From Lewinellaceae bacterium SD302 (GTDB lineage Bacteria; Bacteroidota; Bacteroidia; Chitinophagales; Saprospiraceae): a DNA stretch of 64,000 bases. A program made the position numbers and the translations under genes. Positions 1 to 64,000 of this stretch are shown here, piece by piece. The notes under the pieces are model-generated. The model did no database searches, was not told the origin of the DNA, and saw only the letters and a program-made list of their open reading frames with translations. The stretch spans positions 248,001-312,000 of the forward strand of contig PDLQ01000001.1 of the NCBI GenBank assembly GCA_002591745.1, in the 5' to 3' direction. Within the stretch, counting starts at the first letter, position 1. Each line of letters begins with the position of its first letter.

Positions 1-378
1 CTGCATTTTTTCACGGTGGGCTCGCCACTTGGTTAAGGCTGCGTTGAGATCACTTTCCTCCGGCAAGTACTCGGTACCGATCCCCTGCGGTGCTTTGAAT
101 TTAACGGGGGATCTAAGGTAGCCTACTAGCAACATTCTTTTCCATATGTCGGTGAGGCCTTTGCCGGGCAGCTCCGGTGAAAAACTAAGCTTCTTTTTGA
201 TGTATGACATGATTCCACTTTCCGAAAGCATCATGTGTTCAATACACTGCATGGCGGACCAACCTCCATCGGCGGCTTTGCGGTTCAGTTGCTCGTGGGA
301 GTAGTTCTTTAACTCTTTGCTCCAGGCATCCAACTCATCATTGAGTTTTTGTAAGTTGGCTTTGGTCTGATTGGTCAT
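1..378 (-). CDS. DinB-like protein, cut by the window edge
   Basis: The minus strand reads open from an ATG at 376-378 to the window edge (126 codons, no stop). The protein begins MTNQTKANLQKLNDEL and continues with WSAMQCIEHMMLSE. A tryptophan-containing turn followed by a helix with a conserved His is typical of the DinB/YfiT four-helix bundle, where that His helps bind a divalent metal. Members are thiol-dependent metal enzymes or of unknown function. The C-terminal part, with the remaining metal ligands, lies outside the window, so the exact subfamily cannot be given. Confidence 0.6.
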   Translation of the reverse strand, partial: MTNQTKANLQKLNDELDAWSKELKNYSHEQLNRKAADGGWSAMQCIEHMMLSESGIMSYIKKKLSFSPELPGKGLTDIWKRMLLVGYLRSPVKFKAPQGIGTEYLPEESDLNAALTKWRAHREKMQ

Positions 379-535
379 TTGCTGGAATTAATTTTGGAGA
401 GCGCCTCAAGCTATTCTCCCGGATATAGTGCCCGTCGGCAAGATTGAAAAACCGTCATTTCTCCTCCCTTGCGTCCGTGCCCTCGGTGTGAGGTCTCGTT
501 ATTGATGGCTGGAAAAAATGGAAAGCCTCAGTTTA

Positions 536-3136
536 TTAACGGACCACCAATTTATGACGTTGCAACTCGCCATTAGCACGAAGCAGCACGAAGTATACCC
601 CGCTCGGCCAGTCATTGGTATCGAATTGATGGACGGGTCCGTTCATCCGGGCGCTATAAACTACTTGCCCTCCGGAGGAAATTACCGAAAGCTGTCCGCT
701 CAGCAATGATTCGCTTTGCAGATGAACCAGTCCTCCGCTGGGGTTGGGAAAGAGTTGGAAACTATTTTCCAGTACGACTTGCTCGCGGTTATTTACCGCC
801 GTTTCTTCAGAAATGAGTACTACCAGATTCTCGCGGCCACCAAGACTCAGTTCCAGTTGATGATCAGAGAACCCGCCATTTTCATTGATCGTGATGGTAC
901 CCAGGCTTTCATTGTTCAGGAGGTCGGTCAGGAAGTATTCGCCGGCTGATAAAGTAGAAGCACTCAAACTTACGGACGGAGATTCGATGCCTTCGTTGCT
1001 GAAATTGGAAAGTACAAGGGCAGCCTCTTGCTGATGTACCCGGGCAAAAGTAAGTAACTGCTCATCGTTGCTGGATACGTCCAGGTAATTCCCTTTTCTC
1101 AGGCTGGGCTGCTCGTTACGGAGGTGGATGTAACGCTTGTACTGGGACAGAATCGAGCCGGGGTCCGACGCCAGCATTGCTACATTGTTAGTCAAAAAAT
1201 TCGGCCCCAGTCCGTACCAGGGGGTAGCGGAAGAAAAACCGGCATTTGCTGCGTCACTCCACTGCATGGGGCGGCGAATGTTGCGGTGGTCACCCGTGCC
1301 GAGCATGCCGAGTTCCTCGCCGTAATAAACGAAGGGTACGCCGGGTAAGGTGAGGTAGATGGCCGCGGCCAGTTTCATTTTGCTTTCGTCGCTGCCCAGA
1401 TTGTTGAAGACCCGATCCATATCGTGATTGGTCAGGAAAGTCCCGTATTGGAGAGCGGGGTAGGAGGCGCGAATCTCATCAATTTGCTGGCGAATGGCCG
1501 TAGGGTTACCACTGTTGACGGCCCCCTGAATATCGCCGGCCAGGTCGAAGTCGAAGCAGGCGTCCAGACGGTCGTTTTGCACGTAGGGGATAATGGATGG
1601 GGTAGAGGACCAGACTTCGCCAATGGAGAAAACATCCGGGTTAGCTGCGTGATAAACGTCGTTGAACTCTTCGAGTAAGGCGAAGGTCTCCGGGGTGTTT
1701 TCGAGAACAGTACCATCTTCAATGAGGTATTTAATGGCGTCTAGCCGATAGCCGTCGACTCCCAGATCAAGCCAGAAATCGGCGACGTTGAACATTTCCG
1801 CTTTTACGTCGGGGTTCTCGTAGTTCAGGTCCGGCATGCCGCTCCAGAAAAGGCCGTAGAAATATTCACCGCTGTTTTGGTGCCAGACGTTTTGCCCCCA
1901 GGGGCCGGGGAAGGCGGGATTGTCTTCGGACCAGATGTACCAGTCGCGAAATTCTGCGCTACCCGCCGCGGATTGGTTGAACCAGGGGTGCTGGCTGCTG
2001 GAATGGTTCAGGACCAGGTCGATGATCACTTTAATGCCTCTGGCGTGGGCGGCATCCAGGAAATCCTGGAAATCCTCCATGCTGCCGTAATCCGGCTCCA
2101 CGGCGTAGTAATCAGTTACGTCGTAGCCGTGGTAGGAAGGTGATTCCATCATCGGCATGAGCCAGATTGCGGTGACGCCGAGGTCAGTGTTCGTTTCCGG
2201 GTCTCCGTCATTAAGGTAGTCCAGGCGCTGGATCGCTCCCTGGAAATCTCCTACTCCGTCACCGTCGCTATCGTTAAAGCTGCGGACAAACATCTGGTAG
2301 AATACGGCGTCGTTCCACCAGTAGGTGTCGTAATCGGTGGCAATGGCGGGGTCACATTCCTGGCAGCTGGCGAAGCAAAAAATGGGAAGGTCAGGGTTGG
2401 TTTCGCCAATGGTAAAGAAACGATTGCTACCACCTACGTCGCCGGGAATCGAACAGTCTCCGGGTACTGTTTCCAGTCCGTCCAGACTATTTCCATTCAC
2501 GAAAAGGTAACGATACTCACCTTCCGGAATGGTCAGTTCTACGGACCAGGTCCCGTCGGCATTTACATCCTGCAATGGTATGCTGGCAGGGTCCCAGTTG
2601 TCTGCGTAGCCAGCGGCTTCCTGAAAATCACCGACCAAGAATACACCCGTTGGGTCAACGGCCACGTCACCCATATTTACGGCAAATCTCACCCGGCCGA
2701 TACAACCATTAAAGGGAACGGCGGGCAATTCCAGGTCGGTTGCACCCACGGTAAATTCACGGTTGTTGGTGTCGCCTACCGAGCAATCAGCCGGAGGGTT
2801 TTCGTCTTGCCCCCAGGCGTTGCCATTAATGAATTTATACTGGTAGGTACCCGCTGGCAGCTCTACGGTAATCTCGTAGATGTTATCTCCGTCTGCATCA
2901 AAAACCTGGGTGGAAGCAGGGCTCCAGTCGTTACCGAGTCCGGCGGCATCCTGGAAATTTCCGGCGATGTGAACACCTGGGTCGGCTACAGTTTCTGCGC
3001 TCATGTCTACGCGTAGAGTCACGCTGGTCTGGGCCCTCAATGACCCATTACTTAAAATGATGATGGCTAACAAAGTAGCAAAGCTGGTAATAATTCGCTT
3101 ACAGAGTTTTTGGGACAGGAGGTTGCTTATGATCAT
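536..3136 (-). CDS. Secreted GH13 alpha-amylase with T9SS sorting domain
   Basis: This 866-residue protein should hydrolyse alpha-1,4-glucans outside the cell. Residues 1-36 are a signal peptide ending SLRAQ. Two similar beta-sandwich modules (about 37-140 and 146-255), each with a VHIAGNFQ or VFLVGDFQ start and a YKFINGN or YLFVNGN end, resemble starch-binding or E-set modules. The GH13 barrel follows: DLVLNHSS near 375, the nucleophile Asp in GYRLDAIKYL near 464, the acid/base Glu in SIGEVWSS near 505 and the third Asp in LTNHDMDR near 571. The C-terminus has LFPNPSGG and ends in HKLVVR, a type A T9SS sorting domain that should carry the enzyme to the surface or medium. No other starch genes are adjacent, so it is not part of a classical Sus locus. 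A copy of the dispersed GCTACTTTG motif lies in the signal-peptide codons. Confidence 0.93.
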   Translation of the reverse strand: MIISNLLSQKLCKRIITSFATLLAIIILSNGSLRAQTSVTLRVDMSAETVADPGVHIAGNFQDAAGLGNDWSPASTQVFDADGDNIYEITVELPAGTYQYKFINGNAWGQDENPPADCSVGDTNNREFTVGATDLELPAVPFNGCIGRVRFAVNMGDVAVDPTGVFLVGDFQEAAGYADNWDPASIPLQDVNADGTWSVELTIPEGEYRYLFVNGNSLDGLETVPGDCSIPGDVGGSNRFFTIGETNPDLPIFCFASCQECDPAIATDYDTYWWNDAVFYQMFVRSFNDSDGDGVGDFQGAIQRLDYLNDGDPETNTDLGVTAIWLMPMMESPSYHGYDVTDYYAVEPDYGSMEDFQDFLDAAHARGIKVIIDLVLNHSSSQHPWFNQSAAGSAEFRDWYIWSEDNPAFPGPWGQNVWHQNSGEYFYGLFWSGMPDLNYENPDVKAEMFNVADFWLDLGVDGYRLDAIKYLIEDGTVLENTPETFALLEEFNDVYHAANPDVFSIGEVWSSTPSIIPYVQNDRLDACFDFDLAGDIQGAVNSGNPTAIRQQIDEIRASYPALQYGTFLTNHDMDRVFNNLGSDESKMKLAAAIYLTLPGVPFVYYGEELGMLGTGDHRNIRRPMQWSDAANAGFSSATPWYGLGPNFLTNNVAMLASDPGSILSQYKRYIHLRNEQPSLRKGNYLDVSSNDEQLLTFARVHQQEAALVLSNFSNEGIESPSVSLSASTLSAGEYFLTDLLNNESLGTITINENGGFSDHQLELSLGGRENLVVLISEETAVNNREQVVLENSFQLFPNPSGGLVHLQSESLLSGQLSVISSGGQVVYSARMNGPVHQFDTNDWPSGVYFVLLRANGELQRHKLVVR
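3065..3083 (-). repeat. GCTACTTTG-family motif copy
   Basis: The plus strand reads GGCTAACAAAGTAGCA, a full-consensus copy. It is translated in the amylase signal peptide as part of SFATLLAI. Confidence 0.75.
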
Positions 3137-3167
3137 CCGGTAAAGGTAAGGAATGAACCTAAGCAGA

Positions 3168-4145
3168 TTACTGAACCTGAGACTTGATATTTTTTAACAA
3201 ATTAGGAACGTTGAAAGTGACCTCTTTAACCCGGCTTTTCAGCTTGCTCAATTTTGTCCTGAAGGCCATATTGTCCAGATTCAACTGATGGGCTGCTGCG
3301 GATGCCGGTTCCAACAACTCTCCAAATCGCTTAATTTGTCTGGCAAAACGATGAAGCGGCTGTGCATTCGGCAGCTTAATGATTTTCGCCAGGCGCGCAG
3401 ACTCATCCTGCATCAGTGCCGTGGTAATCTGGTAGGCCGAGCTGCGAAAAGCACGCGTAATTTCGATTTCTAGATCAATACCCGGCAATAAACGTTCTGC
3501 TTTTTCCATCACCGCATCGAAGCGATTTTCGTTTTCCGTCAGGCCCAATGACGGGTGCTTGGTCAGTATTTGCTCAATGGGCTCAAGGGGTCGATAAATC
3601 TTAGAATGGGCCTCCGTAATTGAGGCGGTGGCTCGTTTAAGATCTTGCATCCATGCTTCGATCCTCGTCAATAACTCATTCAGCTGTTTGTCTAAAATCT
3701 CTTCCGTTGTATGGAGTGGAAGTTGCTCGTTTTTAGCCAACTCCAGGTAGCTGTCCATCCAACCATCCAGTACCGGAGCAGCCATGAAACGGAGGCTTTG
3801 TTCGTTGGGTATTTCATTTTCCAGCCGGCTATATTCAGCAAAGGCATTGTCGACCAATAGGTGAAACCTTTTTTCCTCGTAGCTGGGTAAATGGTACTCC
3901 CGGTCCTCCAGTAGTTTAATTAAGCCTAATGCGCGTCTGTTCAGGCTACGCCGCTCGGTATCCAGCCATTCGTAACTTCTGGTACGGTTCAGTTCCTCAC
4001 GCAGCCAGTTGTTGTGATCGGCCAGCAGCAGGTCCAGGCTTTCCTGATTGTCGGCCAGCAGGTTAAAAGATGCTTTCAGGTAGGCGAGGGCCGGGCCGAG
4101 GTCATCGGTCAGGAGCTGGCGGAATTTGTTGGCCTTGTCTTGCAT
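3168..4145 (-). CDS. Helical protein with EAD11-like N-terminal domain
   Basis: The 325-residue product has no signal peptide and no membrane segment and is predicted almost all alpha-helical. Residues about 15-80 contain ALAYLKASF, then LLADHNNWLREEL and RRSLNRRALGLIKLLED. The layout (a short helix pair, a conserved Asn before a charged helix, then an Arg/Asn-rich helix ending in two leucines) resembles effector-associated domain 11 (EAD11). EAD11 is an adaptor of bacterial NTP-dependent conflict systems that links sensors to effectors. The rest (about 90-325) is helical and not recognised; it has no NACHT, protease or TIR motif. The gene at 34925-37798 has a comparable N-terminus. The family call is by eye. 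The 5' leader carries an unusual hairpin array (4155-4257). Confidence 0.45.
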   Translation of the reverse strand: MQDKANKFRQLLTDDLGPALAYLKASFNLLADNQESLDLLLADHNNWLREELNRTRSYEWLDTERRSLNRRALGLIKLLEDREYHLPSYEEKRFHLLVDNAFAEYSRLENEIPNEQSLRFMAAPVLDGWMDSYLELAKNEQLPLHTTEEILDKQLNELLTRIEAWMQDLKRATASITEAHSKIYRPLEPIEQILTKHPSLGLTENENRFDAVMEKAERLLPGIDLEIEITRAFRSSAYQITTALMQDESARLAKIIKLPNAQPLHRFARQIKRFGELLEPASAAAHQLNLDNMAFRTKLSKLKSRVKEVTFNVPNLLKNIKSQVQ

Positions 4146-4154
4146 GCTTTGTAC

Positions 4155-4257
4155 GGGCGGAGCCCTTTTTGGACCCTCGGCTTCGCCTCGCTTCCGGACG
4201 CGCTATGCGCTTTTAGACGTCGCTGCGCTCCTTTTGGACGGGCTAAAGCCCTTTTTT
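4155..4257. repeat. Array of five different hairpins on a shared linker
   Basis: On the minus strand, five units follow each other, each with an AAAAG or GGAAG lead, a short palindrome and a CGTCC, CGTCT or GGTCC tail. The palindromes differ: GGGCTTTAGCCC, GAGCGCAGCGAC, GCGCATAGCGC, GCGAGGCGAAGCCGAGG and GGGCTCCGCCC. Unit length is about 19-25 bases. The array ends just before the ATG of the EAD11-like gene, so it would form a chain of small stems in its leader if transcribed. Confidence 0.7.
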
Positions 4258-4420
4258 AGGAATTGAAATCTAAGATAGAAAAATTAGTCAACGGAAATAA
4301 TCCTGCCCAAAAGTGAGGTGAGAGCATCTAAGGCTAATGGCCGTTCAAAACCGCTTACGATAAGTGTAACGCTTTAGCACGGTATGGGAATAGCCCGCCG
4401 GATGCCTGAAGAAGGAAGAT

Positions 4421-5219
4421 TTACCAGCCGTAACGTAGACTGATGCCTGGCAGCAATCCTTTGTGCCTGTGACTGAGCTGATCACTACGCCACATTACCG
4501 TAGCGGACCACTTTTGGCTTATTTCGTACAGTAAACCCAAACGAACCATGGTATTACCGTCGAAGATAGTTGACCTTTGCTGTCGTTCAGGAATATTGGA
4601 ATCTTCTTCGTAGTAATCTTGTGCCGGGATTCCGAAAATGATTGCTTCGTTCTCGAATTTACGTACGTACCAGTCCGCCGCTAAACCAATGAATGGTTGC
4701 CATTTTCTCTTTCGGTTGATGTAATAGTCCGCACCAATAATTGCGCCCAGATAGTTTTCTTTATTAATTACGCTTTCATAAGCGTCTCCTAATTCTCCTA
4801 AATCATCCTGGGAAAGTCGTTGCTTGCTGGCAGACGAGTATTTCCCGTAGGTAATACCGGCAAATACACTCAGCCCATTATTGAATCGACGATGGAGCGT
4901 TGCGGTGAGCTCTAGAAACTTAGTCTTAGGTACGGAGGCAATGGCATCTTCCGCATTTGATAAAAAAAAGTAGTGTATCTCCTCCGGGAGGTATTACGGT
5001 GTACTCCCTGGCCAGATTTGTCTGGTCAATGAGTGAAGTTCGTTCCGGAAAGGAGTCGACCTGGTCCAGGATGGTGAATTCTGGCTCTACTCTTTGAAAA
5101 CGTGCAAACAGATCGATTTGCCAGGATGGAGAAACTGGCAGCTGGTCTTCTTGGCCGAATAATGGCAACGATACGAGTGTTATAGCCAGTGAAACGAATC
5201 TTAGAAATGTAATTCTCAT
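4421..5219 (-). pseudogene. Outer-membrane beta-barrel protein, frameshifted in a homopolymer
   Basis: The frame opens with a signal peptide (MRITFLRFVSLAITLVSLPLFGQ) and runs 97 codons before a premature stop. After a run of eight A (4962-4969 on the plus strand) the reading continues in another frame with SNAEDAIASVPKTKFLELTA and ends LLPGISLRYGW before TAA at 4421-4423. Removing one base from the run gives a continuous 265-residue protein of alternating hydrophobic and aromatic strands with a terminal aromatic residue, as in outer-membrane barrels. No specific family is recognised. The downstream part looks undegraded, so the change is recent, phase-variable, or a sequencing error. Confidence 0.75.
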
Positions 5220-5300
5220 GTGTGAATAGGGTTTAGAAATCCAAACAAGCTCTTAAGAACCCAAAGGGGAACTGCGAGCCTACATAATAGCGAAGCGTGT

Positions 5301-6236
5301 CTATTTCCGTACCGCCAATAAATACAATACCGCCATCCGCACAGCAACTCCGTTTTCCACTTGCTGTAATATGATACTGTGCTCGCTATCCGCTACGGCG
5401 CTACTGATCTCCACGCCACGATTAATGGGGCCAGGGTGCATGATCACAATTTCCTTATCCAGCTTATTGAGGCGGTCCATGGTAATGCTAAAATAGCGGG
5501 AGTATTCGCGCAGACTTGGGAAATATTTCATTTCCTGCCGCTCCAGCTGGATGCGTAATACGTTGGCAATATCGCACCAGGCCAGGCTGTCGTCTACGTC
5601 GTAGCTTACATCGGCCCCCAGTGCGCCGATGTGCTTGGGGATGAGAGTAGGGGGACCGCAGACGCGGACGTGGGCACCAAGCTTTTGCAGGCAGTAGATG
5701 TTGCTAAGGGCGACCCGACTGTGGGTAATGTCTCCGAAGATGCAAACCTTTTTACCCCGTAGGCTACCGCCGACCGCTTCTTGCATACTGAAGGCATCCA
5801 GCAGGGCCTGGGTGGGGTGCTCGTGGGTTCCGTCACCGGCATTAACGATGTTGGCATCGATATTCTGGCTCAGGAAGTGATGGGCGCCGGGGGCGGGATG
5901 GCGCATGACCACCATGTCAACTTTCATCGACAGGATATTGTTGACCGTATCCAGCAGGGTCTCTCCCTTTTTAACGGAACTGCTGGCGGCGCTGAAATTA
6001 ACTACGTCGGCCCCCAATCGCTTTTCCGCTAACTCGAAGCTGATGCGGGTGCGGGTAGAATTTTCAAAAAAGAGGTTGGCAATGGTCACGTCCCGCAGAC
6101 TGGGAACCTTCTTGATGGGGCGATTGATGACCTCTTTGAACTCCTTGGCCGTTTCCAGAATCAACTCCACGTCCGAAGTGGCCAGGTACTTGATGCCGAG
6201 AACGTGAGGAACGGATAATTGCTGGACGCTGGACAT
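5301..6236 (-). CDS. pyrB: Aspartate carbamoyltransferase catalytic subunit
   Basis: The enzyme condenses carbamoyl phosphate with aspartate in the first committed step of pyrimidine synthesis. At 311 residues it has the family length. The carbamoyl-phosphate loop FFENSTRTRISFELA lies near residue 55, SSVKKGETLLDT follows, then MRHPAPGAHHF, the GDGTHEHPTQALLD segment and MHPGPINRGVEIS near the C-terminus. It lies 164 bases downstream of pyrR on the same strand, the usual arrangement in this phylum. No regulatory subunit gene (pyrI) is next to it. Confidence 0.96.
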   Translation of the reverse strand: MSSVQQLSVPHVLGIKYLATSDVELILETAKEFKEVINRPIKKVPSLRDVTIANLFFENSTRTRISFELAEKRLGADVVNFSAASSSVKKGETLLDTVNNILSMKVDMVVMRHPAPGAHHFLSQNIDANIVNAGDGTHEHPTQALLDAFSMQEAVGGSLRGKKVCIFGDITHSRVALSNIYCLQKLGAHVRVCGPPTLIPKHIGALGADVSYDVDDSLAWCDIANVLRIQLERQEMKYFPSLREYSRYFSITMDRLNKLDKEIVIMHPGPINRGVEISSAVADSEHSIILQQVENGVAVRMAVLYLLAVRK

Positions 6237-6240
6237 ATTA

Positions 6241-6400
6241 GAGCTTGTTAGGATTTTCTGAATCTGGCCAAAATTGAGCTAATTTTTGTCTAAATGAGTG
6301 CCGAGAACAGGAATTTATCGGGATAAGTGACTGTTTTCGGGGTGGAATTTTGGCTAAAAGGAGCCGGTTTTGGACGATGAGTGAAAGTCCTGACAAGCTC
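6241..6400. repeat. 13-bp inverted repeat bounding the pyrR-pyrB spacer
   Basis: GAGCTTGTTAGGA (6241-6253) and TCCTGACAAGCTC (6388-6400) are inverted copies with one mismatch. They bound almost exactly the spacer between pyrR and pyrB. A similar end, AACAAGCTCTTAAG, occurs just upstream of pyrB's 3' end near 5246. The spacer could be a long RNA stem involved in pyr control or a small mobile insertion; the sequence does not decide. Confidence 0.45.
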
Positions 6401-6940
6401 TTAACTGCCTAAAAGTATGATTTGATCTTGGCCATCGGTCTCTTCCCATTGGACATCGACGTAAGCGTCGCCGAGGGTGTCAACTTTGATGCCGAAATAA
6501 TTGGCTTGCACCGGTACCACCCGCTTGAATCGACGATCGACCAGCACCAGTAGCTCTACCTGCCGTGGGCGACCGAAATCCTGGAGCGCATTCATGGCGC
6601 TTACGGTAGTTCTGCCGCTAAACAATACGTCGTCCAGCAGAATAACCCTTTTGTCTTCCAGTAAAAAATCGATCTCGGTGGGATGGGCTTCGAGTGGTTT
6701 ATTTCTGGTCCGGAAATCGTCGCGATAGAAAGTGATGTCAAGTTTGCCGAAAGGCACTTTTTTGCCCGTTAGGTCTTCCAGCCTTTCGAGAATGCGCTTT
6801 CCTAAAAGAACGCCGCCAGCCTGGATGCCGATGAGACAACTACTCGAGAAATCACCGTGATTTTCGATAAGGTGGCGGCACAAACGCTCGATGGTAAGTG
6901 CGAATCGCTTCTGGTCGTGAATGACGTGGGCGGTGGGCAT
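6401..6940 (-). CDS. pyrR: PyrR-type uracil phosphoribosyltransferase / pyr regulator
   Basis: A 179-residue PRTase-fold protein. The PRPP-binding loop reads VILLDDVLFSGRTTVSAM, followed by LLVLVDRR, and the N-terminal part has the SSCLIGIQAGGVLL segment typical of PyrR. In Gram-positive bacteria PyrR binds pyr mRNA in response to UMP and also makes UMP from uracil. Here it precedes pyrB on the same strand, which supports a pyrimidine role. Whether it regulates RNA in this organism is inference; no standard PyrR binding loop was recognised in the spacer. Confidence 0.9.
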   Translation of the reverse strand: MPTAHVIHDQKRFALTIERLCRHLIENHGDFSSSCLIGIQAGGVLLGKRILERLEDLTGKKVPFGKLDITFYRDDFRTRNKPLEAHPTEIDFLLEDKRVILLDDVLFSGRTTVSAMNALQDFGRPRQVELLVLVDRRFKRVVPVQANYFGIKVDTLGDAYVDVQWEETDGQDQIILLGS

Positions 6941-7017
6941 GGGGCAAAAGTAAGAAAAGGAGGGGAAGTTTCTCGTGCAAGGTGCCGAAGAATACAGAGG
7001 AGGAGATTATTGCAGGG

Positions 7018-7170
7018 TATTTTTTTTTGGACGTGGATAAACGCAGATTTTCGCGGATCAATTAAGAGCGCGCACTCCGGGCGCGGCGAAGCCGTTGAGA
7101 GTAATCCGCGAAAATCCGCGTCCAAAACCAAGCAGGGCGAAGCCGTTACGAGCAATCCGCTAAATCCGTC
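7018..7170. repeat. Interspersed repeat with inverted and direct sub-repeats
   Basis: The left arm (7018-7058) contains GCAGATTTTCGCGGAT and the right arm (7104-7127) ATCCGCGAAAATCCGCGTCC, forming a long imperfect stem after a 10-base insertion in the left arm. Inside and beyond it, GGCGAAGCCGTT occurs at 7085-7096 and 7136-7147, each followed by a GAG(T/C)AATCCGC word. The nested layout is typical of REP-like intergenic elements. Confidence 0.6.
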
Positions 7171-7208
7171 TCATCCCCCGAGTATTCCACGCCAGGTAAT
7201 GCAATTAA

Positions 7209-7226
7209 AGCGACCTGGAGGTCGCT
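7209..7226 (-). terminator. Terminator hairpin after the GT-C gene
   Basis: On the minus strand AGCGACC, a 4-base loop and GGTCGCT form a perfect 7-bp stem followed by TTAATT. It lies 7 bases past the stop of the gene at 7233-8756. Confidence 0.6.
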
Positions 7227-7232
7227 AACCAA

Positions 7233-8756
7233 TTATTTGTCAGTAATCATAAACCGATACAAAAGCCCCACGCTCCTTCCTTCCAATTCCAAGGCATCAT
7301 CCACTACGGTGGTATCCGTTCCCGGCCGTGCACTGAGGGAGTAAGCGGAGGTTTTTACATCCTCACCCAAAATTTCCGCACGCCGAAAATAGGGTCTTGC
7401 ATTATTGATCAGTTCGTCTTCACGGTCTACGTAAACTTTGCTACCCCGTCCGACTTGGCGTCTAGCCGGGCGGGTTTGATAGTCCAGATCCTGATCCTGA
7501 TAAAGTTCAACCAATTCCTCCGGCCAATTACGCTCTGTTTCGAAGTAGGGATAAACCTGTACCCAGAAGAAGAGGGTGGCGAGCACCCCGGAGAGTACCG
7601 TGCCGCCAATAGTGAAATCACGCCGCATCCCGTAGATGCCCAGGATGGCGAACAAACTGAAAATCCAGTAAGCGGCTACCATACCTAAAAAAGCCCGGTA
7701 GCCATCGCCTCGGAAAGTGACGAAGCCACCCAGCAACAGCAAAAAACTACCGATGAGGGCAAAGATCAGGTGTAAGATAGCGGGACCGCGCACCCAGTTA
7801 TTCCACGGGTAATTAGGGGTAAAGTAGAGCTGAAGTTGCTTGCCGCCAATGGCGCAAAGCGCGAAACCAAAGAGCGGACTTCCGGAAGCTAATCCCGCGA
7901 AAAGTGCCGCCGCTAGAATGATGGCCAGTTCTTCCCGGCGCTTTAGTTTAAAAACCAGATCGCGTAAGCCGCCAATCACAAAGCCGATGAAGGGAAGCGT
8001 GCCCAACAGACAATAAAGTATATTTTGTAAATAGCCCGAACCGAAATAAATCAACTCCTTATTCCAGCCGTGTACGACCATGGCCAACAGGGGAATGACG
8101 GGGAGCATCCAGGCTTGCCGGAAGATCACTTTGTAGTCGTAGCGCAAAGTGAAGACGCTGATCAGAATGATTCCCATCTCCAGCGTGATAACTGGATCGG
8201 CGATGCTGCTCAGCAAGGTAAACAGACCCAGGTAGAATTGGTGATTGGTCCGCCCCGAACGGATGAGGTAGATCAGGGAAAGCCAGGAACCGACCTGACC
8301 TAAAATCAGCAAGCTATCGGCCGTGGCGATCTTACCGAAGAGCGGTAAATACAGTGAAGCGGCGAACAGCAAAAGCTGTAACTGTACAGTCTGTTTCCCG
8401 AATAATTTTTGCCCCCAGCGGTAGTAGATAACGGCCGTCGTGATCAGGATAATTGCGCTAAGTACCCGGGGAAACAGGAAAAAAAGATCGGCTTTTTCGA
8501 ACAGACTTGCGCCAACTTCGGTCAGCAGGCTATCGGTGAAAGCGGGAATATAGTCGCCGCGTTCGTTACTCAGTGCCAGATCCAGGTTGAGGGCTTCGGC
8601 TCCGGGCCAGACGGTGGCAATGTCCAACCCGATGAACAGGGCGGCTACTGCGAAAAAGCTGACCATCCACAGGAAAAAACGGTAACGGGAAGAGATGGCC
8701 GGGGGGGCTGTATCTTCGACTTGCACGACTGGTTTTTTCTTCTTTTTTCTTCCCAT
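7233..8756 (-). CDS. GT-C fold membrane glycosyltransferase-like protein
   Basis: The 507-residue protein starts with a lysine-rich cytoplasmic tail (MGRKKKKKPVV) and then has about ten to twelve hydrophobic helices. The segment PRVLSAIILITTAVIYYRWG followed by LPLFGKIATADSLLILG resembles the second and third helices of ArnT/PMT-type (GT39) polyprenyl-phosphate-sugar transferases. The usual acidic pair in the first loop is not clear, so activity is uncertain. A short soluble C-terminal domain follows from about residue 415. It lies downstream of parA, separated by a 28-bp inverted repeat. Confidence 0.6.
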   Translation of the reverse strand: MGRKKKKKPVVQVEDTAPPAISSRYRFFLWMVSFFAVAALFIGLDIATVWPGAEALNLDLALSNERGDYIPAFTDSLLTEVGASLFEKADLFFLFPRVLSAIILITTAVIYYRWGQKLFGKQTVQLQLLLFAASLYLPLFGKIATADSLLILGQVGSWLSLIYLIRSGRTNHQFYLGLFTLLSSIADPVITLEMGIILISVFTLRYDYKVIFRQAWMLPVIPLLAMVVHGWNKELIYFGSGYLQNILYCLLGTLPFIGFVIGGLRDLVFKLKRREELAIILAAALFAGLASGSPLFGFALCAIGGKQLQLYFTPNYPWNNWVRGPAILHLIFALIGSFLLLLGGFVTFRGDGYRAFLGMVAAYWIFSLFAILGIYGMRRDFTIGGTVLSGVLATLFFWVQVYPYFETERNWPEELVELYQDQDLDYQTRPARRQVGRGSKVYVDREDELINNARPYFRRAEILGEDVKTSAYSLSARPGTDTTVVDDALELEGRSVGLLYRFMITDK

Positions 8757-8770
8757 TTTAGTTTAGCTCG

Positions 8771-8840
8771 CTGGAATACGCCGCTCCCCGAGCGGCTAGT
8801 ACTACCGGTTTATAGCCGCTCGGTAAGCGGTGTGTTCCAG
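8771..8840. repeat. 28-bp near-perfect inverted repeat between parA and the GT-C gene
   Basis: The arms at 8771-8798 and 8813-8840 match at 24 of 28 positions; the inner part CGAGCGGCTA / TAGCCGCTCG is perfect. The loop is 14 bases. It follows the parA stop by 5 bases and precedes the next start. There is no T-run, so it could be a processing or attenuation hairpin or a REP-like element. Confidence 0.65.
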
Positions 8841-8845
8841 GCCGG

Positions 8846-9610
8846 TTAGTTGTTTTTCATGAACTCTTCCGCCAGGTTGAGGTAATTCACCGCTCCCTTA
8901 CTACCGGCATTGATCATCACCACGGGCAGATGTAAGTTCGGAGCCTCGCTAATACGGGCATTGCGGTGGATGATGGTGTCAAAGACCTTGCTGCCAAAAA
9001 TCTCCCGAACTTTGGCGACTACCATCTTGGCCAGGCGCAGACGGCTATCGTACATCGTCAGTACGATACCTTCGATCTTCAGGCTTGGATTCAATTGCTG
9101 TTGCACTACACTGATGGTATTTTGCAGTTTGGTCAATCCCTCCAAGGCAAAGTACTCACATTGAACCGGCACCAATACGGTATCAGCCGCGGTCAGGGCA
9201 TTAATGGTGATGAGGCCGAGACTGGGCAGACAATCGATGATCACGAAATCGTACTTGTCCCGAACTTTAGCGATGATATTGTTCTTGATGACGTCTTCCC
9301 GGCGGAAACGGTTGATCAGTTCCACTTCGGCGTTCGCCAGGGCGATACCCGAGGGTACGAGGTGCAGATTTGGGGTCTCGGTTTCGTAAATGACCTCCTC
9401 TACATCGAGGTCATTGACCAGAACATCGTAGATATTAGCTTCCAATTCATCGGCCGGAATCCCAACGGCAGAGGTAGCGTTGGCCTGTGGATCGGCGTCT
9501 ACCAGAAGGACCTTCTTTTCCAGAATAGCCAGTGATGCCGCCAGGTTGACGGCGGTGGTCGTTTTTCCTACGCCTCCTTTTTGGTTGGCGATCGCTACGA
9601 TTTTACCCAT
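8846..9610 (-). CDS. parA: ParA/Soj chromosome-partition ATPase
   Basis: A 254-residue deviant Walker-type ATPase. The P-loop with its signature lysine reads [16 protein letters not shown] at residue about 8, followed by [13 protein letters not shown] and [13 protein letters not shown]. It should bind DNA and drive segregation of the chromosomal origin together with ParB. The length fits the Soj class, without an N-terminal HTH. No parB is next to it in this window, which is unusual because Soj genes normally precede parB; the partner could be elsewhere or the gene may serve another positioning role. Confidence 0.88.
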
Positions 9611-9998
9611 AATTCAGTGTTGTGCGCTTCGGTTTGGAAGGCCAGCAAAAGTAGTCATTTTGCCTAACAACTCCTTGTATGTTTATGACGATACGATAAG
9701 CATTCATGTTTTGGCTGACAACTCTGAGGAGCAAGCTAGGTTTCGGTCGTTATTGTGACTAACAAGGTAGCAATGAGGCTGCAATCTGAGTCTGAATGAC
9801 CAGTCGAGAGGCATCGATAAATTCAAAACATCCTCATTTAGCTAAAATTGCCAACAATAATATTCAACTAATCGGCGAAAATATATAGGTGTGCTATTGT
9901 GAAAAGTAGTATTGCTATCTTGGTGTGACTTTTAGTTGACAATTTCTTAGAACTTATTCAGGCCAAGCAGGTTTCGATGGAGAACCACAACTCGGCCC
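9611..9998. other. Divergent intergenic region between parA and the T1SS operon
   Basis: No gene is seen in 388 bases. It must hold promoters for both directions, but I could not assign a convincing TTG-N20-TAnnTTTG pair. It contains a variant copy of the GCTACTTTG motif at 9757-9775 and a weaker relative (GCCAGCAAAAGTAGTC) near 9642. Confidence 0.5.
9757..9775 (-). repeat. Variant GCTACTTTG-family copy
   Basis: The plus strand reads GACTAACAAGGTAGCAATG, one base off the core. It lies in the parA/T1SS divergent spacer. Confidence 0.55.
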
Positions 9999-11753
9999 AT
10001 GACCAAACTCTCGGCGACCCAGCGCTTTTTTAAGATGCTGGAATTAGACAAACGCGAGATCAGCTACATTTATCTCTACGCAATTTTCAGCGGTTTGATC
10101 ACTTTGTCATTACCCCTGGGCATCCAGGCGATCATTGGTTTGATTGTCGGTGGGTCCGTGTCGGCGGCTTTGGTTGTGTTGGTTTCAGTAGTCACCATTG
10201 GTACGATGCTGACCGGTATATTGAAGGTGATGCAACTAACCGTTACGGAAAATATCCAGCGACGACTGTTTGCCCGGTCCAGTTTCGAATTTGCCTGGCG
10301 ATTGCCCCGAATTCGTTACGAGAAGTTATTAGGAGATTACCCGCCGGAATTGGTCAACCGCTTTTTTGACACCCTCACTTTGCAAAAGGGCTTGCCGAAA
10401 TTGCTCACCGATATCAGTACGGCAGCTTTACAAATTGTCTTTGGTCTGTTACTGATCTCTTTGTACCACGCAACCTTTGTTGTATTCAGTGTTTCTTTAA
10501 TTTTTATCCTGATTGCCCTGTTCTACTTCACGGGACCACGCGGGTTGTCTACCAGTATGCTGGAGTCAAAGTACAAGTACAAAGTTGCCCACTGGCTGGA
10601 AGAGATAGGACGTGCGGTGACGACTTTTAAATTATCCGGCCAGGCTAAACTGCCGTTGGACAAGACCAAAGGGTTGGTAGCCGGTTACCTGAGCGCGCGG
10701 CGTTCTCACTTCCGTATTCTTTTACTGCAGTACGGAGCCATGGTGGTATTCAAGACCCTGGTTACCCTGGCTTTGTTGTCTTTGGGGGCCCTGCTGGTAA
10801 TCGAAAATTCGATTACCATCGGTCAGTTTGTTGCTGCTGAGATCGTGATTATCCTGATCTTAAGCTCAATTGAAAAGCTCATTTTAAGCATGGACGTGAT
10901 CTACGACATGCTGACGGCTGTAGAAAAGATTGGTTACGTCACTGACTTGCCGATGGAAGATGAGGCAGCCGGACTTTGCTTCAATGAAGTCAAAAAGGGG
11001 AATCATGGAATGGCCCTGGAGTTTCGTCAACTCAATTTTCGCTTTCCGGATAGTGAGCGGAAAGTGATCGACGAGTTAACCCTGAGCATAAAGGCCGGAG
11101 AAAAGATATGTATTCTCGGGCCGAACCGCTCTGGTAAGTCGACCCTGATTCAACTGGCCGGACTGTTGTATACCGAATACGAAGGCAGCATCAGCTATAA
11201 CGGTATTCCTGCCCGTAACCTCGATTATCAGGACCTGCGCCGCCACATTGGCGACTATATGCGAGATGAAGATATCTTTCGGGCGACCCTGTTACAAAAC
11301 CTCTGGTTACACGATGATTCCCCTGATCTGCGGCAAATTCAGGAGGTTATCGAAACCTTTGGACTTACGGAATACGTGGCCGGTTTACCAGATGGCTACG
11401 ATACCGAGTTGTTGCCTAGTGGCCGGAACCTACCGGCCAGTGTCCGCACCAAACTATTGTTGGCCCGTACTTTGATGGGTAACCCGGCTTTACTAGCCCT
11501 GGGAGACTTCGGCGCTAACTTGAATGCTGCCGATCGCCGGAGAATCGCGGAGGTACTTACCAGGATCGATGATCATACTACGGTGCTGGCGGTATCCGAT
11601 GATCCCTATTTCGCCAGTCGTTGTGATCGAATTATCTATCTGGAAAATGGGAAAGTTGCACTGGATGGTACTTATGCTCAACTCGCTCAGGATCCTCGGG
11701 TTGCTTACACCCTGGGGCTTTCTTCCGCCGACCCTTATAACTCGATAAACTAG
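9999..11753 (+). CDS. Type I secretion ABC exporter with degenerate ATPase
   Basis: The 584-residue half-transporter has an N-terminal membrane domain (six helices, about 1-310) like HlyB/PrtD exporters, without a C39 peptidase, and a nucleotide-binding domain from about 345. Walker A is intact (GPNRSGKST). The other catalytic motifs are altered. The Q-loop position reads YMRDEDIF, with Arg where Gln is expected. The signature is LPSGRN instead of LSGGQ. The residue after the Walker B Asp is Phe (LALGDFG) instead of the catalytic Glu. The H-loop His is Ser (LAVSDDP). It may bind ATP but turn it over poorly. The next genes encode the adaptor and outer-membrane channel, with spacers of 4 and -4 bases. 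No second ABC subunit is nearby to form a catalytic heterodimer. Confidence 0.85.
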   Translation: MTKLSATQRFFKMLELDKREISYIYLYAIFSGLITLSLPLGIQAIIGLIVGGSVSAALVVLVSVVTIGTMLTGILKVMQLTVTENIQRRLFARSSFEFAWRLPRIRYEKLLGDYPPELVNRFFDTLTLQKGLPKLLTDISTAALQIVFGLLLISLYHATFVVFSVSLIFILIALFYFTGPRGLSTSMLESKYKYKVAHWLEEIGRAVTTFKLSGQAKLPLDKTKGLVAGYLSARRSHFRILLLQYGAMVVFKTLVTLALLSLGALLVIENSITIGQFVAAEIVIILILSSIEKLILSMDVIYDMLTAVEKIGYVTDLPMEDEAAGLCFNEVKKGNHGMALEFRQLNFRFPDSERKVIDELTLSIKAGEKICILGPNRSGKSTLIQLAGLLYTEYEGSISYNGIPARNLDYQDLRRHIGDYMRDEDIFRATLLQNLWLHDDSPDLRQIQEVIETFGLTEYVAGLPDGYDTELLPSGRNLPASVRTKLLLARTLMGNPALLALGDFGANLNAADRRRIAEVLTRIDDHTTVLAVSDDPYFASRCDRIIYLENGKVALDGTYAQLAQDPRVAYTLGLSSADPYNSIN

Positions 11754-11757
11754 GACC

Positions 11758-13152
11758 ATGCTCAACATTAGTTCTAACAACAATCAGGCACCGCTGGAAT
11801 TGCGAGCTTTTACCAAGGAGCAGGTAGATGTAATGCCGAAGGCCAATCGTCTGCTACGGATCTGGTTGATCGCGCTGCTGATCATCTTTATGGTCTTCAT
11901 GTTTTTGCCCTGGACCCAGAATATTCAGTCAGATGGTAAGATCACCACGCTGCTTCCTCAGGGGAGGCCGCAGTCTATCCAGGCTACCATAGCGGGCCAG
12001 GTTGAGGAATGGTACGTTCGTGAAGGGCAGACGATCCTGGCCGGAGATACCATCCTGAAGCTGACCGAGGTAAAGGGCGAATACCTGGACCCACTGTTGG
12101 TAGACCGAACCCTAGCCCGCCGTGACGCCAAATCCGGTAGTGCCAGAGGTTACCAGGAAAAAGTTGATGCACTGACCAATCAAATTCAGACTTTGGAAGA
12201 TCAACTTGTTTTGAAGCGCCAACAGCAGGAACAGAAGATTGAACAAACGAAACTGAAAATTCAGACCCAACAGGCTAACATCACCAATGCCGAGGAGCAA
12301 CTGGACGTCGCTCAAATACAGGTCGATCGTTCGCAATCTCTATTCGAACAAGGTATTGATGCCCGCAGCAAGTTAGAGGAGAAGCAAAATAAACTGGCGG
12401 CTAACCGGGCTAAACTCACCAGTGAACGGAACAAACTTCAGGAACTGGAGCAGGAGCTGGATATTTTGCAACTCGGATTGCGTAATCTTAATAATGAAAC
12501 CCGGGAAAAGATCGCCAAAGCCCGTTCGGACCGGGCCAGTGCCCGCAGTGCATTTTTTACGGCGACTGGGGACGTCGCCAAGATCGAGAATGAAGCAGCT
12601 AACTATTCGGCCCGGAACAACTTCTACTACGTGATCGCTCCCCAGAATTCTATAATTTCCGAAGCTTACGTCAGTGGAGTAGGGGAGATCGTAAAGGAAG
12701 GGCAAACTCTGGTGACCATCGTACCCACCGATCCAGCCCTTGCCGTGGAGTTGTTTGTACGGCCAATGGATTTGCCATTGTTGCAAATGGGGCAGGAAGT
12801 CCGCCTGCAATTCGACGGCTGGCCAGCCATTGTTTTTGGCGGTTGGCCGGGTGCTTCCTTCGGTACCTTTACCGGTCGTATCGTAGCTATCGATAACAAC
12901 ACGAATAAAAAAGGGGAATACCGTATTCTCGTAGCTCCCCGGGATAACGGCGATCGCGACGACGATCACTGGCCCAAACAATTAAGGCCCGGCTCGGGAG
13001 CCAGAGGTATCGCGCTGCTGTCTGACGTACCACTCTGGTACGAGCTCTGGCGTCAACTCAATGGCTTTCCAGCCGATTATTACATCGAGGAAGAAGGTGA
13101 GAAGTTGAAGGAGCCAAAATCCAAAGCACCGGTTAAAAAGGTGATCAAATGA
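11758..13152 (+). CDS. HlyD-family periplasmic adaptor of type I secretion
   Basis: A 464-residue membrane fusion protein. A short cytoplasmic tail is followed by one membrane helix (about 38-55, LIALLIIFMVFMFLPW). Then come a lipoyl half-motif (GQVEEWYVREGQTILAGDTIL), a long coiled-coil hairpin (about 130-275, rich in Gln, Glu and Lys) and a second lipoyl and beta-barrel part (SGVGEIVKEGQTLVTIVP). It should bridge the inner-membrane ABC protein and the TolC-like channel. It starts 4 bases after the ABC gene and overlaps the channel gene by ATGA, so the three are co-translated. Confidence 0.92.
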   Translation: MLNISSNNNQAPLELRAFTKEQVDVMPKANRLLRIWLIALLIIFMVFMFLPWTQNIQSDGKITTLLPQGRPQSIQATIAGQVEEWYVREGQTILAGDTILKLTEVKGEYLDPLLVDRTLARRDAKSGSARGYQEKVDALTNQIQTLEDQLVLKRQQQEQKIEQTKLKIQTQQANITNAEEQLDVAQIQVDRSQSLFEQGIDARSKLEEKQNKLAANRAKLTSERNKLQELEQELDILQLGLRNLNNETREKIAKARSDRASARSAFFTATGDVAKIENEAANYSARNNFYYVIAPQNSIISEAYVSGVGEIVKEGQTLVTIVPTDPALAVELFVRPMDLPLLQMGQEVRLQFDGWPAIVFGGWPGASFGTFTGRIVAIDNNTNKKGEYRILVAPRDNGDRDDDHWPKQLRPGSGARGIALLSDVPLWYELWRQLNGFPADYYIEEEGEKLKEPKSKAPVKKVIK

Positions 13153-14570
13153 TAAAGTATCTGTCGCTTGTCACAGCCTTTTCACTGACGCTGATCTGGG
13201 GAAATTTATTTAGCCAGGCCACGACTGATTTTCTAAGCCCGGAAGCTTTCCTTCGTCAGGTCTTTGCCAATAATCCAGATGCATTGCGCGCTGATCTGCT
13301 CGGGGAAATGGCTGCCGCTTCTTTGCTGACGGCAAGGGGAGGGTTTGATCCTGAGCTCTACGGAGATTACTACGGTAAGAATTTTAAGGGTACTGACTAC
13401 TGGGACATCTCGGAAGCCGGGCTCTACGTACCTACTCTAGGCGGACTGGAATTGCTGGCCGGTTATCGCACTGCCTCCGGTGATTTTCTCAGTACGGCAG
13501 ACACTCAGCCGACGCGTGGCCAAGCTTTTGCGGGAATCAAAGCTCATCTGTTGCAGGGACTGATTACCGATGAGCGTCGAACGTCCTTAAGACGCGCCGA
13601 GTTATTACAGCAGTGGAACGAGATCGAAGCACTCGCCATCCGTAACGATCTTGGCTTCGACGCGATGCTGGTTTACCTGGATTATAGTTATGCGTCCAGT
13701 GAATTGGAACTGTTACGTTTCAGTCGTAATCTGGCCGAATTGCGCCTGGACCAAACCCGCTCTGCTTTTACGGCTGGTGATCGTCCTGCCCTGGATACCC
13801 TGGAAACGGCGATGCAACTTAGTCAGCGCGAAGTTGATATTGCCAGTGCCCGGACAGATTTGATTGCCGCCGAAAGAAACGCCAACATCCTTCTCTGGGA
13901 ATCTGCCGACCCGGGCTCGGTTCCCCTGAGTCTCCCTCCACCGGTAGATCTGGAAAGTCTGAACCTCTACATTGGCAGTCAACAGCCGGTTATAGACGCC
14001 AGTAACAATCCGGAGTTGTTGGCTTACAACTTCAAACTGGCGGATTTGGATCTGGAACGTCGCCTGAAAAAACAAAAGGTGTTGCCTAAACTCACCGTCA
14101 AGTATGAAGCCCTTGCGGACGGTTTCGATTTTACGCCCAAGGATGAGGAAGGCAACTCAGTCGGAGATTTCGTGCTGAACGATAACAAATTCGAAGTGGC
14201 GTTCACCGCCCCGATTTTTCAACGTACTGCCAGGGGGGAGGTGCAGTTGAACGCCCTGAAAATTCGCGACAGTGAACTGCAAAGAGACCTCAAGATTCGT
14301 TCTTTGAATCAAAAACTACAACAGTACCAGGAACAACTGGAACAAACCCGCAATCAATATGATCTTCAACAAGGACTGGTCAACAACTACCGCCGCCTCC
14401 TGGAGGCCGAGCAGATCAAATTTGACCTGGGCGATAGTTCCGTTTTCCTCCTCAATAGCCGGGAGAACAAGTGGCTGGATTCACGGATGAAATTGCTCAA
14501 AACGCGTAAAGAGCTGAGTAAGATCGAGTTGACTTTACAGTATTTGGGTGGCAATATTGGAAGTTGGTAA
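13149..14570 (+). CDS. TolC-family outer-membrane efflux channel
   Basis: A 473-residue protein with a signal peptide ending NLFSQ. Two long Gln/Leu-rich helical hairpins (about 160-245 and 370-445) and barrel strands such as FEVAFTAPIF fit the duplicated TolC fold. It completes the tripartite type I secretion system begun at 9999 and shares an ATGA overlap with the adaptor gene. No candidate substrate gene with RTX or double-glycine features is adjacent. It converges closely with the hydrolase gene ending at 14586. Confidence 0.9.
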   Translation: MIKYLSLVTAFSLTLIWGNLFSQATTDFLSPEAFLRQVFANNPDALRADLLGEMAAASLLTARGGFDPELYGDYYGKNFKGTDYWDISEAGLYVPTLGGLELLAGYRTASGDFLSTADTQPTRGQAFAGIKAHLLQGLITDERRTSLRRAELLQQWNEIEALAIRNDLGFDAMLVYLDYSYASSELELLRFSRNLAELRLDQTRSAFTAGDRPALDTLETAMQLSQREVDIASARTDLIAAERNANILLWESADPGSVPLSLPPPVDLESLNLYIGSQQPVIDASNNPELLAYNFKLADLDLERRLKKQKVLPKLTVKYEALADGFDFTPKDEEGNSVGDFVLNDNKFEVAFTAPIFQRTARGEVQLNALKIRDSELQRDLKIRSLNQKLQQYQEQLEQTRNQYDLQQGLVNNYRRLLEAEQIKFDLGDSSVFLLNSRENKWLDSRMKLLKTRKELSKIELTLQYLGGNIGSW

Positions 14571-14585
14571 TGGTGATTGTGAAAT

Positions 14586-15623
14586 CTACCGGTGCTCATT
14601 GATAAACTCAATTAGCTTTTCCGCAAAAAGATCGGGCTCGGATTCTAGAGGCCCATGTCCGGCACGTTCAAAAATGAAGAGTTCTTTGTGATCGGAGCCT
14701 AAATGCTCGAGGGCTTCCTGAGCAAACCTGATAGGAACCACTAAATCATGCCGACCCCAAAGGACCAGAGAAGGAATGGTAATTTCGGGCAGACGATCCG
14801 TGAATGACACATCTCGATAAAGACCTTTATCTACGGTTAGGATAATTGATATCTCTGGATTGTTTCTGATGGGCCATCTCCAATCTTTTCCATTTTCGTC
14901 AAGAAACCTCGGCTCATCGATGACCATGTCTTCCGCGAGTACACCTTCAGATGCATGAGCCGTGCTATTCAACTTGAAGAAATCCTCGTCGCTGTAACCG
15001 GGGTCCGTTTCCTGGACCAACTCGAGAACATCTTGCCAGTGAGTGACGCTGTTGCCTAAGGCGATTTGCGTATTTGCCGTTTCCGGCAAGATAATTTGAT
15101 ATTCCCCATACAAATCTTTGGGGCTATGCGCTCCTGAAACATCGATCCATCCCAAGAAAGACTCCTGGTCTTTTAGCAGGGTGGCCGGCCCGAGAGTGCC
15201 TCCCCAACTCGCGCCCATTAAAAAGAAGCTGGCATCGTCTCCATATCTGCTTTTTAAAACTTTTACCAGGGCCAGTACGTCATCCGCCATTGCATCGATG
15301 CTTACGTCATCGTCGGAGTACTTGCCCTGAGCGTTTCCAGAGCCTCTTTGGTCAAAATAGACGACGGCATTATTTTTTTCTACTTCGGTGATCATGGTAT
15401 TTACCCGAGCCTCCCAGCCCAATCCACCGGGGCCACCGTGTAGATAGATGAGAAAGAGCTTCTCGGAAGCATTCCCGTGAACATAGGCAGGCATATCGGC
15501 TCCGCGGTGCCTGACGTAAATGGTTTCATCCAGTTTGCTAAGGTTGAATCCATCTTTTGAACAGGAAAAGATATTAAGCAGTCCCAGCAGGACAAGTACA
15601 GGGAATAATTGGTTGATTTTCAT
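14586..15623 (-). CDS. Alpha/beta hydrolase lipoprotein, proline-iminopeptidase-like
   Basis: The 345-residue protein has a lipoprotein signal (LLGLLNIFSCS, Cys about 21), so it is probably anchored in the envelope. The oxyanion segment YLHGGPGGLGWE, the DQRGSGNAQG turn and the nucleophile elbow GASWGG are typical of peptidase family S33. The acid is in LWGRHDLVVP and the catalytic His in ERAGHGPLES. A long lid of about 80 residues lies between the nucleophile and the acid. The substrate cannot be told; S33 members cleave N-terminal proline or act as esterases. Confidence 0.82.
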   Translation of the reverse strand: MKINQLFPVLVLLGLLNIFSCSKDGFNLSKLDETIYVRHRGADMPAYVHGNASEKLFLIYLHGGPGGLGWEARVNTMITEVEKNNAVVYFDQRGSGNAQGKYSDDDVSIDAMADDVLALVKVLKSRYGDDASFFLMGASWGGTLGPATLLKDQESFLGWIDVSGAHSPKDLYGEYQIILPETANTQIALGNSVTHWQDVLELVQETDPGYSDEDFFKLNSTAHASEGVLAEDMVIDEPRFLDENGKDWRWPIRNNPEISIILTVDKGLYRDVSFTDRLPEITIPSLVLWGRHDLVVPIRFAQEALEHLGSDHKELFIFERAGHGPLESEPDLFAEKLIEFINEHR

Positions 15624-15662
15624 TGCTTGTTAGGTTATTTGGATAAAGGGGTGGGTGTTTTA

Positions 15663-15704
15663 GACTTCAAAGTAGCAGTGTGTAATCGTTGCTACTTTGC
15701 AGTC
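15663..15704. repeat. Inverted pair of GCTACTTTG-family motifs
   Basis: GACTTCAAAGTAGCA (from 15663) and TGCTACTTTGCAGTC (ending 15704) form a 15-bp stem with one mismatch and a 12-base loop. It lies after the stop of the gene at 15725-16342 and before the hydrolase start, both minus strand, where it could end transcription. Confidence 0.75.
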
Positions 15705-15724
15705 AAAAGAGTATTCTGTCAGCA

Positions 15725-16342
15725 CTATCTCTTACTAAAATTGAATTTGCGGCCAAAGTGAAATGAGAGGATGGGTAATACACCCGTATTGTAGTCGGTC
15801 AGCAGTGTATACTGTAGGTTCAAGTACCAGCCGGATCGTTTGGTGCCTTTGCGGAATCGCCCGATACCAATGGCAATGGAGGGGGCGTAATAAGTCCGGC
15901 CGGGGAAGAAAACCCTGGAGACTTTATCATCTGCCACTTTATAGGTGGTTGTTAGCATTGAACGGTATAAACCGAGTGGATTGAATTCTACGGAAAGTCC
16001 CCGGCTCTTGTTGTTGACCCTGCGAAGGATAAGACCGGAGTAAGTGAATATCCCGTTTTGGGTTTTGGTGGCGAAGTTCGTGGAATAGCCCAGGCTTCCG
16101 TTCAACAAGAGTTGTCGCTTAATATTCTTTTGTCCCGTCTTTTTTTCCTTGGTCCTGACGCTCTCTTTCCAAAGATATTCCGCGCCGAGGTTAAGACCGC
16201 TGTTGGAGAAGAGGTTGCCAAAGTAGCCAACTTTAAAGTCTGTTCTTTCCGCCAGAGAATTAAATTTTGTCATGTCCTGAGCCGAAAGGGAAGCGACACT
16301 AAACAGGAGAATAGCTACCATGAGGCAGTTTATTGAATTCAT
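15725..16342 (-). CDS. Outer-membrane beta-barrel protein, family unknown
   Basis: The start at 16342 is chosen because MNSINCLMVAILLFSVASLSAQ is a clean signal peptide; an upstream ATG nine codons earlier adds only a polar tail. The 205-residue product consists of short amphipathic strands (VGYFGNLF, LNLGAEYLW, SIAIGIGRF, WYLNLQYTLL, GVLPILSFHFG) and ends near an aromatic residue, as small outer-membrane barrels do. No precise family was recognised. It sits between an AraC-type regulator and a hydrolase lipoprotein on the same strand; a functional link is unproven. Confidence 0.6.
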   Translation of the reverse strand: MNSINCLMVAILLFSVASLSAQDMTKFNSLAERTDFKVGYFGNLFSNSGLNLGAEYLWKESVRTKEKKTGQKNIKRQLLLNGSLGYSTNFATKTQNGIFTYSGLILRRVNNKSRGLSVEFNPLGLYRSMLTTTYKVADDKVSRVFFPGRTYYAPSIAIGIGRFRKGTKRSGWYLNLQYTLLTDYNTGVLPILSFHFGRKFNFSKR

Positions 16343-16428
16343 AGTTTCATTTGGTTGTTGATGCTGCAATCTTAGGCTGAATGCGGCTAACAGCAGTTCC
16401 GAAACCTTGAATTTGAATATATCCGAAC

Positions 16429-17559
16429 CTATCGTTGTGCCTTTCGGTAGGCGTTTGGGGTCATTCCCGTCATTTTTTTAAAAGCCGTATGAAAAGTAGT
16501 CTTTGATGAGAATCCTGACTCCAGCCCGATGGCGAGTAAACTGTAGTTGTCGAATTCACGGCTAGTGATCATGGCCTTGACGGCTTCAACCCGGTAGCGA
16601 TTAACGTACGTCGAGAAATTATCTCCCGTAATAGTGTTGACGAGTTGAGAAACGTAGCCTGGGCTTATCCCCAGCATTTCAGCTATCTGTGCCCGATCCA
16701 GGGTGTTGTCCAGATAAATCCGCTCGTCGATGAAAAGCGCTTCCATTTTTTGGAAATAGGCGTTGTCTGCGGTTAAAACTGCCGTTTGCTGCTCACTATT
16801 TTTGGCAGCTCCCGGAGGGGGAGTGATGCTCGGTTTAATCGAGCCGAACTTCCACCGGTTGATCAGGTCTCTGATCTCTTCCTGATCTTTGGAAAGTCTG
16901 AACCTGAAGATGCCAACGTATGTAATCCAATGAATGAGAAAAGTAGCGGCCAGCGCCACGATTTTCATCGCCGAAGCGAAGTCGATGAGCGAAAACATGG
17001 CGAAGAATGCGGACAGCACCCATGAAAACATGGTGATGGAAACGAATAGCCAGATTTGTTTCAGCCAACGTTTTTCCCGTTTGATCCCGGCGTGTTTAAT
17101 GAATGAGTAAGCGTAGACCAAAACAGCGGGAATGAATAGCAGCACCAGTAGAAATAATAGGCCTCCGGTCAGGTTTAAAAAGGTCTGAAACACGATGCCT
17201 GAATCGAGAAGTGTATCAAGACCACTTATAACGACAGTCAGTATGTGGGGCGCAAATAACCACCACCTTTTGCTGGAGTACCGGAAGGGATGATTTACCT
17301 GGTTGACAATGAATAACAATACCAAGACCGGGAACAGCGCCCCCGAACTAAAAACATCGATCAAGGTCACTAAGAAATTTTGATCAGTAGCTTCAGTGAC
17401 TTCCATCGCCAGGCTCAATAGCGAAAGAGAAAGCCCGATTACGCCAAATGCCAAGTATTTGTTGGCGCTGCTCTTGAAAATGGGGGAACTCAGGATGATC
17501 ACGCCCAGTAATATTCCCTGAAATATTGCAATGTTGAAAAGGGCAGCTATCAAAGACAA
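16429..17559 (-). CDS. Membrane-bound AraC-family transcription regulator
   Basis: Residues about 1-225 form seven hydrophobic helices. A linker leads to a C-terminal AraC/XylS DNA-binding domain (about 275-376) with the two helix-turn-helix units: RAQIAEMLGISPGYVSQLVN and the second recognised by ESGFSSKTTFHTAFKKMTG followed by TPNAYRK. Such 7TM-AraC proteins are common in Bacteroidota and presumably sense an envelope signal. It may control the two minus-strand genes that follow, but spacing gives only weak support. Confidence 0.85.
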   Translation of the reverse strand: MSLIAALFNIAIFQGILLGVIILSSPIFKSSANKYLAFGVIGLSLSLLSLAMEVTEATDQNFLVTLIDVFSSGALFPVLVLLFIVNQVNHPFRYSSKRWWLFAPHILTVVISGLDTLLDSGIVFQTFLNLTGGLLFLLVLLFIPAVLVYAYSFIKHAGIKREKRWLKQIWLFVSITMFSWVLSAFFAMFSLIDFASAMKIVALAATFLIHWITYVGIFRFRLSKDQEEIRDLINRWKFGSIKPSITPPPGAAKNSEQQTAVLTADNAYFQKMEALFIDERIYLDNTLDRAQIAEMLGISPGYVSQLVNTITGDNFSTYVNRYRVEAVKAMITSREFDNYSLLAIGLESGFSSKTTFHTAFKKMTGMTPNAYRKAQR

Positions 17560-17628
17560 AGTGGCTGGGGTTAGTTAGGGGTGAGCCAAGGTAGGTCTTT
17601 TTCTCTGCGGCGAATCAAAAATAGTTAC

Positions 17629-17668
17629 ATAGCAATATTGCTATATTAGATTGTTCGCTTTATCTTTG
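17629..17668 (+). promoter_or_regulatory. Arsenic operon promoter with palindromic operator
   Basis: A perfect 16-bp palindrome, ATAGCAATATTGCTAT, lies at 17629-17644. Its centre contains TTG (17638-17640), which is 20 bases upstream of TATCTTTG (17661-17668), matching the Bacteroidota TTG / TAnnTTTG spacing. The operator therefore covers the -33 element. ArsR encoded in this operon is the likely binder; this is inference from layout. Confidence 0.65.
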
Positions 17669-17744
17669 CCTTGGTCATTCGGCCAATCATTTACGATTGT
17701 CGACGTTTATCGCCCGGCATATGCAAATGATCAATACTACAAAA

Positions 17745-17763
17745 CATTGCTACTTTGTTAGTA
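17745..17763 (+). repeat. GCTACTTTG-family motif copy
   Basis: CATTGCTACTTTGTTAGTA overlaps the presumed TTG start codon of the DUF6428 gene. Confidence 0.7.
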
Positions 17764-18213
17764 CAAGAACTACAACAACACCTCCGGACCAAAGACCAGA
17801 TCTCCTTTACGTTGCCCGATGGCAAACGGGTGCCGGCCCACTACCACGTTACCGAGGTAGGAGAGATCAATAAACGATTTATCGACTGTGGAGGCACGCT
17901 GCGTGAAGAAACCGTGGTGAGCTTACAACTCTGGTCCTCCTTCGATTACAATCACCGACTACACCCGGAAAAGCTCAGTCAGATCATCGATCTGAGTCGG
18001 GAAAAACTGAATATCGGTAATCACGAGATCGAAGTAGAATACCAGGGTGACACCATTGGTAAGTATGGTCTGGAAGTTGGGCCGGACGGTAACTTCAAAC
18101 TGACGACCAAAACTACGGCCTGCCTGGCCTTGGAAGAATGTGGTATTCCCGTAGTCGCTACCGCGGATAAGGCAATCAAGGGCAGCTGTACGCCGGGTGG
18201 CGGTTGCTGTTAG
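17755..18213 (+). CDS. DUF6428 family protein of the arsenic operon
   Basis: A 152-residue protein with HYHVTEVGEINKRFIDCGGT and VSLQLWSSFDYNHRLHPEKL, the hallmark segments of DUF6428, a family found beside arsR in Bacteroidota arsenic loci. The tail CTPGGGCC is cysteine-rich and could bind As(III); this is inference. No ATG is available between the upstream in-frame stop (17728) and the conserved region, so a TTG at 17755 is taken as start. It overlaps the dispersed motif copy, and its end lies 20 bases before arsR. Confidence 0.8.
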   Translation: MLVQELQQHLRTKDQISFTLPDGKRVPAHYHVTEVGEINKRFIDCGGTLREETVVSLQLWSSFDYNHRLHPEKLSQIIDLSREKLNIGNHEIEVEYQGDTIGKYGLEVGPDGNFKLTTKTTACLALEECGIPVVATADKAIKGSCTPGGGCC

Positions 18214-18233
18214 AAGCAAAATATAACCATGTT

Positions 18234-18566
18234 ATGGGAGTAACCAAGAGTGAAATTTATACGGACCAGCAGAATGAACTGGCTACGATCCTGAAGGCCA
18301 TCGGTCATCCGGCCCGGCTGGCGATCATCGAGCAATTACTGGAAACCAATGCTTGTATCTGTGGCGATTTTAGTCGCGAGATCGGCCTGGCACAACCTAC
18401 GATCAGCAGGCACCTGAAGGAACTGAAAAACATCGGTATCATTCAGGGGGATGTGGAAGGAAGCAGTATTTGCTATTGTATCAATCCGACCAGATGGTAT
18501 GAGATTCAACAACGGCTCGTTGGCTTTTTCGGGCGATTTTACGGTGATGATAAAAACTGTTGCTAA
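18234..18566 (+). CDS. arsR: ArsR-family arsenic-responsive repressor
   Basis: The start at ATG 18234 (MGVTKSEIYT) gives a 110-residue winged-helix protein; an earlier TTG would overlap DUF6428. The ArsR core reads AIGHPARLAIIEQLLE, then a CxC pair in NACICGDFS and the recognition helix QPTISRHLKELK. The CxC pair matches the As(III) site position of ArsR, and a terminal CysCys may add ligands. It is the likely binder of the palindrome at 17629-17644 and would repress its own operon until As(III) binds. It shares a TAATG stop/start overlap with the next gene. Confidence 0.9.
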   Translation: MGVTKSEIYTDQQNELATILKAIGHPARLAIIEQLLETNACICGDFSREIGLAQPTISRHLKELKNIGIIQGDVEGSSICYCINPTRWYEIQQRLVGFFGRFYGDDKNCC

Positions 18567-19162
18567 TGCTGGAACTACAAATTGCCAAACTGACCAAAGA
18601 TGCCGGGCAAATTAGCCCGGACCGTCGTAAACTGTTGGAATCGATAGCTGCCAAGATATTGGAATCTGACAATTTGCCGGCCCTGAACTTCATCTGTACC
18701 CACAACTCCCGAAGGAGTCAACTGGCGCAGGTGTGGGCGAAAACTGCGGCGCATTACGCTGGCTTTAGCGGGATTGAGTGCTACTCAGGTGGTACGGAAG
18801 CAACTCGCGTTCCGAATGCAACTCTGGACGCACTACGTAAACAGGGATTTATAATTGGTAAACGCGGAGACGGAAACGAACCGCTATCCGTTTCTTATGC
18901 TCCGGATGCGCCCGAACTGGAATTGTTTTCTAAAAAGTTCGATCATCCTGCTAATCCCGATCGTGGCTTCCTGGCATTGATGACTTGTAGCGATGCCGCC
19001 GACAATTGCCCTTTCGTACCGGGCAGTAACGGACGCTTTGCCCTGACTTACCAAGACCCTAAAGTATCCGACGGGACGCCCGAAGAAGCGGCCACTTACC
19101 TGGAGCGTGCCGACCAAATCGGCCGGGAGATGATCTATCTATTCAACTTGCTGAAAAGGTGA
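18566..19162 (+). CDS. arsC: Arsenate reductase of the low-molecular-weight tyrosine phosphatase type
   Basis: The ATG at 18566 overlaps the arsR stop. The 198-residue protein has the phosphatase loop FICTHNSRRSQLAQVW (CX5R-like, Cys near residue 36) and YSGGTEATRVPNATLDALRKQG, as in thioredoxin-coupled ArsC enzymes. MTCSDAADNCPFVPG contains two further cysteines that could complete the relay reducing As(V) to As(III). Operon position supports arsenate reduction rather than protein dephosphorylation. Confidence 0.86.
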   Translation: MLELQIAKLTKDAGQISPDRRKLLESIAAKILESDNLPALNFICTHNSRRSQLAQVWAKTAAHYAGFSGIECYSGGTEATRVPNATLDALRKQGFIIGKRGDGNEPLSVSYAPDAPELELFSKKFDHPANPDRGFLALMTCSDAADNCPFVPGSNGRFALTYQDPKVSDGTPEEAATYLERADQIGREMIYLFNLLKR

Positions 19163-19336
19163 GAAATACCTGGCTGAATTCATCGGTACCTACGCCCTGG
19201 TATTTTGCGGCACCGGAGCCATCGTGATCGACGCCGTTAGTGGCGGAACCGTGGGACTATTGGGTGTCGCCCTTTCTTCGGGATGATCGTCTGGAAATAT
19301 CGGGACGTGGGTTTTGTTGTCAACTTCCGGGGATGA
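19161..19336 (+). pseudogene. Decayed MIP/aquaporin remnant (arsenite channel type)
   Basis: Immediately after arsC, 41 codons read EKYLAEFIGTYALVFCGTG, then AIVIDAVSGGTVG and GVALSSG, before a stop at 19284. This is the first helix region of MIP-family channels, which in many Bacteroidota arsenic operons follow arsC and let As(III) leave the cell. There is no start codon in frame (an in-frame TGA lies just upstream). The following bases resemble the next MIP segment only after frame changes, and both NPA-containing halves are lost. Confidence 0.7.
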
Positions 19337-19641
19337 TCCGGATGATTAGTCGATTTATGGCTAACAAAGTAGCTATGTTAGTATAGCTTGTTAGTGCCCT
19401 TGATTTTTTGAACTTGCTTGCTGAGAGTTGGGTTAAGAAACTCCTATAGATATTCAAGATTCTGGATTTCAGGTTCGAGACTGCAGATTTTATTCAACCT
19501 CCTCCCAAGATCGTAAAATGCTAGGGCAAGGAGGTTGGTTGACAAGCCAAGTGAACCATGTCACGCTAAAACCACCTTTTACCTCATCCGAGAACCTTTG
19601 TCACCTCTATTTGTCTTGTTTTAAACTTTACTACTCAACAC
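19337..19641. other. Intergenic region upstream of the response regulator
   Basis: No gene is seen in about 305 bases. It contains a GCTACTTTG-family copy (19359-19377) and an inverted repeat CAACCTCCT / AGGAGGTTG (19495-19503 and 19529-19537), a perfect 9-bp stem with a 25-base loop. Confidence 0.5.
19359..19377 (-). repeat. GCTACTTTG-family motif copy
   Basis: The plus strand reads GGCTAACAAAGTAGCTATG, directly after the decayed aquaporin. Confidence 0.7.
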
Positions 19642-20325
19642 ATGCTTAGAATACTGCTGGTAGAAGACGAAGAGAACATCCGCGAAACCGTAAAGCTGAA
19701 CTTCGAATTGGAAAACTACGAGGTCGTGGCAACGGCTAATGGTCGCCAGGCTATTAAATTAGCTAATGAGCAACACTTCGACGTTATGGTCTTCGACGTC
19801 ATGCTCCCCGAGGTGGACGGCTTTCAGATATGCGAGCAAATCCGCCTGACTAATCGGGAGACGCCCATCATTTTCCTGACTGCTAAGGACACCCCCCAAG
19901 ACCGTATCCTTGGCCTGAAAAAGGGAGCCGATGATTACCTCACCAAGCCATTCGTATTCGAAGAGTTAATGCTACGGGTACGCCGCCTAATTGAACGGAC
20001 GAGTAAATCTCCCGAAGTTCAGCTGGAACGTTTCACCTTTGGCAACAATAACGTTAACTTCGCCACCTTTGAAGCCAAGGGCAACCCGGGCACCTTCATG
20101 CTCACCAAGAAGGAAGCCATGCTGCTAAAATTGCTGACCGAAAGAAGGGGAGAAGTGGTAAGTCGCCAGCAAATCCTGCAATCCGTTTGGGGTTACGACG
20201 TTTATCCCAGTACGCGGACCATCGATAACTTCATTCTTTCTTTCCGGAAGTACTTTGAAGAGGACCCGAAAAACCCGCGGCATTTCCTCTCCGTACGTGG
20301 AGTAGGCTATAAGTTTATGGAGTGA
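19642..20325 (+). CDS. OmpR/PhoB-family response regulator, orphan
   Basis: A 227-residue two-domain regulator. The receiver has the acidic pair in [10 protein letters not shown], the phospho-acceptor Asp in [14 protein letters not shown], Thr in IIFLTAKD and Lys in DDYLTKPF. The C-terminal winged helix has [20 protein letters not shown] and [16 protein letters not shown]. No histidine kinase gene is in the window, so the partner must be encoded elsewhere. A strong inverted repeat follows the stop. Confidence 0.93.
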
Positions 20326-20352
20326 TTCGGTCCTTAAGTCTAACGGTCTTAT

Positions 20353-20414
20353 GGTCTTAGGGGCTTACGGTCTTACTGCTCTAGCAAGTTGTAGGACCGT
20401 AAGCCCCTAAGACC
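20353..20414. repeat. Perfect 20-bp inverted repeat built of iterated words
   Basis: GGTCTTAGGGGCTTACGGTC (20353-20372) and its exact reverse complement (20395-20414) surround a 22-base loop; TAC/GTA adds three more pairs. The flanks repeat the word GGTCTTA or TAAGACC several times. It lies between the response regulator and the vWA-like gene and may act as a terminator, though the T-run is absent. Confidence 0.8.
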
Positions 20415-20451
20415 GTAGAACTGTAAGACCGCGAGACCTCAAGACTGTTAA

Positions 20452-22545
20452 ATGCAAGGACTTACTTTTGAATACCCCGTCTGGTACCTTATCCTCTGCG
20501 GATTGGTCGGTCTGGCCGTTGCCACCGGACTTTATTACCGGGATACTACTTTCAAGGAACAACCCAATTGGCTACGCTGGTTAATGGGCGGATTACGCTT
20601 CCTGGCCTATTCAGCCATTGCCGCTTTGCTGCTGACACCGTTGCTGAAGTATTTGCAGACGGAACAGCAGGACCCCATCATCGTACTTGTACAGGATGCC
20701 TCCGAAAGTATCGGTATGGCTACGGATACGGTTACTTATCGACAGGCCTGGAACCAACTGAATAGTGAACTAGGGAGTAACTATGAAGTAGTGAATTATC
20801 GTTTTGGCGATGTTTTTCGCGAAGCAGAAAGTGATGAAAGCTTCGGCGACAAACGCACCAACCTGAGTGACGCCCTGAGGGAAATCAGCGATCTTTACAG
20901 TAATCAGAATCTCGGTGCGGTTATACTCGCTTCCGACGGAATTTATAACGAAGGGGCCAATCCGGCTTACAGCCAATTGCAGATCAAAGCACCGATCTAT
21001 ACCGTGGGATTGGGAGATACTACCCAACGGCGAGACTTATTGATCCGCCGGGTCTTTCACAATAAAATCGCTTACCTGGACGACAGTTTTAGCTTGCAGG
21101 TTGATGTCAGTGCCCGCAACGCTGCCGGATCAGCTACCCGCCTGTCCGTCAGTCGCATTACGACCAGTGGCCGACAGGAATTACAGACCGAAACCATCAA
21201 TATCGAAGACAATGATTTCTTCACCACCCGGGAAGTTATCATCGAAGCCGATCAGCCCGGCGTTCAGCGTTACCGCATCTCAGTTTCGGGTATAGGCGAC
21301 GAGGTAAGCCAAGCCAATAACAGTCGAGACATTTTCGTAGACATACTCGATGCCCGCCAGCAGATCCTTATTCTGGCCAACGCTCCTCATCCGGACGTTA
21401 CGGCCATCAAGCAGGCATTGCTTTCTGGAAAAAACAACGAAGTTTCAGTTGATTACGCCGCCAAGTTCGCGGGCAATCTGCGCGACTATGATTTGGTGAT
21501 TTTACATGATCTGCCCTCATCAAAGAATAGCATCAGTCCGTTGCTTGCTCAGGCTCGTGATTTGAAGAAACCACTTTGGTTCATAATCGGGGAAGCTACT
21601 GTGCCCGGTCAATTCAATGCAGCTCAGGACTTATTGAGTTACCGTAAACAGGGTAATAGTGGTAATCAGGTCAGTGGGAAAGTGCTTCCTGGTTTTGGCC
21701 TGTTTACGCTAAGCGATGAACTTCGATCCGGTTTGGGGCAGTTTCCACCGGTCAATGCACCTTTCGGAGAATTCCAGGCCAAGGCCGGAGCCGACGTCAT
21801 GCTCATGCAGCGAGTCGGTCGGGTAGATACCGAATACCCCTTACTGACCCTCGGAGAAAGCAATGGTGCCCGCACCGGCGTACTCTCCGCTACGGGTATC
21901 TGGCAATGGCGCCTTTTCGATTATCTCGACCGTGGCAACCATGAACTCTATAACGAACTGATCAGCCAGGTCACCCAGTACCTCAGTATACAGGAAGATA
22001 AGAGGCGTTTCCGGGTCAGTGTGGCCGAGAGCCTGTTCGATGAGAACGAACCCGTTCAACTCGACGCTGAACTCTACAATAATAGCTACGAACTCATCAA
22101 TGACCCGGATGCGAATATTGTCGTCACGGATGAAGACGGTCGCGACTACAACTATACTTTTACGCGTACCTCCAATGCTTACACCCTCAATGCGGGAATC
22201 CTGCCAGTGGGCAATTACCGCTTCCGAGCGTCTACTTCTCCCAACGGTGAATTATTGACCTATAACGGGCAGTTCAGCGTTCAGAGCGTAGACGTAGAGC
22301 GCTTTGCACTGGAAGCGGATCATGGAATGCTTCGATTGCTGAGCGATCGGTACGGTGGGGAGTTTTTGTTACCCGCTGACCTTGCTACTTTGCCAGTCCA
22401 ACTAGCGGATCGTGGTACGGTGAAACCTATTTTATTCCAGACCGTTACAACCCGTTCCATTATCAACCTGAAGTGGATATTCTTCCTGCTCTTCGGGCTG
22501 TTGGCGGCGGAATGGTTTATGCGGAGATACTTTGGGGGGTACTAA
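20452..22545 (+). CDS. Large vWA-like membrane protein
   Basis: The 697-residue protein has two N-terminal helices (about 10-27 and 43-62, LMGGLRFLAYSAIAALLLTPLL). A von Willebrand A-like segment follows, starting IIVLVQDASESIGMATD, with AVILASDGIYNEG as second motif, then several beta-sandwich parts. One helix near 672-690 (WIFFLLFGLLAAEWFM) closes it. The layout is that of Bacteroidota BatA/DUF4159-neighbour membrane proteins, whose role is unclear. The metal site DxSxS reads DASES, so it is plausibly intact. A GCTACTTTG-family copy lies in the coding sequence at 22381. Confidence 0.65.
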   Translation: MQGLTFEYPVWYLILCGLVGLAVATGLYYRDTTFKEQPNWLRWLMGGLRFLAYSAIAALLLTPLLKYLQTEQQDPIIVLVQDASESIGMATDTVTYRQAWNQLNSELGSNYEVVNYRFGDVFREAESDESFGDKRTNLSDALREISDLYSNQNLGAVILASDGIYNEGANPAYSQLQIKAPIYTVGLGDTTQRRDLLIRRVFHNKIAYLDDSFSLQVDVSARNAAGSATRLSVSRITTSGRQELQTETINIEDNDFFTTREVIIEADQPGVQRYRISVSGIGDEVSQANNSRDIFVDILDARQQILILANAPHPDVTAIKQALLSGKNNEVSVDYAAKFAGNLRDYDLVILHDLPSSKNSISPLLAQARDLKKPLWFIIGEATVPGQFNAAQDLLSYRKQGNSGNQVSGKVLPGFGLFTLSDELRSGLGQFPPVNAPFGEFQAKAGADVMLMQRVGRVDTEYPLLTLGESNGARTGVLSATGIWQWRLFDYLDRGNHELYNELISQVTQYLSIQEDKRRFRVSVAESLFDENEPVQLDAELYNNSYELINDPDANIVVTDEDGRDYNYTFTRTSNAYTLNAGILPVGNYRFRASTSPNGELLTYNGQFSVQSVDVERFALEADHGMLRLLSDRYGGEFLLPADLATLPVQLADRGTVKPILFQTVTTRSIINLKWIFFLLFGLLAAEWFMRRYFGGY
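22381..22399 (+). repeat. GCTACTTTG-family copy inside a gene
   Basis: CTTGCTACTTTGCCAGTCC, translated as LATLPV near the C-terminal end of the vWA-like protein. Confidence 0.6.
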
Positions 22546-22664
22546 GTCTACAGCAGCACCCATGGTCAGCTTGGTGATAAGTCCACGTGCGGCAATGCCC
22601 TAATCGACCTGGCGATCTCCAAGGGCCGTTGGTAGTTTCCGCAACCCGTTCTTTATCTTACGGC

Positions 22665-24218
22665 ATGAAACTTACCCAACTCATATTTCTCTTCCTATTC
22701 TCTTTGTCCCTTTTGGCCCAGGTAGATCCAGCCCCGGATCGCCGCGCCGACGAAGGGGAAGGACCTTACCCTCAACTCATTATTCGTGGGGCCACCGTTA
22801 TTCGGGGTAATGGTGCACCGCCGCAAGGACCGGTGGACGTGGTCGTGGAGGAGAACCAGATCGTTTCCGTGCGTTCCGTGGGCTACCCGGGTGTGCCGAT
22901 CAAAGACAGCAGTCGTCCGAAGTTGAAAGAAGGCGGTCGGGAGATCGATGCTGAGGGAATGTATCTCTTGCCAGGTTTCGTGGACATGCACGGACACATT
23001 GGTGGCCGGGCCCAGGGAGCCGACGCGGAATACGTTTTCAAGCTCTGGATGGGCCACGGAATTACTACTATCAGGGAGCCGGGCAGTTTCAATGGACTGG
23101 ATTGGGTGCTGGACCATAAGTCCCGCAGCGCTGAGAACAAGATCGTTGCGCCTCGCATTGTCGCCTATACCGGTTTTGGTCAGGGACGTACGGAGGCTTT
23201 TAAGTCCGTGGAAGAAGTAGAGGAATGGGTGCGGGAAAACAAGCGGAAAGGTAGTGACGGTATCAAATTCTTCGGAGCCCGCCCGGAGTTCATGCAGGCA
23301 GCTTTGTCCCTGAACAAGGAAATCGGACTGGGTTCGGCCTGCCACCACGCCCAGCTGGATGTAGCCCGCTGGAATGTGCTTGCCTCAGCCAATGCTGGCC
23401 TGACGACAATGGAACACTGGTACGGCCTGCCCGAAGCTTTGTTTGCCGATAAGACTATCCAGCATTATCCGGTCGACTACAACTACAACAACGAACAGCA
23501 TCGCTTTGGTGAAGCGGGGCGTCTTTGGGAGCAAGCCGCCGCACCCTTCAGTGAGCACTGGAATATGGTGATGGACAGTATGCTTGCCATGGACTTTACC
23601 ATCGACCCCACTTTTAATATCTATGATGCCAACCGCGACGTAATGCGCGCCCGCAACGCCGATTGGCACGAGGAATACACTTTGCCCAGCCTCTGGCAAT
23701 TCTACCAGCCCAGCCGGATCAGTCACGGCAGCTACTGGCACGCCTGGGGTACCGAGCAGGAAGTAAATTGGAAGCGCAATTACCAGCTCTGGATGACCTT
23801 CATTAATGAGTACAAGAACCGGGGCGGGCGCGTAACCGCGGGTTCGGACAGTGGCTTCATTTATCAGCTATACGGCTTCGGCTATATTCGTGAACTGGAA
23901 CTGCTACGCGAAGCCGGCTTTCACCCCCTGGAAGTATTCCGCAGTGCCAGTCTTTACGGGGCTGAAGCCCTGGGTATGGACCAGGAGATCGGCACCATCG
24001 AAGCTGGCAAGTTGGCCGATATGATCCTGGTAGGAGAAAATCCGCTGGCTGATATCAAGACGCTCTACGGTACCGGAGTCATGCGGCTCACCGAAGATAA
24101 CGAGGTCACCCGCGAAGGCGGTGTCCGCTGGACAATAAAGGACGGGATAATTTATGATGCCGTGCAACTGCGGGAAGACGTAAAGGAAATGGTACGGGAG
24201 GCGCGGCGACCGGATTAA
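22665..24218 (+). CDS. Secreted amidohydrolase-family metal enzyme
   Basis: The start at ATG 22665 gives a signal peptide (MKLTQLIFLFLFSLSLLAQ); an upstream GTG adds an unlikely tail. The 517-residue protein has the amidohydrolase barrel motifs: the first metal ligands in LPGFVDMHGHIGG, then SACHHAQLD, TTMEHWYG and the C-terminal Asp in TAGSDSGFIY. LGTIE-type ending GTIEAGKLADMILVGENPL is typical. Substrate is not predictable; relatives include imidazolonepropionase- and dipeptidase-like enzymes. It is convergent with the haem receptor gene. Confidence 0.85.
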   Translation: MKLTQLIFLFLFSLSLLAQVDPAPDRRADEGEGPYPQLIIRGATVIRGNGAPPQGPVDVVVEENQIVSVRSVGYPGVPIKDSSRPKLKEGGREIDAEGMYLLPGFVDMHGHIGGRAQGADAEYVFKLWMGHGITTIREPGSFNGLDWVLDHKSRSAENKIVAPRIVAYTGFGQGRTEAFKSVEEVEEWVRENKRKGSDGIKFFGARPEFMQAALSLNKEIGLGSACHHAQLDVARWNVLASANAGLTTMEHWYGLPEALFADKTIQHYPVDYNYNNEQHRFGEAGRLWEQAAAPFSEHWNMVMDSMLAMDFTIDPTFNIYDANRDVMRARNADWHEEYTLPSLWQFYQPSRISHGSYWHAWGTEQEVNWKRNYQLWMTFINEYKNRGGRVTAGSDSGFIYQLYGFGYIRELELLREAGFHPLEVFRSASLYGAEALGMDQEIGTIEAGKLADMILVGENPLADIKTLYGTGVMRLTEDNEVTREGGVRWTIKDGIIYDAVQLREDVKEMVREARRPD

Positions 24219-24224
24219 AATGCG

Positions 24225-24247
24225 AGTTAAAGTTTGCAACTTTAGCT
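24225..24247. terminator. Hairpin between convergent genes
   Basis: AGTTAAAGTT and AACTTTAGCT form a stem with one mismatch around a TGC loop. It lies just after the amidohydrolase stop, before the 3' end of the convergent TonB receptor gene. Confidence 0.5.
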
Positions 24248-24265
24248 GGTACTGATCGCCTCTCC

Positions 24266-24290
24266 GGTCCTTGGAGTTGAAGTAAAAAAC
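24266..24290. repeat. TCCTCGGAGTTGAAG-family copy
   Basis: GGTCCTTGGAGTTGAAGTAA, one of three related intergenic copies in the window (others at 34842 and 34886). Confidence 0.5.
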
Positions 24291-24312
24291 TACTATTGTG
24301 TTACCATCATAA

Positions 24313-26370
24313 TTACAAGTTTACCCCAACCCGCACAAAGAAATTTCGTCCGAAGGCCACCAACTGACTTCCTACCGCACCAGAATGTGCACCACCACCG
24401 GCTCCACTGGTAACGGCCACCCGCTGTTGATCAAACAGGTTTTTGATTCCAGCCCCAAGGGTGATTTTGCCCCGGTAAGATTGCTGTACGGTCAGGTCTA
24501 CCAAATGGAAATCTTCGATAAACCCCCGTTCTACTTCCTCCTCCAGGCCAATCGTATAGCGATCACGCCGACCTACGTAGCGGTGAACAATTCGAAAATC
24601 CATAAGCAGGGCATCGATGCGATAAGCCAGGGAGTTGCTCATTTCGGAAAGACCGATGAAACGATCAAGGGAGCTGTCTTCTTCATTAGCAGGATTGGAA
24701 AGCCGGGTATAAGCACCACCCAGGCGCAATTCAAGATTCTTAGCAGGACGAAAATTCATGCCCAGGTTAACCCCGTGGGTCTCGTACTCATCTAAATTTC
24801 CGTAGGTAAACTGCCCGGTGGTGTATTCAACCAGGGTAATGCGGTCACTGATTCGGTTATAAAACAAGGCTGCTTCGACACTCAGCCTGGCCGCTCTTTC
24901 GTCGCCCCCGCTTTGCCAGCTGAAATCGGCCCGTAGATTATGCGCACGTTCCGCGGCCAGGGTCTGACTTCCAACGATATAGTGGTTGATGTCGATGAAG
25001 TTGAAGAACAGTTCTTGCACCGAGGGGGCACGGAAACCCCGGGCGTAGCCGATCCGCCACTGCAAATTGGGTTTTGGTTGCCACAGTACGTTCAAGGCTG
25101 GGATCAATGGGTGGCTATAGCGGCTGTTGTAGCCACCCCGTAAATTGGCTTCGATGGTCCAGGCTGCGCCGGCTTGGTACTGCAAGTTGATCCATCCGGC
25201 CACGTTCAACAGATCGGGTTCGGTCTCATTCGTCGCCGTATCGAGTATCCGCCCTCCGGCTCCGCTTTCCCCGAAATACTCCAGGCCGAACCGCCCGCTG
25301 AAGGGGCCTTTACCTATCCGGCTGATACTCGTACGTAGCAGGGTGCCGGTGTAAACGGTCGTATCCTGGCCGAAAGCGACCTGGCTGGTGGTGTCCGGCT
25401 CAAAATCAAGGCGGCGGGTATCCTTGAGACGGTCGAAACGATTCAGGCCGGCAGTCGTTTGCCAGTACCACTTGTCGTTCAGCCAGTATTCTACGGATAA
25501 ATTATGATCCCGCCGCCGGGTAGTAAAGAATTGGTCATTAGCGTAGGGGCGAAAGACTGGGCGCCGTACCTCGTCGTAGATGATCAGTTCCTCGTTGAAG
25601 GCCCGGTATCCGTAACGAAAACTCAGTGAATCGGTCGGTCGGTAGCTCAGATTTACGTCGTAACCGAACTGATCCTTGGGATTCCAGGGAACCACCCTTT
25701 CCGAACGAGTGTTGCCCAGGGTGTCGATCTCCACTTCCCTAAACTCCCTCAGTTCATCAACGTTGGCAAAATCGGCCACGTACCGATTTATTCCACCGTC
25801 GATCTGAATCGGCCCGAACTTGCGGCCCAGCCGCGCGAACTGGTTTTCAATGCCAAAACTCTCCAGTTGCGCCCCGGCTTCGAAGTTCCAGGTATTGAGT
25901 TGGTGTTTTTTACTGATCAGATTGACCACCCCGCCGGAGGCATTACTACCGTATTGGGCAGATAGGCTACCCGTCACGATCTCCACCCGTTCGAACTGTG
26001 AGAGATTCAGTTGATTGAGATCGATGTTTCCGCCAAGCCGCCCAATCACGGGCACCCCGTCGATCATGATCTGTACGTTCTGGCCGCCGAGCCCCTGAAT
26101 GGATAGACCATTACCCAAAACGGGGTCACTGCTGATCTGCATATTCAACTGCTGTTGCAACACGTCAGACAAGGTGTTCAGCCCCCGCTGCTGCCACTCT
26201 TCAGCCTTAATGACTTCAATCCTGTGCACTGCCTCCTCAGCCGAGGTCGGGGCGTACTGGGCCGTGACGACTACGTCTTCCAGTGAAATACTCCAGGCGA
26301 GGGTGTCCTGTTCCTGCGCTAGTAGAAATCGACTCAATAGGAACAACACAAGTACGAATGGAAATCTCAT
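24313..26370 (-). CDS. hmuR: TonB-dependent receptor of the haem operon
   Basis: A 685-residue outer-membrane receptor. The signal peptide ends RFLLAQ, the plug has DVVVTAQYAPTSAEEAVHRI and QIMIDGVPVIGRLGG, and the barrel includes the typical segment WRIGYARGFRAPSVQELFFN ending VRVGVNL. It is the last gene of a minus-strand operon of haem uptake genes, so haem or a haemoprotein is the likely ligand; NPNL-type His residues were not mapped. TonB and energy proteins are not encoded nearby. Confidence 0.88.
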   Translation of the reverse strand: MRFPFVLVLFLLSRFLLAQEQDTLAWSISLEDVVVTAQYAPTSAEEAVHRIEVIKAEEWQQRGLNTLSDVLQQQLNMQISSDPVLGNGLSIQGLGGQNVQIMIDGVPVIGRLGGNIDLNQLNLSQFERVEIVTGSLSAQYGSNASGGVVNLISKKHQLNTWNFEAGAQLESFGIENQFARLGRKFGPIQIDGGINRYVADFANVDELREFREVEIDTLGNTRSERVVPWNPKDQFGYDVNLSYRPTDSLSFRYGYRAFNEELIIYDEVRRPVFRPYANDQFFTTRRRDHNLSVEYWLNDKWYWQTTAGLNRFDRLKDTRRLDFEPDTTSQVAFGQDTTVYTGTLLRTSISRIGKGPFSGRFGLEYFGESGAGGRILDTATNETEPDLLNVAGWINLQYQAGAAWTIEANLRGGYNSRYSHPLIPALNVLWQPKPNLQWRIGYARGFRAPSVQELFFNFIDINHYIVGSQTLAAERAHNLRADFSWQSGGDERAARLSVEAALFYNRISDRITLVEYTTGQFTYGNLDEYETHGVNLGMNFRPAKNLELRLGGAYTRLSNPANEEDSSLDRFIGLSEMSNSLAYRIDALLMDFRIVHRYVGRRDRYTIGLEEEVERGFIEDFHLVDLTVQQSYRGKITLGAGIKNLFDQQRVAVTSGAGGGAHSGAVGSQLVAFGRNFFVRVGVNL

Positions 26371-26377
26371 TTCGAAA

Positions 26378-26422
26378 TTTATCTATTGATTCGGGGGAAT
26401 ACTTTATCCCGAAATAGGAATA
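26378..26422 (-). other. Spacer hairpin before the TonB receptor gene
   Basis: ATTCGGG and CCCGAAT-like CCCGAAAT bracket GGAATACTTTAT in the 52-base spacer between the DUF6686 gene and the receptor. A 6-7 bp stem could adjust relative expression within the operon. Confidence 0.35.
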
Positions 26423-26755
26423 CTATTGATTACGAACCCGGTCACCGGCGGCGAGCAGCAGTAAGGTCTTTTGCAGCATATCGTCCAAACGTTCCAGATC
26501 CCGCAAGGAAAAAAGCAGACCGAAACCGGAATAGGGGCTATCTAGGTAAATGTCACGCATTACGGGCTTCTTCCGGCCGCGGTAGCGCAATAAATAGCGC
26601 GTTATCAGTTCAGCGAAGCCGGTAAAGTCTTCGTAAGTTTGGTTGACGAAAAAATTTCCGAAGGCGACCTGAAAGCAGCCACAACTGTTGCAGTATGCGA
26701 CATAGCCGTGGCAATCCTGATGGAAAATCCGGGGATGGTGTTGGTGCGCACTCAT
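26423..26755 (-). CDS. Small Cys/His-rich DUF6686-like protein in the haem operon
   Basis: A 110-residue protein without a signal peptide. The N-terminus is packed with potential metal or haem ligands (MSAHQHHPRIFHQDCHGYVA, then YCNSCGCFQVAFGNFF), followed by a helical part with RYRGRKKPVMRDIYL. This matches my recollection of DUF6686, a Bacteroidota family near haem and iron genes. It overlaps hmuS by four bases, so it is translationally coupled. A role in haem or iron handling in the cytoplasm is inference. Confidence 0.65.
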   Translation of the reverse strand: MSAHQHHPRIFHQDCHGYVAYCNSCGCFQVAFGNFFVNQTYEDFTGFAELITRYLLRYRGRKKPVMRDIYLDSPYSGFGLLFSLRDLERLDDMLQKTLLLLAAGDRVRNQ

Positions 26756-27825
26756 GCAGGCTGACTTTGGGGTTGTGCAGCCAGGGTTTCCAAAATTTTC
26801 CGCCAGTCGGTCAGTTCCGGTTTCCCCGGTTTACGTGCTCCGAAGAAATAAACGATCATCCGGCCCTCCGCGTCGAACAGTTCCAGGCTGGTGACTTGCC
26901 CGTCTTCGGTAGGCTTGCGCACCACATAGCAGCTATCGATAGATTTGGTGTCCAGGTGTAAATTGAACGCTGGGTCCATCACGTTGAACCAACTTCCGTG
27001 CCACATTAGCCGGCGCACTTCGCCGCTGTGGATCTGAATACAGCCTGGGCTATGCACGAAACACATGATCGAGACCTTGGCTTTTACAGCGCTCTCCAGT
27101 ACGTCGGTCACGGCCAGTTCATTTACCTGAGTCACCATACCTTCCGGGGCCAGACGTAGTGCCTGGGTACGTGTAAGTCCGTACTTACGTAACATGCCGA
27201 AAAAATGGTGGGTGTCTTTCAGGTCGCGCCAGTCTTGCTGAAATCCGGCTACGTCGATCTCCGCATCCGGTTTTTCCTCGGGCAGGGGTTTGGGACTACG
27301 GTCTTTAATTTTAATGGCCACTTGTTCATCCCGGTACCGTTCTACCAACTCTCGATAAGCAACCACGTCGGTCCTGGGGGTAGAAAATATTTTGTGTACT
27401 GCTTCTCCCTTAGCGTTGAAGAACTGCAGGGAATACAATTCTTTGTCATTTGGCCGGGACATGATTACCGCCAAACCATAGACCCATTCATTCATGAAAA
27501 GCCGCAGATCGATATCGGGGTTGACGGCCACGCCCATATTGTGGGGTCCGTCATAAAAGGTAAGGTTATCATATATCCCCTTTCGTTCATGTACACAATC
27601 TTCGTTGCGGGTCAGGGCCATTACGTAGCCGAGTTCTTTAACGTCGATCAAAAGTTGTTTCCAGTCGCCAGTCAGGCGAATAACTTTATCGCCCAGTTCT
27701 CCCAGTGTAAGTAATTCTGCCTCACTAACACCGAGGCGTTCGGCGAGTTGGCGGTTTCTGAGTTTAGGTTCCGCGGCCTTAAGCTCGGCTAAGCGAATCT
27801 GCAGTGGATTGATGGTGGCTTCCAT
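26752..27825 (-). CDS. hmuS: HmuS/ChuS-family haem-handling protein
   Basis: The 357-residue cytoplasmic protein is of normal length for the two-repeat HmuS/ChuS/ShuS family, which bind haem and store or degrade it. The start LRNRQLAERLGVSEAELL and the first repeat with VMALTRNEDCVHERKGIYDN and DLRLFMNEWVYGLAV are typical; the second repeat contains VSIMCFVHSPGCIQIHSG and MDPAFNLHLDTKSIDSCYVV. It overlaps hmuV by 47 bases, and the DUF6686 gene by four. Confidence 0.9.
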   Translation of the reverse strand: MEATINPLQIRLAELKAAEPKLRNRQLAERLGVSEAELLTLGELGDKVIRLTGDWKQLLIDVKELGYVMALTRNEDCVHERKGIYDNLTFYDGPHNMGVAVNPDIDLRLFMNEWVYGLAVIMSRPNDKELYSLQFFNAKGEAVHKIFSTPRTDVVAYRELVERYRDEQVAIKIKDRSPKPLPEEKPDAEIDVAGFQQDWRDLKDTHHFFGMLRKYGLTRTQALRLAPEGMVTQVNELAVTDVLESAVKAKVSIMCFVHSPGCIQIHSGEVRRLMWHGSWFNVMDPAFNLHLDTKSIDSCYVVRKPTEDGQVTSLELFDAEGRMIVYFFGARKPGKPELTDWRKILETLAAQPQSQPA

Positions 27826-28606
27826 AAGTTGTAATTAAAGGTATGTCAAGATGAGGATGGTCCTGTACTAAGCAGGCAACACCAAATACGGCGCGCAGTA
27901 CGTCAGGCTGAAATACTTGCCGTACGTTGCCGGCGACTTGTTTTTTTCCGTTTTTGAGGAGTAAGACCCGATCGGCGTAACGGGCGGCCAGGTTGAGATC
28001 GTGTAGTACGGCGATGATGCCAATGCCTTCTCGTTGGGCCAGAGATGTGGCCAATTCGAGAAAGAGAAATTGTTGTTCTACGTCCAGGGCCGCTGTCGGT
28101 TCGTCCAGCAACAAAAATTGTTGTTTGCCGGCCACCCGACCAGCATGAAGTTGGGCCAGGCATTTGCTCAATAGGACTCGCTTTTGCTCACCCCCGGAGA
28201 GGGTATCGAAAAAGCGGTCGGCAAAACTGTTTAGCTTCAACTTTTCCAGGCTGCTTTCTATCAGTGATTCCCGTTCGTAGTGCTTTAGCCGGTCGTAGCG
28301 ATTATAGCAACCCATTTCAACCACTTCCCTTACCCGCATGGGATAGGTGAGGTGGCTGGTCTGGGCGAGAACGGAACGACGATCGGCCAGTTCTCGCGAT
28401 GATAGAGAGGATAGGGTACTACCATTCATATTCACCGAGCCGGTATCGGGTAGTAATTCGCCGGCCAGGATGCGGAGTAGCGTCGACTTTCCAGCGCCAT
28501 TTCTACCCATGATCACCGTTACTTGTCCGGGCGGGCAGCTGATACTGACATCGTTCAGAATCTTACGTCCGGAACGGATTATGCTTAGGTTTCTTCCCGT
28601 AATCAT
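27779..28606 (-). CDS. hmuV: Haem ABC importer ATPase
   Basis: The start is placed at ATG 28606 (MITGRNLSIIRSG), which overlaps the permease stop by ATGA; a longer upstream reading only translates permease codons in the wrong frame. The 275-residue ATPase has Walker A GRNGAGKST, the signature LSGGEQKRV, Walker B FLLLDEPTAALD and the H-loop IAVLHDLNLA. It energises import of haem through HmuU. All catalytic motifs are intact. Confidence 0.93.
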   Translation of the reverse strand: MITGRNLSIIRSGRKILNDVSISCPPGQVTVIMGRNGAGKSTLLRILAGELLPDTGSVNMNGSTLSSLSSRELADRRSVLAQTSHLTYPMRVREVVEMGCYNRYDRLKHYERESLIESSLEKLKLNSFADRFFDTLSGGEQKRVLLSKCLAQLHAGRVAGKQQFLLLDEPTAALDVEQQFLFLELATSLAQREGIGIIAVLHDLNLAARYADRVLLLKNGKKQVAGNVRQVFQPDVLRAVFGVACLVQDHPHLDIPLITTYGSHHQSTADSLSRA

Positions 28607-29640
28607 CGGCCGATGCTTTTTCGGTTTTGCCGCAGCAAAAGCCAAATGAAAAAGGGGGCGCCTACCATTGCTGTCAGGATACCGATGGGAAGCTCGGCCG
28701 GCGCTACGATGGTGCGCGCCAGGGAATCTGCCAATAGCAAAAAGGTCGCTCCCAATAATAAAGAAAGTAAAATCAGCTTGCGGTAATCCGTTCCGACCCG
28801 GAGCCGGATCAAATGAGGGATAATTAGTCCCACAAAACCGATTAGTCCGGTGACGGAGATACAGGCACCGATGATCAGAGCCGTCCATATTACGATTCTG
28901 CGCTTGATCTTTGCTACTTTGAAGCCCAAATGAATGGCTTCCCTTTCACCCAGTAAAAAAGCATTCAATGCCAAGGCATCTCGTTGAAGGAAGTAACTTC
29001 CAATCAGGGTCACCGGAGCGCACACGGCCACCTGCAACCAGTTTGCGCCGGCCAGGCTGCCCAAGGTCCAAAAAGTAATATCCCGCAGTTGCTCTTCGTC
29101 GGATTTGTAAATCAGTAAACCTGTAAAAGCACCAGCCAGAGCAGTGATGGCAATACCCGCCAACAGCATAGTGGTTACTTCCATTCGTCCCCGCCGATTG
29201 GCGATGGAATAAACCATCCAGGTGGTGAGCAAAGCGCCTGCGAAGGCGGATATGCTGACGCTGAGTTGCAGTATCGCCGGTGGCAACCAACTGAATAAAG
29301 TAACGCTAAAAACCAGGGCCAGTACGGCGAAGAGCATAGCTCCGCTGGTGATCCCGATAAATGTCGGCTCGGCCAGGGGGTTACGAAAGAGCCCCTGTAC
29401 CGCCGCTCCGGTTGTCGCCAGTCCGCCACCGACTACAATGGCCAATACAACGCGGGGCAGCCGTACTTGCCAGACCAGAAAGTTCTCCATTCGGTCGGCC
29501 CGGCCGAGCAAGGCGTCGATCAGGGTCGCCAGGTTCAATTCATAGGCGCCCACGACCACGCTGATACCCGCCGCGATGAGCAGCAGTAGAGCCAAAGGTA
29601 ACCAGGCCGGGATCGTATGTTTTTTGGGGAGAACGGACAT
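28603..29640 (-). CDS. hmuU: FecCD-family haem importer permease
   Basis: A 345-residue inner-membrane permease with about ten helices, of the BtuC/HmuU family. Characteristic stretches are LPRVVLAIVVGGGLATTGAA, RNPLAEPTFIGITSGA and the C-terminal GFVGLIIPHLIRLRVGTDYR (the coupling region), followed by PAELPIGILTAMVGAPFFIW. It overlaps hmuV by four bases and starts 3 bases after hmuT. A GCTACTTTG-family copy falls in its codons at 28911. Confidence 0.93.
   Translation of the reverse strand: MSVLPKKHTIPAWLPLALLLLIAAGISVVVGAYELNLATLIDALLGRADRMENFLVWQVRLPRVVLAIVVGGGLATTGAAVQGLFRNPLAEPTFIGITSGAMLFAVLALVFSVTLFSWLPPAILQLSVSISAFAGALLTTWMVYSIANRRGRMEVTTMLLAGIAITALAGAFTGLLIYKSDEEQLRDITFWTLGSLAGANWLQVAVCAPVTLIGSYFLQRDALALNAFLLGEREAIHLGFKVAKIKRRIVIWTALIIGACISVTGLIGFVGLIIPHLIRLRVGTDYRKLILLSLLLGATFLLLADSLARTIVAPAELPIGILTAMVGAPFFIWLLLRQNRKSIGR
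28911..28926 (+). repeat. GCTACTTTG-family copy inside hmuU
   Basis: TTGCTACTTTGAAGCC, translated on the minus strand as FKVAK. Confidence 0.5.
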
Positions 29641-29643
29641 GGT

Positions 29644-30621
29644 TTATTTGTTGCTGGCAATCAATTTTTCGGCCAATTCCGTCGCCGCTTGTCCGGCCCT
29701 GGGGCCAAAGCCAAGTAAATACTGTCCATCCATGGCGACCACATTATCGTTCTGGTAGGCTGGCGTTTGTTCGATACCGGGCACCTGACCGAGCCCTTGT
29801 TTACCGTCCAGACTGGCCAGCCCACTGCTGAACATCAGGATAACGTCAGGTGCGGCGGCCACTAAGCTCTCGGGCGTAATGGCCTCGAAATCATCAAAAG
29901 TGGTGATGGCGTTCTCTCCACCGGCCAACTCGATCATCCGGGCTGCTTCGGTGGATTTTCCGGCCACCAGGATTCGTCCGGTACCGCGGGCGTAGATGAA
30001 GAGCACCTTGGTTTTTTTTGCATTAGCCACCTTACGGTCCAAAACACTTTCGAGCTTTTGACGATCCGCAGCCATAGCATTTTCGAGCAACTGTATTTGC
30101 TGCTGGGGAATGTCCAAATGAGCGGCCAGTTGGTTTGCCATTTCAGCCGAATTTTCCAAAGTGGAAACAACTTCGATGGGTAGCACTTCGATGCCGGCTG
30201 ACCGCAGTTTTTGCAGTCCCTCTTTACTGGCATCCTCAGCGGTGACGAAAATCTTGTTCGGCCCCAGCGCCAGGATAGCTTCGACGTTCAACTGACTAAC
30301 GTGACCCAGCTTGGGCAGGGTATCCGTAGCGGCGGCAGGGTAGGTGCTGGTTACGTCCACCCCCACGATCCGGTCGCCATAACCCAGGCTGTAGAGTAAT
30401 TCGGTGATCGTACCGTTGAGCGAAATGATTTTCTCCTGGGCAACTGTAGAATCCGGTGAATCAGCTGGCTCATCACCGGAAGACACACAACCGACCAGCA
30501 ATGCCAGGGGGATAAAAATCGCTATGAATCGCAGCTGACAAAGCCGGTCGGAGAAAGTGTTGGTTTTGACTAACAAAGTAGCAGAGTTGGTTGAGAAGTA
30601 AATGTTGGAGTGAAGTAGCAT
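29644..30621 (-). CDS. hmuT: Haem-binding lipoprotein of the ABC importer
   Basis: A 325-residue substrate-binding protein. A lipoprotein signal (IPLALLVGCVSS, Cys near residue 45) is preceded by about 25 unusual residues, so the true start may be internal. The mature part has KIISLNGTITELLYSLGYGD, VGVDVTSTYPAAATDTLPKL and GHVSQLNVEAILALGPNKI, the usual opening of HmuT/BtuF-type proteins. It would deliver haem to HmuU. It starts 4 bases after the HmuY-like gene. A GCTACTTTG-family copy lies in the first codons (30568-30586). Confidence 0.88.
   Translation of the reverse strand: MLLHSNIYFSTNSATLLVKTNTFSDRLCQLRFIAIFIPLALLVGCVSSGDEPADSPDSTVAQEKIISLNGTITELLYSLGYGDRIVGVDVTSTYPAAATDTLPKLGHVSQLNVEAILALGPNKIFVTAEDASKEGLQKLRSAGIEVLPIEVVSTLENSAEMANQLAAHLDIPQQQIQLLENAMAADRQKLESVLDRKVANAKKTKVLFIYARGTGRILVAGKSTEAARMIELAGGENAITTFDDFEAITPESLVAAAPDVILMFSSGLASLDGKQGLGQVPGIEQTPAYQNDNVVAMDGQYLLGFGPRAGQAATELAEKLIASNK
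30568..30586 (-). repeat. GCTACTTTG-family motif copy
   Basis: The plus strand reads GACTAACAAAGTAGCAGAG, in the extended N-terminal codons of hmuT. Confidence 0.65.
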
Positions 30622-30625
30622 TCAA

Positions 30626-31903
30626 CTAGCGTACGGTCAAATGACGTACCAGGATTTCATTGCCAACGGATAGCCGCAAGAAGTAGTTTCCGGCGGATAA
30701 GCCACTGATGTCTACCGCAATTTGGTTGTTGCCGGAAGATAATTCAACGTCTTGCCCGGCGGCACCCACCGTTTGTCCCAATTGATTGATCAAGTCGATC
30801 TGGCCCGTTGCTGCCCGTGGCAGTTCGATACTGAGGTTGGTTTGGCCAGAAGCCGGATTGGGGAACAGGCTAGCTTCGGTAGCAAATCCGGGTAGCTCTG
30901 TGGTGGCGGAAACGACGCCTTCATCAGTAACGGTGAAGGTGGTTACCCCGGTAGAAGAGCCTTCGAAGTCGATAAATTGTATCTGCCAGACGCGTTCCTC
31001 TTCGTCACGGACGAAGTAAACCAGGTCTTCGGGAATGGACCAGGCGAAGGTGCCCAGATCAAAGGTTTTCCAGTCATAACCGATAACATCCAATTGATCG
31101 GAGTAAGCTTCGGTAGCGGTCGGCAGAGCTACAGTTTCCGGATCGACGCCGGTGAGTTCGGCCACGTCAACCTCCGCATTATGCAAAACGCCGGTAACGG
31201 TATACTGCAAAATGTTACCATTACCATCGTCCAGAGGAGTTGTATAACGGGTGAACAGGAGGTCCCAGTTAGCTGGTTCCAGATCCTGGGTGCCCGCGTC
31301 GAAGGAAAAGTAAGCCAGGTTCTTACCCAGGTAATCGGATTTATTCAAGCTAACGGTCTCTTCGTTACCACCGTCTAGATCAGCGTAGCGGAAAGTATAA
31401 GTACCACCGGCTAGAGACTGAATTTCCAGTTTGCGGTATTGCCCGCTTCGGTCGGCAATGAAAAAGATCCGGCTGCCGGCTGCCGTTTGGGTAGCCGGAC
31501 TGTAAGTGCCCCAACCCAGGTCGAAGGGATCAGCAGGATTGGCTAAGTGATTGAAAGCTCCGGCCTCCCAAGATATCTCATCGTTGTATAATCGCTCAGT
31601 GATGGAAGTCGTGTCCGCCGTAGCAAAATCCGTTGCGGTGCTACCGTAGAGTTCAACCGCCAGGGCAGGTGTCGTCTGTGAAGAAATGACTCCTTCATTA
31701 ACGAAAACGGCGAACGAGAAAGGAGCTACGCTGAAGGCTATGTCCCAATCTTCGTGCTCGATCGCAGTGGAAGTACTGGTGGCCAGATCGAAAAACACCT
31801 GTTGGTTATAGCCAGGGCCTTGAGTAATCTGCTGAAATTGGGCCGAGACTTTTGTTGTGAAAAAGCTGGAAACAATAAGGAAGGGTAGTATAAGTCTTTG
31901 CAT
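30626..31903 (-). CDS. HmuY-like haemophore with T9SS sorting domain
   Basis: The first gene of the haem operon encodes 425 residues. The signal peptide ends KVSAQ. The body (about 20-330) has two HmuY-like landmarks, EHEDWDIAFSVAPFSFAVF and NWDLLFTRYTTPLDD, as in the all-beta haem-binding proteins of Porphyromonas and Bacteroides. The C-terminus (about 345-425) has LFPNPASG and ends RHLTVR, a type A T9SS sorting domain. Known HmuY proteins are lipoproteins; here the haemophore appears to be exported by T9SS instead. Its position next to hmuT supports a haem role. Haem-ligating residues cannot be assigned by eye. Confidence 0.8.
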   Translation of the reverse strand: MQRLILPFLIVSSFFTTKVSAQFQQITQGPGYNQQVFFDLATSTSTAIEHEDWDIAFSVAPFSFAVFVNEGVISSQTTPALAVELYGSTATDFATADTTSITERLYNDEISWEAGAFNHLANPADPFDLGWGTYSPATQTAAGSRIFFIADRSGQYRKLEIQSLAGGTYTFRYADLDGGNEETVSLNKSDYLGKNLAYFSFDAGTQDLEPANWDLLFTRYTTPLDDGNGNILQYTVTGVLHNAEVDVAELTGVDPETVALPTATEAYSDQLDVIGYDWKTFDLGTFAWSIPEDLVYFVRDEEERVWQIQFIDFEGSSTGVTTFTVTDEGVVSATTELPGFATEASLFPNPASGQTNLSIELPRAATGQIDLINQLGQTVGAAGQDVELSSGNNQIAVDISGLSAGNYFLRLSVGNEILVRHLTVR

Positions 31904-31910
31904 TTGTGTA

Positions 31911-32000
31911 GATTTGGTCTAAATAAGCATAGCGCAAACTTAGTCCACGATTCTTTACAATGCAAGGCTTGGGCAAATTTATTTTGAATTTGTCTAAATA
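31911..32000 (-). promoter_or_regulatory. Direct repeat of a TCTAAAT box upstream of the haem operon
   Basis: GATTTGGTCTAAATA (31911-31925) and GAATTTGTCTAAATA (31986-32000) are near-identical and 75 bases apart. Each is a quasi-palindrome (ATTTGGTCTAAAT). Position upstream of a haem operon suggests binding of an iron-dependent repressor (Fur or DtxR type), which is inference. Confidence 0.4.
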
Positions 32001-32020
32001 GTGCTGTTGTGGGGTGTGTG

Positions 32021-32779
32021 CTACTCAGCTATTTTCTTCAAAAACTTTTTATACGTCCGTTTAACGATTCCTTCGCACTTGTTTATCAGGGCCTTGCTGC
32101 TCAAACTTGAGTTGATACCGAGTCCTCCATCCGTTGATTCGTTTATGTGTTTCATATTAGATGCGATCACGGAGGCATCCGCAGCGTCAATAATGGTGAC
32201 GACTATCGTGGCAACGCCATTGAATTTCTTGCCAACTTTGAGTGGCTTATCCAGCTTGTTCTTGGTTACATTGTGCGTGGCTACCACCCTTACGAACAGG
32301 AGGTAATCCCGATTCAACTGATCGGCGTAAGCATTGGTCTGGTCACGCCATCTTACTGACAGGTCATTGATCTTTTCTTTCTCCTTCTTTTTTCCTCCGA
32401 TTTCGATTCGCCGGAGATCCTTATCTTCTATTGCCCCCATTATTGAAATGTCCCGACCCATGGAGTGATTGACGGATAGTTCTGCTTCATCAGCGGCTTT
32501 ACGGTCCCAGACGACCAGATCGGCAGCTCCGGCATCCTTTAGCCAGGCGGGAACCAAAAGATCGAGTCCTATCTGCAAGTTCTCCTGGAAGTAGGGAACC
32601 GCTCGCCCATTTACGGCAATTCCCAATTCTCCGCGAATACCCTGGGAGAAAACCGAGGAATGAGTAACTTTATAGGCTTCGCCGGAAATGCTGGCAACCC
32701 CCAGATTCTGTGCCTGAAGAGAGAGGAGAGATGTGGCTAATAAAGCCAATGTGGAGAGAGACTTGTGAATATTCATCAT
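32021..32779 (-). CDS. Secreted protein of unknown function
   Basis: A 252-residue protein with a signal peptide (MMNIHKSLSTLALLATSLLSLQAQ). The mature part has a lipoprotein-like beta/alpha pattern with DLVVWDRKAADEAELSVN and NGVATIVVTIIDAADASVIA; it resembles no family I can name. It lies 12 bases downstream of the M48 protease gene on the same strand, so both are probably co-transcribed and act in the envelope. Confidence 0.6.
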   Translation of the reverse strand: MMNIHKSLSTLALLATSLLSLQAQNLGVASISGEAYKVTHSSVFSQGIRGELGIAVNGRAVPYFQENLQIGLDLLVPAWLKDAGAADLVVWDRKAADEAELSVNHSMGRDISIMGAIEDKDLRRIEIGGKKKEKEKINDLSVRWRDQTNAYADQLNRDYLLFVRVVATHNVTKNKLDKPLKVGKKFNGVATIVVTIIDAADASVIASNMKHINESTDGGLGINSSLSSKALINKCEGIVKRTYKKFLKKIAE

Positions 32780-32791
32780 GTGTTATTTCGA

Positions 32792-34114
32792 TTAGTTGCT
32801 TCGTTTTTTCTTGCGTTTGTTGTTTAGTTCTTCTTTACTCGTACGAATCATTTTACGGATTAAACGAGCGTTGAACGGCTCGTCCGTATTCTGTAGGTAC
32901 TTCTCTAAAAGTATGATCGCATTAGCATACTCTTCCTCTTCAAAAAGCAGTATGCCCTCCAGGCGATCAACCTCCGGCGCGTGGCGTGTATAAGTCGTCA
33001 GCTTTTTCAGTAATTCGTGGAATTTGTCCCTCACAGCGGCGATCATCTGGGGATAATCTTTCTTGTTTTTACGCAAATGCAGCAAAACACTGGCTTCGAA
33101 TTCTTCTTTGGAAGATTCGGCACGGTATTCCGCTCTGCGTTTATCGATCACCATTAGCCGATTGGCTTCCGTTTCAGAGAGCAACAGTAATTTCAGGCAG
33201 GCATCAGCTTGCTGCAATCGCATATCCCAGGCAAATGGGTCGTCATATTCCTCTGCTGGTAAGTTGAGCAGTAAAGAGTCGACCATGCGAATTTGCTGGG
33301 GTAGGGTGCCACCGCTACTATTTTTAGCCAGGCTTTTTCTCGCCTCCATTCGTATTTGTTCGGTTATAGCCAGGTAATCCCTGCCTTCGTACCGTTCGGT
33401 AAATTCTTTCTGCCGGGCGAATTCGTTTACGTGAGCTACGCGTTCGGGGGTGCGGGGGTGACTGCGGTATTCGTCCGAAACCCCGAACAGAAAGCTCAGG
33501 AATCCGCCATAATTCATTTCCGGGGGCATTCGGCGCAGGGCTTCGTCCAGTTGTTCAGGAGGGTATCCTGCCTGGGCGTACAGAAGCACGGCGATCTCAT
33601 CAGCATCTTGCTCGAGTGACTGGCTGAACAGACCGTGCCTTTTCTTATTCCTGGAACTATAGGTATTGTTCAACCCGCTGTTAAATTCCCATTGGGCCGC
33701 ACTATGGCGGTATAGATAGTGTGCCAACTCGTGGGCCAGGATGAAGGCCAACTGCGCTTCGTGGTCAAAACGCAATAATAGACCGGCATTAATGAATAAA
33801 TGGCCGTCCGCCAGGGCCGAAGCATTGGGTGCCAGGCTCGTGGTAACGTATAGTTCCCACGGGGTTAGCGCGCGCTGGCCGGGCAATAGACGATCCGTAA
33901 TATCGTACAGGTAAGCGGTCAGCGAGCTGTCTTCGTAAAGCAAGTCATTTTCCCGCAGGCTGTCGAGGTGACGTTCAGCATAGGCGAATAATTTTTCTTC
34001 ACTGGGGTGGGTGCCACGACTGGCGGGGTCCTTAAGTAAATTCGTCAGTTGTCCGGTGAGGGATTCATTAGCTAAAAGGAACAGAAGAAGGAGAAGGTAT
34101 TTGAGCGCTTTCAT
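32792..34114 (-). CDS. M48-family secreted metalloprotease
   Basis: A 440-residue protein with a signal peptide (MKALKYLLLLLFLLANESLTG). The zinc site HExxH is in FILAHELAHYLYRHSA near residue 128, and the third ligand Glu is in QSLEQDADEIAVLLYAQAG. The C-terminal half is helical and TPR-like (LEGILLFEEEEYANAIILLE). It resembles BepA/YfgC-type periplasmic proteases that act on misassembled outer-membrane proteins. The next gene (32021-32779) is closely spaced. Confidence 0.88.
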   Translation of the reverse strand: MKALKYLLLLLFLLANESLTGQLTNLLKDPASRGTHPSEEKLFAYAERHLDSLRENDLLYEDSSLTAYLYDITDRLLPGQRALTPWELYVTTSLAPNASALADGHLFINAGLLLRFDHEAQLAFILAHELAHYLYRHSAAQWEFNSGLNNTYSSRNKKRHGLFSQSLEQDADEIAVLLYAQAGYPPEQLDEALRRMPPEMNYGGFLSFLFGVSDEYRSHPRTPERVAHVNEFARQKEFTERYEGRDYLAITEQIRMEARKSLAKNSSGGTLPQQIRMVDSLLLNLPAEEYDDPFAWDMRLQQADACLKLLLLSETEANRLMVIDKRRAEYRAESSKEEFEASVLLHLRKNKKDYPQMIAAVRDKFHELLKKLTTYTRHAPEVDRLEGILLFEEEEYANAIILLEKYLQNTDEPFNARLIRKMIRTSKEELNNKRKKKRSN

Positions 34115-34176
34115 ATGATAAACTTCACCCTGGAATATATAACTTTTGTACCTTTCTAAAAGCTAATACACAGTTG

Positions 34177-34719
34177 ATGCATCTCTCTAATCTGATTTCG
34201 GACGCCACCGGTGGCATTCACCTTTTATTTTCTGTCGTCGCGCTCATTGCGGGTACCTACATATTATTTGGCAGAAAAGGAACGGTGCTTCATCGTAAGA
34301 TCGGTTACCTCTATACGATTGCAATGACCCTCGTTCTGGTCACGGCTTTTGTCATCTATAATCTTTACGGCAGTTTCGGAATATTTCACTGGCTGGCCCT
34401 GGTAAGCAGTGTTACGCTGGTTGGCGGTATGGTGCCGATGTTCCTGAAGCTGAAAGGGGCACTGGCGTACCACATCAGTTTTATGTATTGGTCCGTAGTT
34501 GGTTTATACGGTGCTTTCGTAGCCGAGACATTGGTCAGGTTTCCGAAGGTCGTGGTGGAAAGCGGTATTCCTAACGGTACTTTTTACCTGATGACTGGCA
34601 TTGGCGTGTTCGTAGTTATGTCCATCGGTAATATTGTTTTCTTCCGCAATAAGGACAAATGGCTGAAGCGCTACACCGCTGAATTCGGTCGGGTGGAAGA
34701 GCCTGAACTAAACGGTTGA
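34177..34719 (+). CDS. DUF2306-family membrane protein
   Basis: The ATG at 34177 gives 180 residues; a TTG one codon earlier is less likely. Four or five helices are seen: HLLFSVVALIAGTYILFG, LYTIAMTLVLVTAFVIYNLY, WLALVSSVTLVGGMVPMFL and others. A His before a GRKGTVLHRKIGYLY stretch is typical of DUF2306. Function is unknown; the conserved His might bind haem or metal. The divergent spacer to the M48 gene holds TACCTTTC-like promoter bases. Confidence 0.75.
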   Translation: MHLSNLISDATGGIHLLFSVVALIAGTYILFGRKGTVLHRKIGYLYTIAMTLVLVTAFVIYNLYGSFGIFHWLALVSSVTLVGGMVPMFLKLKGALAYHISFMYWSVVGLYGAFVAETLVRFPKVVVESGIPNGTFYLMTGIGVFVVMSIGNIVFFRNKDKWLKRYTAEFGRVEEPELNG

Positions 34720-34738
34720 AGAGTGTTTGGTACATTAT

Positions 34739-34756
34739 GGCTTCAAAGTAGCCGTG
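34739..34756 (-). repeat. GCTACTTTG-family motif copy
   Basis: The plus strand reads GGCTTCAAAGTAGCCGTG, 20 bases after the DUF2306 stop. A partial opposite copy, GGCTACTTTACTTTC, follows at 34811. Confidence 0.65.
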
Positions 34757-34841
34757 CGTTTGGTTAAGGTGGCCAGTTCCGTCTGCTATGCTATCGTAAG
34801 ATCACCAAGATGGCTACTTTACTTTCGGTGATCGTCCCTTA

Positions 34842-34911
34842 GGTCCTCGGAGTTGAAGCCACGATTACGGCAGAAATATTATTTAGCTCCTCATAGTTGA
34901 AGTCTAAAAAC
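34842..34911. repeat. Two TCCTCGGAGTTGAAG-family copies
   Basis: GGTCCTCGGAGTTGAAGCC (34842-34860) and GCTCCTCATAGTTGAAGTCT (from 34886) lie in tandem, 44 bases apart, just before the start at 34925. The second ends TAAAAAC like the copy at 24266-24290. Confidence 0.55.
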
Positions 34912-34924
34912 GTATTTTGCCCCC

Positions 34925-37798
34925 ATGCTAGCGAACAGCCCAACGACGGAGACCCTGCAAAGACTTCGGCAGGCCCAGGAAACGGCCAAGTCCGATCCGT
35001 TGTGGGCTTTAAAAGATCTGCTGGGGGATTCCGGATTAACCGAAACGGAAAAAGGAGAACTAAGATTATTGCAAACCCGGTTGAACGAATTGCTGCGAAA
35101 TCGGCTGGCGGGTATGATCTCTACCGATTTCGAATACCGGGAATCACAAACTGTAAAAAGCGACTTATTATCCTGGCTGGGCAATGCCGTCAACCACTAC
35201 GGGAAATTGGCCGAAGAGGCCGCCCTCACCTGGCCGGAGTTGAAGGCTAAACTGCTGGCCATTCAGGAAAATAACGGTTTTTTGCCAGCTTGTGATCTGA
35301 TCACTCAACTGGTCTATGACCGGGTTACCCGGGATGCGCTGGCCAGTCTGGAACGCGACTACGACGATTTTGTCTGGTCTCTGAACGATACATTGGGGGA
35401 ACCCGTGGACTGGGGGCGTAATTATGCATCACTCAACCGCCGATTGGCGACCCTGATCCAGGATTTTGATGCTACTGGACTGAAGGCAGGCTGGGAAGGC
35501 AAATACCGGGAAGCCATTGAGGATTTTGATTTCAGAAGCGAAGGCGAGGTTTTTGCGCTCATTTCCCGACGGGGAACCGTACAGGTGCCGGCACAAATTG
35601 TCACTCCAGAGGCTCAGCAGAGTTATAAGCGGCTCATCTATCATTACCAGGATGCCTTTGCAGTAGGCGATTATACGCTAGCTTACGACACCCTGATCAA
35701 AGCCCGCTATGAGTTGGAAGTGGAAAGCGCCCAACTTTACGAATACCTGTTACTGAGCTATTTCAAAAAAACGGGAGAAAAAACCATCGTACAGCAGATC
35801 GTAAACGGTCGTTCAATGGGCGAGCCGGATCACTTGCGTCACTTGCTGCTGTACGCCGGCCGTAGTCTGGAGTTTCAGGACAGCACGAATACGGAATCAG
35901 ATCGTCATCCCCTCTGGCCACATCGCCTTACCGATCACGTTTACAGCGATACGGCGGAATACAATGTACGACAGATTTCAAGGGGGTTATTGCTCCGGCT
36001 ATGTGAGGCTATGGCCAAACTGAAGTTCAATTACCTGGAAGAAGGCTTGCTGGCCGAGGAAAACCCTTTATTTCGTAAACTGACCAATCTGCTGCGGGCC
36101 GTAGGCCGGATCAATCGCTACCTGTCCGGCGATATACTCTTCGCGGAACAGGTTATCATTGAACTATCCGGTGGTCACCGCAACCAGTGGATCACCGTAG
36201 CCGAGAATGGTCGGCATCTGGAGGATCGCTATCCGAATTTTCCAGCCCGAAAACTTCTGCGTCACGCCCGCCGCTTTTATGCCTTTTCCGTTGATGACCA
36301 GGATGAAGCAGAACATCGGATCGCCGAAGACGTCGCCATTCAATTAGCGGATAAGTACGAAAGCCTGGTCGTTCAGGCCAAGCTGGGACTGGGAGAGCGT
36401 CACGAGCGGGCGCAGGCCATGACGGTCTGCCTGAATACCTTCCGGGCGGCCGCCTTACTATACCCCAAAGATCGTTTATTCTTTGACACGCCGCTGCGGG
36501 AATTGTTGAACGGAGAGAGTGGACTTAATTGGTATCAGTTTACGGCTTCTGGCAATTTACAGCAGCGGGAAGAGCTGTTGTCCGTCCATACCTTCAACGT
36601 ACTGGACCATCTGCAATACCTGATCACTGAGAAATACGGCCAGGAAAGCTGGGAACTCTATTACGCTGAATTACGCAAAGCACAGTACGAAAGACTGATC
36701 GACGAAAACGGAGATTTGCTGGACCGCATCAATAGCCAGGATTACCGGGTCCGGGACGCCACGCCCACCAGTGTATCCCGGGCCGTAGAGTATCTGAGGA
36801 ATTGTGAAACACTCTATCATGTATACGGCGACGTTCAGCATTTAGAAAACGGTTTTCAGGAGATCGTTGGTAACAATAACTTTCACTGGTTCGAGGTTGG
36901 GCAAACCGGTCTGGTTGCGGCCAGACCGAAAAACGATCCGGACTTCAACGCCGGACTCTATTTAAACCGCATTTTACGCGAACGTCCCGAGATCACCTTG
37001 GTGGAAAGCAATAAGGTGATCGCCAAGAATTACTTTCGGCTGCACATTGAGCGCCGTTACCGGGAGTTGCTAGTGAGTAAGGAAAAATATGGCTCACTCA
37101 AGGATGAAGAAGCCGCCGAGCTAGCTGATCTGCTGGAAGCCGCTGCCGTGCTCTATACCAAGGTTCACCATGAACCACAATACCGGGATTTCGTGCTTAC
37201 GGAATTCGTGGAAGAGCGACTATTGCGCTACCTGGATGTAGATGATAATGAGCTACTGGAACACGTTGATGCAATCAAGGCCGGAGTAGATGTGATGTTT
37301 GTCCTGACGGCTTTCCGGGAGATCAACGATACCGATCTGCGGCTGGACCCCATGTACTTACTTACGGAGACAGTTTACAATCGCAAGGTGGATATGGACC
37401 GCTATTACGAACGGGAGTTTCACCGACTTAGGCGCCACAATTACCTGGATGAGGACCGCCTGCGAATGATCGAACTGATCGATCGTTATTACCGTCTGTC
37501 GCAATTGGTGAATGACCGGAATTTATTAGAGATTCCCTATAAAGAATACGTTCTCAACCGAGGAAAGGTCCGTTGGGGATGGTCGTTGATTCCTTCCATT
37601 GGCTTCCAGCGACCGATCGGCTTTTTTCAGCACTGGCGTAACGGCAATATCCCGGATTTCAGTTTCCGCTTACAGCGTGCGGTGATTAAGCGGGCTTATC
37701 GAAATACGCCGGTAGTGATTCGTGAAGAACCGTTAAAGCGACTGGGAGAGGGAAGTGAACAGGCCGCAAGGCTACGGGAAGATATCGCTAACGTATAA
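34925..37798 (+). CDS. 957-residue protein with EAD11-like N-terminal domain
   Basis: No signal peptide or membrane segment is seen. The first about 75 residues include ALKDLLGDSGLTETEKGELR, LLQTRLNELLRNRLAGMIS and TVKSDLLSWLG. The pattern of a short Leu-rich helix, a helix with N-x-L and a third helix ending in Leu-Leu resembles EAD11 adaptor domains of bacterial conflict systems. The remainder (about 80-957) is helical and charged, with repeat-like stretches such as AFAVGDYTLAYDTLIKARYE, and shows no NACHT, protease or nuclease motif. It may be a large scaffold or effector. The other EAD11-like gene is at 3168-4145. Family identity is by eye. Confidence 0.45.
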   Translation: MLANSPTTETLQRLRQAQETAKSDPLWALKDLLGDSGLTETEKGELRLLQTRLNELLRNRLAGMISTDFEYRESQTVKSDLLSWLGNAVNHYGKLAEEAALTWPELKAKLLAIQENNGFLPACDLITQLVYDRVTRDALASLERDYDDFVWSLNDTLGEPVDWGRNYASLNRRLATLIQDFDATGLKAGWEGKYREAIEDFDFRSEGEVFALISRRGTVQVPAQIVTPEAQQSYKRLIYHYQDAFAVGDYTLAYDTLIKARYELEVESAQLYEYLLLSYFKKTGEKTIVQQIVNGRSMGEPDHLRHLLLYAGRSLEFQDSTNTESDRHPLWPHRLTDHVYSDTAEYNVRQISRGLLLRLCEAMAKLKFNYLEEGLLAEENPLFRKLTNLLRAVGRINRYLSGDILFAEQVIIELSGGHRNQWITVAENGRHLEDRYPNFPARKLLRHARRFYAFSVDDQDEAEHRIAEDVAIQLADKYESLVVQAKLGLGERHERAQAMTVCLNTFRAAALLYPKDRLFFDTPLRELLNGESGLNWYQFTASGNLQQREELLSVHTFNVLDHLQYLITEKYGQESWELYYAELRKAQYERLIDENGDLLDRINSQDYRVRDATPTSVSRAVEYLRNCETLYHVYGDVQHLENGFQEIVGNNNFHWFEVGQTGLVAARPKNDPDFNAGLYLNRILRERPEITLVESNKVIAKNYFRLHIERRYRELLVSKEKYGSLKDEEAAELADLLEAAAVLYTKVHHEPQYRDFVLTEFVEERLLRYLDVDDNELLEHVDAIKAGVDVMFVLTAFREINDTDLRLDPMYLLTETVYNRKVDMDRYYEREFHRLRRHNYLDEDRLRMIELIDRYYRLSQLVNDRNLLEIPYKEYVLNRGKVRWGWSLIPSIGFQRPIGFFQHWRNGNIPDFSFRLQRAVIKRAYRNTPVVIREEPLKRLGEGSEQAARLREDIANV

Positions 37799-37836
37799 AA
37801 AAAAGCCGGCTACTTTGAAGCAAGTAACCGGCCCTT
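37799..37836. terminator. Terminator hairpin shared by convergent genes
   Basis: GCCGG and CCGGC bracket TACTTTGAAGCAAGTAA, with an A-run on the plus strand side (T-run for the minus gene). It contains the core GCTACTTTG at 37809-37817, so one repeat copy serves as the terminator stem. Confidence 0.65.
37809..37821 (+). repeat. GCTACTTTG-family copy in a terminator
   Basis: GCTACTTTGAAGC between convergent genes. Confidence 0.6.
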
Positions 37837-37853
37837 GAAACTTATCTGTCAAC

Positions 37854-39284
37854 CTACTGCTTCCGTAGTCGGATAACCTGGAAACGGTCATCTTCGGTTA
37901 CGATTTTGACCAGGTATATTCCAGCCGGCTGATCGCTGAGATCGAGGCTTGCCTGGTTGCCGTTTAACGTGCTTAGGTGCTGGCCCATCAAGTTACTGAC
38001 TTCGATGCGGGCTACCACTTCCGTAGTGGTGATTTGTGCCAGCCCGTTTGTTGGGTTCGGTGCTAATGAAAGATCTAGGCGATCAGACTGTTCCCGCAAG
38101 GAAGACGCGAGTGTGTTCTCCTGGAAAAATAATTTACTATCCAGGAAGAAAAGGAGATCGAGGTCTCCGTCGGCATCGATATCGACAAAAGTCGAGCGTG
38201 GTGCCTCGTCTGAATCTTCGTTGGGAACCGTAATCCCGAAGGGGTTGGTCAGCGGCTCTTCAAAAACCGGATCTGTTGAAGTTCCGCTGTTTTCGTAAAA
38301 AAGAAACTTGTTGTCGTATAGCCCTGTCCCGTAGTCATAACTGATTGATCCTGCGATCAGGTCTAGGTCGCCATCATTATCTACATCAGCTAAATCTGAA
38401 AAGGGGTTCAGATTGTCAAGGGTATTGCCAACTGGCAGACCAAAAGGATCAATCTGCGGCGCTGCCGGTAAGATGCCACCGTCAATGGCTTCGTTTTCGT
38501 AATAGTAGTTGATGAAACCATTATAGCCGTCTGCATCATATGCATTTCCTAGTATATCAAGATCGCCATCGCCATCGAGATCTCCGAACGCAAAAAACAA
38601 TGCGTTGTCCGTTGCGCCGGGTACTGGTAAACTGAGGCTATTGATGTTGACGTCCCCGAAAGCCGGATTGGCGGCATTACCTTCGTTGTTGATGGTGAAG
38701 ATTGCACCATCTCCGTAAGTTCCATTTTCATAATTAAATCCGGAAGTAACGATGTCCAGGTCACCATCTCCGTCCAGGTCAACCAATTCAATGGGGTTGA
38801 TGTCCGATTGAAAAACCGGGATTCCGAATGGGTTGATTTGGGGAGCGGCGAAATCGGGTGCTTCTGCGGTTCCGACGTTCTCGAAGTAAAAAAACTGAGT
38901 CGTGTACTGTTCCGTTCCGTAATCGTACAAGCTGAAAGTGGTCATGAGGTCCAGGTCGCCATCGTTATCCAGGTCGGCGAAAGCAGGGTAGTTGTAGTAT
39001 CCTGCTTCGAGTAATTCCGAGCTAACCCCAAAAGCATCAACAACTGGGGGGGCGAAGTTCTGTGCCTGTACTGCTGTGCCCAGACCGATCAACAGGGCGG
39101 CGGAGCCCAAGGCTTGCTTTAGACCTGCCGTCCCGAAACGAGGAAGCAATTTGCGACAGAGGTGGCGAAATTTTGCCGTCAGTTCGTTTGGAACAGTGGT
39201 TCCGTTTTCACGAAGTTGCAACAGTTGTTTTCCCAGGTGCTTTAGCTGGGCGCGCTGGCGCGAAAAATGATAACGTGTTTTCAT
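37854..39284 (-). CDS. VCBS/FG-GAP repeat protein with T9SS sorting domain
   Basis: The 476-residue protein starts with an unusual basic stretch of about 55 residues (MKTRYHFSRQRAQLKHLGKQ and so on) before the hydrophobic signal core GSAALLIGLGTAVQAQ. Five VCBS-like calcium loops follow: LDNDGDLDLM, LDGDGDLDIV, LDGDGDLDIL, VDNDGDLDLI and IDADGDLDLL, suggesting a beta-propeller. The C-terminal sorting domain has LAPNPTNG and ends QVIRLRKQ, so it is T9SS cargo, probably surface-exposed. Ligand is unknown. It faces the 957-residue gene across a shared terminator. Confidence 0.82.
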   Translation of the reverse strand: MKTRYHFSRQRAQLKHLGKQLLQLRENGTTVPNELTAKFRHLCRKLLPRFGTAGLKQALGSAALLIGLGTAVQAQNFAPPVVDAFGVSSELLEAGYYNYPAFADLDNDGDLDLMTTFSLYDYGTEQYTTQFFYFENVGTAEAPDFAAPQINPFGIPVFQSDINPIELVDLDGDGDLDIVTSGFNYENGTYGDGAIFTINNEGNAANPAFGDVNINSLSLPVPGATDNALFFAFGDLDGDGDLDILGNAYDADGYNGFINYYYENEAIDGGILPAAPQIDPFGLPVGNTLDNLNPFSDLADVDNDGDLDLIAGSISYDYGTGLYDNKFLFYENSGTSTDPVFEEPLTNPFGITVPNEDSDEAPRSTFVDIDADGDLDLLFFLDSKLFFQENTLASSLREQSDRLDLSLAPNPTNGLAQITTTEVVARIEVSNLMGQHLSTLNGNQASLDLSDQPAGIYLVKIVTEDDRFQVIRLRKQ

Positions 39285-39314
39285 AGAGAAAGCGTTAGAA
39301 AAGAATGAATGAAT

Positions 39315-40433
39315 TTATGGAGTTGCTGGCTGCTGACGCGCCCAGTAAGTAGCTTCCGGGATCATCAGTGCCGCTTTATGGTCTTCGGTCATGGTACTCA
39401 AAAGATTGACCCTTCGTTTACCGGCCAATACGTGAACGTCGTATATCTCGTCAACGCTGCTTAGGTATTCAATGGCTCCCACTCTTGCGCCGGTTGGTAA
39501 GTGAATAACTTCGATACCGGCCCGGCTGGCATTTTTAGCAAAAGGTAACTTGGCAAAGGTGCTGGAATTTTCCCTTAGTTTAGATAGGCCGACGAATAGA
39601 TATTCTCCGGCCAGCGCCATTCCGCGTACAAAACCACCGATCTTGCATACTACGTCGTAGCCGCCGGTATTAACGTCGATTTTCACCAACTCTCCGGTGG
39701 CACTCAGTAGTACATAGAGTTCATCATTGAAGATGCGTGGACTGTGGGGCATCGCCAGAGAGTGGGCTATCACTTCATTGGTAGTTACGTCAAAAATGGT
39801 TCCGGTTTCGGTGACGGTCGGTCGCCAGCCCTGGGGAGTATTGGTCTGGCTAAAGGATGTCGCGTACTTTGGTTTTCCGTCCAGCATGGCCATCCCGTTC
39901 AGATGGCAGCGGTCTTCGCTGGCCAGTTTGTCGATGAAAGGAGGGCTCCAGTAAGGCGTAAAGTTGTAGCGCCCGTCAATTTTTACAATACTGGAAAAAC
40001 GGGTGTTTACTGCGTAAAGCTCATCTCCCTTGCCGAAGTTGATATCGTGAATGTCAAGATCTCCCGTATGGTAGCTAAGACGTGGGAAATACATAGCGTC
40101 GTACTTACCCGGACTCTTGGGATAATGGGCGGCCAGTCCAGGAGAGTTGGCCAGTATCATTACTTCGTCCCGGCAGGCGATGGCCAGACGGTCAGTGGCG
40201 GGGTCCTCGGCAATACCCATTGGCTTTTTAAAAGTCCGGGGTAGCTGGGTCAGCTTCTCTTTGTTCACCGCTGAGATGCAAACGATCTTACCCGCCTGGT
40301 AGGTAGATAAGGCCAGGGTGCAGCCTAAACCATAAAGTAATTCCGGAATTTGTGGACTGTGGCGGAGAGCAAAGGGTGGGGGAGGGCCGGCGGGTGTATA
40401 AGGCATTGATGAGCGATTTTCTCTGAAAGCCAC
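39315..40433 (-). CDS. TIGR03032-family protein
   Basis: The 372-residue protein is of the TIGR03032 (DUF4915) type, with an opening of PELLYGLGCTLALSTYQAGK, GDLDIHDINFGKGDELYAVN and the conserved CHLNGMAMLDGKPKYATSFSQ. It is a beta-propeller-like protein whose function is unknown; in other bacteria it may be near sugar or TPR-protein genes. The start may be the later ATG at 40406 (MPYTPAGPPPP). A GCTACTTTG-family copy lies just upstream (40450-40468). Confidence 0.78.
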   Translation of the reverse strand: MAFRENRSSMPYTPAGPPPPFALRHSPQIPELLYGLGCTLALSTYQAGKIVCISAVNKEKLTQLPRTFKKPMGIAEDPATDRLAIACRDEVMILANSPGLAAHYPKSPGKYDAMYFPRLSYHTGDLDIHDINFGKGDELYAVNTRFSSIVKIDGRYNFTPYWSPPFIDKLASEDRCHLNGMAMLDGKPKYATSFSQTNTPQGWRPTVTETGTIFDVTTNEVIAHSLAMPHSPRIFNDELYVLLSATGELVKIDVNTGGYDVVCKIGGFVRGMALAGEYLFVGLSKLRENSSTFAKLPFAKNASRAGIEVIHLPTGARVGAIEYLSSVDEIYDVHVLAGKRRVNLLSTMTEDHKAALMIPEATYWARQQPATP

Positions 40434-40449
40434 AAGGTAAAAGATGGCT

Positions 40450-40468
40450 GGCTAGCAAAGTAGCAAGG
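40450..40468 (-). repeat. GCTACTTTG-family motif copy
   Basis: The plus strand reads GGCTAGCAAAGTAGCAAGG, in the 49-base spacer between two minus-strand genes. Confidence 0.7.
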
Positions 40469-40482
40469 TCGTCGGAGAATAT

Positions 40483-41172
40483 TTACTTCTTGGCCTTAGC
40501 TGCTCGCTTTTGCTCGGCATTGCTCTCATAAATGGTGTAATTCTCGTACTTCGCTTTATCAGTCTCGGCCCAGATATCCTTTCCGATCTCACAGACACGA
40601 ATAAATTCATCGTAGAGCAGATTGCCCAGGTCCACCCGATTTTCTACCTGGATGTCACGCTCGGCGATCTTGTCTTGCTGAACGTTCATAGCCGTTTCAA
40701 AGACCTGGCAAGCGTCAGCTACCTTTTTAAGGACGTTTTCGTTCAATCCGGTTTCCTCCAAAAAATCTAATTGAGCACGGGCGACTCTGATCACCCTGCG
40801 GCCACAGAATAACAACTGGGCATCGGTCATGTCGCCCATCTTGGCGGTACCGAACTTGCGGTAGCGACCGCTACGATTGCTGTACTTCATCTTTACCCGC
40901 GTCATCACACTACGGATAGCTGATTTGAGACGTTCGGCGGCGGCGTACTTTTTATCCGTCACGATCATCTGGTCACCCAATAGTTCATCATCGTCGGGCA
41001 GGCCGGCCAGCTTTTCGCAACGGCTGTGAAACCCTTTAAGTCGGTGAATATCGTAGCCATAATTGGTAAACTCTTCGATGTCGCGCTTGGCGAAGCGAAT
41101 GCTATCCATGCACTGCTGATAGAGATCGGCATCGGGAAAATTGTACTTGCGGTTGACGGCTTGCTTCTTCAT
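40483..41172 (-). CDS. Hypothetical protein, Bacteroidota-type
   Basis: A 229-residue, highly charged, helical protein beginning MKKQAVNRKYNFPDADLYQQ and ending in a Lys/Ala-rich tail (EQKRAAKAKK). No signal peptide, membrane helix or known motif is seen; LLFCGRRVIRVARAQLDFLE is the longest hydrophobic stretch. Coding potential is supported by the codon-like base pattern and the clear stop and start. Function unknown. The basic tail suggests binding to nucleic acid or another acidic partner, which is only inference. Confidence 0.7.
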   Translation of the reverse strand: MKKQAVNRKYNFPDADLYQQCMDSIRFAKRDIEEFTNYGYDIHRLKGFHSRCEKLAGLPDDDELLGDQMIVTDKKYAAAERLKSAIRSVMTRVKMKYSNRSGRYRKFGTAKMGDMTDAQLLFCGRRVIRVARAQLDFLEETGLNENVLKKVADACQVFETAMNVQQDKIAERDIQVENRVDLGNLLYDEFIRVCEIGKDIWAETDKAKYENYTIYESNAEQKRAAKAKK

Positions 41173-41211
41173 ATTGGTCCTAAAGAGTTGATAGTCTCAG
41201 ACAAATTTAGG

Positions 41212-41230
41212 CATTGCTACTTTGAAGAAC
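41212..41230 (+). repeat. GCTACTTTG-family motif copy
   Basis: CATTGCTACTTTGAAGAAC, in the divergent spacer between the gene ending upstream at 41172 and the phosphoesterase. Confidence 0.7.
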
Positions 41231-41301
41231 AAATAATTTCAAATATTTAGCTTATAAACAAATCCATAGTTTGCGTTTACTCAGATATGATTTCCATTTT
41301 C

Positions 41302-41339
41302 TTGTATATTTATAAATACATAAATTTATATTTATACAA
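41302..41339. promoter_or_regulatory. AT-only 16-bp inverted repeat upstream of the phosphoesterase gene
   Basis: TTGTATATTTATAAAT (41302-41317) and its inverted copy at 41324-41339 match at 14 of 16 positions, with a 6-base loop. It lies 43 bases before the chosen start. It may be an operator or an AT-rich upstream promoter region. Confidence 0.45.
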
Positions 41340-41382
41340 AAATCGAACATCCCCAAACAACACATTCTCCCTACCTTCCCGT

Positions 41383-44046
41383 ATGAAAGTTTTTAAACTG
41401 ACGAGTTTTTTTACGCTGCTTTTGTTGGGCCAACTGAATGCACAGAATACCATCGTAGCTCCTTACCTACAGGACGCGGAACCCAGTCGGGTGACCATTT
41501 CCTGGGAAACCGATGGGGGCAGCAACGGTGAACTCATGTGGGGTATTTTGGCCAGCAACCTCAACCAGAGCCAAACCGCTACGTCAATTAGTACCGGCGA
41601 TGGAAACTTGCTGTTCTCGGCTACGGCCACTGGTTTACTCCCTAACACCCGCTACTATTATCGCGTCAAAACGGAGAATGTATTCTCCTCCGTTTTTGAC
41701 TTTCTCACTCCACCGACAAACTCTTCGGACCAAAGTTTCAGCATGGTCGTAATGAGTGATATGCAAAAGGATGGGAGCCAACCCCTCAAATTTCAGGAGG
41801 TCGTCAATGAAGGCGTTATCGATTTTTTTGAGGCAGAGAACGGGGAAAACGACATTGCCGCACACCTGGGTTTCGTAATGATTCCCGGAGATCTGGTGGT
41901 CAATGGCAATTCTCATAGTCAGTGGCAAAACGATTTTTTCGGCCAGGCCAGTCAGTTGATTCGCCACGTACCGGTTTACCCGGTGTTGGGCAACCACGAA
42001 AACAACAGCAATCGCTATTTCCAGTACTTTACTCTTCCGGAAAATGGCAGCCCCGGCTTTACAGAGCATTGGTGGTTCAAGGATTACTCCAATGCGCGCA
42101 TCATCGGGCTCAATTCAAACAGCGGCTTTCGCATCCAGGAACAACTCGACTGGCTGGAAAATACGTTAGACGATGCTTGCCAGAACCCGGATATCGACTT
42201 CGTTTTCGCCCAGTTGCATCATCCTTTTCTATCTGAACTCTGGACGCCGGGCGAACTCGGCTACACCGGCGATGCCATTGCCCTGCTCGAAAGTTTCAGC
42301 ACCGATTGCGGTAAGCCCTCCATTCACTTTTTCGGCCATACTCACGGTTATTCCCGGGGCCAGTCCCGCGATCACAACCACCTGTGGGTCAACGCCGCTA
42401 CTGCTGGCGGGGCTATCGATAACTGGGGGGAGTTCCCTAATCAGGATTATGCTGAATTCAGCAAGTCTATTGATGAATACGGCTTCGTTGTCGTAGACGT
42501 TACGGCGGGCGCGACTCCAGAGTTCCGCCTGCGCAGAATTACCCGCGGAGACCAGGACGTGGTTATCGACAACCAGCAGCAAGACGCCATTGTCATCAGA
42601 AGGGGAGAGCAGTCACCCCAGATGCCCACCGGTCTCTTTCCCTCTGGAAACGGCATTAGTCCTGCTTGTATAATCCTGAGTGCAACGGCTTTTAATGATG
42701 CCGGTGATCAACACCAGGCCGCTCACTGGCAAATCAGTACGAATTGCGCGGATTTTTCGGCCCCGGTCTTCGATTCCTGGAAACAGCACGAAAATTTCTA
42801 TAATGAGGTCAATACCCAGGCTGACGACGACCTTACCGACGAGCAGGTCACCAACCTGGAAGAAAATACTGACTACTGCTGGCGGGTTCGCTACCGCGAT
42901 GAACACCTGGAGTGGAGCGACTGGTCCACTCCACTGTCTTTCTCCACGGGCACTTCCGGCTTTTCCGCTAACCTGTTGAGTAACCCCGGTGGAGAAAACG
43001 GCACAACCAACTGGACGGCTTCGACCGGCTCCATCGAATCACTCACAAGCGGAGAATGTGATGGCGTTAATCCCTTCGCCGGCAGTCGATATTTCGCCGT
43101 CGGCGGATTATGCGAAGGCAACGAAACTTCATTTTCAGAAGCCGTACAAAACATCGACGTCAGCGGATTCGCCGGTGATATCGATGGTGGTGGCTTTTTT
43201 GCCAGTTTCGGTGGTCATCTGTCTAATTTTAATGGAAACGATCGCCCCGCTATGCGATTAGAATTTCTGGCAGCATCGGGAGCAAGCCTGGCCACTACGG
43301 GTGAGTTGACGACTTTGAGTAGTAGCTGGATCGCCCTGGAAAACACGGTGACCATCCCTGCCACTACGCGCAGCATCAACGTTCTTTTGACCGGTACCCG
43401 TAACTCCGGAACGGATAACGACTCCTATTTCGACGAACTTTTCCTGCGCCTGGGGGGAGACAATGGTGAATGTGCTCAATCTCCATTGCCCGTAGAAATT
43501 CTCAGTTTGCAAGCTTACTGCGCTGCGAATCTGACCAGGATCGATTGGTCCGTAACCGAAGAGATCGACATCGCGGAATACCGGATTGAAAGACGACTGC
43601 CCGGAGGAAATTGGGAGAATATCGGCACGGTGAACCCTCGCAATTCTAACACATCGGTCAGTCAGTATAACTTCAATGATGATGAAAAGAGTAATGGGGA
43701 AGAACGGTTCTATCGACTGCGAATCGTTGAGGTCGATGGTGGGAGTCGACTCACAAAGATCATGACCTCCGACTGCGGAGAAAATAGCCCGAAGGTTGCG
43801 CTTTCTCCCAACCCTCTGATTGGAAACCGCCTGAAAATAGAGGCCAGCGGCTTTCCTGGGCCTACTGCCGATCTGCTCATCACTAATACGGTCGGACAAA
43901 CATTTTACTCAGATAAGATCACTGTCGAAGCCGGCCGGCGAGACCTGGTACTCTGGACCGCAGACTGGCCCGCCGGTCAATATTTTGTTCAACTTGGTCA
44001 GGGTAATTTACGGTGGTCTGGAAAGTTGATTAAAGTAACTGAGTAG
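41383..44046 (+). CDS. Secreted purple-acid-phosphatase-like phosphoesterase with T9SS domain
   Basis: The start at ATG 41383 gives a signal peptide (MKVFKLTSFFTLLLLGQLNAQ); an upstream frame start adds 32 poor codons. Of 887 residues, an N-terminal fibronectin-like domain (PSRVTISWETDGGSNGELMW) precedes a metallophosphoesterase domain with VVMSDMQKDG, IPGDLVVNG, VLGNHENN, LHHPFLS and FFGHTHGYSRG. Two further beta domains follow, and the C-terminus has LSPNPLIG and GKLIKVTE as a T9SS sorting domain. It likely scavenges phosphate from organic esters outside the cell. Confidence 0.87.
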   Translation: MKVFKLTSFFTLLLLGQLNAQNTIVAPYLQDAEPSRVTISWETDGGSNGELMWGILASNLNQSQTATSISTGDGNLLFSATATGLLPNTRYYYRVKTENVFSSVFDFLTPPTNSSDQSFSMVVMSDMQKDGSQPLKFQEVVNEGVIDFFEAENGENDIAAHLGFVMIPGDLVVNGNSHSQWQNDFFGQASQLIRHVPVYPVLGNHENNSNRYFQYFTLPENGSPGFTEHWWFKDYSNARIIGLNSNSGFRIQEQLDWLENTLDDACQNPDIDFVFAQLHHPFLSELWTPGELGYTGDAIALLESFSTDCGKPSIHFFGHTHGYSRGQSRDHNHLWVNAATAGGAIDNWGEFPNQDYAEFSKSIDEYGFVVVDVTAGATPEFRLRRITRGDQDVVIDNQQQDAIVIRRGEQSPQMPTGLFPSGNGISPACIILSATAFNDAGDQHQAAHWQISTNCADFSAPVFDSWKQHENFYNEVNTQADDDLTDEQVTNLEENTDYCWRVRYRDEHLEWSDWSTPLSFSTGTSGFSANLLSNPGGENGTTNWTASTGSIESLTSGECDGVNPFAGSRYFAVGGLCEGNETSFSEAVQNIDVSGFAGDIDGGGFFASFGGHLSNFNGNDRPAMRLEFLAASGASLATTGELTTLSSSWIALENTVTIPATTRSINVLLTGTRNSGTDNDSYFDELFLRLGGDNGECAQSPLPVEILSLQAYCAANLTRIDWSVTEEIDIAEYRIERRLPGGNWENIGTVNPRNSNTSVSQYNFNDDEKSNGEERFYRLRIVEVDGGSRLTKIMTSDCGENSPKVALSPNPLIGNRLKIEASGFPGPTADLLITNTVGQTFYSDKITVEAGRRDLVLWTADWPAGQYFVQLGQGNLRWSGKLIKVTE

Positions 44047-44058
44047 ATTTACGTTTTC

Positions 44059-44079
44059 ATGGCTGGCAAAGTAGCAAGG
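44059..44079 (-). repeat. GCTACTTTG-family motif copy
   Basis: The plus strand reads GGCTGGCAAAGTAGCAAGG (from 44061), 14 bases after the phosphoesterase stop. Confidence 0.7.
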
Positions 44080-44170
44080 CGATCTGACAAGCCGTATTAT
44101 TGTGCTTTCAGGCAATCGGAATAAACTTCCGCTCCGAAAGCTTGTAATAAAGACCAGCAACATATATATG

Positions 44171-45841
44171 ATGAGCAACGCCACCCATCCATTACCCCGC
44201 ATCAACCCCACGGAAACCACTGCCTGGAAGAACCTGCAGCGGCATTTTGATGACCATCGGGACCGCCAGATGTCAGACCTGTTTGAAAAGGACCCGGAGC
44301 GGTTCAAAAAATTCAGCCTGAATTTCGAAGATATACTGCTGGACTACAGCAAGAACATTATCTCAGATGACACCATGCAACTGCTGCACCAACTGGCGGA
44401 GGAATGTGGCGTTGCCGAAGCTACCGAGGCGATGTTCACCGGCCAGCGGATCAACGCTACCGAAGATCGTGCCGTGTTACACGTGGCGCTACGTAACCGG
44501 AGTGGTGAACCAATCCTCGAAGATGGTGAAGACGTGATGCCGGCCGTCAATGAGACCCTGGCGCGGGTCAAGCATTTTTGCTCGCTCATCCATAATGGCG
44601 TCCACCGGGGCTATTCAGGAAAACGGATAGATACTTTCGTCAACATTGGTATCGGTGGTTCCGATCTGGGCCCGGTAATGGTCACCGAAGCCCTGAAGCC
44701 CTATTGGCTGGATGGAGTGTCCGTCCATTACGTATCTAATATCGACGGTACCCACCTGACGGAGACCCTTAAAAATGTGGACCCGGAAACCACGCTTTTC
44801 CTCATCGCCTCCAAGACATTTACTACTCAGGAGACCATGACCAATGCCAAGAGTGCCCGTAGCTGGTTCCTCGAACACGCTAATGGTCCGGAAGACGTAG
44901 CTAAGCACTTCGTCGCCCTGAGTACCAACGAAGAAGGGGTGAAGGACTTTGGTATCGACCCGGAGAATATGTTCGGTTTTTGGGATTGGGTCGGTGGCCG
45001 TTACTCACTTTCCTCATCTATCGGTACCAGTATCGCCCTGACCATCGGTTTTGATCGCTTTAACGAATTACTGGAAGGCATGCATCAAATGGATCAGCAT
45101 TTTCTTCAGGCCTCACCCGCCGAGAATCTGCCCTTGACCATGGCCCTCATCGGTGTCTGGTACAACAATTTTTACGGCGCTGAAACCGAAGCTATTCTGC
45201 CTTACGATCAGTACCTCCACCGCTTCCCCGCCTACTTTCAACAAGGAAATATGGAGAGTAACGGTAAGTCAGTAGATCGTAACGGGAAGCCCGTTACTTA
45301 TGAGACTGGCCCTATCATCTGGGGAGAGCCAGGTACCAATGGTCAACATGCCTTCTATCAACTCATCCACCAGGGTACCAAGCTCATACCCTGCGATTTC
45401 ATTGCTCCGGCCATCAGCCACAACCCGATCGGTAACCATCACGACATCCTCCTCAGCAATTTCTTCGCTCAGACCGAAGCACTAATGCAAGGGAAGAGTG
45501 CCGATACCGTCCGTGCTGAATTAAAAGCTGCTGGTAAATCCGCCGAAGAGATCGAAGAGCTATTGCCCTTCAAAGTATTTACCGGTAATCGACCGACAAA
45601 CAGCATCTTATTCAAAAAATTGACGCCTGCTGTACTCGGTCAATTGATCGCGCTTTACGAGCATAAGATCTTTATACAGGGCATCATCTGGAACATTTAC
45701 AGTTTCGATCAATGGGGCGTAGAATTAGGCAAGCAACTGGCTAAGGCAATCCTGCCTGAACTCGACGGCAAAGAGCGCGTTACAACCCACGATAGTTCCA
45801 CCAACGGCCTAATCAATGCTTTTAAAGATTGGCGGGATTAA
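44171..45841 (+). CDS. pgi: Glucose-6-phosphate isomerase
   Basis: The enzyme interconverts glucose- and fructose-6-phosphate in glycolysis. The chosen ATG at 44171 ([16 protein letters not shown]) gives 556 residues, normal for the family; another ATG is one codon earlier. Signature segments are [48 protein letters not shown] and the C-terminal [16 protein letters not shown]. No glycolytic gene is adjacent; tpiA lies 14 kb downstream. Confidence 0.96.
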
Positions 45842-45844
45842 TCT

Positions 45845-45912
45845 AATAGCAATGATGGTCTGATCGTATTAACTGGATATACTGCCACGACTATCAGACT
45901 ACTATTACTACA
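45845..45912. terminator. Imperfect hairpin after pgi
   Basis: AATAGCAATGATGGTCTGAT and its imperfect reverse complement ATCAGACTACTATTACTA flank about 30 bases. It is built of iterated short words, as at 52084 and 58029, and probably ends pgi transcription. Confidence 0.4.
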
Positions 45913-45978
45913 ATACTATTTATATATTTGACCAAGCGCACCTGCCGCTAACCTAATTTCAGACACCAATATCCGTAT

Positions 45979-48330
45979 ATGCGTCAATTAACCACTATTC
46001 TGGCTTTCTCTTTTGCGTTGCTGCTGGCCGCGCCGCTGCAAGCTCAATTCCGCTCGGCCATGCGCCAGGCAAACAAAGAATTCGAGCTTCACGCCTATAA
46101 TTCTGCAGTAGTGTCTTACCAACAAGCGCTTGATCGTCGGGATGACGACCTGGAAGCCCTGAGTAAGATCGCGAAGAGTTTCATGATGCTCAACAAGATG
46201 GCCCAGGCCAACCAGTTTTACACCAAGGCCGTTAAAGACCGCAAAGTCTCTGACGAAACCCGTCTGGAACACGCCCACGTACTCCGCGCCTTAGGGCGCT
46301 ACGATGAGGCCAAGCAATGGTACCTCTATTATGCTCAGGAAGCCGACCCGGTAATTGGTAATCACTTTGCTAAAAGCTGTGATTTCGCCAAACAACAAGC
46401 TGCCACCGAAGGAGTTTACATGGCCACCTCTTCGGCTGCTAACTCTCCAACCTCTGATTTCGGCCCGTCTTTTGTCGGCCGTGAACAACTGATCTTCAGT
46501 TCATTCCGTACGGATAAGGGGGGAACCTTTACCGGTCAGGCCCAGAACCAACCACTGGTGGCCGCTTTCGGTCCGAGTGGCGTGCTACAGGAGCCGTTCA
46601 AATTACAGAGTGGCTACGACGGCGGCAACGTTGGACCAGTAAGTTACTCTTCCGATGGATCAATGGTCCTCTTTACCCGTAATAATTTTACCGACGGTAC
46701 CCGAATGATCCCCGAAGCCGGCGCTCAGTTAACGCTCTGGTTCGCCGAGGTCAACCCGAATGGTCAGTGGGTAAACGCCCGTCCCTTGCCTTTCAATAGT
46801 GGCGATTTCAGTACTGGCTACGGCATGTTCGCCCCGGACGGTCAGTCGATCTACTTCGCTTCCGATCGTGAAGGTGGTTACGGTGGATTCGATATTTACC
46901 GTGCCCAGCGCTCCGGTAATGGCTGGTCCCTGATTCCCGAAAATCTGGGGACGATTATTAACTCCGTCGGCAACGAGATCACCCCCTATTTTGACGGAGC
47001 AAATCTGTATTTCTCCTCCGATTGGCACTTTGGCATGGGAGCCTACGATGTCTTCCGTACCGAAATGCAAAACGGACGCCCCAGCAACCTACTGCACATG
47101 GGGAAAAATATCAACAGTTCCCGCGACGATTACGGGTTCGTATTCGACGCCACCCGTAATATGGGGTACGTCGTTTCTAACCGCATTGGCGGCCGGGGCA
47201 ACGAAGACCTTTATCGTATTAGCCAGGCCAGTGACGATCTGGTGATGGTTATCCGCTCGGCCAGCGATGGAAGCGCCGTATCCGGAGCCATTGTTGACCT
47301 GACCGCCTGTGGCGACCAGGCCTATTATGCTGATATCAACGGTCGCTATTCTTTCCGGGCGGTGGCCGGAACAAATTGCGAGCTTACCATCAGCAAGGAA
47401 GGTTACCTTCCGGTGAGTCTCAATGTAGCCAGCCTGACTTCCAATGGCAACTCCGGTGAAGTGCCGGTAATGCTCAGCAAGATCAGCGAAGCCTTTCAGG
47501 GGCGGATTGTAGATGCTCAGTCCCGGATCGGTATCAACAGCGCCCTGGTGCAGACTGTAAATCGTGGCACCGGCAATGTATCTGAAGTCCGGACGGACGG
47601 CAACGGCAATTACTCAGTTGCTATGCAACCCTACAACACTTACGATTTCAGCATCTCGGCGCCGGGTTACGAAACCCTGAATTTCCCGCTGGCTATGGCC
47701 GATGGCTCCGACCGTAACGTACTGGGCGTACTTTCGCTGTTGCCAGGTCAGAATATTCCACCAGTTCCCGGAGATGATAATGATTATGGAGGCCCTGTCG
47801 GCAGTGGTTATTCCGTTCAGCTGGCTTCATTGAGTAAAGAACCGGACATGGGTAAATTTGCCGTCTTGAGCGATCTTGGACAAGTGTACAGCAAACCCGA
47901 AAATGGGGTATACAAGGTTCGGATGGGTATCTTTCAGACTCGTGCCGAGGCTGAAGCTGCCAAAGCTGCACTCGCCGGACGTGGTTACCCCAAAACCTTT
48001 ATTGTAGCAGATACCGGAACAACCGGCGGGCGACCGCTGCCAGATCAGCCGGAGGATAACGCTGCTGGCACCTATCAGCCACCAGTCAGTGGTGCTAACG
48101 GGCCCTACTTCGTACAACTGGGTGCTTATAGCACACCCCGTTACTTTGATGCGGCCAAGGCCCAGCGTATCGGCACACTGGTGCAACGCCAGCGGGGTAA
48201 TCTTACCTTGATGCTGCTCTCAGCCCGCACACCCAATGAAGCACAGCAATTGAAGAATACTGCCCAGGCCAATGGCTATGATAAGGCCTTTATTGTCCAG
48301 GATGTGAACGGTACTTTACAGAAACTGTAG
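45979..48330 (+). CDS. PorE-like envelope protein: TPR, PD40, CRD and two SPOR domains
   Basis: A 783-residue protein with signal peptide (LLLAAPLQAQ). TPR helices (about 28-140) precede a PD40-type beta-propeller (about 150-420, with QLIFSSFRTDKGG, SIYFASDREGGYGGFDIYRA, NLYFSSDWHFGMGAYDVFR and MGYVVSNRIGGRGNEDLYRI). Two carboxypeptidase-regulatory-like domains (about 425-580) follow. PorE of Porphyromonas, a T9SS component, has TPR, PD40, CRD and an OmpA-like peptidoglycan-binding domain. Here the C-terminus has two SPOR domains (YSVQLASLSKEPDMGKFAVL near 615 and YFVQLGAYSTPRYFDAAKAQ near 700) in place of OmpA. SPOR binds denuded peptidoglycan. Confidence 0.75.
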   Translation: MRQLTTILAFSFALLLAAPLQAQFRSAMRQANKEFELHAYNSAVVSYQQALDRRDDDLEALSKIAKSFMMLNKMAQANQFYTKAVKDRKVSDETRLEHAHVLRALGRYDEAKQWYLYYAQEADPVIGNHFAKSCDFAKQQAATEGVYMATSSAANSPTSDFGPSFVGREQLIFSSFRTDKGGTFTGQAQNQPLVAAFGPSGVLQEPFKLQSGYDGGNVGPVSYSSDGSMVLFTRNNFTDGTRMIPEAGAQLTLWFAEVNPNGQWVNARPLPFNSGDFSTGYGMFAPDGQSIYFASDREGGYGGFDIYRAQRSGNGWSLIPENLGTIINSVGNEITPYFDGANLYFSSDWHFGMGAYDVFRTEMQNGRPSNLLHMGKNINSSRDDYGFVFDATRNMGYVVSNRIGGRGNEDLYRISQASDDLVMVIRSASDGSAVSGAIVDLTACGDQAYYADINGRYSFRAVAGTNCELTISKEGYLPVSLNVASLTSNGNSGEVPVMLSKISEAFQGRIVDAQSRIGINSALVQTVNRGTGNVSEVRTDGNGNYSVAMQPYNTYDFSISAPGYETLNFPLAMADGSDRNVLGVLSLLPGQNIPPVPGDDNDYGGPVGSGYSVQLASLSKEPDMGKFAVLSDLGQVYSKPENGVYKVRMGIFQTRAEAEAAKAALAGRGYPKTFIVADTGTTGGRPLPDQPEDNAAGTYQPPVSGANGPYFVQLGAYSTPRYFDAAKAQRIGTLVQRQRGNLTLMLLSARTPNEAQQLKNTAQANGYDKAFIVQDVNGTLQKL

Positions 48331-48350
48331 CACGGTTACTGCTGATTGAA

Positions 48351-48395
48351 TAAGCCCCCAGAGCCTACACAAGCTTCGGGGGCTTAATTATTTTA
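48351..48395 (+). terminator. Rho-independent terminator after the PorE-like gene
   Basis: TAAGCCCCC (48351-48359) and GGGGGCTTA (48378-48386) form a 9-bp stem, with AGC/GCT extras in the loop and ATTATTTT after it. Confidence 0.75.
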
Positions 48396-48420
48396 TCAAT
48401 GATCTTTTAATTGAATTGTC

Positions 48421-49416
48421 ATGCTTCGAGGGTTTGTAATCGGGTTGCTGCTTTTACTGGGTGTAGTAGCTTTGTCATTACGTGGCAACACTGCTACTTT
48501 GTCAGCCAAAAAGCATGGCCAAATCGATCTAAAGCGCTCCGCTTGTGTCGCGGATACCGTTATCGCCCTCTGGCCGGATGATCGTTTTCCCTGCGCTAAT
48601 GAGTTGACCTCGGAAGAATGGACAGATGAGCAAATGGGGCTGATGCAAATAAAGATTCATCGTCCCGAGCTCCACGTTTTTAGGCCGTTCGGTGCAGGAA
48701 AAAAGGACCAGGCCGTGATGATTTGCCCCGGTGGTGGGTATTATCTGCACGCCTGGGAATGGGAAGGTGCGGCAGTCGCCCGGGCGTTCAACCAAAGGGG
48801 AATCACCGCCGCAGTACTGAAATACCGGCTACCGCACTGGGAAACGGAGGATTGCCGAAGTCAGGTTGCCCTCGCTGATGCCCAGCGCGGAATGCAACTA
48901 TTGCGCCATCTGGCGGAAACCGAAAACTTTGATCCGGCAAAGATCGGCATTATGGGCTTTTCGGCGGGCGGACATCTGGCGGCATCCGCTTCGGTGTACA
49001 CCCTGGCGGCCGACCCCGGTCACAAGGAAGATAAAGTCGCTCGCCAAAGCAGCCGGCCCGATTTTAGTATCCTCGTCTATCCGGTAATCAGCATGGATAC
49101 GCTGGGGACCGGCCACGCCGGATCACGAAGGAACCTGATCGGTCGGTCACCGTCGGATGAAATGGTCAAATACTTCAGTCTGGAGAAACAGGTAAACGAG
49201 CGCACTCCGCCTACCATATTGTTTCACGCCGCCGATGACGGAGTCGTCCCGGTACGTAACTCCCTGGACTATTTTTCAGCCCTCAACGCCGCCAAAGTTC
49301 CCGCCAGTTTGAGGGTGTACGCAAAGGGTGGCCACGGCTTCAGTTTTGCTAACGCCTTTACCGGCGACGTCAGCAATTGGTGGCAGAGCTTACTACGCTG
49401 GCTGGAAGATTTGTAA
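48421..49416 (+). CDS. Alpha/beta hydrolase esterase
   Basis: A 331-residue protein with one N-terminal hydrophobic segment (GLLLLLGVVALSLRG), probably a signal anchor or secreted form. It has the esterase motifs MICPGGGYYLHAWEWEGAAV (oxyanion hole), GFSAGGHLAAS (nucleophile Ser), ILFHAADDGVVPVRNS (Asp) and AKGGHGFSF (His). This set is found in acetylxylan-esterase-like enzymes. A GCTACTTTG-family copy lies in the first codons (48489-48507). Confidence 0.86.
   Translation: MLRGFVIGLLLLLGVVALSLRGNTATLSAKKHGQIDLKRSACVADTVIALWPDDRFPCANELTSEEWTDEQMGLMQIKIHRPELHVFRPFGAGKKDQAVMICPGGGYYLHAWEWEGAAVARAFNQRGITAAVLKYRLPHWETEDCRSQVALADAQRGMQLLRHLAETENFDPAKIGIMGFSAGGHLAASASVYTLAADPGHKEDKVARQSSRPDFSILVYPVISMDTLGTGHAGSRRNLIGRSPSDEMVKYFSLEKQVNERTPPTILFHAADDGVVPVRNSLDYFSALNAAKVPASLRVYAKGGHGFSFANAFTGDVSNWWQSLLRWLEDL
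48489..48507 (+). repeat. GCTACTTTG-family motif copy
   Basis: CACTGCTACTTTGTCAGCC, translated as NTATLSAK near the N-terminus of the esterase. Confidence 0.65.
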
Positions 49417-49432
49417 CTGCTATCTTCGCCCG

Positions 49433-50464
49433 ATGTTAGCAGTGAACTTAACCTCCGATACCGTTACCCGACCGACTCCGGCCATGCGCAAAGCCATGTT
49501 CGATGCGGAGGTTGGTGACGACGTTTTCCGCAAAGACCCTACCGTAAACCGACTCGAAGCTATGGCCGCCGAGCGTTTTGGAATGGAGGCCGCCCTGTTC
49601 TGCCCTAGCGGCACCATGACCAATCAGCTGGCCATCAAAATGCATACCCAGCCGCTGGATGAGGTGATCTGCGAAGAGAAAAGCCACGTTTACCAGTACG
49701 AAGGCGGTGTGTACGGTTTGATTAGCAACGTAGCAATGAATCTGGTTAAAGGAAAAGCCGGGAAGCTTCTGAGCGGACAGATAGCAGCAGCCGTAAAACC
49801 CCGGGCGGACTGGCTGCCGGTCAGTAAACTGGTGGTGCTGGAAAATACTTGCAACAAAGGCGGCGGAACCATCTATACCCATGATGAAGCTTCCAGTTTA
49901 GTGCGAGAAGCCCGGGAGCATAAGCTGGCCTGCCACCTGGACGGTGCCCGACTTTTCAACGCCCTGGTCGAAACCGGAGAATCCACGGTAGATTGGGGGG
50001 CAACTTTCGACACGATCAGTATTTGCCTGAGCAAAGGACTGGGGGCGCCCGTGGGTAGTCTTTTACTCGGGCCGGATGAATTGGTCCAAAGGGCCAGACG
50101 CTTCCGAAAAAACCTGGGTGGCGGCATGCGCCAGGCCGGATTTCTGGCAGCAGCGGGTATCTATGCCCTCGAAAATCACGTGGATCGACTGGCCGAAGAC
50201 AACGCCCGCGCCAAGCGACTGGGAGAAGCCATCAAAGAATTGCCTTACGTGACTAACCTTATTCCACCACAGTCCAATATTCTCATCTTCGACCTTAAGG
50301 AAGAGTCCGCAGACAGCTTTCTGGCGCGTTTAAAAGACAAGGGTGTTGAAGCCGTTCCCTTTGGCCCCAAAACCATACGTTTCACCACCCACCTCGACGT
50401 CAACGACGCCATGATCGATCACGTCATTCAAGTAATGAATTCTTTTGCCGATGCATCCCGCTAA
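49433..50464 (+). CDS. ltaE: Low-specificity L-threonine aldolase
   Basis: PLP enzyme splitting threonine (and allo-threonine) into glycine and acetaldehyde. The ATG at 49433 (MLAVNLTSDTVTRPTP) is chosen because the upstream frame translates esterase codons. Of 343 residues, GDDVFRKDPTVNRLEAMAAE, ALFCPSGTMTNQLAIK and CLSKGLGAPVGSLLLG (PLP-binding Lys) are characteristic. It begins 16 bases after the esterase stop and overlaps rlmF by 14 bases. Confidence 0.92.
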   Translation: MLAVNLTSDTVTRPTPAMRKAMFDAEVGDDVFRKDPTVNRLEAMAAERFGMEAALFCPSGTMTNQLAIKMHTQPLDEVICEEKSHVYQYEGGVYGLISNVAMNLVKGKAGKLLSGQIAAAVKPRADWLPVSKLVVLENTCNKGGGTIYTHDEASSLVREAREHKLACHLDGARLFNALVETGESTVDWGATFDTISICLSKGLGAPVGSLLLGPDELVQRARRFRKNLGGGMRQAGFLAAAGIYALENHVDRLAEDNARAKRLGEAIKELPYVTNLIPPQSNILIFDLKEESADSFLARLKDKGVEAVPFGPKTIRFTTHLDVNDAMIDHVIQVMNSFADASR

Positions 50465-51326
50465 CCCCTTCAATCAAGCTTACGACCTTCCCGCCCTTGC
50501 TGAATTGGTTCCCGAACTGAAGGAGAAAATCCGTAATTCCAGGGCCGGCCGGCCTACCATTGACTTCGCGGATGCCGAGGCCGTTAAGTTCCTCAACAAA
50601 GCGTTGTTGAACAAATACTACGGCATCGGGATTTGGGATGTTCCCCCAGGCTACCTTTGCCCACCGGTACCGGGGCGTCTGGATTACCTGCTTCACCTCG
50701 CCGATCTACTACGGTCCAATGGTGAAGAGCCGGGCAAGAATACGCGTATCCTGGACATCGGCACTGGAGCCAACCTGATCTACCCGCTACTCGGTTCATC
50801 GAAAGAATTTAACTGGCGCTTTGTCGCCACGGAAACCGATACCACGGCCCTGAAAACGGCCCAGGCCATCATTCAGGCCAACGATTTAGGTAAGCGTATC
50901 GAACTTCGCCGCCAGAAGGACAAGCAGCAAATTCTCGAAGGTGTAATAGGGGCTGGAGAGTACTTCGCCGCCAGCATCTGCAATCCGCCTTTTTACGGTT
51001 CCGCCGAAGAAGCGGAGCAACATAGTCAGGCCAAATGGCATAAACTCGGCCGTGCCCGGTTCAAGCAACCCACCATCCGTAATTTCGGGGGCCGCGACAA
51101 CGAATTATGGACCCAGGGCGGTGAAAAAGCTTTCCTGCTCCGCCTCATCCAGGAAAGTAAGGAGAAGCCCGATGCCTGTGGCTGGTACACTAGTTTATTG
51201 AGTGCAAAACGTCACGAAACGCCGATCGTACAAGCCTTGAAGCGGGAAAAAGCTAAACGGGTGGAAGTCATCCCGATGGGGCAGGGTAGTAAGGTGAGTC
51301 GCATGGTGGCCTGGCAGTGGAAGTAG
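50451..51326 (+). CDS. rlmF: 23S rRNA adenine-1618 N6-methyltransferase
   Basis: RlmF uses S-adenosylmethionine to methylate A1618 of 23S rRNA. The start MHPANPFNQAYDLPALAEL and the motif WDVPPGYLCPPVPGRLDYLL are specific to this family, and the catalytic motif is SICNPPFYGS. The length of 291 residues is normal. The ATG at 50451 is preferred over a TTG two codons earlier. It overlaps ltaE by 14 bases, so the two are co-transcribed. Confidence 0.93.
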   Translation: MHPANPFNQAYDLPALAELVPELKEKIRNSRAGRPTIDFADAEAVKFLNKALLNKYYGIGIWDVPPGYLCPPVPGRLDYLLHLADLLRSNGEEPGKNTRILDIGTGANLIYPLLGSSKEFNWRFVATETDTTALKTAQAIIQANDLGKRIELRRQKDKQQILEGVIGAGEYFAASICNPPFYGSAEEAEQHSQAKWHKLGRARFKQPTIRNFGGRDNELWTQGGEKAFLLRLIQESKEKPDACGWYTSLLSAKRHETPIVQALKREKAKRVEVIPMGQGSKVSRMVAWQWK

Positions 51327-51348
51327 TGAGTCAGCAAGTCATCTCACG

Positions 51349-52074
51349 TTACGCATGTATTTGCTCATTTCTAGCCTCATAAGTGTCTACCGCGGCCAGT
51401 ACCCCAAAGTATAGCGTACTCCCAATGGCCATCCAACGCCCGATCTCATTTACTTGCGGGTAAGTCCAGACGTTCCAGATTGCCGCGCCGATAAAGATTA
51501 TCGTAGCCCCCAGCGTCGCCGGCCACCAGCGCCCGCCCATACTCGGATAGGCAAAATAGATGGGCAGAAAATGCATTACTGCGAGGATCAGTACCGCCGT
51601 GAAAACATAGTAGGGAGGAGCATCCGGAAAAACAAAGATGATCATGTATACCACCATGTTCCACATCACGGGAAATCCGACAAAGTGCTTTCCGTCGGCG
51701 CTGGTCATATCTTCAATACCGTAGTAAAGCGCCGAGACCAGGAGGATCATGAAAGTGGAGAAGTATTTAGCGAACTCATCCAGGCCGGAAGTCTCGAAAT
51801 ACATATAGGCCGGCAAGATAGCGTAGGTAAAAAAATCGATCACGTAATCGATGTACTTACCGCTTACGTGGGGTAATACCTCTTTCACTTTGGCTATCCG
51901 GGCGAAGGTGCCGTCGATACCGTCGATAACCAGACACAGCAACAACCAGAGCATCGTTTCTCGCCAGTCCTGTTCTACGGCGGCCAGCAGGGCCATAAAC
52001 GCACTCAGCAGCCCCGAGGCGGTAAAAACGTGGACGGCCCAGGCGGTGAGTTTTGCAGATAAGTTCGCTTGCAT
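51349..52074 (-). CDS. pcs: Phosphatidylcholine synthase
   Basis: Pcs joins choline to CDP-diacylglycerol to make phosphatidylcholine. The ATG at 52074 gives 241 residues with about eight membrane helices. The start WAVHVFTASGLLSAFMALLA and the CDP-alcohol motif in DGIDGTFARIAKVKEVLPHV, followed by SGKYIDYVIDFFTYAILPAY, match the Pcs subgroup rather than phosphatidylserine or glycerol-phosphate synthases. A frame extension upstream to 52167 lacks conservation. A choline transporter homologue is divergent next to it, which supports the choline role. Confidence 0.85.
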   Translation of the reverse strand: MQANLSAKLTAWAVHVFTASGLLSAFMALLAAVEQDWRETMLWLLLCLVIDGIDGTFARIAKVKEVLPHVSGKYIDYVIDFFTYAILPAYMYFETSGLDEFAKYFSTFMILLVSALYYGIEDMTSADGKHFVGFPVMWNMVVYMIIFVFPDAPPYYVFTAVLILAVMHFLPIYFAYPSMGGRWWPATLGATIIFIGAAIWNVWTYPQVNEIGRWMAIGSTLYFGVLAAVDTYEARNEQIHA

Positions 52075-52083
52075 TTTGGGAAG

Positions 52084-52202
52084 GTAATGATTTAATGAAG
52101 TATTGATCAAAGGATAAAATAGATACCTTGTTTGCTCAAGCACTGGATCATTGCTTGCATAAATCATCTTCTCACCAGAATATTCAGTTATTAGATCATT
52201 AC
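52084..52202. repeat. Inverted TAATGATCTAAT-type words around the pcs/choline transporter promoter region
   Basis: GTAATGATTTAAT (52084-52096) and ATTAGATCATTAC (52190-52202) are inverted with one mismatch. The same words recur at 58029-58132. They flank the divergent promoter region. Confidence 0.5.
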
Positions 52203-52314
52203 TATTTCTTTTCGGACTCCTTGGCCTGGCCGCACTTTACCTTCTCTTTACCCAGCCGGAAACAGTCGACTGGCCCGCCTTCGGCTTTATGGCCTTCTTC
52301 TACGCGTTGATCTA

Positions 52315-52334
52315 CTACATTGGTCTACATTGGT
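52315..52334 (+). repeat. 10-bp tandem duplication CTACATTGGT
   Basis: Two exact copies lie side by side in the first helix of the choline transporter gene and shift its frame. Confidence 0.9.
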
Positions 52335-53695
52335 GCGGTTATCGCTAAACGCAAGCAGGGTGGTGAATCTGATACCGATGGCGTCATGCTGGCCGGGCGT
52401 GGTTTGCCGGCTTACATCGCCATCTTCACCATGAGCGCAACCTGGGTGGGTGGGGGCTTCATCAACGGTACGGCCGAATACACCGCCAGTAGCGGACTGG
52501 TTTGGGTACAGGCACCCTGGGGTTACGCGTTGAGCCTGGTAATCGGTGGACTGTTTTTCGCCCGCATTATGCGTCGCCGGCGTTACCGGACCATGCTGGA
52601 TCCTTTAGAAGAACGCTACGGAAAGAAAATGACCGCCTTGCTTTTCCTGCCCGCCCTCACCGGTGAGTTGTTCTGGACCGCAGCCATCCTGACGGCACTG
52701 GGCGCGACCTTTTCAACGGTGCTGGGTATCGATATCGAGACATCCATTCTGCTATCGGCTACCGTAGCCATTGCCTATACCGCCCTGGGTGGTCTTTGGG
52801 CCGTTGCCCTGACCGACGTAGTGCAGTTAATCATTTTATTTGTTGGTCTGGCAATCATCTTGCCTTTTGCATTGGAGTACACCGGTGGCTTATCCGCCAC
52901 CTGGGCCAAGTATCAGGATCAGTTCGGTGCGGCGGCCAGTCCTTTCCCCAGCAGAGAAGCTCTGGGTGACAGTTACTGGACCTGGTGGGATTACGCCTTG
53001 CTGCTCGTCTTCGGAGGCATTCCCTGGCAAGTGTATTTTCAGCGGGTATTGGCTGCTAAATCGGAGCGGGTGGCCGTTTGGCTCAGTATTCTCGCCGGGG
53101 TGATCTGTTTGCTGGCCGCCTTTGCGCCAACGGTCATCGGTATGATCAGTGCCACCGTAGATTGGACGGCCCTGGGCACCACGGCTCCTCCCGAAGCTTC
53201 CGCCACATTACCCTGGGTGGTCAAAGAACTGACCCCGCCGCTGGTGGGGATGATCGGCCTGGGAGCAGTAGCTGCTGCGGTAATGTCGTCAGTGGATTCT
53301 TCGGTGCTTTCTGCCAGCAGTATGGGCATCTGGAACGTTTACCGGCCCCTGGTTCAGCCGGATATTTCGGATAGTAATCTGGCCCGGCTCATCAAGCGCT
53401 GTATCTGGATCGTCGGCGTAGCGGCCACCCTCGTTGCCTTCAAGGTGCAGAGTGTATACGAATTGTGGTTTCTGTGCTCCGATTTCGTGTATTGCCTTTT
53501 ATTCCCGGCCTTGGTCTGTGCGCTGTTCCTGCCATTTGCTAATAAGTATGGGGCTTTGGCCGGCTTCCTGGTCGCAGCTTTCCTGCGGTTCGGTGGGGGA
53601 GAGAGCACTTTGGGTATCCCTGCCTTCTTGCCCTACCCAACGGATTTTCCTTTCCGAACTTTGGCGATGGTCAGCGGATTATCAGTAATAATTTT

Positions 53696-53714
53696 GGCTA
53701 GCAAAGTAGCAGCG
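53696..53714 (-). repeat. GCTACTTTG-family copy at a gene end
   Basis: The plus strand reads GGCTAGCAAAGTAGCAGCG, translated as LASKVAAL in the last codons of the choline transporter. Confidence 0.65.
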
Positions 53715-53953
53715 TTACCGGGTAAACGTTGATGCTTATTTGCTATGCTACGCAAGAACAAAGTGCAAGCATAACCGAAAGAGTCGAAGGGGTTTGTGAG
53801 GGCTTCACCACTATGTCGGGAGAATTTTAAACTCATTATTACGGGAATGGCAATAGTTCGTAAAAACCGGGGGAGAGAAACCCGCCGTCCGCAATCTTTC
53901 GAACTGGTAATTTCAAATTAACGCAGCAATATTTCCGCTACTTTAATTTCCCG

Positions 53954-53961
53954 TACCTTTG
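53954..53961 (+). promoter_or_regulatory. TAnnTTTG promoter element of the helicase gene
   Basis: TACCTTTG lies 22 bases before the ATG at 53984 and matches the Bacteroidota -7 consensus; a clear TTG at -33 is absent. Confidence 0.5.
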
Positions 53962-53983
53962 CGGCTTAATTCAAGCTAACCGA

Positions 53984-55294
53984 ATGAAATTTGCCGACCT
54001 CGGCCTGGATGAAAGCATCCTCAAAGCCCTCACTGCCACGGGCTATACTGAACCCACCCCAATTCAAGAACAAAGCATTCCTATCCTGTTGAAGGGCACC
54101 GATCTACTCGGTTGGTCCCAAACGGGAACGGGTAAAACGGCTGCATTCGCCATCCCCATTATTCAGCAAATACTGGATAATCAACGGGAGGGTGAAAAGC
54201 GCCGGATCAAGTCACTGGTTGTAACACCAACCCGAGAACTGGCGCTCCAGATCGGAGAAAGCTTTACTACTTATTCAAAGTTCACCGACTTGCGCAACAC
54301 CGTCATTTTCGGTGGCGTAAAGCAGGGTAAACAAGTAGACCGCATAAAGCGGGGCATTGACGTTCTGGTCGCTACGCCTGGCCGCTTACTCGACCTGATG
54401 GGCCAGGGGCACATCAGCCTGCGCGACGTGGAATACTTTGTTCTCGATGAAGCCGATCACATGTTGGACATGGGCTTCATTCATGACATTCGTAAACTGT
54501 TGGTCAAGTTGCCGGATAACCGACAGTCCCTTTTCTTTTCTGCTACCATGCCCAAGGAGATCGTCTCTCTGGCCAAGAACATCCTGCGGGACGATTTTGA
54601 GCGGGTGACCATCAAACCCAAGCAAGCAACGGCCGAAAGGGTTGAGCAAGCTGTATACCTGGTTGCCAAAAAAGACAAGCCCGAGTTGCTTAAGCATCTG
54701 ATCAAAAATGAGGAAGACATTGAGTCTGTACTCGTTTTCAGTCGCACCAAGCACGGAGCGGACAAGATCGTACGTAAACTCAAGAAGGTGAACATCCAGG
54801 CTGCGGCTATTCATGGAAATAAGAGCCAGAACGCCCGCCAAAAGGCCCTTGGTCAGTTTAAGGACGGTGACATCAATGTACTCGTCGCTACCGACATCGC
54901 TGCCCGGGGAATTGACGTTTCGGAGCTTTCGCACGTAATCAATTATGACCTGCCGAACGTATCCGAGACTTATGTACACCGGATCGGGCGTACCGGCCGG
55001 GCTTCCGCCAGCGGTGTGGCTTTGTCTTTCTGTGATATTGAGGAAAGACCGTACCTGAAAGACATCCAGAAACTGATCAACCAGCAGTTGCCACTTATCA
55101 AGGACCACCCCTACGTAGATGAGCGAGACGATAGCGAGATTCCACTGGATGCCCCCAAACCCAAGCGGGTTGGCGGTGGTCGTGGACGCGGTGGTGGCGG
55201 CGGAAATCGCAACCGAAACAGAAATCGCAACCGTAATGGCGGCGGTGGAGGTGGCCGTGGCCGCCGAAATAATAGTAGTGGAAGCAGAGACTAA
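53984..55294 (+). CDS. rhlE: DEAD-box RNA helicase, RhlE type
   Basis: The 436-residue protein has all motifs: Q motif (PTPIQEQSIPILLKG), Walker A GWSQTGTGKTAAF, TPTRELALQI, ATPGRLLDL, DEADHMLDMGF, FSATMP, VFSRTKHG, ATDIAARGIDV and HRIGRTGRA. The C-terminal tail is Gly/Arg/Asn-rich (GGGRGRGGGGGNRNRNRNRN), typical of RNA-binding RhlE tails. Likely roles are ribosome assembly, RNA decay or cold adaptation. It is followed by a strong terminator at 55350-55395. Confidence 0.93.
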   Translation: MKFADLGLDESILKALTATGYTEPTPIQEQSIPILLKGTDLLGWSQTGTGKTAAFAIPIIQQILDNQREGEKRRIKSLVVTPTRELALQIGESFTTYSKFTDLRNTVIFGGVKQGKQVDRIKRGIDVLVATPGRLLDLMGQGHISLRDVEYFVLDEADHMLDMGFIHDIRKLLVKLPDNRQSLFFSATMPKEIVSLAKNILRDDFERVTIKPKQATAERVEQAVYLVAKKDKPELLKHLIKNEEDIESVLVFSRTKHGADKIVRKLKKVNIQAAAIHGNKSQNARQKALGQFKDGDINVLVATDIAARGIDVSELSHVINYDLPNVSETYVHRIGRTGRASASGVALSFCDIEERPYLKDIQKLINQQLPLIKDHPYVDERDDSEIPLDAPKPKRVGGGRGRGGGGGNRNRNRNRNRNGGGGGGRGRRNNSSGSRD

Positions 55295-55349
55295 CTTCAT
55301 GTAGGGATTCTGCCTGAAGTTGTCGAGTGTTATGAAAACTTAATTTACC

Positions 55350-55395
55350 AGCCTTTTTGATCTTGCTAGCAGGCAAGATCAAAAAGGCTTTTTTA
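55350..55395 (+). terminator. Strong rho-independent terminator after rhlE
   Basis: GCCTTTTTGATCTTGC and GCAAGATCAAAAAGGC form a perfect 16-bp stem with a 6-base loop, followed by TTTTTT. Confidence 0.92.
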
Positions 55396-55480
55396 TTAGT
55401 TCTAAGTCTTAAAGGACCTCGCAGAAAATAGGAATGTCCTGTGTCTTCTAGTACTCTTGCTTTACTTGTGGACCCACTAA

Positions 55481-55499
55481 CACTGCTACTTTGTTAGCC
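55481..55499 (+). repeat. GCTACTTTG-family motif copy
   Basis: CACTGCTACTTTGTTAGCC, intergenic between the rhlE terminator and the fad promoter. Confidence 0.75.
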
Positions 55500-55583
55500 A
55501 TAACTTCCCCCGATTGCAGAATTATCTCACCCCATAGAACCAAATGACCGGCTAAAACTTTCCATAGAAGACAAAAAGCCGCT

Positions 55584-55610
55584 TATATTTGCGCTAGCGA
55601 AAATTCGCTA
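55584..55610 (+). promoter_or_regulatory. fad promoter element and adjacent palindromic operator
   Basis: TATATTTG (55584-55591) fits the TAnnTTTG element. Directly after it, TAGCGAAAATTCGCTA (55595-55610) is an inverted repeat (7-bp arms TAGCGAA/TTCGCTA, 2-base centre) 37 bases before the fadN start. A repressor bound there would block transcription start; a TetR- or FadR-type acyl-CoA sensor is a plausible binder, which is inference. Confidence 0.6.
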
Positions 55611-55646
55611 AAATGTTTTTGGTGACCGTAATACCCAGAAAATACT

Positions 55647-58031
55647 ATGAAGAGAATTAAGAAAGTTGCTGTACTCGGCTCCGGTGTAATGGGCTCCGGG
55701 ATCGCCTGTCACTTTGCGAATATCGGCCTGGAGGTGTTGATGTTGGATATCCTGCCCCGTGAGATGGCACCGGATGAAACCAATCCCAGGGTCCGGAACA
55801 GCATGGCGCAAAAGGCCCTGACTGCCACGATCAAATCAAAGCCCGCCCCGCTGTATGACAAAAAATTTGCCAGCCGAATCACGGTAGGCAATTTTACCGA
55901 TGATATGCATCGACTGAAGGACTACGACTGGATCATCGAAGTGGTCGTAGAACGACTGGACATTAAGCAAAAAGTACTGGCGCAAGTCGATGAGCACCGC
56001 AAAGCCGGTAGCCTGGTGACGACCAATACTTCGGGTATTCCCATCAATATGATCGCCAAAGGCTTGAGCGAAGACATGCGCGCTCATTTCTGCGGCACTC
56101 ACTTTTTCAATCCACCGCGCTACCTGCGGCTCTTCGAAATCATCCCCGGACCGGATACCAAACCGGAAGTCATTGACTTCTTTATGGATTATGGCGACCG
56201 TTTCCTGGGCAAGACCACAGTACTGGCCAAGGATACGCCTGCCTTCATCGGAAACCGGATCGGCGTCTACGCCATGGCTAAAGTTTACCAGCTGACGGAT
56301 GAGCTGGGACTGAAGATTCATACGGTCGACAAGCTGACCGGTCCGGCTTTAGGGCGCCCTAAGACCGGTACCTTCCGCCTGGGTGACCTGGTGGGCCACG
56401 ACACGGCCGCTCACGTTATGACCGGTGTGCGAGAAAACGCGCCAAGTGACGAGCAAGCCGCGGTGATGGAGATTCCACAATACTTCAACTTTCTGTTGGA
56501 GAAGAAATTTCTGGGTAATAAATCCGGCCAGGGCTTCTACAAAAAGATAACCGGCGAGGATGGCAAGCGGCAGATCCTGGGGCTGAACCTGAAGACACTG
56601 GAATACGAAGCCTCCGAGCGGGAAGATGTTCCCAGTCTGAAGACGGCCAAGCAGATCGATGACCTGACCCTGCGGGTTAGAGCCTTATTCAAAGCCGAAG
56701 ATAAAGGTGGTGAACTGGTACGTCGTTCTTTAGCGGGGCTCTTTGCCTACGCCAGCAACCGGATTCCGGAAATCAGTGATAACCTATACAGCATTGACGA
56801 CGCCCTACGAGCCGGTTTCGCCTGGGAGATGGGCCCTTTCCAATACTGGGATGCTATTGGTATTCAGGCCGGTATCGAAGCCTCTGAAGCGGACGGAAAC
56901 ACCGTAGCCGACTGGGTGAAAGAAATGTTAGCCGCCGGCAACGAAAGCTTTTACAAGACCGAGGATGGTAAGCTGCTTTACTACGATATTGACAGTAAAA
57001 GTTACCTGGAAAAACCGGGGGCTTCTGATTTCATCATTCTGGATCGTTACCGCGATCGCAAGCCGGTTTACCAGAACAGCGAAGTTACCCTGCATGATAT
57101 TAATGACGGGGTACTCTGTCTGGAATTCACCAGCGCCCACAATAGTATCGGCGAGGGTGTATTGCGCGGAATGGAGGACTGTATCACTTTGGCCGAAGAG
57201 GGTGACTGGCGCGGCATGGTGATTGGTAACAACGCCACGAACTTTAGCGTCGGGGCCAATCTGATGATGATTGCCCAGCTGGCTTACGCCCAGGAGTTCG
57301 AGGAACTGAATATGGCCGTTAACCTGTTTCAGCAGAGCGTGATGCGCTGTCGTTACAGCAGTATTCCGGTCATTGCAGCTACCCAGGGCTACGTCTTTGG
57401 CGGCGGCTGTGAAACACTGATGCACTGCGACGGTGCCGCCGTGGCAGCGGAAAGTTACATCGGCCTGGTAGAAGCTGGTATCGGGGTGATCCCCGGCGGT
57501 GGCGGAACCAAGGAAATGGCCCTGCGCGCGAGTGATCAATACTTTGAAGGTGACGTGATGATTCCGACGCTGATCGAAAAATTCAAAGCGATTGCTATGG
57601 CCCAGGTTTCCACCAGTGGCTGGGAAGGGTTCAACAACGGCACCTTACTCAAGCACCGCGATAAGATTGTGGTCAACAAGGATCGCAACATCGCCGAAGC
57701 CAAAGAAATGGCTATCGCAATGGCCGACGACGGTTACGTCATGCCCATCAAGCGGGAAGACATTACCGTACTCGGTCAGGGTGGAATGGCAGCCCTCTAC
57801 GCGGCTGCTAACGAGCTAAAGCGCGGACACTACGCCAGCGATCATGACATTAAAATTGCCCGTAAGATTGCCCACGTGCTTTGTGGTGGACCGCTCAGTG
57901 GTACCCAGAAAGTCAGTGAGCAATATCTGCTGGACATCGAACGGGAGGCATTCCTGAGTCTGGTGGGTGAGCAGAAGACACTGGAACGGATTCAGCACAT
58001 GCTGCAGACGAATAAGCCGTTGCGGAATTAA
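55647..58031 (+). CDS. fadN: 3-Hydroxyacyl-CoA dehydrogenase / enoyl-CoA hydratase fusion
   Basis: A 794-residue bifunctional enzyme of beta-oxidation. The NAD-binding dehydrogenase is N-terminal (VAVLGSGVMGSGIACHFANI near residue 7, then THFFNPPRYLRLFEIIPGP), and the enoyl-CoA hydratase fold is C-terminal (CLEFTSAHNSIGEG, VIAATQGYVFGGGCETLMHC, EAGIGVIPGGGGTKEMALRA). The order matches Bacillus FadN, reversed relative to Escherichia FadB. It hydrates enoyl-CoA and oxidises the product. fadA follows 119 bases later, as in the fadN-fadA pair. Confidence 0.93.
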   Translation: MKRIKKVAVLGSGVMGSGIACHFANIGLEVLMLDILPREMAPDETNPRVRNSMAQKALTATIKSKPAPLYDKKFASRITVGNFTDDMHRLKDYDWIIEVVVERLDIKQKVLAQVDEHRKAGSLVTTNTSGIPINMIAKGLSEDMRAHFCGTHFFNPPRYLRLFEIIPGPDTKPEVIDFFMDYGDRFLGKTTVLAKDTPAFIGNRIGVYAMAKVYQLTDELGLKIHTVDKLTGPALGRPKTGTFRLGDLVGHDTAAHVMTGVRENAPSDEQAAVMEIPQYFNFLLEKKFLGNKSGQGFYKKITGEDGKRQILGLNLKTLEYEASEREDVPSLKTAKQIDDLTLRVRALFKAEDKGGELVRRSLAGLFAYASNRIPEISDNLYSIDDALRAGFAWEMGPFQYWDAIGIQAGIEASEADGNTVADWVKEMLAAGNESFYKTEDGKLLYYDIDSKSYLEKPGASDFIILDRYRDRKPVYQNSEVTLHDINDGVLCLEFTSAHNSIGEGVLRGMEDCITLAEEGDWRGMVIGNNATNFSVGANLMMIAQLAYAQEFEELNMAVNLFQQSVMRCRYSSIPVIAATQGYVFGGGCETLMHCDGAAVAAESYIGLVEAGIGVIPGGGGTKEMALRASDQYFEGDVMIPTLIEKFKAIAMAQVSTSGWEGFNNGTLLKHRDKIVVNKDRNIAEAKEMAIAMADDGYVMPIKREDITVLGQGGMAALYAAANELKRGHYASDHDIKIARKIAHVLCGGPLSGTQKVSEQYLLDIEREAFLSLVGEQKTLERIQHMLQTNKPLRN

Positions 58032-58132
58032 TGATCAAATGATCTGATGATGTGATGATAGAATAATAGACCATTACTTCTAATACTGTTGATTACCATC
58101 ATTAGATCATTGAATCACTAGATCATTAAATC
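58029..58132. repeat. Imperfect inverted repeat of TGATCAAATGATC words between fadN and fadA
   Basis: The left part includes AATGATCAAATGATCTGATG and the right part ATCATTAGATCATTGAATCA; reverse complement of the right matches the left at roughly three-quarters of positions. Both are made of iterated 9- to 10-base TGATC words. The stem could terminate or attenuate transcription in the spacer. Confidence 0.55.
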
Positions 58133-58150
58133 TTTGAAAAATAAAATATA

Positions 58151-59320
58151 ATGGAAGCATATATCATCTCCGGCTACCGCTCTGCCGTAGCAAAAGCTAA
58201 AAAAGGTGGATTCAGAAACATGCGTAGCGACGATATCGCCGTCCGCGTTATTAAACATATGTTCGAGCAGAACCCCTCCATTGATCCTACTATCGTAGAC
58301 GATTGTATCGTAGGTTGTGCCAATCCGGAAGGGGAACAAGGTTTACAGATCGGTCGCCAAATTAGTCTGCGGGCACTGGGCCAGCCGGTGGCCGGTATGA
58401 CCGTCAACCGTTACTGCGCCAGTGGCTTGGAGACCATTTCCATTGCCGTCGCCAAGATTAAGGCGGGAATGGGCCATTGCTACGTAGCCGGTGGTGCGGA
58501 AAGCATGAGTCAGATCCCGATGACCGGCTATAAACTCGCTCCCAGCTACGAGGTAGCCAGTGAGACACCGGATTACGTCGTCTCTATGGGCATTACCGCC
58601 GAGAGTGTATCCAGCAAGTATAAGATCGACCGGGAAGCTCAGGACCGGTTTGCCGTGCGTAGCCACGATCGGGCCATCGCGGCAATCGACGGGGGATTGT
58701 TTAAGGATGAGATCGTGCCGATCGAAGTGGAAGAAACCTTTGTCAGGGACGGTAAAATGGTAAGTAAAAGCCACACCGTAGATACCGATGAGGGTATTCG
58801 CCGGGGTACTAGTATGGAGGGTTTGGGCCGTCTGCGTCCGGTATTTCGCAACAACGGTTCCGTAACGGCGGGCAACTCCAGCCAGACCAGTGATGGCGTT
58901 GCATTTACCATCGTGATGAGCGGTGAAATGGTCAAACAGTTGAACCTGGAGCCCATTGCCCGGCTCGTTTCCTGTAGCGTTGGCGGTGTAGATCCGCTCT
59001 ACATGGGTATAGGTCCTTGCGTGGCCATCCCAAAAGCGCTAAAGCAAGCCGGCCTGAAACTCAACGATATTGACCTGATCGAACTGAACGAAGCCTTCGC
59101 TGCCCAGGCGCTGGCAGTGATCCAGGAGGCCGGTCTGGACCCCGACATCGTCAACGTCAATGGAGGAGCCATCGCACTCGGTCATCCACTAGGCTGTACC
59201 GGAGCGAAGCTTTCCATTCAACTTTTCAACGAGTTGAAGCGCCGGAACAAGAAATACGGTATGGTCACCGCTTGCGTAGGTGGCGGTCAGGGCATCGCCG
59301 GAATCTATGAAATGCTGTAA
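58151..59320 (+). CDS. fadA: Acetyl-CoA C-acyltransferase (thiolase)
   Basis: The 389-residue thiolase cleaves 3-ketoacyl-CoA in the last beta-oxidation step. The acyl-carrying Cys is in [14 protein letters not shown] (near residue 89), the general-base segment is [19 protein letters not shown] and the second Cys is in [16 protein letters not shown]. It follows fadN on the same strand, so both probably share the operator at 55595. No acyl-CoA dehydrogenase gene follows; the next gene encodes a DUF1622 protein. Confidence 0.95.
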
Positions 59321-59387
59321 GAGTAAGCTCTGGATCGAATCGGTCTTTAGCAACGAACATTGAGTCCGGCGTTGGCTTTTCAAGGGT

Positions 59388-59747
59388 ATGGAAAGCTACG
59401 CAAGAATAGAAGGCTTTATCTATCACGCAGCCGAGTGGATCAAACTCGGCATCGAGACAGCGGGTGTGCTCGTAGTTGCCTGGGGAATGATTATTTCCCT
59501 GTGGCTCTACGGGCGCACCATTTTTACGCCGGGAGAGAATGATTACGCTGCTTTGCGTCGTAGGCTGGCCAAGTACCTGATCATAGCACTGGAATTTCAG
59601 TTGGCGGCAGACATACTGAGTACGGCCATCGCACCCGGTTGGGATGAGATCGGCAAGTTAGCCGTCATTGCGGGAATCCGGACGGTACTCAATTATTTCC
59701 TGGAAAAGGAACTGGAAGACGCCAGGGTAGAGGGAGAAGAAGCTTAG
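59388..59747 (+). CDS. DUF1622 membrane protein
   Basis: The ATG at 59388 gives 119 residues (MESYARIEGF). Two or three hydrophobic helices are seen: TAGVLVVAWGMIISLWLY and the pair ALEFQLAADILSTAIA and ELGKLAVIAGIRTVLNYFL-like stretch, which with LRRRLAKYLI matches DUF1622. Function is unknown. It lies 67 bases after fadA, so it may be co-transcribed, but no link to fatty-acid use is known. Confidence 0.82.
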   Translation: MESYARIEGFIYHAAEWIKLGIETAGVLVVAWGMIISLWLYGRTIFTPGENDYAALRRRLAKYLIIALEFQLAADILSTAIAPGWDEIGKLAVIAGIRTVLNYFLEKELEDARVEGEEA

Positions 59748-59761
59748 AGCAGAACGAGCGA

Positions 59762-60514
59762 TTAGCCCGCGGCAACGATGTCTTTAAATAATTCAGCTTT
59801 CAAACTGGCTCCGCCAACCAATCCACCGTCCACATCGGGCTTAGCAATCAGATCTGCGGCATTCGCAGGCTTCATACTGCCGCCATAGAGTATGGTTGTT
59901 CGTGCAGCAACTTCCTTGCCGTACTGTACGCTGATGATCTCGCGAATATAGGCGTGCATATCCTGCGCCTGTTCCGGACTGGCCGTAACACCGGTACCGA
60001 TGGCCCATACGGGTTCATAGGCAATAACTACTTTACCAAAGTCCTCGGCGCTCAGGTCGAAAAGGGCGGTCTTGATCTGTTGTCCAACCAGCACTTCGTG
60101 GTTACCGGCCTCACGTACGTCCAGTTTTTCACCGCAGCAGTAGATGGGCAACATGCCGTTATCCAGTACTTTGCGGACCTTTTTGGCGATTAACTCATCA
60201 TTCTCTCCAAAATAGTCGCGGCGCTCGCTATGTCCCAGGATCACGTAGTCTATTCCCAGGTCTGCCAGCATCGGTGCGCTGATCTCGCCGGTATAGGCGC
60301 CGCTGTCTTCGTGGTGGCAATTCTGGGCGGCCACGAAGTAGTTGTCGTGCTTGCTTGTCAGCTCCTTGATTTGAGCTAGCTGAACGGCAGGAACACCAAA
60401 TACCACCTTGCAATTAGGCTTGGAGTTGGCAGCAATAACGGCTTGGGCCAATTCAGTTCCTTCGCTGGGCAAGGTGTTCATTTTCCAGTTGCCGGCAATC
60501 ATGTTTCTACTCAT
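59762..60514 (-). CDS. tpiA: Triose-phosphate isomerase
   Basis: Glycolytic enzyme interconverting dihydroxyacetone phosphate and glyceraldehyde-3-phosphate. The 250-residue length is normal. Segments: AGNWKMNT (substrate Lys, residue about 10), YVILGHSERRDYFGE (His), VIAYEPVWAIGTG (catalytic Glu), and ILYGGSMKPANA with the C-terminal DGGLVGGASL. It converges with the DUF1622 gene across 14 bases. Confidence 0.97.
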   Translation of the reverse strand: MSRNMIAGNWKMNTLPSEGTELAQAVIAANSKPNCKVVFGVPAVQLAQIKELTSKHDNYFVAAQNCHHEDSGAYTGEISAPMLADLGIDYVILGHSERRDYFGENDELIAKKVRKVLDNGMLPIYCCGEKLDVREAGNHEVLVGQQIKTALFDLSAEDFGKVVIAYEPVWAIGTGVTASPEQAQDMHAYIREIISVQYGKEVAARTTILYGGSMKPANAADLIAKPDVDGGLVGGASLKAELFKDIVAAG

Positions 60515-60608
60515 CGTTCTATGTTTTTCGCGAAGGTATGAAACTGTTACGAAGTGGGTTTCATGCAGAGCACGCGGAAGAGCAGAAGTTAAATCTCGTT
60601 ACTTAAGT

Positions 60609-60629
60609 CTCGCCGAAGGGCGAGTTTTT
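60609..60629 (+). other. Hairpin CTCGCC-GAAG-GGCGAG with T-run
   Basis: A perfect 6-bp stem and TTTTT on the plus strand, in the tpiA / LysM-CAP spacer. No plus-strand gene ends upstream in this spacer, so its role as a terminator is unclear. Confidence 0.4.
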
Positions 60630-60721
60630 GAATCAGCGAATTTGGAAGGATACATTGATGAAGTATTAAAATTCATCATCTTCCCCTTCAGTGTTTTCCG
60701 TGTAAATAATCGCATATCCGG

Positions 60722-61942
60722 CTATCGGCCGAAAAGCTGTACGTAATTATTAGGAATTCTGCCAACCGTACCGTAATTGTAGGGAGCCACGTATCGCCAT
60801 TCGGGGGCGAGTAAAGTCGCCCGGTGGCCGGGGACAGCATAGCCGTCATCGAGTAATAAGCTGATCACTGAATTACGTACGTCGTGGCCGCCCACCAAAT
60901 TTTCGTTACCCACTATTTTTCCATCAATGCGGGTAGAGGTGCCGATATTAACGGAAGGGCAATTCATACGGGTTCTTTGGTCTGCACCCAATCCCCGGCT
61001 GTCGGTGTGCTTCATCAAACCGGTAGCCCGTAAATAATCGCCTTGTTGTTTGGCTACCTGGTAAAGGCAGGGATGAGCTTGTAGCTGTGACAGCGCGGGT
61101 GAATTTTGCAAGTCACGGATCAGGCTATTGAGCGCCGCCTGGGAGACGGTCCGGCCGAAGGTTCGTTGAAAATAATCGGGGTATTGACGTACGTAAGGAA
61201 TATAGGCTGCGGGGTTGGCCCGCAACATATTAATTTCATCAATCATCTCGGATTCGCTGCTTTTCAGGAAGCTACGATCAGAATTTGCAGGAAAAGCGGC
61301 TGATCCGAAAGTCGGCATGTTTACCGCCAGGGAAGAATTCGAATTGTTTGTATTCGGAGCTACCACGCCGGGAGATCGGGCGGTAAAGTTGGAGGAGCCA
61401 ATCACCGGTGTATTGGAGTAAGAGTTTGGAGCGGTCTGCACTGCCGCGGCCGTTGAACGGAATCCCGTATCGCCGCACTGACAATCCGTGGTACGGAGCA
61501 CGCTACCGGGCGATAATTTTTGCCAGATGGAGAGGTTATTAAATGAACTGAATCGTTCGGGAGAGTAGCCATAAAGTCTGGCCAGGCTCTCGATGGACTC
61601 CCCGGCTTGTACAATATGTTGACCGGCAGCCGGTTGGGCCGACCTGGCCGTCACCTCAGTCATTGGCCTGGGGGTAGCTACGCTGGAATTAAATAAGGTA
61701 GGGGAAGCCACAGGCTGATTATCCGGGACCATCACTTCCTCACATTCCCTCAGGTCGTTGGGGTTCTGTACCCGGTTCATGAGCAGTAATTGCTTCAGGC
61801 CGATATTATATTTAGCGGCAATTCGGGTGAAGGTCTCGCCGGGCTGGGTGACGTGTACGCCGGGGCGGGTAGCGGTTGGGCACTGAGCGGTTAATGGAAT
61901 GAAAAAACCGATGAACAGGCTAAGGATGAGCAGGTAACGCAT
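60722..61942 (-). CDS. LysM and CAP-domain secreted protein
   Basis: The ATG at 61942 gives a signal peptide (MRYLLILSLFIGFFIPLTAQ); the upstream extension of 38 codons is unlikely. Of 406 residues, two LysM domains (THVTQPGETFTRIAAKYNIG-like near 27, and VQAGESIESLARLYGYSPER near 110) should bind peptidoglycan. A CAP/SCP domain follows from about 235 (EMIDEINMLRANPAAYI, MKHTDSRGLGADQRTRM, NENLVGGHDVRNSVISLLLD), with His and Glu residues in place. CAP function in bacteria is uncertain (possibly binding or protease-like). Confidence 0.83.
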   Translation of the reverse strand: MRYLLILSLFIGFFIPLTAQCPTATRPGVHVTQPGETFTRIAAKYNIGLKQLLLMNRVQNPNDLRECEEVMVPDNQPVASPTLFNSSVATPRPMTEVTARSAQPAAGQHIVQAGESIESLARLYGYSPERFSSFNNLSIWQKLSPGSVLRTTDCQCGDTGFRSTAAAVQTAPNSYSNTPVIGSSNFTARSPGVVAPNTNNSNSSLAVNMPTFGSAAFPANSDRSFLKSSESEMIDEINMLRANPAAYIPYVRQYPDYFQRTFGRTVSQAALNSLIRDLQNSPALSQLQAHPCLYQVAKQQGDYLRATGLMKHTDSRGLGADQRTRMNCPSVNIGTSTRIDGKIVGNENLVGGHDVRNSVISLLLDDGYAVPGHRATLLAPEWRYVAPYNYGTVGRIPNNYVQLFGR

Positions 61943-62013
61943 ATATGGGTGTTTAAAAGACCTAATATAGCGTTTTATTCGTCGTGGTGCATGAAGCTCG
62001 CAGCTTATTGATC

Positions 62014-62066
62014 GCATGGCTACTTTGTTAGCCGGTAATAAAATTTTGACTGCCAAAGTAGCAATG
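62014..62066. repeat. Inverted pair of GCTACTTTG-family motifs
   Basis: GCATGGCTACTTTGTTAGCC (62014-62033) and GACTGCCAAAGTAGCAATG (62048-62066) form a long imperfect stem with a 14-base AT-rich loop. It lies between two minus-strand genes. Confidence 0.75.
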
Positions 62067-62097
62067 TTGATGTATCCACCGAAAAGGCGCCCCGGTA

Positions 62098-63459
62098 CTA
62101 AATCAGATCCCGTAACCGAAACTCGAATCCCAGGCTTTTGTCCAGACGTTTCACCATAATGCGGATACGTTTTCCGGCTTTTCCTTCCAGTCGGTTATAG
62201 ATGCCCCCCAGAGTTAATATACTCGCCGGGCTGCCGTTCAGTTTTTTGATCCGGTCGCCGATCTTGAGACCGGCTTCGTCCGCCGGACTGCCGGGTAAGA
62301 CATCGGTGACCAGAAAGGTGCGCAGATTGCGCCCGCCGGCGGCAACCTGGAGACCGGAGCGATCGTATTTCACCGGCTTTTTCCATTTTCCAGTGGGTCT
62401 TAAATAGACTTCACGCCGGACGTAATCGATTACGAGGTTGAAACGTCTTAACAGTGCGTTTCCAATGATACCGTCGCGGATTCGATTTTTACCGATGCGT
62501 TCGTCTCCGCGTAAAAAAGGGGAGTTTTGGAAATAGGTAATTACATCGCCAAACTCCTGTTTGCCCACTTTGACTGACTTAGACCGACCGACGTTCCCCT
62601 TGATGGCTCCACCTAAGCCTTCGGCGATATTCGTCGGGATGACGCGGGGAGGCAAGTCCGTACTATCGTTTTCGGCGGTATAAAGCAGGATGAACAGCCC
62701 CGCTCCGGTGTCGAGCAACAGCTTACGTTCGTTGGAAGAATTACCGTCTACTGAAATCGGTAGCCTCAGGAAAGGACGGTTACGGGCAAAAGTGGATTTT
62801 ACCCGCTGATACCTCTTGCTAATCTTGTGTTTGGCGGGGTCGTGCAGAAACATGCGCTGGCTGCGGTAATCGAATTCCACGACGAAGCGCGAAAGAAAAT
62901 CACCACCGAGTATACCATGGATATTGGTTCCGGTGATGCGCTCGAATTTAAAATAGTTTTCTTTCAGTACGAGGATTGAACGGTTCTTGGCAACCATACT
63001 ATTAGCGACCCGGAAATTCAAACCAGTGGCCAGGTAGGCGGTGAGCACAGAGTCCATGTCGGCTCCGCTGATGTCAAACTTCCGCTGATAGGATACGTCT
63101 AGTAAGTCTACCAGGTCTTTGTCCAGTACCAAACTGTACTCGGCACCGGTATCGACGATAAACCGTAAAGGAATGATGTTTTCCAGGTAGACATCAACAA
63201 CGATGAAGTCATTCTCCAACTCAAAGGGAATGACGATAGAAGACTTGGTAGAAAGGTACTTTAAGTCCAGCCGGTCATTTTCCTGAGCAGATGAAGTATT
63301 GACAACAAATAGGCTGATAAAAAGCAAGCTAAAAAAGCAACCGTTACGGAAACTGCAATTACCTATTTGGCGAAAAAAGATTGTCATCAATGGCATTGAA
63401 CGTAAGGGAAGAAGACCAAGATAGTAATTTCGATTGAAGCAGCGAAGGGGGTAATTCAA
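62098..63459 (-). CDS. Aspartyl protease-like protein with PDZ domain
   Basis: The 453-residue protein has a hydrophobic signal core (CFFSLLFISLFVVNTSSAQ) after about 35 extra residues, so a later ATG may be the start (MPLMTIFFRQIG, codon 22). Two Asp-Thr-Gly motifs, FIVDTGAEYSLVLDKDL and LLLDTGAGLFILL, mark a double retropepsin-like domain, followed by a PDZ domain (VLPGSPADEAGLKIGDRIKK). It is likely a secreted or membrane-anchored protease or peptide-binding protein; both catalytic Asp are present. Substrate unknown. Confidence 0.8.
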   Translation of the reverse strand: MNYPLRCFNRNYYLGLLPLRSMPLMTIFFRQIGNCSFRNGCFFSLLFISLFVVNTSSAQENDRLDLKYLSTKSSIVIPFELENDFIVVDVYLENIIPLRFIVDTGAEYSLVLDKDLVDLLDVSYQRKFDISGADMDSVLTAYLATGLNFRVANSMVAKNRSILVLKENYFKFERITGTNIHGILGGDFLSRFVVEFDYRSQRMFLHDPAKHKISKRYQRVKSTFARNRPFLRLPISVDGNSSNERKLLLDTGAGLFILLYTAENDSTDLPPRVIPTNIAEGLGGAIKGNVGRSKSVKVGKQEFGDVITYFQNSPFLRGDERIGKNRIRDGIIGNALLRRFNLVIDYVRREVYLRPTGKWKKPVKYDRSGLQVAAGGRNLRTFLVTDVLPGSPADEAGLKIGDRIKKLNGSPASILTLGGIYNRLEGKAGKRIRIMVKRLDKSLGFEFRLRDLI

Positions 63460-63779
63460 ACGTTAAGATAATGTTAGCAAGTCCCAAATCGTTGGTAATG
63501 AACTGTTAATGGGTCAGTTGTGAGAATTTTACCAAGATAACTTGCGGGTTAAGCCTCGATTTTGGACATTTGTCTATACATGGATCGGTATATTCCTTTC
63601 CATATTGTTTTGAGATTAATATGATCATGCCTCTACATCATCACTATAAAACTAGTGGTCCGTTCACCCTTGAGTTGGTGACCCGGAGAGGTTTTGCGAC
63701 AAATAGAACCATGTCCTCGTGCGTTGCGCGGTGGGCATTTTTTTTTGAACTTAATTATTTCATTTAACTCAAGTTGTGT
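63460..63779. other. Leader region of the SusC-like gene
   Basis: No gene is seen in 320 bases. A stem of TTCACC/GGTGAC around CTTGAGTT (about 63663-63685) is followed by CCCGGAG and, near 63741, a run of T. It may be a long 5' leader with an attenuator; no known riboswitch was recognised. Confidence 0.4.
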
Positions 63780-64000
63780 ATGAAGCTTTTAGACAATCGC
63801 TTTAGCCGCGGTTTGCTGTTCTTGTTACTGATGATCGGATTTACCAGCGTGGCTTCGGCCCAGCGCGCGGTTTCCGGTACAGTTACGGATGCAGAAAGCG
63901 GCGACCCCCTGATCGGAGCCAGTGTGCTCGTTACAGGGACTTCGACCGGAACGATTACCGATTTTGACGGTAATTTTTCCATTAACGTCCCGGCCAATGC
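63780..64000 (+). CDS. SusC/RagA-type TonB-linked outer-membrane protein, start only
   Basis: The ATG at 63780 opens a frame running off the right edge (73 codons). After a signal peptide (GLLFLLLMIGFTSVASAQ) comes the carboxypeptidase-regulatory-like N-domain of SusC proteins: VSGTVTDAESGDPLIGASVL, VTGTSTGTITDFDGNFSINV. This is diagnostic of the SusC class of nutrient uptake receptors, but the substrate is not visible. A SusD partner gene would be expected downstream. Confidence 0.9.
   Translation, partial: MKLLDNRFSRGLLFLLLMIGFTSVASAQRAVSGTVTDAESGDPLIGASVLVTGTSTGTITDFDGNFSINVPAN

What the first reader, a model, noticed from the sequence alone, without database searches (positions are those of the whole stretch)
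3065..62066. Dispersed GCTACTTTG motif: about 19 copies in 64 kb
By eye I counted 18 exact GCTACTTTG/CAAAGTAGC cores and one variant (9757). Simple arithmetic gives 0.5 expected (128,000 starts / 262,144). Most copies extend to about CATTGCTACTTTGTTAGCC with small variations (YTAGCC, GAAGYC). Copies occur in both orientations (10 and 9), mostly in intergenic DNA, sometimes inside the first or last codons of genes. This combination resembles DNA uptake sequences (over-represented, double as hairpins and terminators, tolerated in genes) or REP-like elements, or a binding site for a dedicated protein. I know of no such motif described for this phylum.
Basis: partly seen in the sequence, partly recalled or inferred. 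Interest (0 to 1): 0.82.

Follow-up and report, generated by a model that had tools for sequence, protein, structure and literature searches.

The report
Strand-spaced genome tag in one Neolewinella
One marine bacterium carries about 1,500 copies of a short DNA tag that looks like the labels some bacteria use to recognise their own DNA, but its copies keep a few thousand bases apart on each strand separately, a pattern that is not yet explained.

Summary
GCTACTTTG occurs 19 times in the window (0.41 expected) and 1,533 times in its 5.48 Mb genome (reversed-word control 80). Around a nearly invariant 9-base core lies a 24-30 base asymmetric motif, RRCAYT-GCTACTTTG-N(Y)AGYC-MAAA. Core+NNAGYC has 792 copies here and 0-3 in each other genome of a 398-genome family sample (with 20 other Neolewinella) and a 394-genome phylum sample. 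It is denser between genes, but 254 of 581 validated copies lie in genes; 35 of 44 alignable in-gene copies show no insertion at the motif. This resembles DNA uptake sequences; REP elements, promoters and terminators fit poorly. The new finding is strand-specific exclusion: same-orientation copies are almost absent within 1 kb (3 pairs; 69 under orientation shuffling) and scarce to about 3 kb, while opposite-orientation copies sit side by side; all 77 intergenic regions with two copies hold one of each. No secretin, no pilin over cut-off and no convincing pilus ATPase was found, so a standard uptake sequence is doubtful. Best reading: a self-DNA tag read on one strand. Function is inferred, not shown.

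The parts
1179..1187 (+). variant copy GCTACATTG with motif flanks, inside gene 536-3136 (antisense)
3071..3079 (-). exact core with full flanks (TTAGCC), near the start of gene 536-3136, sense
15668..15676 (-). exact copy, intergenic; left member of a divergent inverted pair 23 bp apart
15691..15699 (+). exact copy, intergenic; right member of the same inverted pair
16219..16227 (-). exact 9-mer that fails the flank score, in a gene; chance or degenerate
17749..17757 (+). exact copy, intergenic
19365..19373 (-). exact copy, intergenic
22384..22392 (+). exact copy in gene 20452-22545, sense, residues ATLP
28913..28921 (+). exact copy in gene 28603-29640, antisense, residues FKVA
30574..30582 (-). 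exact copy near the start of gene 29644-30621, sense
34744..34752 (-). exact copy, intergenic
37809..37817 (+). exact 9-mer that fails the flank score; chance or degenerate
40456..40464 (-). exact copy, intergenic
41216..41224 (+). exact copy, intergenic
44067..44075 (-). exact copy, intergenic
48493..48501 (+). exact copy near the start of gene 48421-49416, sense
49726..49734 (-). variant copy GCTACGTTG with flanks, in gene 49433-50464
53702..53710 (-). exact copy near the end of gene 52320-53732, antisense
55485..55493 (+). exact copy, intergenic
62019..62027 (+). exact copy, intergenic by my gene caller; left member of a convergent inverted pair 35 bp apart
62054..62062 (-). exact copy, intergenic by my gene caller; right member of the same pair

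Best explanation
A species-specific self-DNA tag that has accumulated genome-wide, as DNA uptake sequences do, but that is read on one strand. Proposed mechanism (inferred): a DNA-recognition protein of this lineage favours single strands carrying RRCAYT-GCTACTTTG-N(Y)AGYC-MAAA during uptake or recombination of DNA from kin. Copies arise mainly by base changes where sequence is least constrained and spread because tagged strands are recombined in more often. Once a strand has a copy within a typical tract of about 3 kb, another on that strand adds nothing, so same-strand copies exclude one another, while the other strand is a separate pool with its own series. Shown: abundance, restriction to this genome among those sampled, asymmetry, in-place origin of most alignable in-gene copies, strand-specific exclusion. 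Inferred: the protein, the uptake or recombination step, and the drive.
For: 1,533 copies, 770/763 by strand. Background level in the 20 other genus genomes, also with up to 3 mismatches, and 0-3 copies of core+NNAGYC in each other genome of the family and phylum samples. Core nearly invariant: 54 one-mismatch cores have motif-like flanks, against 94% of 562 exact words. Same-orientation validated pairs: 3 against 42.8 expected below 500 bp, 0 against 42.7 at 500-1000, back to 1.0 at 3.5-4 kb. Orientation shuffling with positions fixed: 3 against 69 (sd 6) below 1 kb, 0 of 2000 shuffles as low; 200 control words had a same-orientation share of 0.41 or more below 2 kb, the motif 0.10. 77 of 77 two-copy intergenic regions hold opposite orientations. 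35 of 44 alignable in-gene copies without insertion overlapping the motif; one made wholly by synonymous changes. The three largest gaps hold defence-like and efflux genes among those examined. ComEC in 21 of 21. Motif strand slightly less structured than its complement, by 0.71 kcal/mol, core included.
Against: No receptor or uptake pore found: secretin 0 of 21; pilins none over cut-off; the T2SSE ATPase model gives only partial matches (G000: 24.9 bits, just at the cut-off, over 83 of 370 positions). Competence in this genus is untested, and ComEC is equally present in relatives without the motif. [quoted passage not shown] Orientation is not free of gene context: within 150 bp upstream of starts it is same-sense 133 to 62, and divergent regions hold 26 of 28 pairs as minus-plus, which the model does not predict. 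In-gene copies sit at gapped places more than control positions (30 of 44 gap-free, control 86%; 12 of 44 with extra residues nearby), and two carry 8-9 residue insertions. The island observation covers parts of three gaps and has no control.
Confidence: 0.42

Rival explanations
1. A standard, orientation-blind DNA uptake sequence of the USS/DUS kind in a member of Bacteroidota, spread by uptake bias.
For: Copy number, about one per 3.6 kb; 9-base core with graded flanks and an A-rich 3' side; even spacing, gap CV 0.79 against 1.05 in a class-matched null; preferred reading frames; defence-like and efflux genes in the largest gaps.
Against: Uptake in Haemophilus did not depend on motif orientation (PMC1939737, passages), so saturation should act on both orientations; here opposite copies cluster (42 and 70 pairs below 500 bp, 21.4 expected each) while same-orientation copies exclude (3 against 42.8). 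No secretin, no pilins over cut-off. Lowest intergenic density in convergent DNA.
Confidence: 0.22
2. A polar signal read by a DNA-tracking enzyme approaching from one side, as Chi is read by RecBCD/AddAB, used to protect own DNA or start recombination.
For: Such a reader makes the two orientations independent at one place (inference). PDDEXK_1 nuclease-domain proteins are present in 21 of 21 genus genomes, two in G000; calling them AddA/AddB-like is by length and recall.
Against: E. coli Chi in 350 kb shows the opposite pattern, clustering on the same strand (30 pairs below 1 kb, 11.6 expected). Chi sites are short (recalled), this motif is 24 bases or more. The nuclease is shared with relatives that lack the motif.
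Confidence: 0.13
3. A binding site of a chromosome-organising or other DNA-binding protein acting genome-wide.
For: Asymmetric long site, even spacing, position preference at gene edges and in divergent regions.
Against: No strong strand bias on the 12 fetched pieces (the most skewed is 40 to 28); the motif rewrites protein-coding sequence, costly for a structural mark; strand-specific exclusion is not predicted.
Confidence: 0.12
4. A mobile short repeat (REP/RAYT or similar) inserted about 1,500 times, with close direct copies lost by deletion.
For: Inverted pairs; two in-gene copies coincide with 8-9 residue insertions; deletion between direct repeats would remove close same-orientation pairs.
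Against: 35 of 44 in-gene copies without insertion at the motif; one Y1_Tnp match in G000 (28.9 bits, over the cut-off), 0-7 in relatives; two random copies share a median of only 11 identical bases in a row, little for deletion across 1-3 kb; variants are excluded as well, 12 same against 44 opposite.
Confidence: 0.06
5. A promoter, terminator or RNA element.
For: 2- to 4.6-fold enrichment within 150 bp upstream of starts, same-sense 133 to 62; 2.3- to 5-fold enrichment in the first 100 bp after gene ends. This last point was added on rechecking and raises this rival from 0.03 to 0.05.
Against: 130 sense and 124 antisense copies inside genes; lowest intergenic density in convergent regions; balanced orientation between tandem genes (40/40 and 58/54).
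Confidence: 0.05

Closest known systems
Uptake signal sequence (USS) of Pasteurellaceae
   Same: 9-base core, flanking AT-tracts (PMC7811141 passages), about 1,500 copies, both orientations, more non-coding copies than expected, reported even spacing (PMC1939737 passages), bias to gene ends (PMC2346458 part 1 of 3)
   Different: USS uptake is orientation-independent and starts with a type IV pilus machine; 109 close USS pairs in one genome are overlapping inverted repeats, usually at gene ends as terminators (PMC7811141 section 19). Here no secretin and no pilins over cut-off, strand-specific exclusion, lowest intergenic density in convergent regions, one species only
DNA uptake sequence (DUS) of Neisseriaceae
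   Same: Abundant self-tag; its spacing is linked there to conversion-tract length (PMC2397512 passages)
   Different: DUS occurs as dialects within Neisseriaceae and its receptor is ComP (PMC3630211 and PMC3868556, search listing), a minor pilin; neither is met here
Chi sites (RecBCD/AddAB)
   Same: Asymmetric, read from one side (recalled), dispersed in both orientations
   Different: Short (recalled), and in 350 kb of E. coli clustered on the same strand
HIP1 of cyanobacteria
   Same: Very abundant, lineage-restricted short motif of unsettled function (PMC4390886, search listing)
   Different: HIP1 is an 8-base palindrome linked to methyltransferases; this motif is long and asymmetric
REP elements / RAYT
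   Same: Hundreds of short dispersed copies, inverted pairs
   Different: No RAYT expansion; most alignable in-gene copies without insertion

Membership tests
DNA uptake sequences (USS/DUS) | Strong genome-wide over-representation of a short motif in both orientations | tested here: met
   1,533 copies, control 80
DNA uptake sequences (USS/DUS) | Enhances DNA uptake by the cell | not testable with these tools
   needs an uptake or transformation assay
DNA uptake sequences (USS/DUS) | Type IV pilus/secretin uptake machine with a minor-pilin receptor | tested here: not met
   Secretin 0 of 21 genomes; N_methyl none over cut-off, one sub-threshold hit in G016; T2SSE only partial matches, 11 of 21 at or just over the cut-off, covering about 83 of 370 positions. 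Profile searches only; a divergent machine could be missed
DNA uptake sequences (USS/DUS) | Inner-membrane DNA channel ComEC present | tested here: met
   21 of 21, G000:C59:85144-85959; not specific, relatives have it too
DNA uptake sequences (USS/DUS) | Spacing independent of orientation | tested here: not met
   strand-specific exclusion; that USS or DUS spacing lacks it is inferred from orientation-independent uptake and was not measured here
DNA uptake sequences (USS/DUS) | Shared with related species of the genus or family | tested here: not met
DNA uptake sequences (USS/DUS) | Depleted in recently acquired DNA | tested here: inconclusive
   three largest gaps; 9 of 13, 3 of 11 and 3 of 8 listed genes examined; no control set
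REP/RAYT | Cognate Y1 (RAYT) transposase expanded or specific to this genome | tested here: not met
   one match (28.9 bits), relatives 0-7
REP/RAYT | Copies are insertions | tested here: not met
   no insertion at the motif in 35 of 44, 1-5 residues in 7, 8-9 in 2
Chi | Recognised by RecBCD/AddAB, stimulates recombination | not testable with these tools
   only PDDEXK_1 presence checked
Chi | Same-strand spacing like known Chi | tested here: not met
   E. coli Chi clusters on one strand, 89 sites in 350 kb
Replichore-polar motifs (KOPS and the like) | Skewed orientation over long chromosome arms | tested here: not met
   roughly balanced on the 12 fetched pieces, 275 plus and 287 minus, most skewed 40 to 28

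The most novel reading that the evidence does not exclude
A new kind of genome-wide tag: a roughly 24-base signal that arose within one species, is read on single strands (or by a strand-tracking machine), and has filled each DNA strand independently until saturated at one copy per about 7 kb with a 2-3 kb same-strand exclusion zone, for self-DNA recognition in a bacterium without type IV pili.
Probability: 0.35. Interest if true: 0.92.

Novelty: new variant of a known kind. Interest (0 to 1): 0.8.

Why it matters
The uptake sequences in the papers seen here come from Pasteurellaceae and Neisseriaceae, which take up DNA with type IV pili. A comparable signal in Bacteroidota, in one species of a genus in which no pilus machinery was detected, would be an independent origin and a natural test of how such signals start. 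Function becomes testable by simple donor-DNA assays and protein capture.

Tried and rejected
K-mer scan of genus relatives for a motif of their own: 13 of 20 relatives had enough sequence (seven with 60-80 kb, six with 20 kb). Top words were inspected in ten of them and were local tandem arrays, protein repeats or common coding words; no dispersed motif was seen. This does not exclude a weaker one.

Dialects within three mismatches in the genus: none; in all 20 relatives the reversed-word control was higher. Phage carriage: four viral contigs with one copy each, taken as chance.

Terminator, promoter and replication-polarity readings: judged poor, with the caveats that orientation near starts is biased and that copies are also enriched just after gene ends. 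Deletion between direct repeats as sole cause of the exclusion: thought unlikely. Chi as direct analogue: the E. coli yardstick went against it.

Papers. None of the listings showed this motif as a bacterial genome repeat (one search lists 15 of 417 papers that contain the 9 letters, so it proves little) or an uptake sequence in Bacteroidota, beyond a k-mer table in PMC7965970 (section 16) whose top words are A/T-rich. These searches cover open-licence papers only. Karlin's work on even spacing was seen only as cited in PMC1939737.
Full report
What was checked. GCTACTTTG occurs 19 times in the 64 kb window against 0.41 expected, and 770 + 763 times in the 5,478,864-base genome against 43 + 37 for the reversed word. 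The genome belongs to Neolewinella: a window protein (55647-58031) is 78-80% identical to proteins of four named Neolewinella species, though 58% to its match in N. persica, and two members of the same held genus have first contigs of exactly the lengths of named N. litorea and N. marina contigs (G012 1,374,567 and G016 1,354,473).

The motif. In 225 exact copies from 773 kb the core is followed by N-Y-A-G-Y-C (159 copies) or by one base, mostly A, then A-G-Y-C (61; 5 fit neither), then A-rich DNA, and preceded by RRC[AT]YT. Weak preferences reach about 20 bases each way. In 1.97 Mb (12 pieces, 562 exact copies, fetched, counted) a flank score passes 94% of exact words; of 591 one-mismatch words 54 have motif-like flanks (3 expected), 45 of them changed at core position 6 or 8. 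Exact copies that pass plus these variants give 581 validated copies. The score was built from the same copies, so it checks consistency and is not independent.

Distribution among organisms. In the relatives search the 20 other genus genomes have 23-81 copies of the 9-mer, about control level; some genomes further off exceed their reversed-word control mildly (G037 228 against 118, G068 127 against 27). Extended motif with up to three mismatches: 1,222 here, 8-34 in the 20 relatives, where the control is higher in all 20. Core+NNAGYC: 792 here; 0-3 in each of the others of 398 family genomes (103 of 398 have any match) and of 394 phylum genomes (56 of 394; the two samples overlap slightly).

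Where copies lie. With my own simple gene caller (1,406 genes, 86.6% coding; start sites uncertain), 254 validated copies are in genes (130 sense, 124 antisense; 0.149 per kb) and 327 between genes (1.24 per kb). Density is highest between divergent genes (111 in 60.4 kb) and lowest between convergent ones (24 in 35.6 kb, still above coding DNA). Enrichment is 3.5- to 4.6-fold from -150 to -25 of starts and 2.3- to 5-fold in the first 100 bp after gene ends. Within 150 bp upstream of starts the motif runs with the gene 133 to 62.

How copies arose. An earlier smaller test gave 11 of 13 gap-free. Codon alignments show making by base changes, one wholly synonymous, and a copy beside the P-loop of MiaA aligns ungapped with the two solved MiaA chains shown. 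So most alignable in-gene copies are not inserted elements, though some may be.

Strand-specific spacing. Overall gaps are more even than a class-matched null (225 copies; CV 0.79 against 1.05, 0 of 500), while the number of neighbours within 200 bp, both orientations together, equals that null (20 against 21.5), so opposite pairs take the place of missing same-orientation ones. Same-orientation pairs of validated copies number 3 (42.8 expected) below 500 bp, 0 (42.7) at 500-1000, 6 (42.6) at 1-1.5 kb, and reach expectation at 3.5-4 kb; convergent and divergent pairs below 500 bp number 42 and 70 (21.4 expected each), then run at 0.5-1.0 of expectation to 2.5 kb. With positions fixed and orientations shuffled, 3 against 69 below 1 kb and 22 against 113 below 2 kb, 0 of 2000 shuffles as low; 200 control 7-mers of similar number had a same-orientation share below 2 kb of 0.41 or more (mean 0.54), the motif 0.10. 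Of 19 exact same-orientation pairs below 1.5 kb, 13 include a word without motif flanks. Intergenic regions of 30 bp or more hold at most two copies, and all 77 with two hold opposite orientations. Same-strand gaps of exact words average 7.0 and 6.7 kb with CV 0.57 and 0.63 and a tail to 33 kb, as for random placement with an exclusion zone rather than fixed spacing.

Interpretation. Abundance, in-place origin and the content of the largest gaps fit a tag spread by preferential transfer, as proposed for USS and DUS. In those gaps I examined 9 of 13, 3 of 11 and 3 of 8 listed genes: DrmD-like and restriction-like helicases below curated cut-offs, a TOTE-domain helicase and an RND efflux pair; a metal-type efflux set with a P-type ATPase; a type I restriction set with a CHAT protein. 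Efflux genes need not be recent arrivals, and no control gaps were examined. Orientation-blind uptake does not predict exclusion between same-orientation copies only. A reader of single strands, or one moving along DNA, would. Known Chi does not show it in E. coli, and I could not test USS or DUS genomes. The machine is unknown: ComEC 21 of 21, a PDDEXK_1 nuclease 21 of 21, no secretin, no pilins over cut-off, partial ATPase matches only.

Literature. PMC1939737 (passages) reports orientation-independent uptake and cites even spacing. PMC7811141 (passages and section 19) reports close inverted USS pairs and no gain in uptake from two. PMC2346458 (part 1 of 3) reports biases toward gene ends. 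PMC2397512 (passages) links DUS spacing to conversion tracts. PMC7965970 (passages and section 16) shows own-DNA preference in Riemerella columbina, a member of Flavobacteriaceae, and lists only A/T-rich words. The searches found no uptake sequence described in Bacteroidota; this is a statement about those searches.

Noticed in passing
L149, L150, L144, L151, L145 (genus relatives G019, G020, G014, G004, G015): Intergenic-looking DNA of several Neolewinella relatives holds local arrays of short degenerate units, different in each species (for example CTACCGCCTA, CTAGTTCCTA, ACTACAGAACT).
   Followed up: partly
L168:19490-19965 (G017), L157:14800-14920 (G009): Repeated AATCCGCGAAAATCCGTG-type units in two relatives; origin unknown.
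   Followed up: no
G000:C60:29350-54372 (L205, L206): A 25.6 kb motif-free stretch with a DrmD-like helicase, a TOTE-domain helicase, a ResIII protein and a retron-Eco8-effector-like ATPase beside an RND efflux pair; looks like a defence island.
   Followed up: partly
window 18204-19162: Adjacent ORFs that look, by eye from the translations and from recall, like an ArsR-type regulator and an arsenate-reductase-like phosphatase; not searched.
   Followed up: no
divergent intergenic regions of G000: 26 of 28 two-copy divergent regions have the order minus-plus, each copy turning its A-rich side to its gene; not explained.
   Followed up: partly
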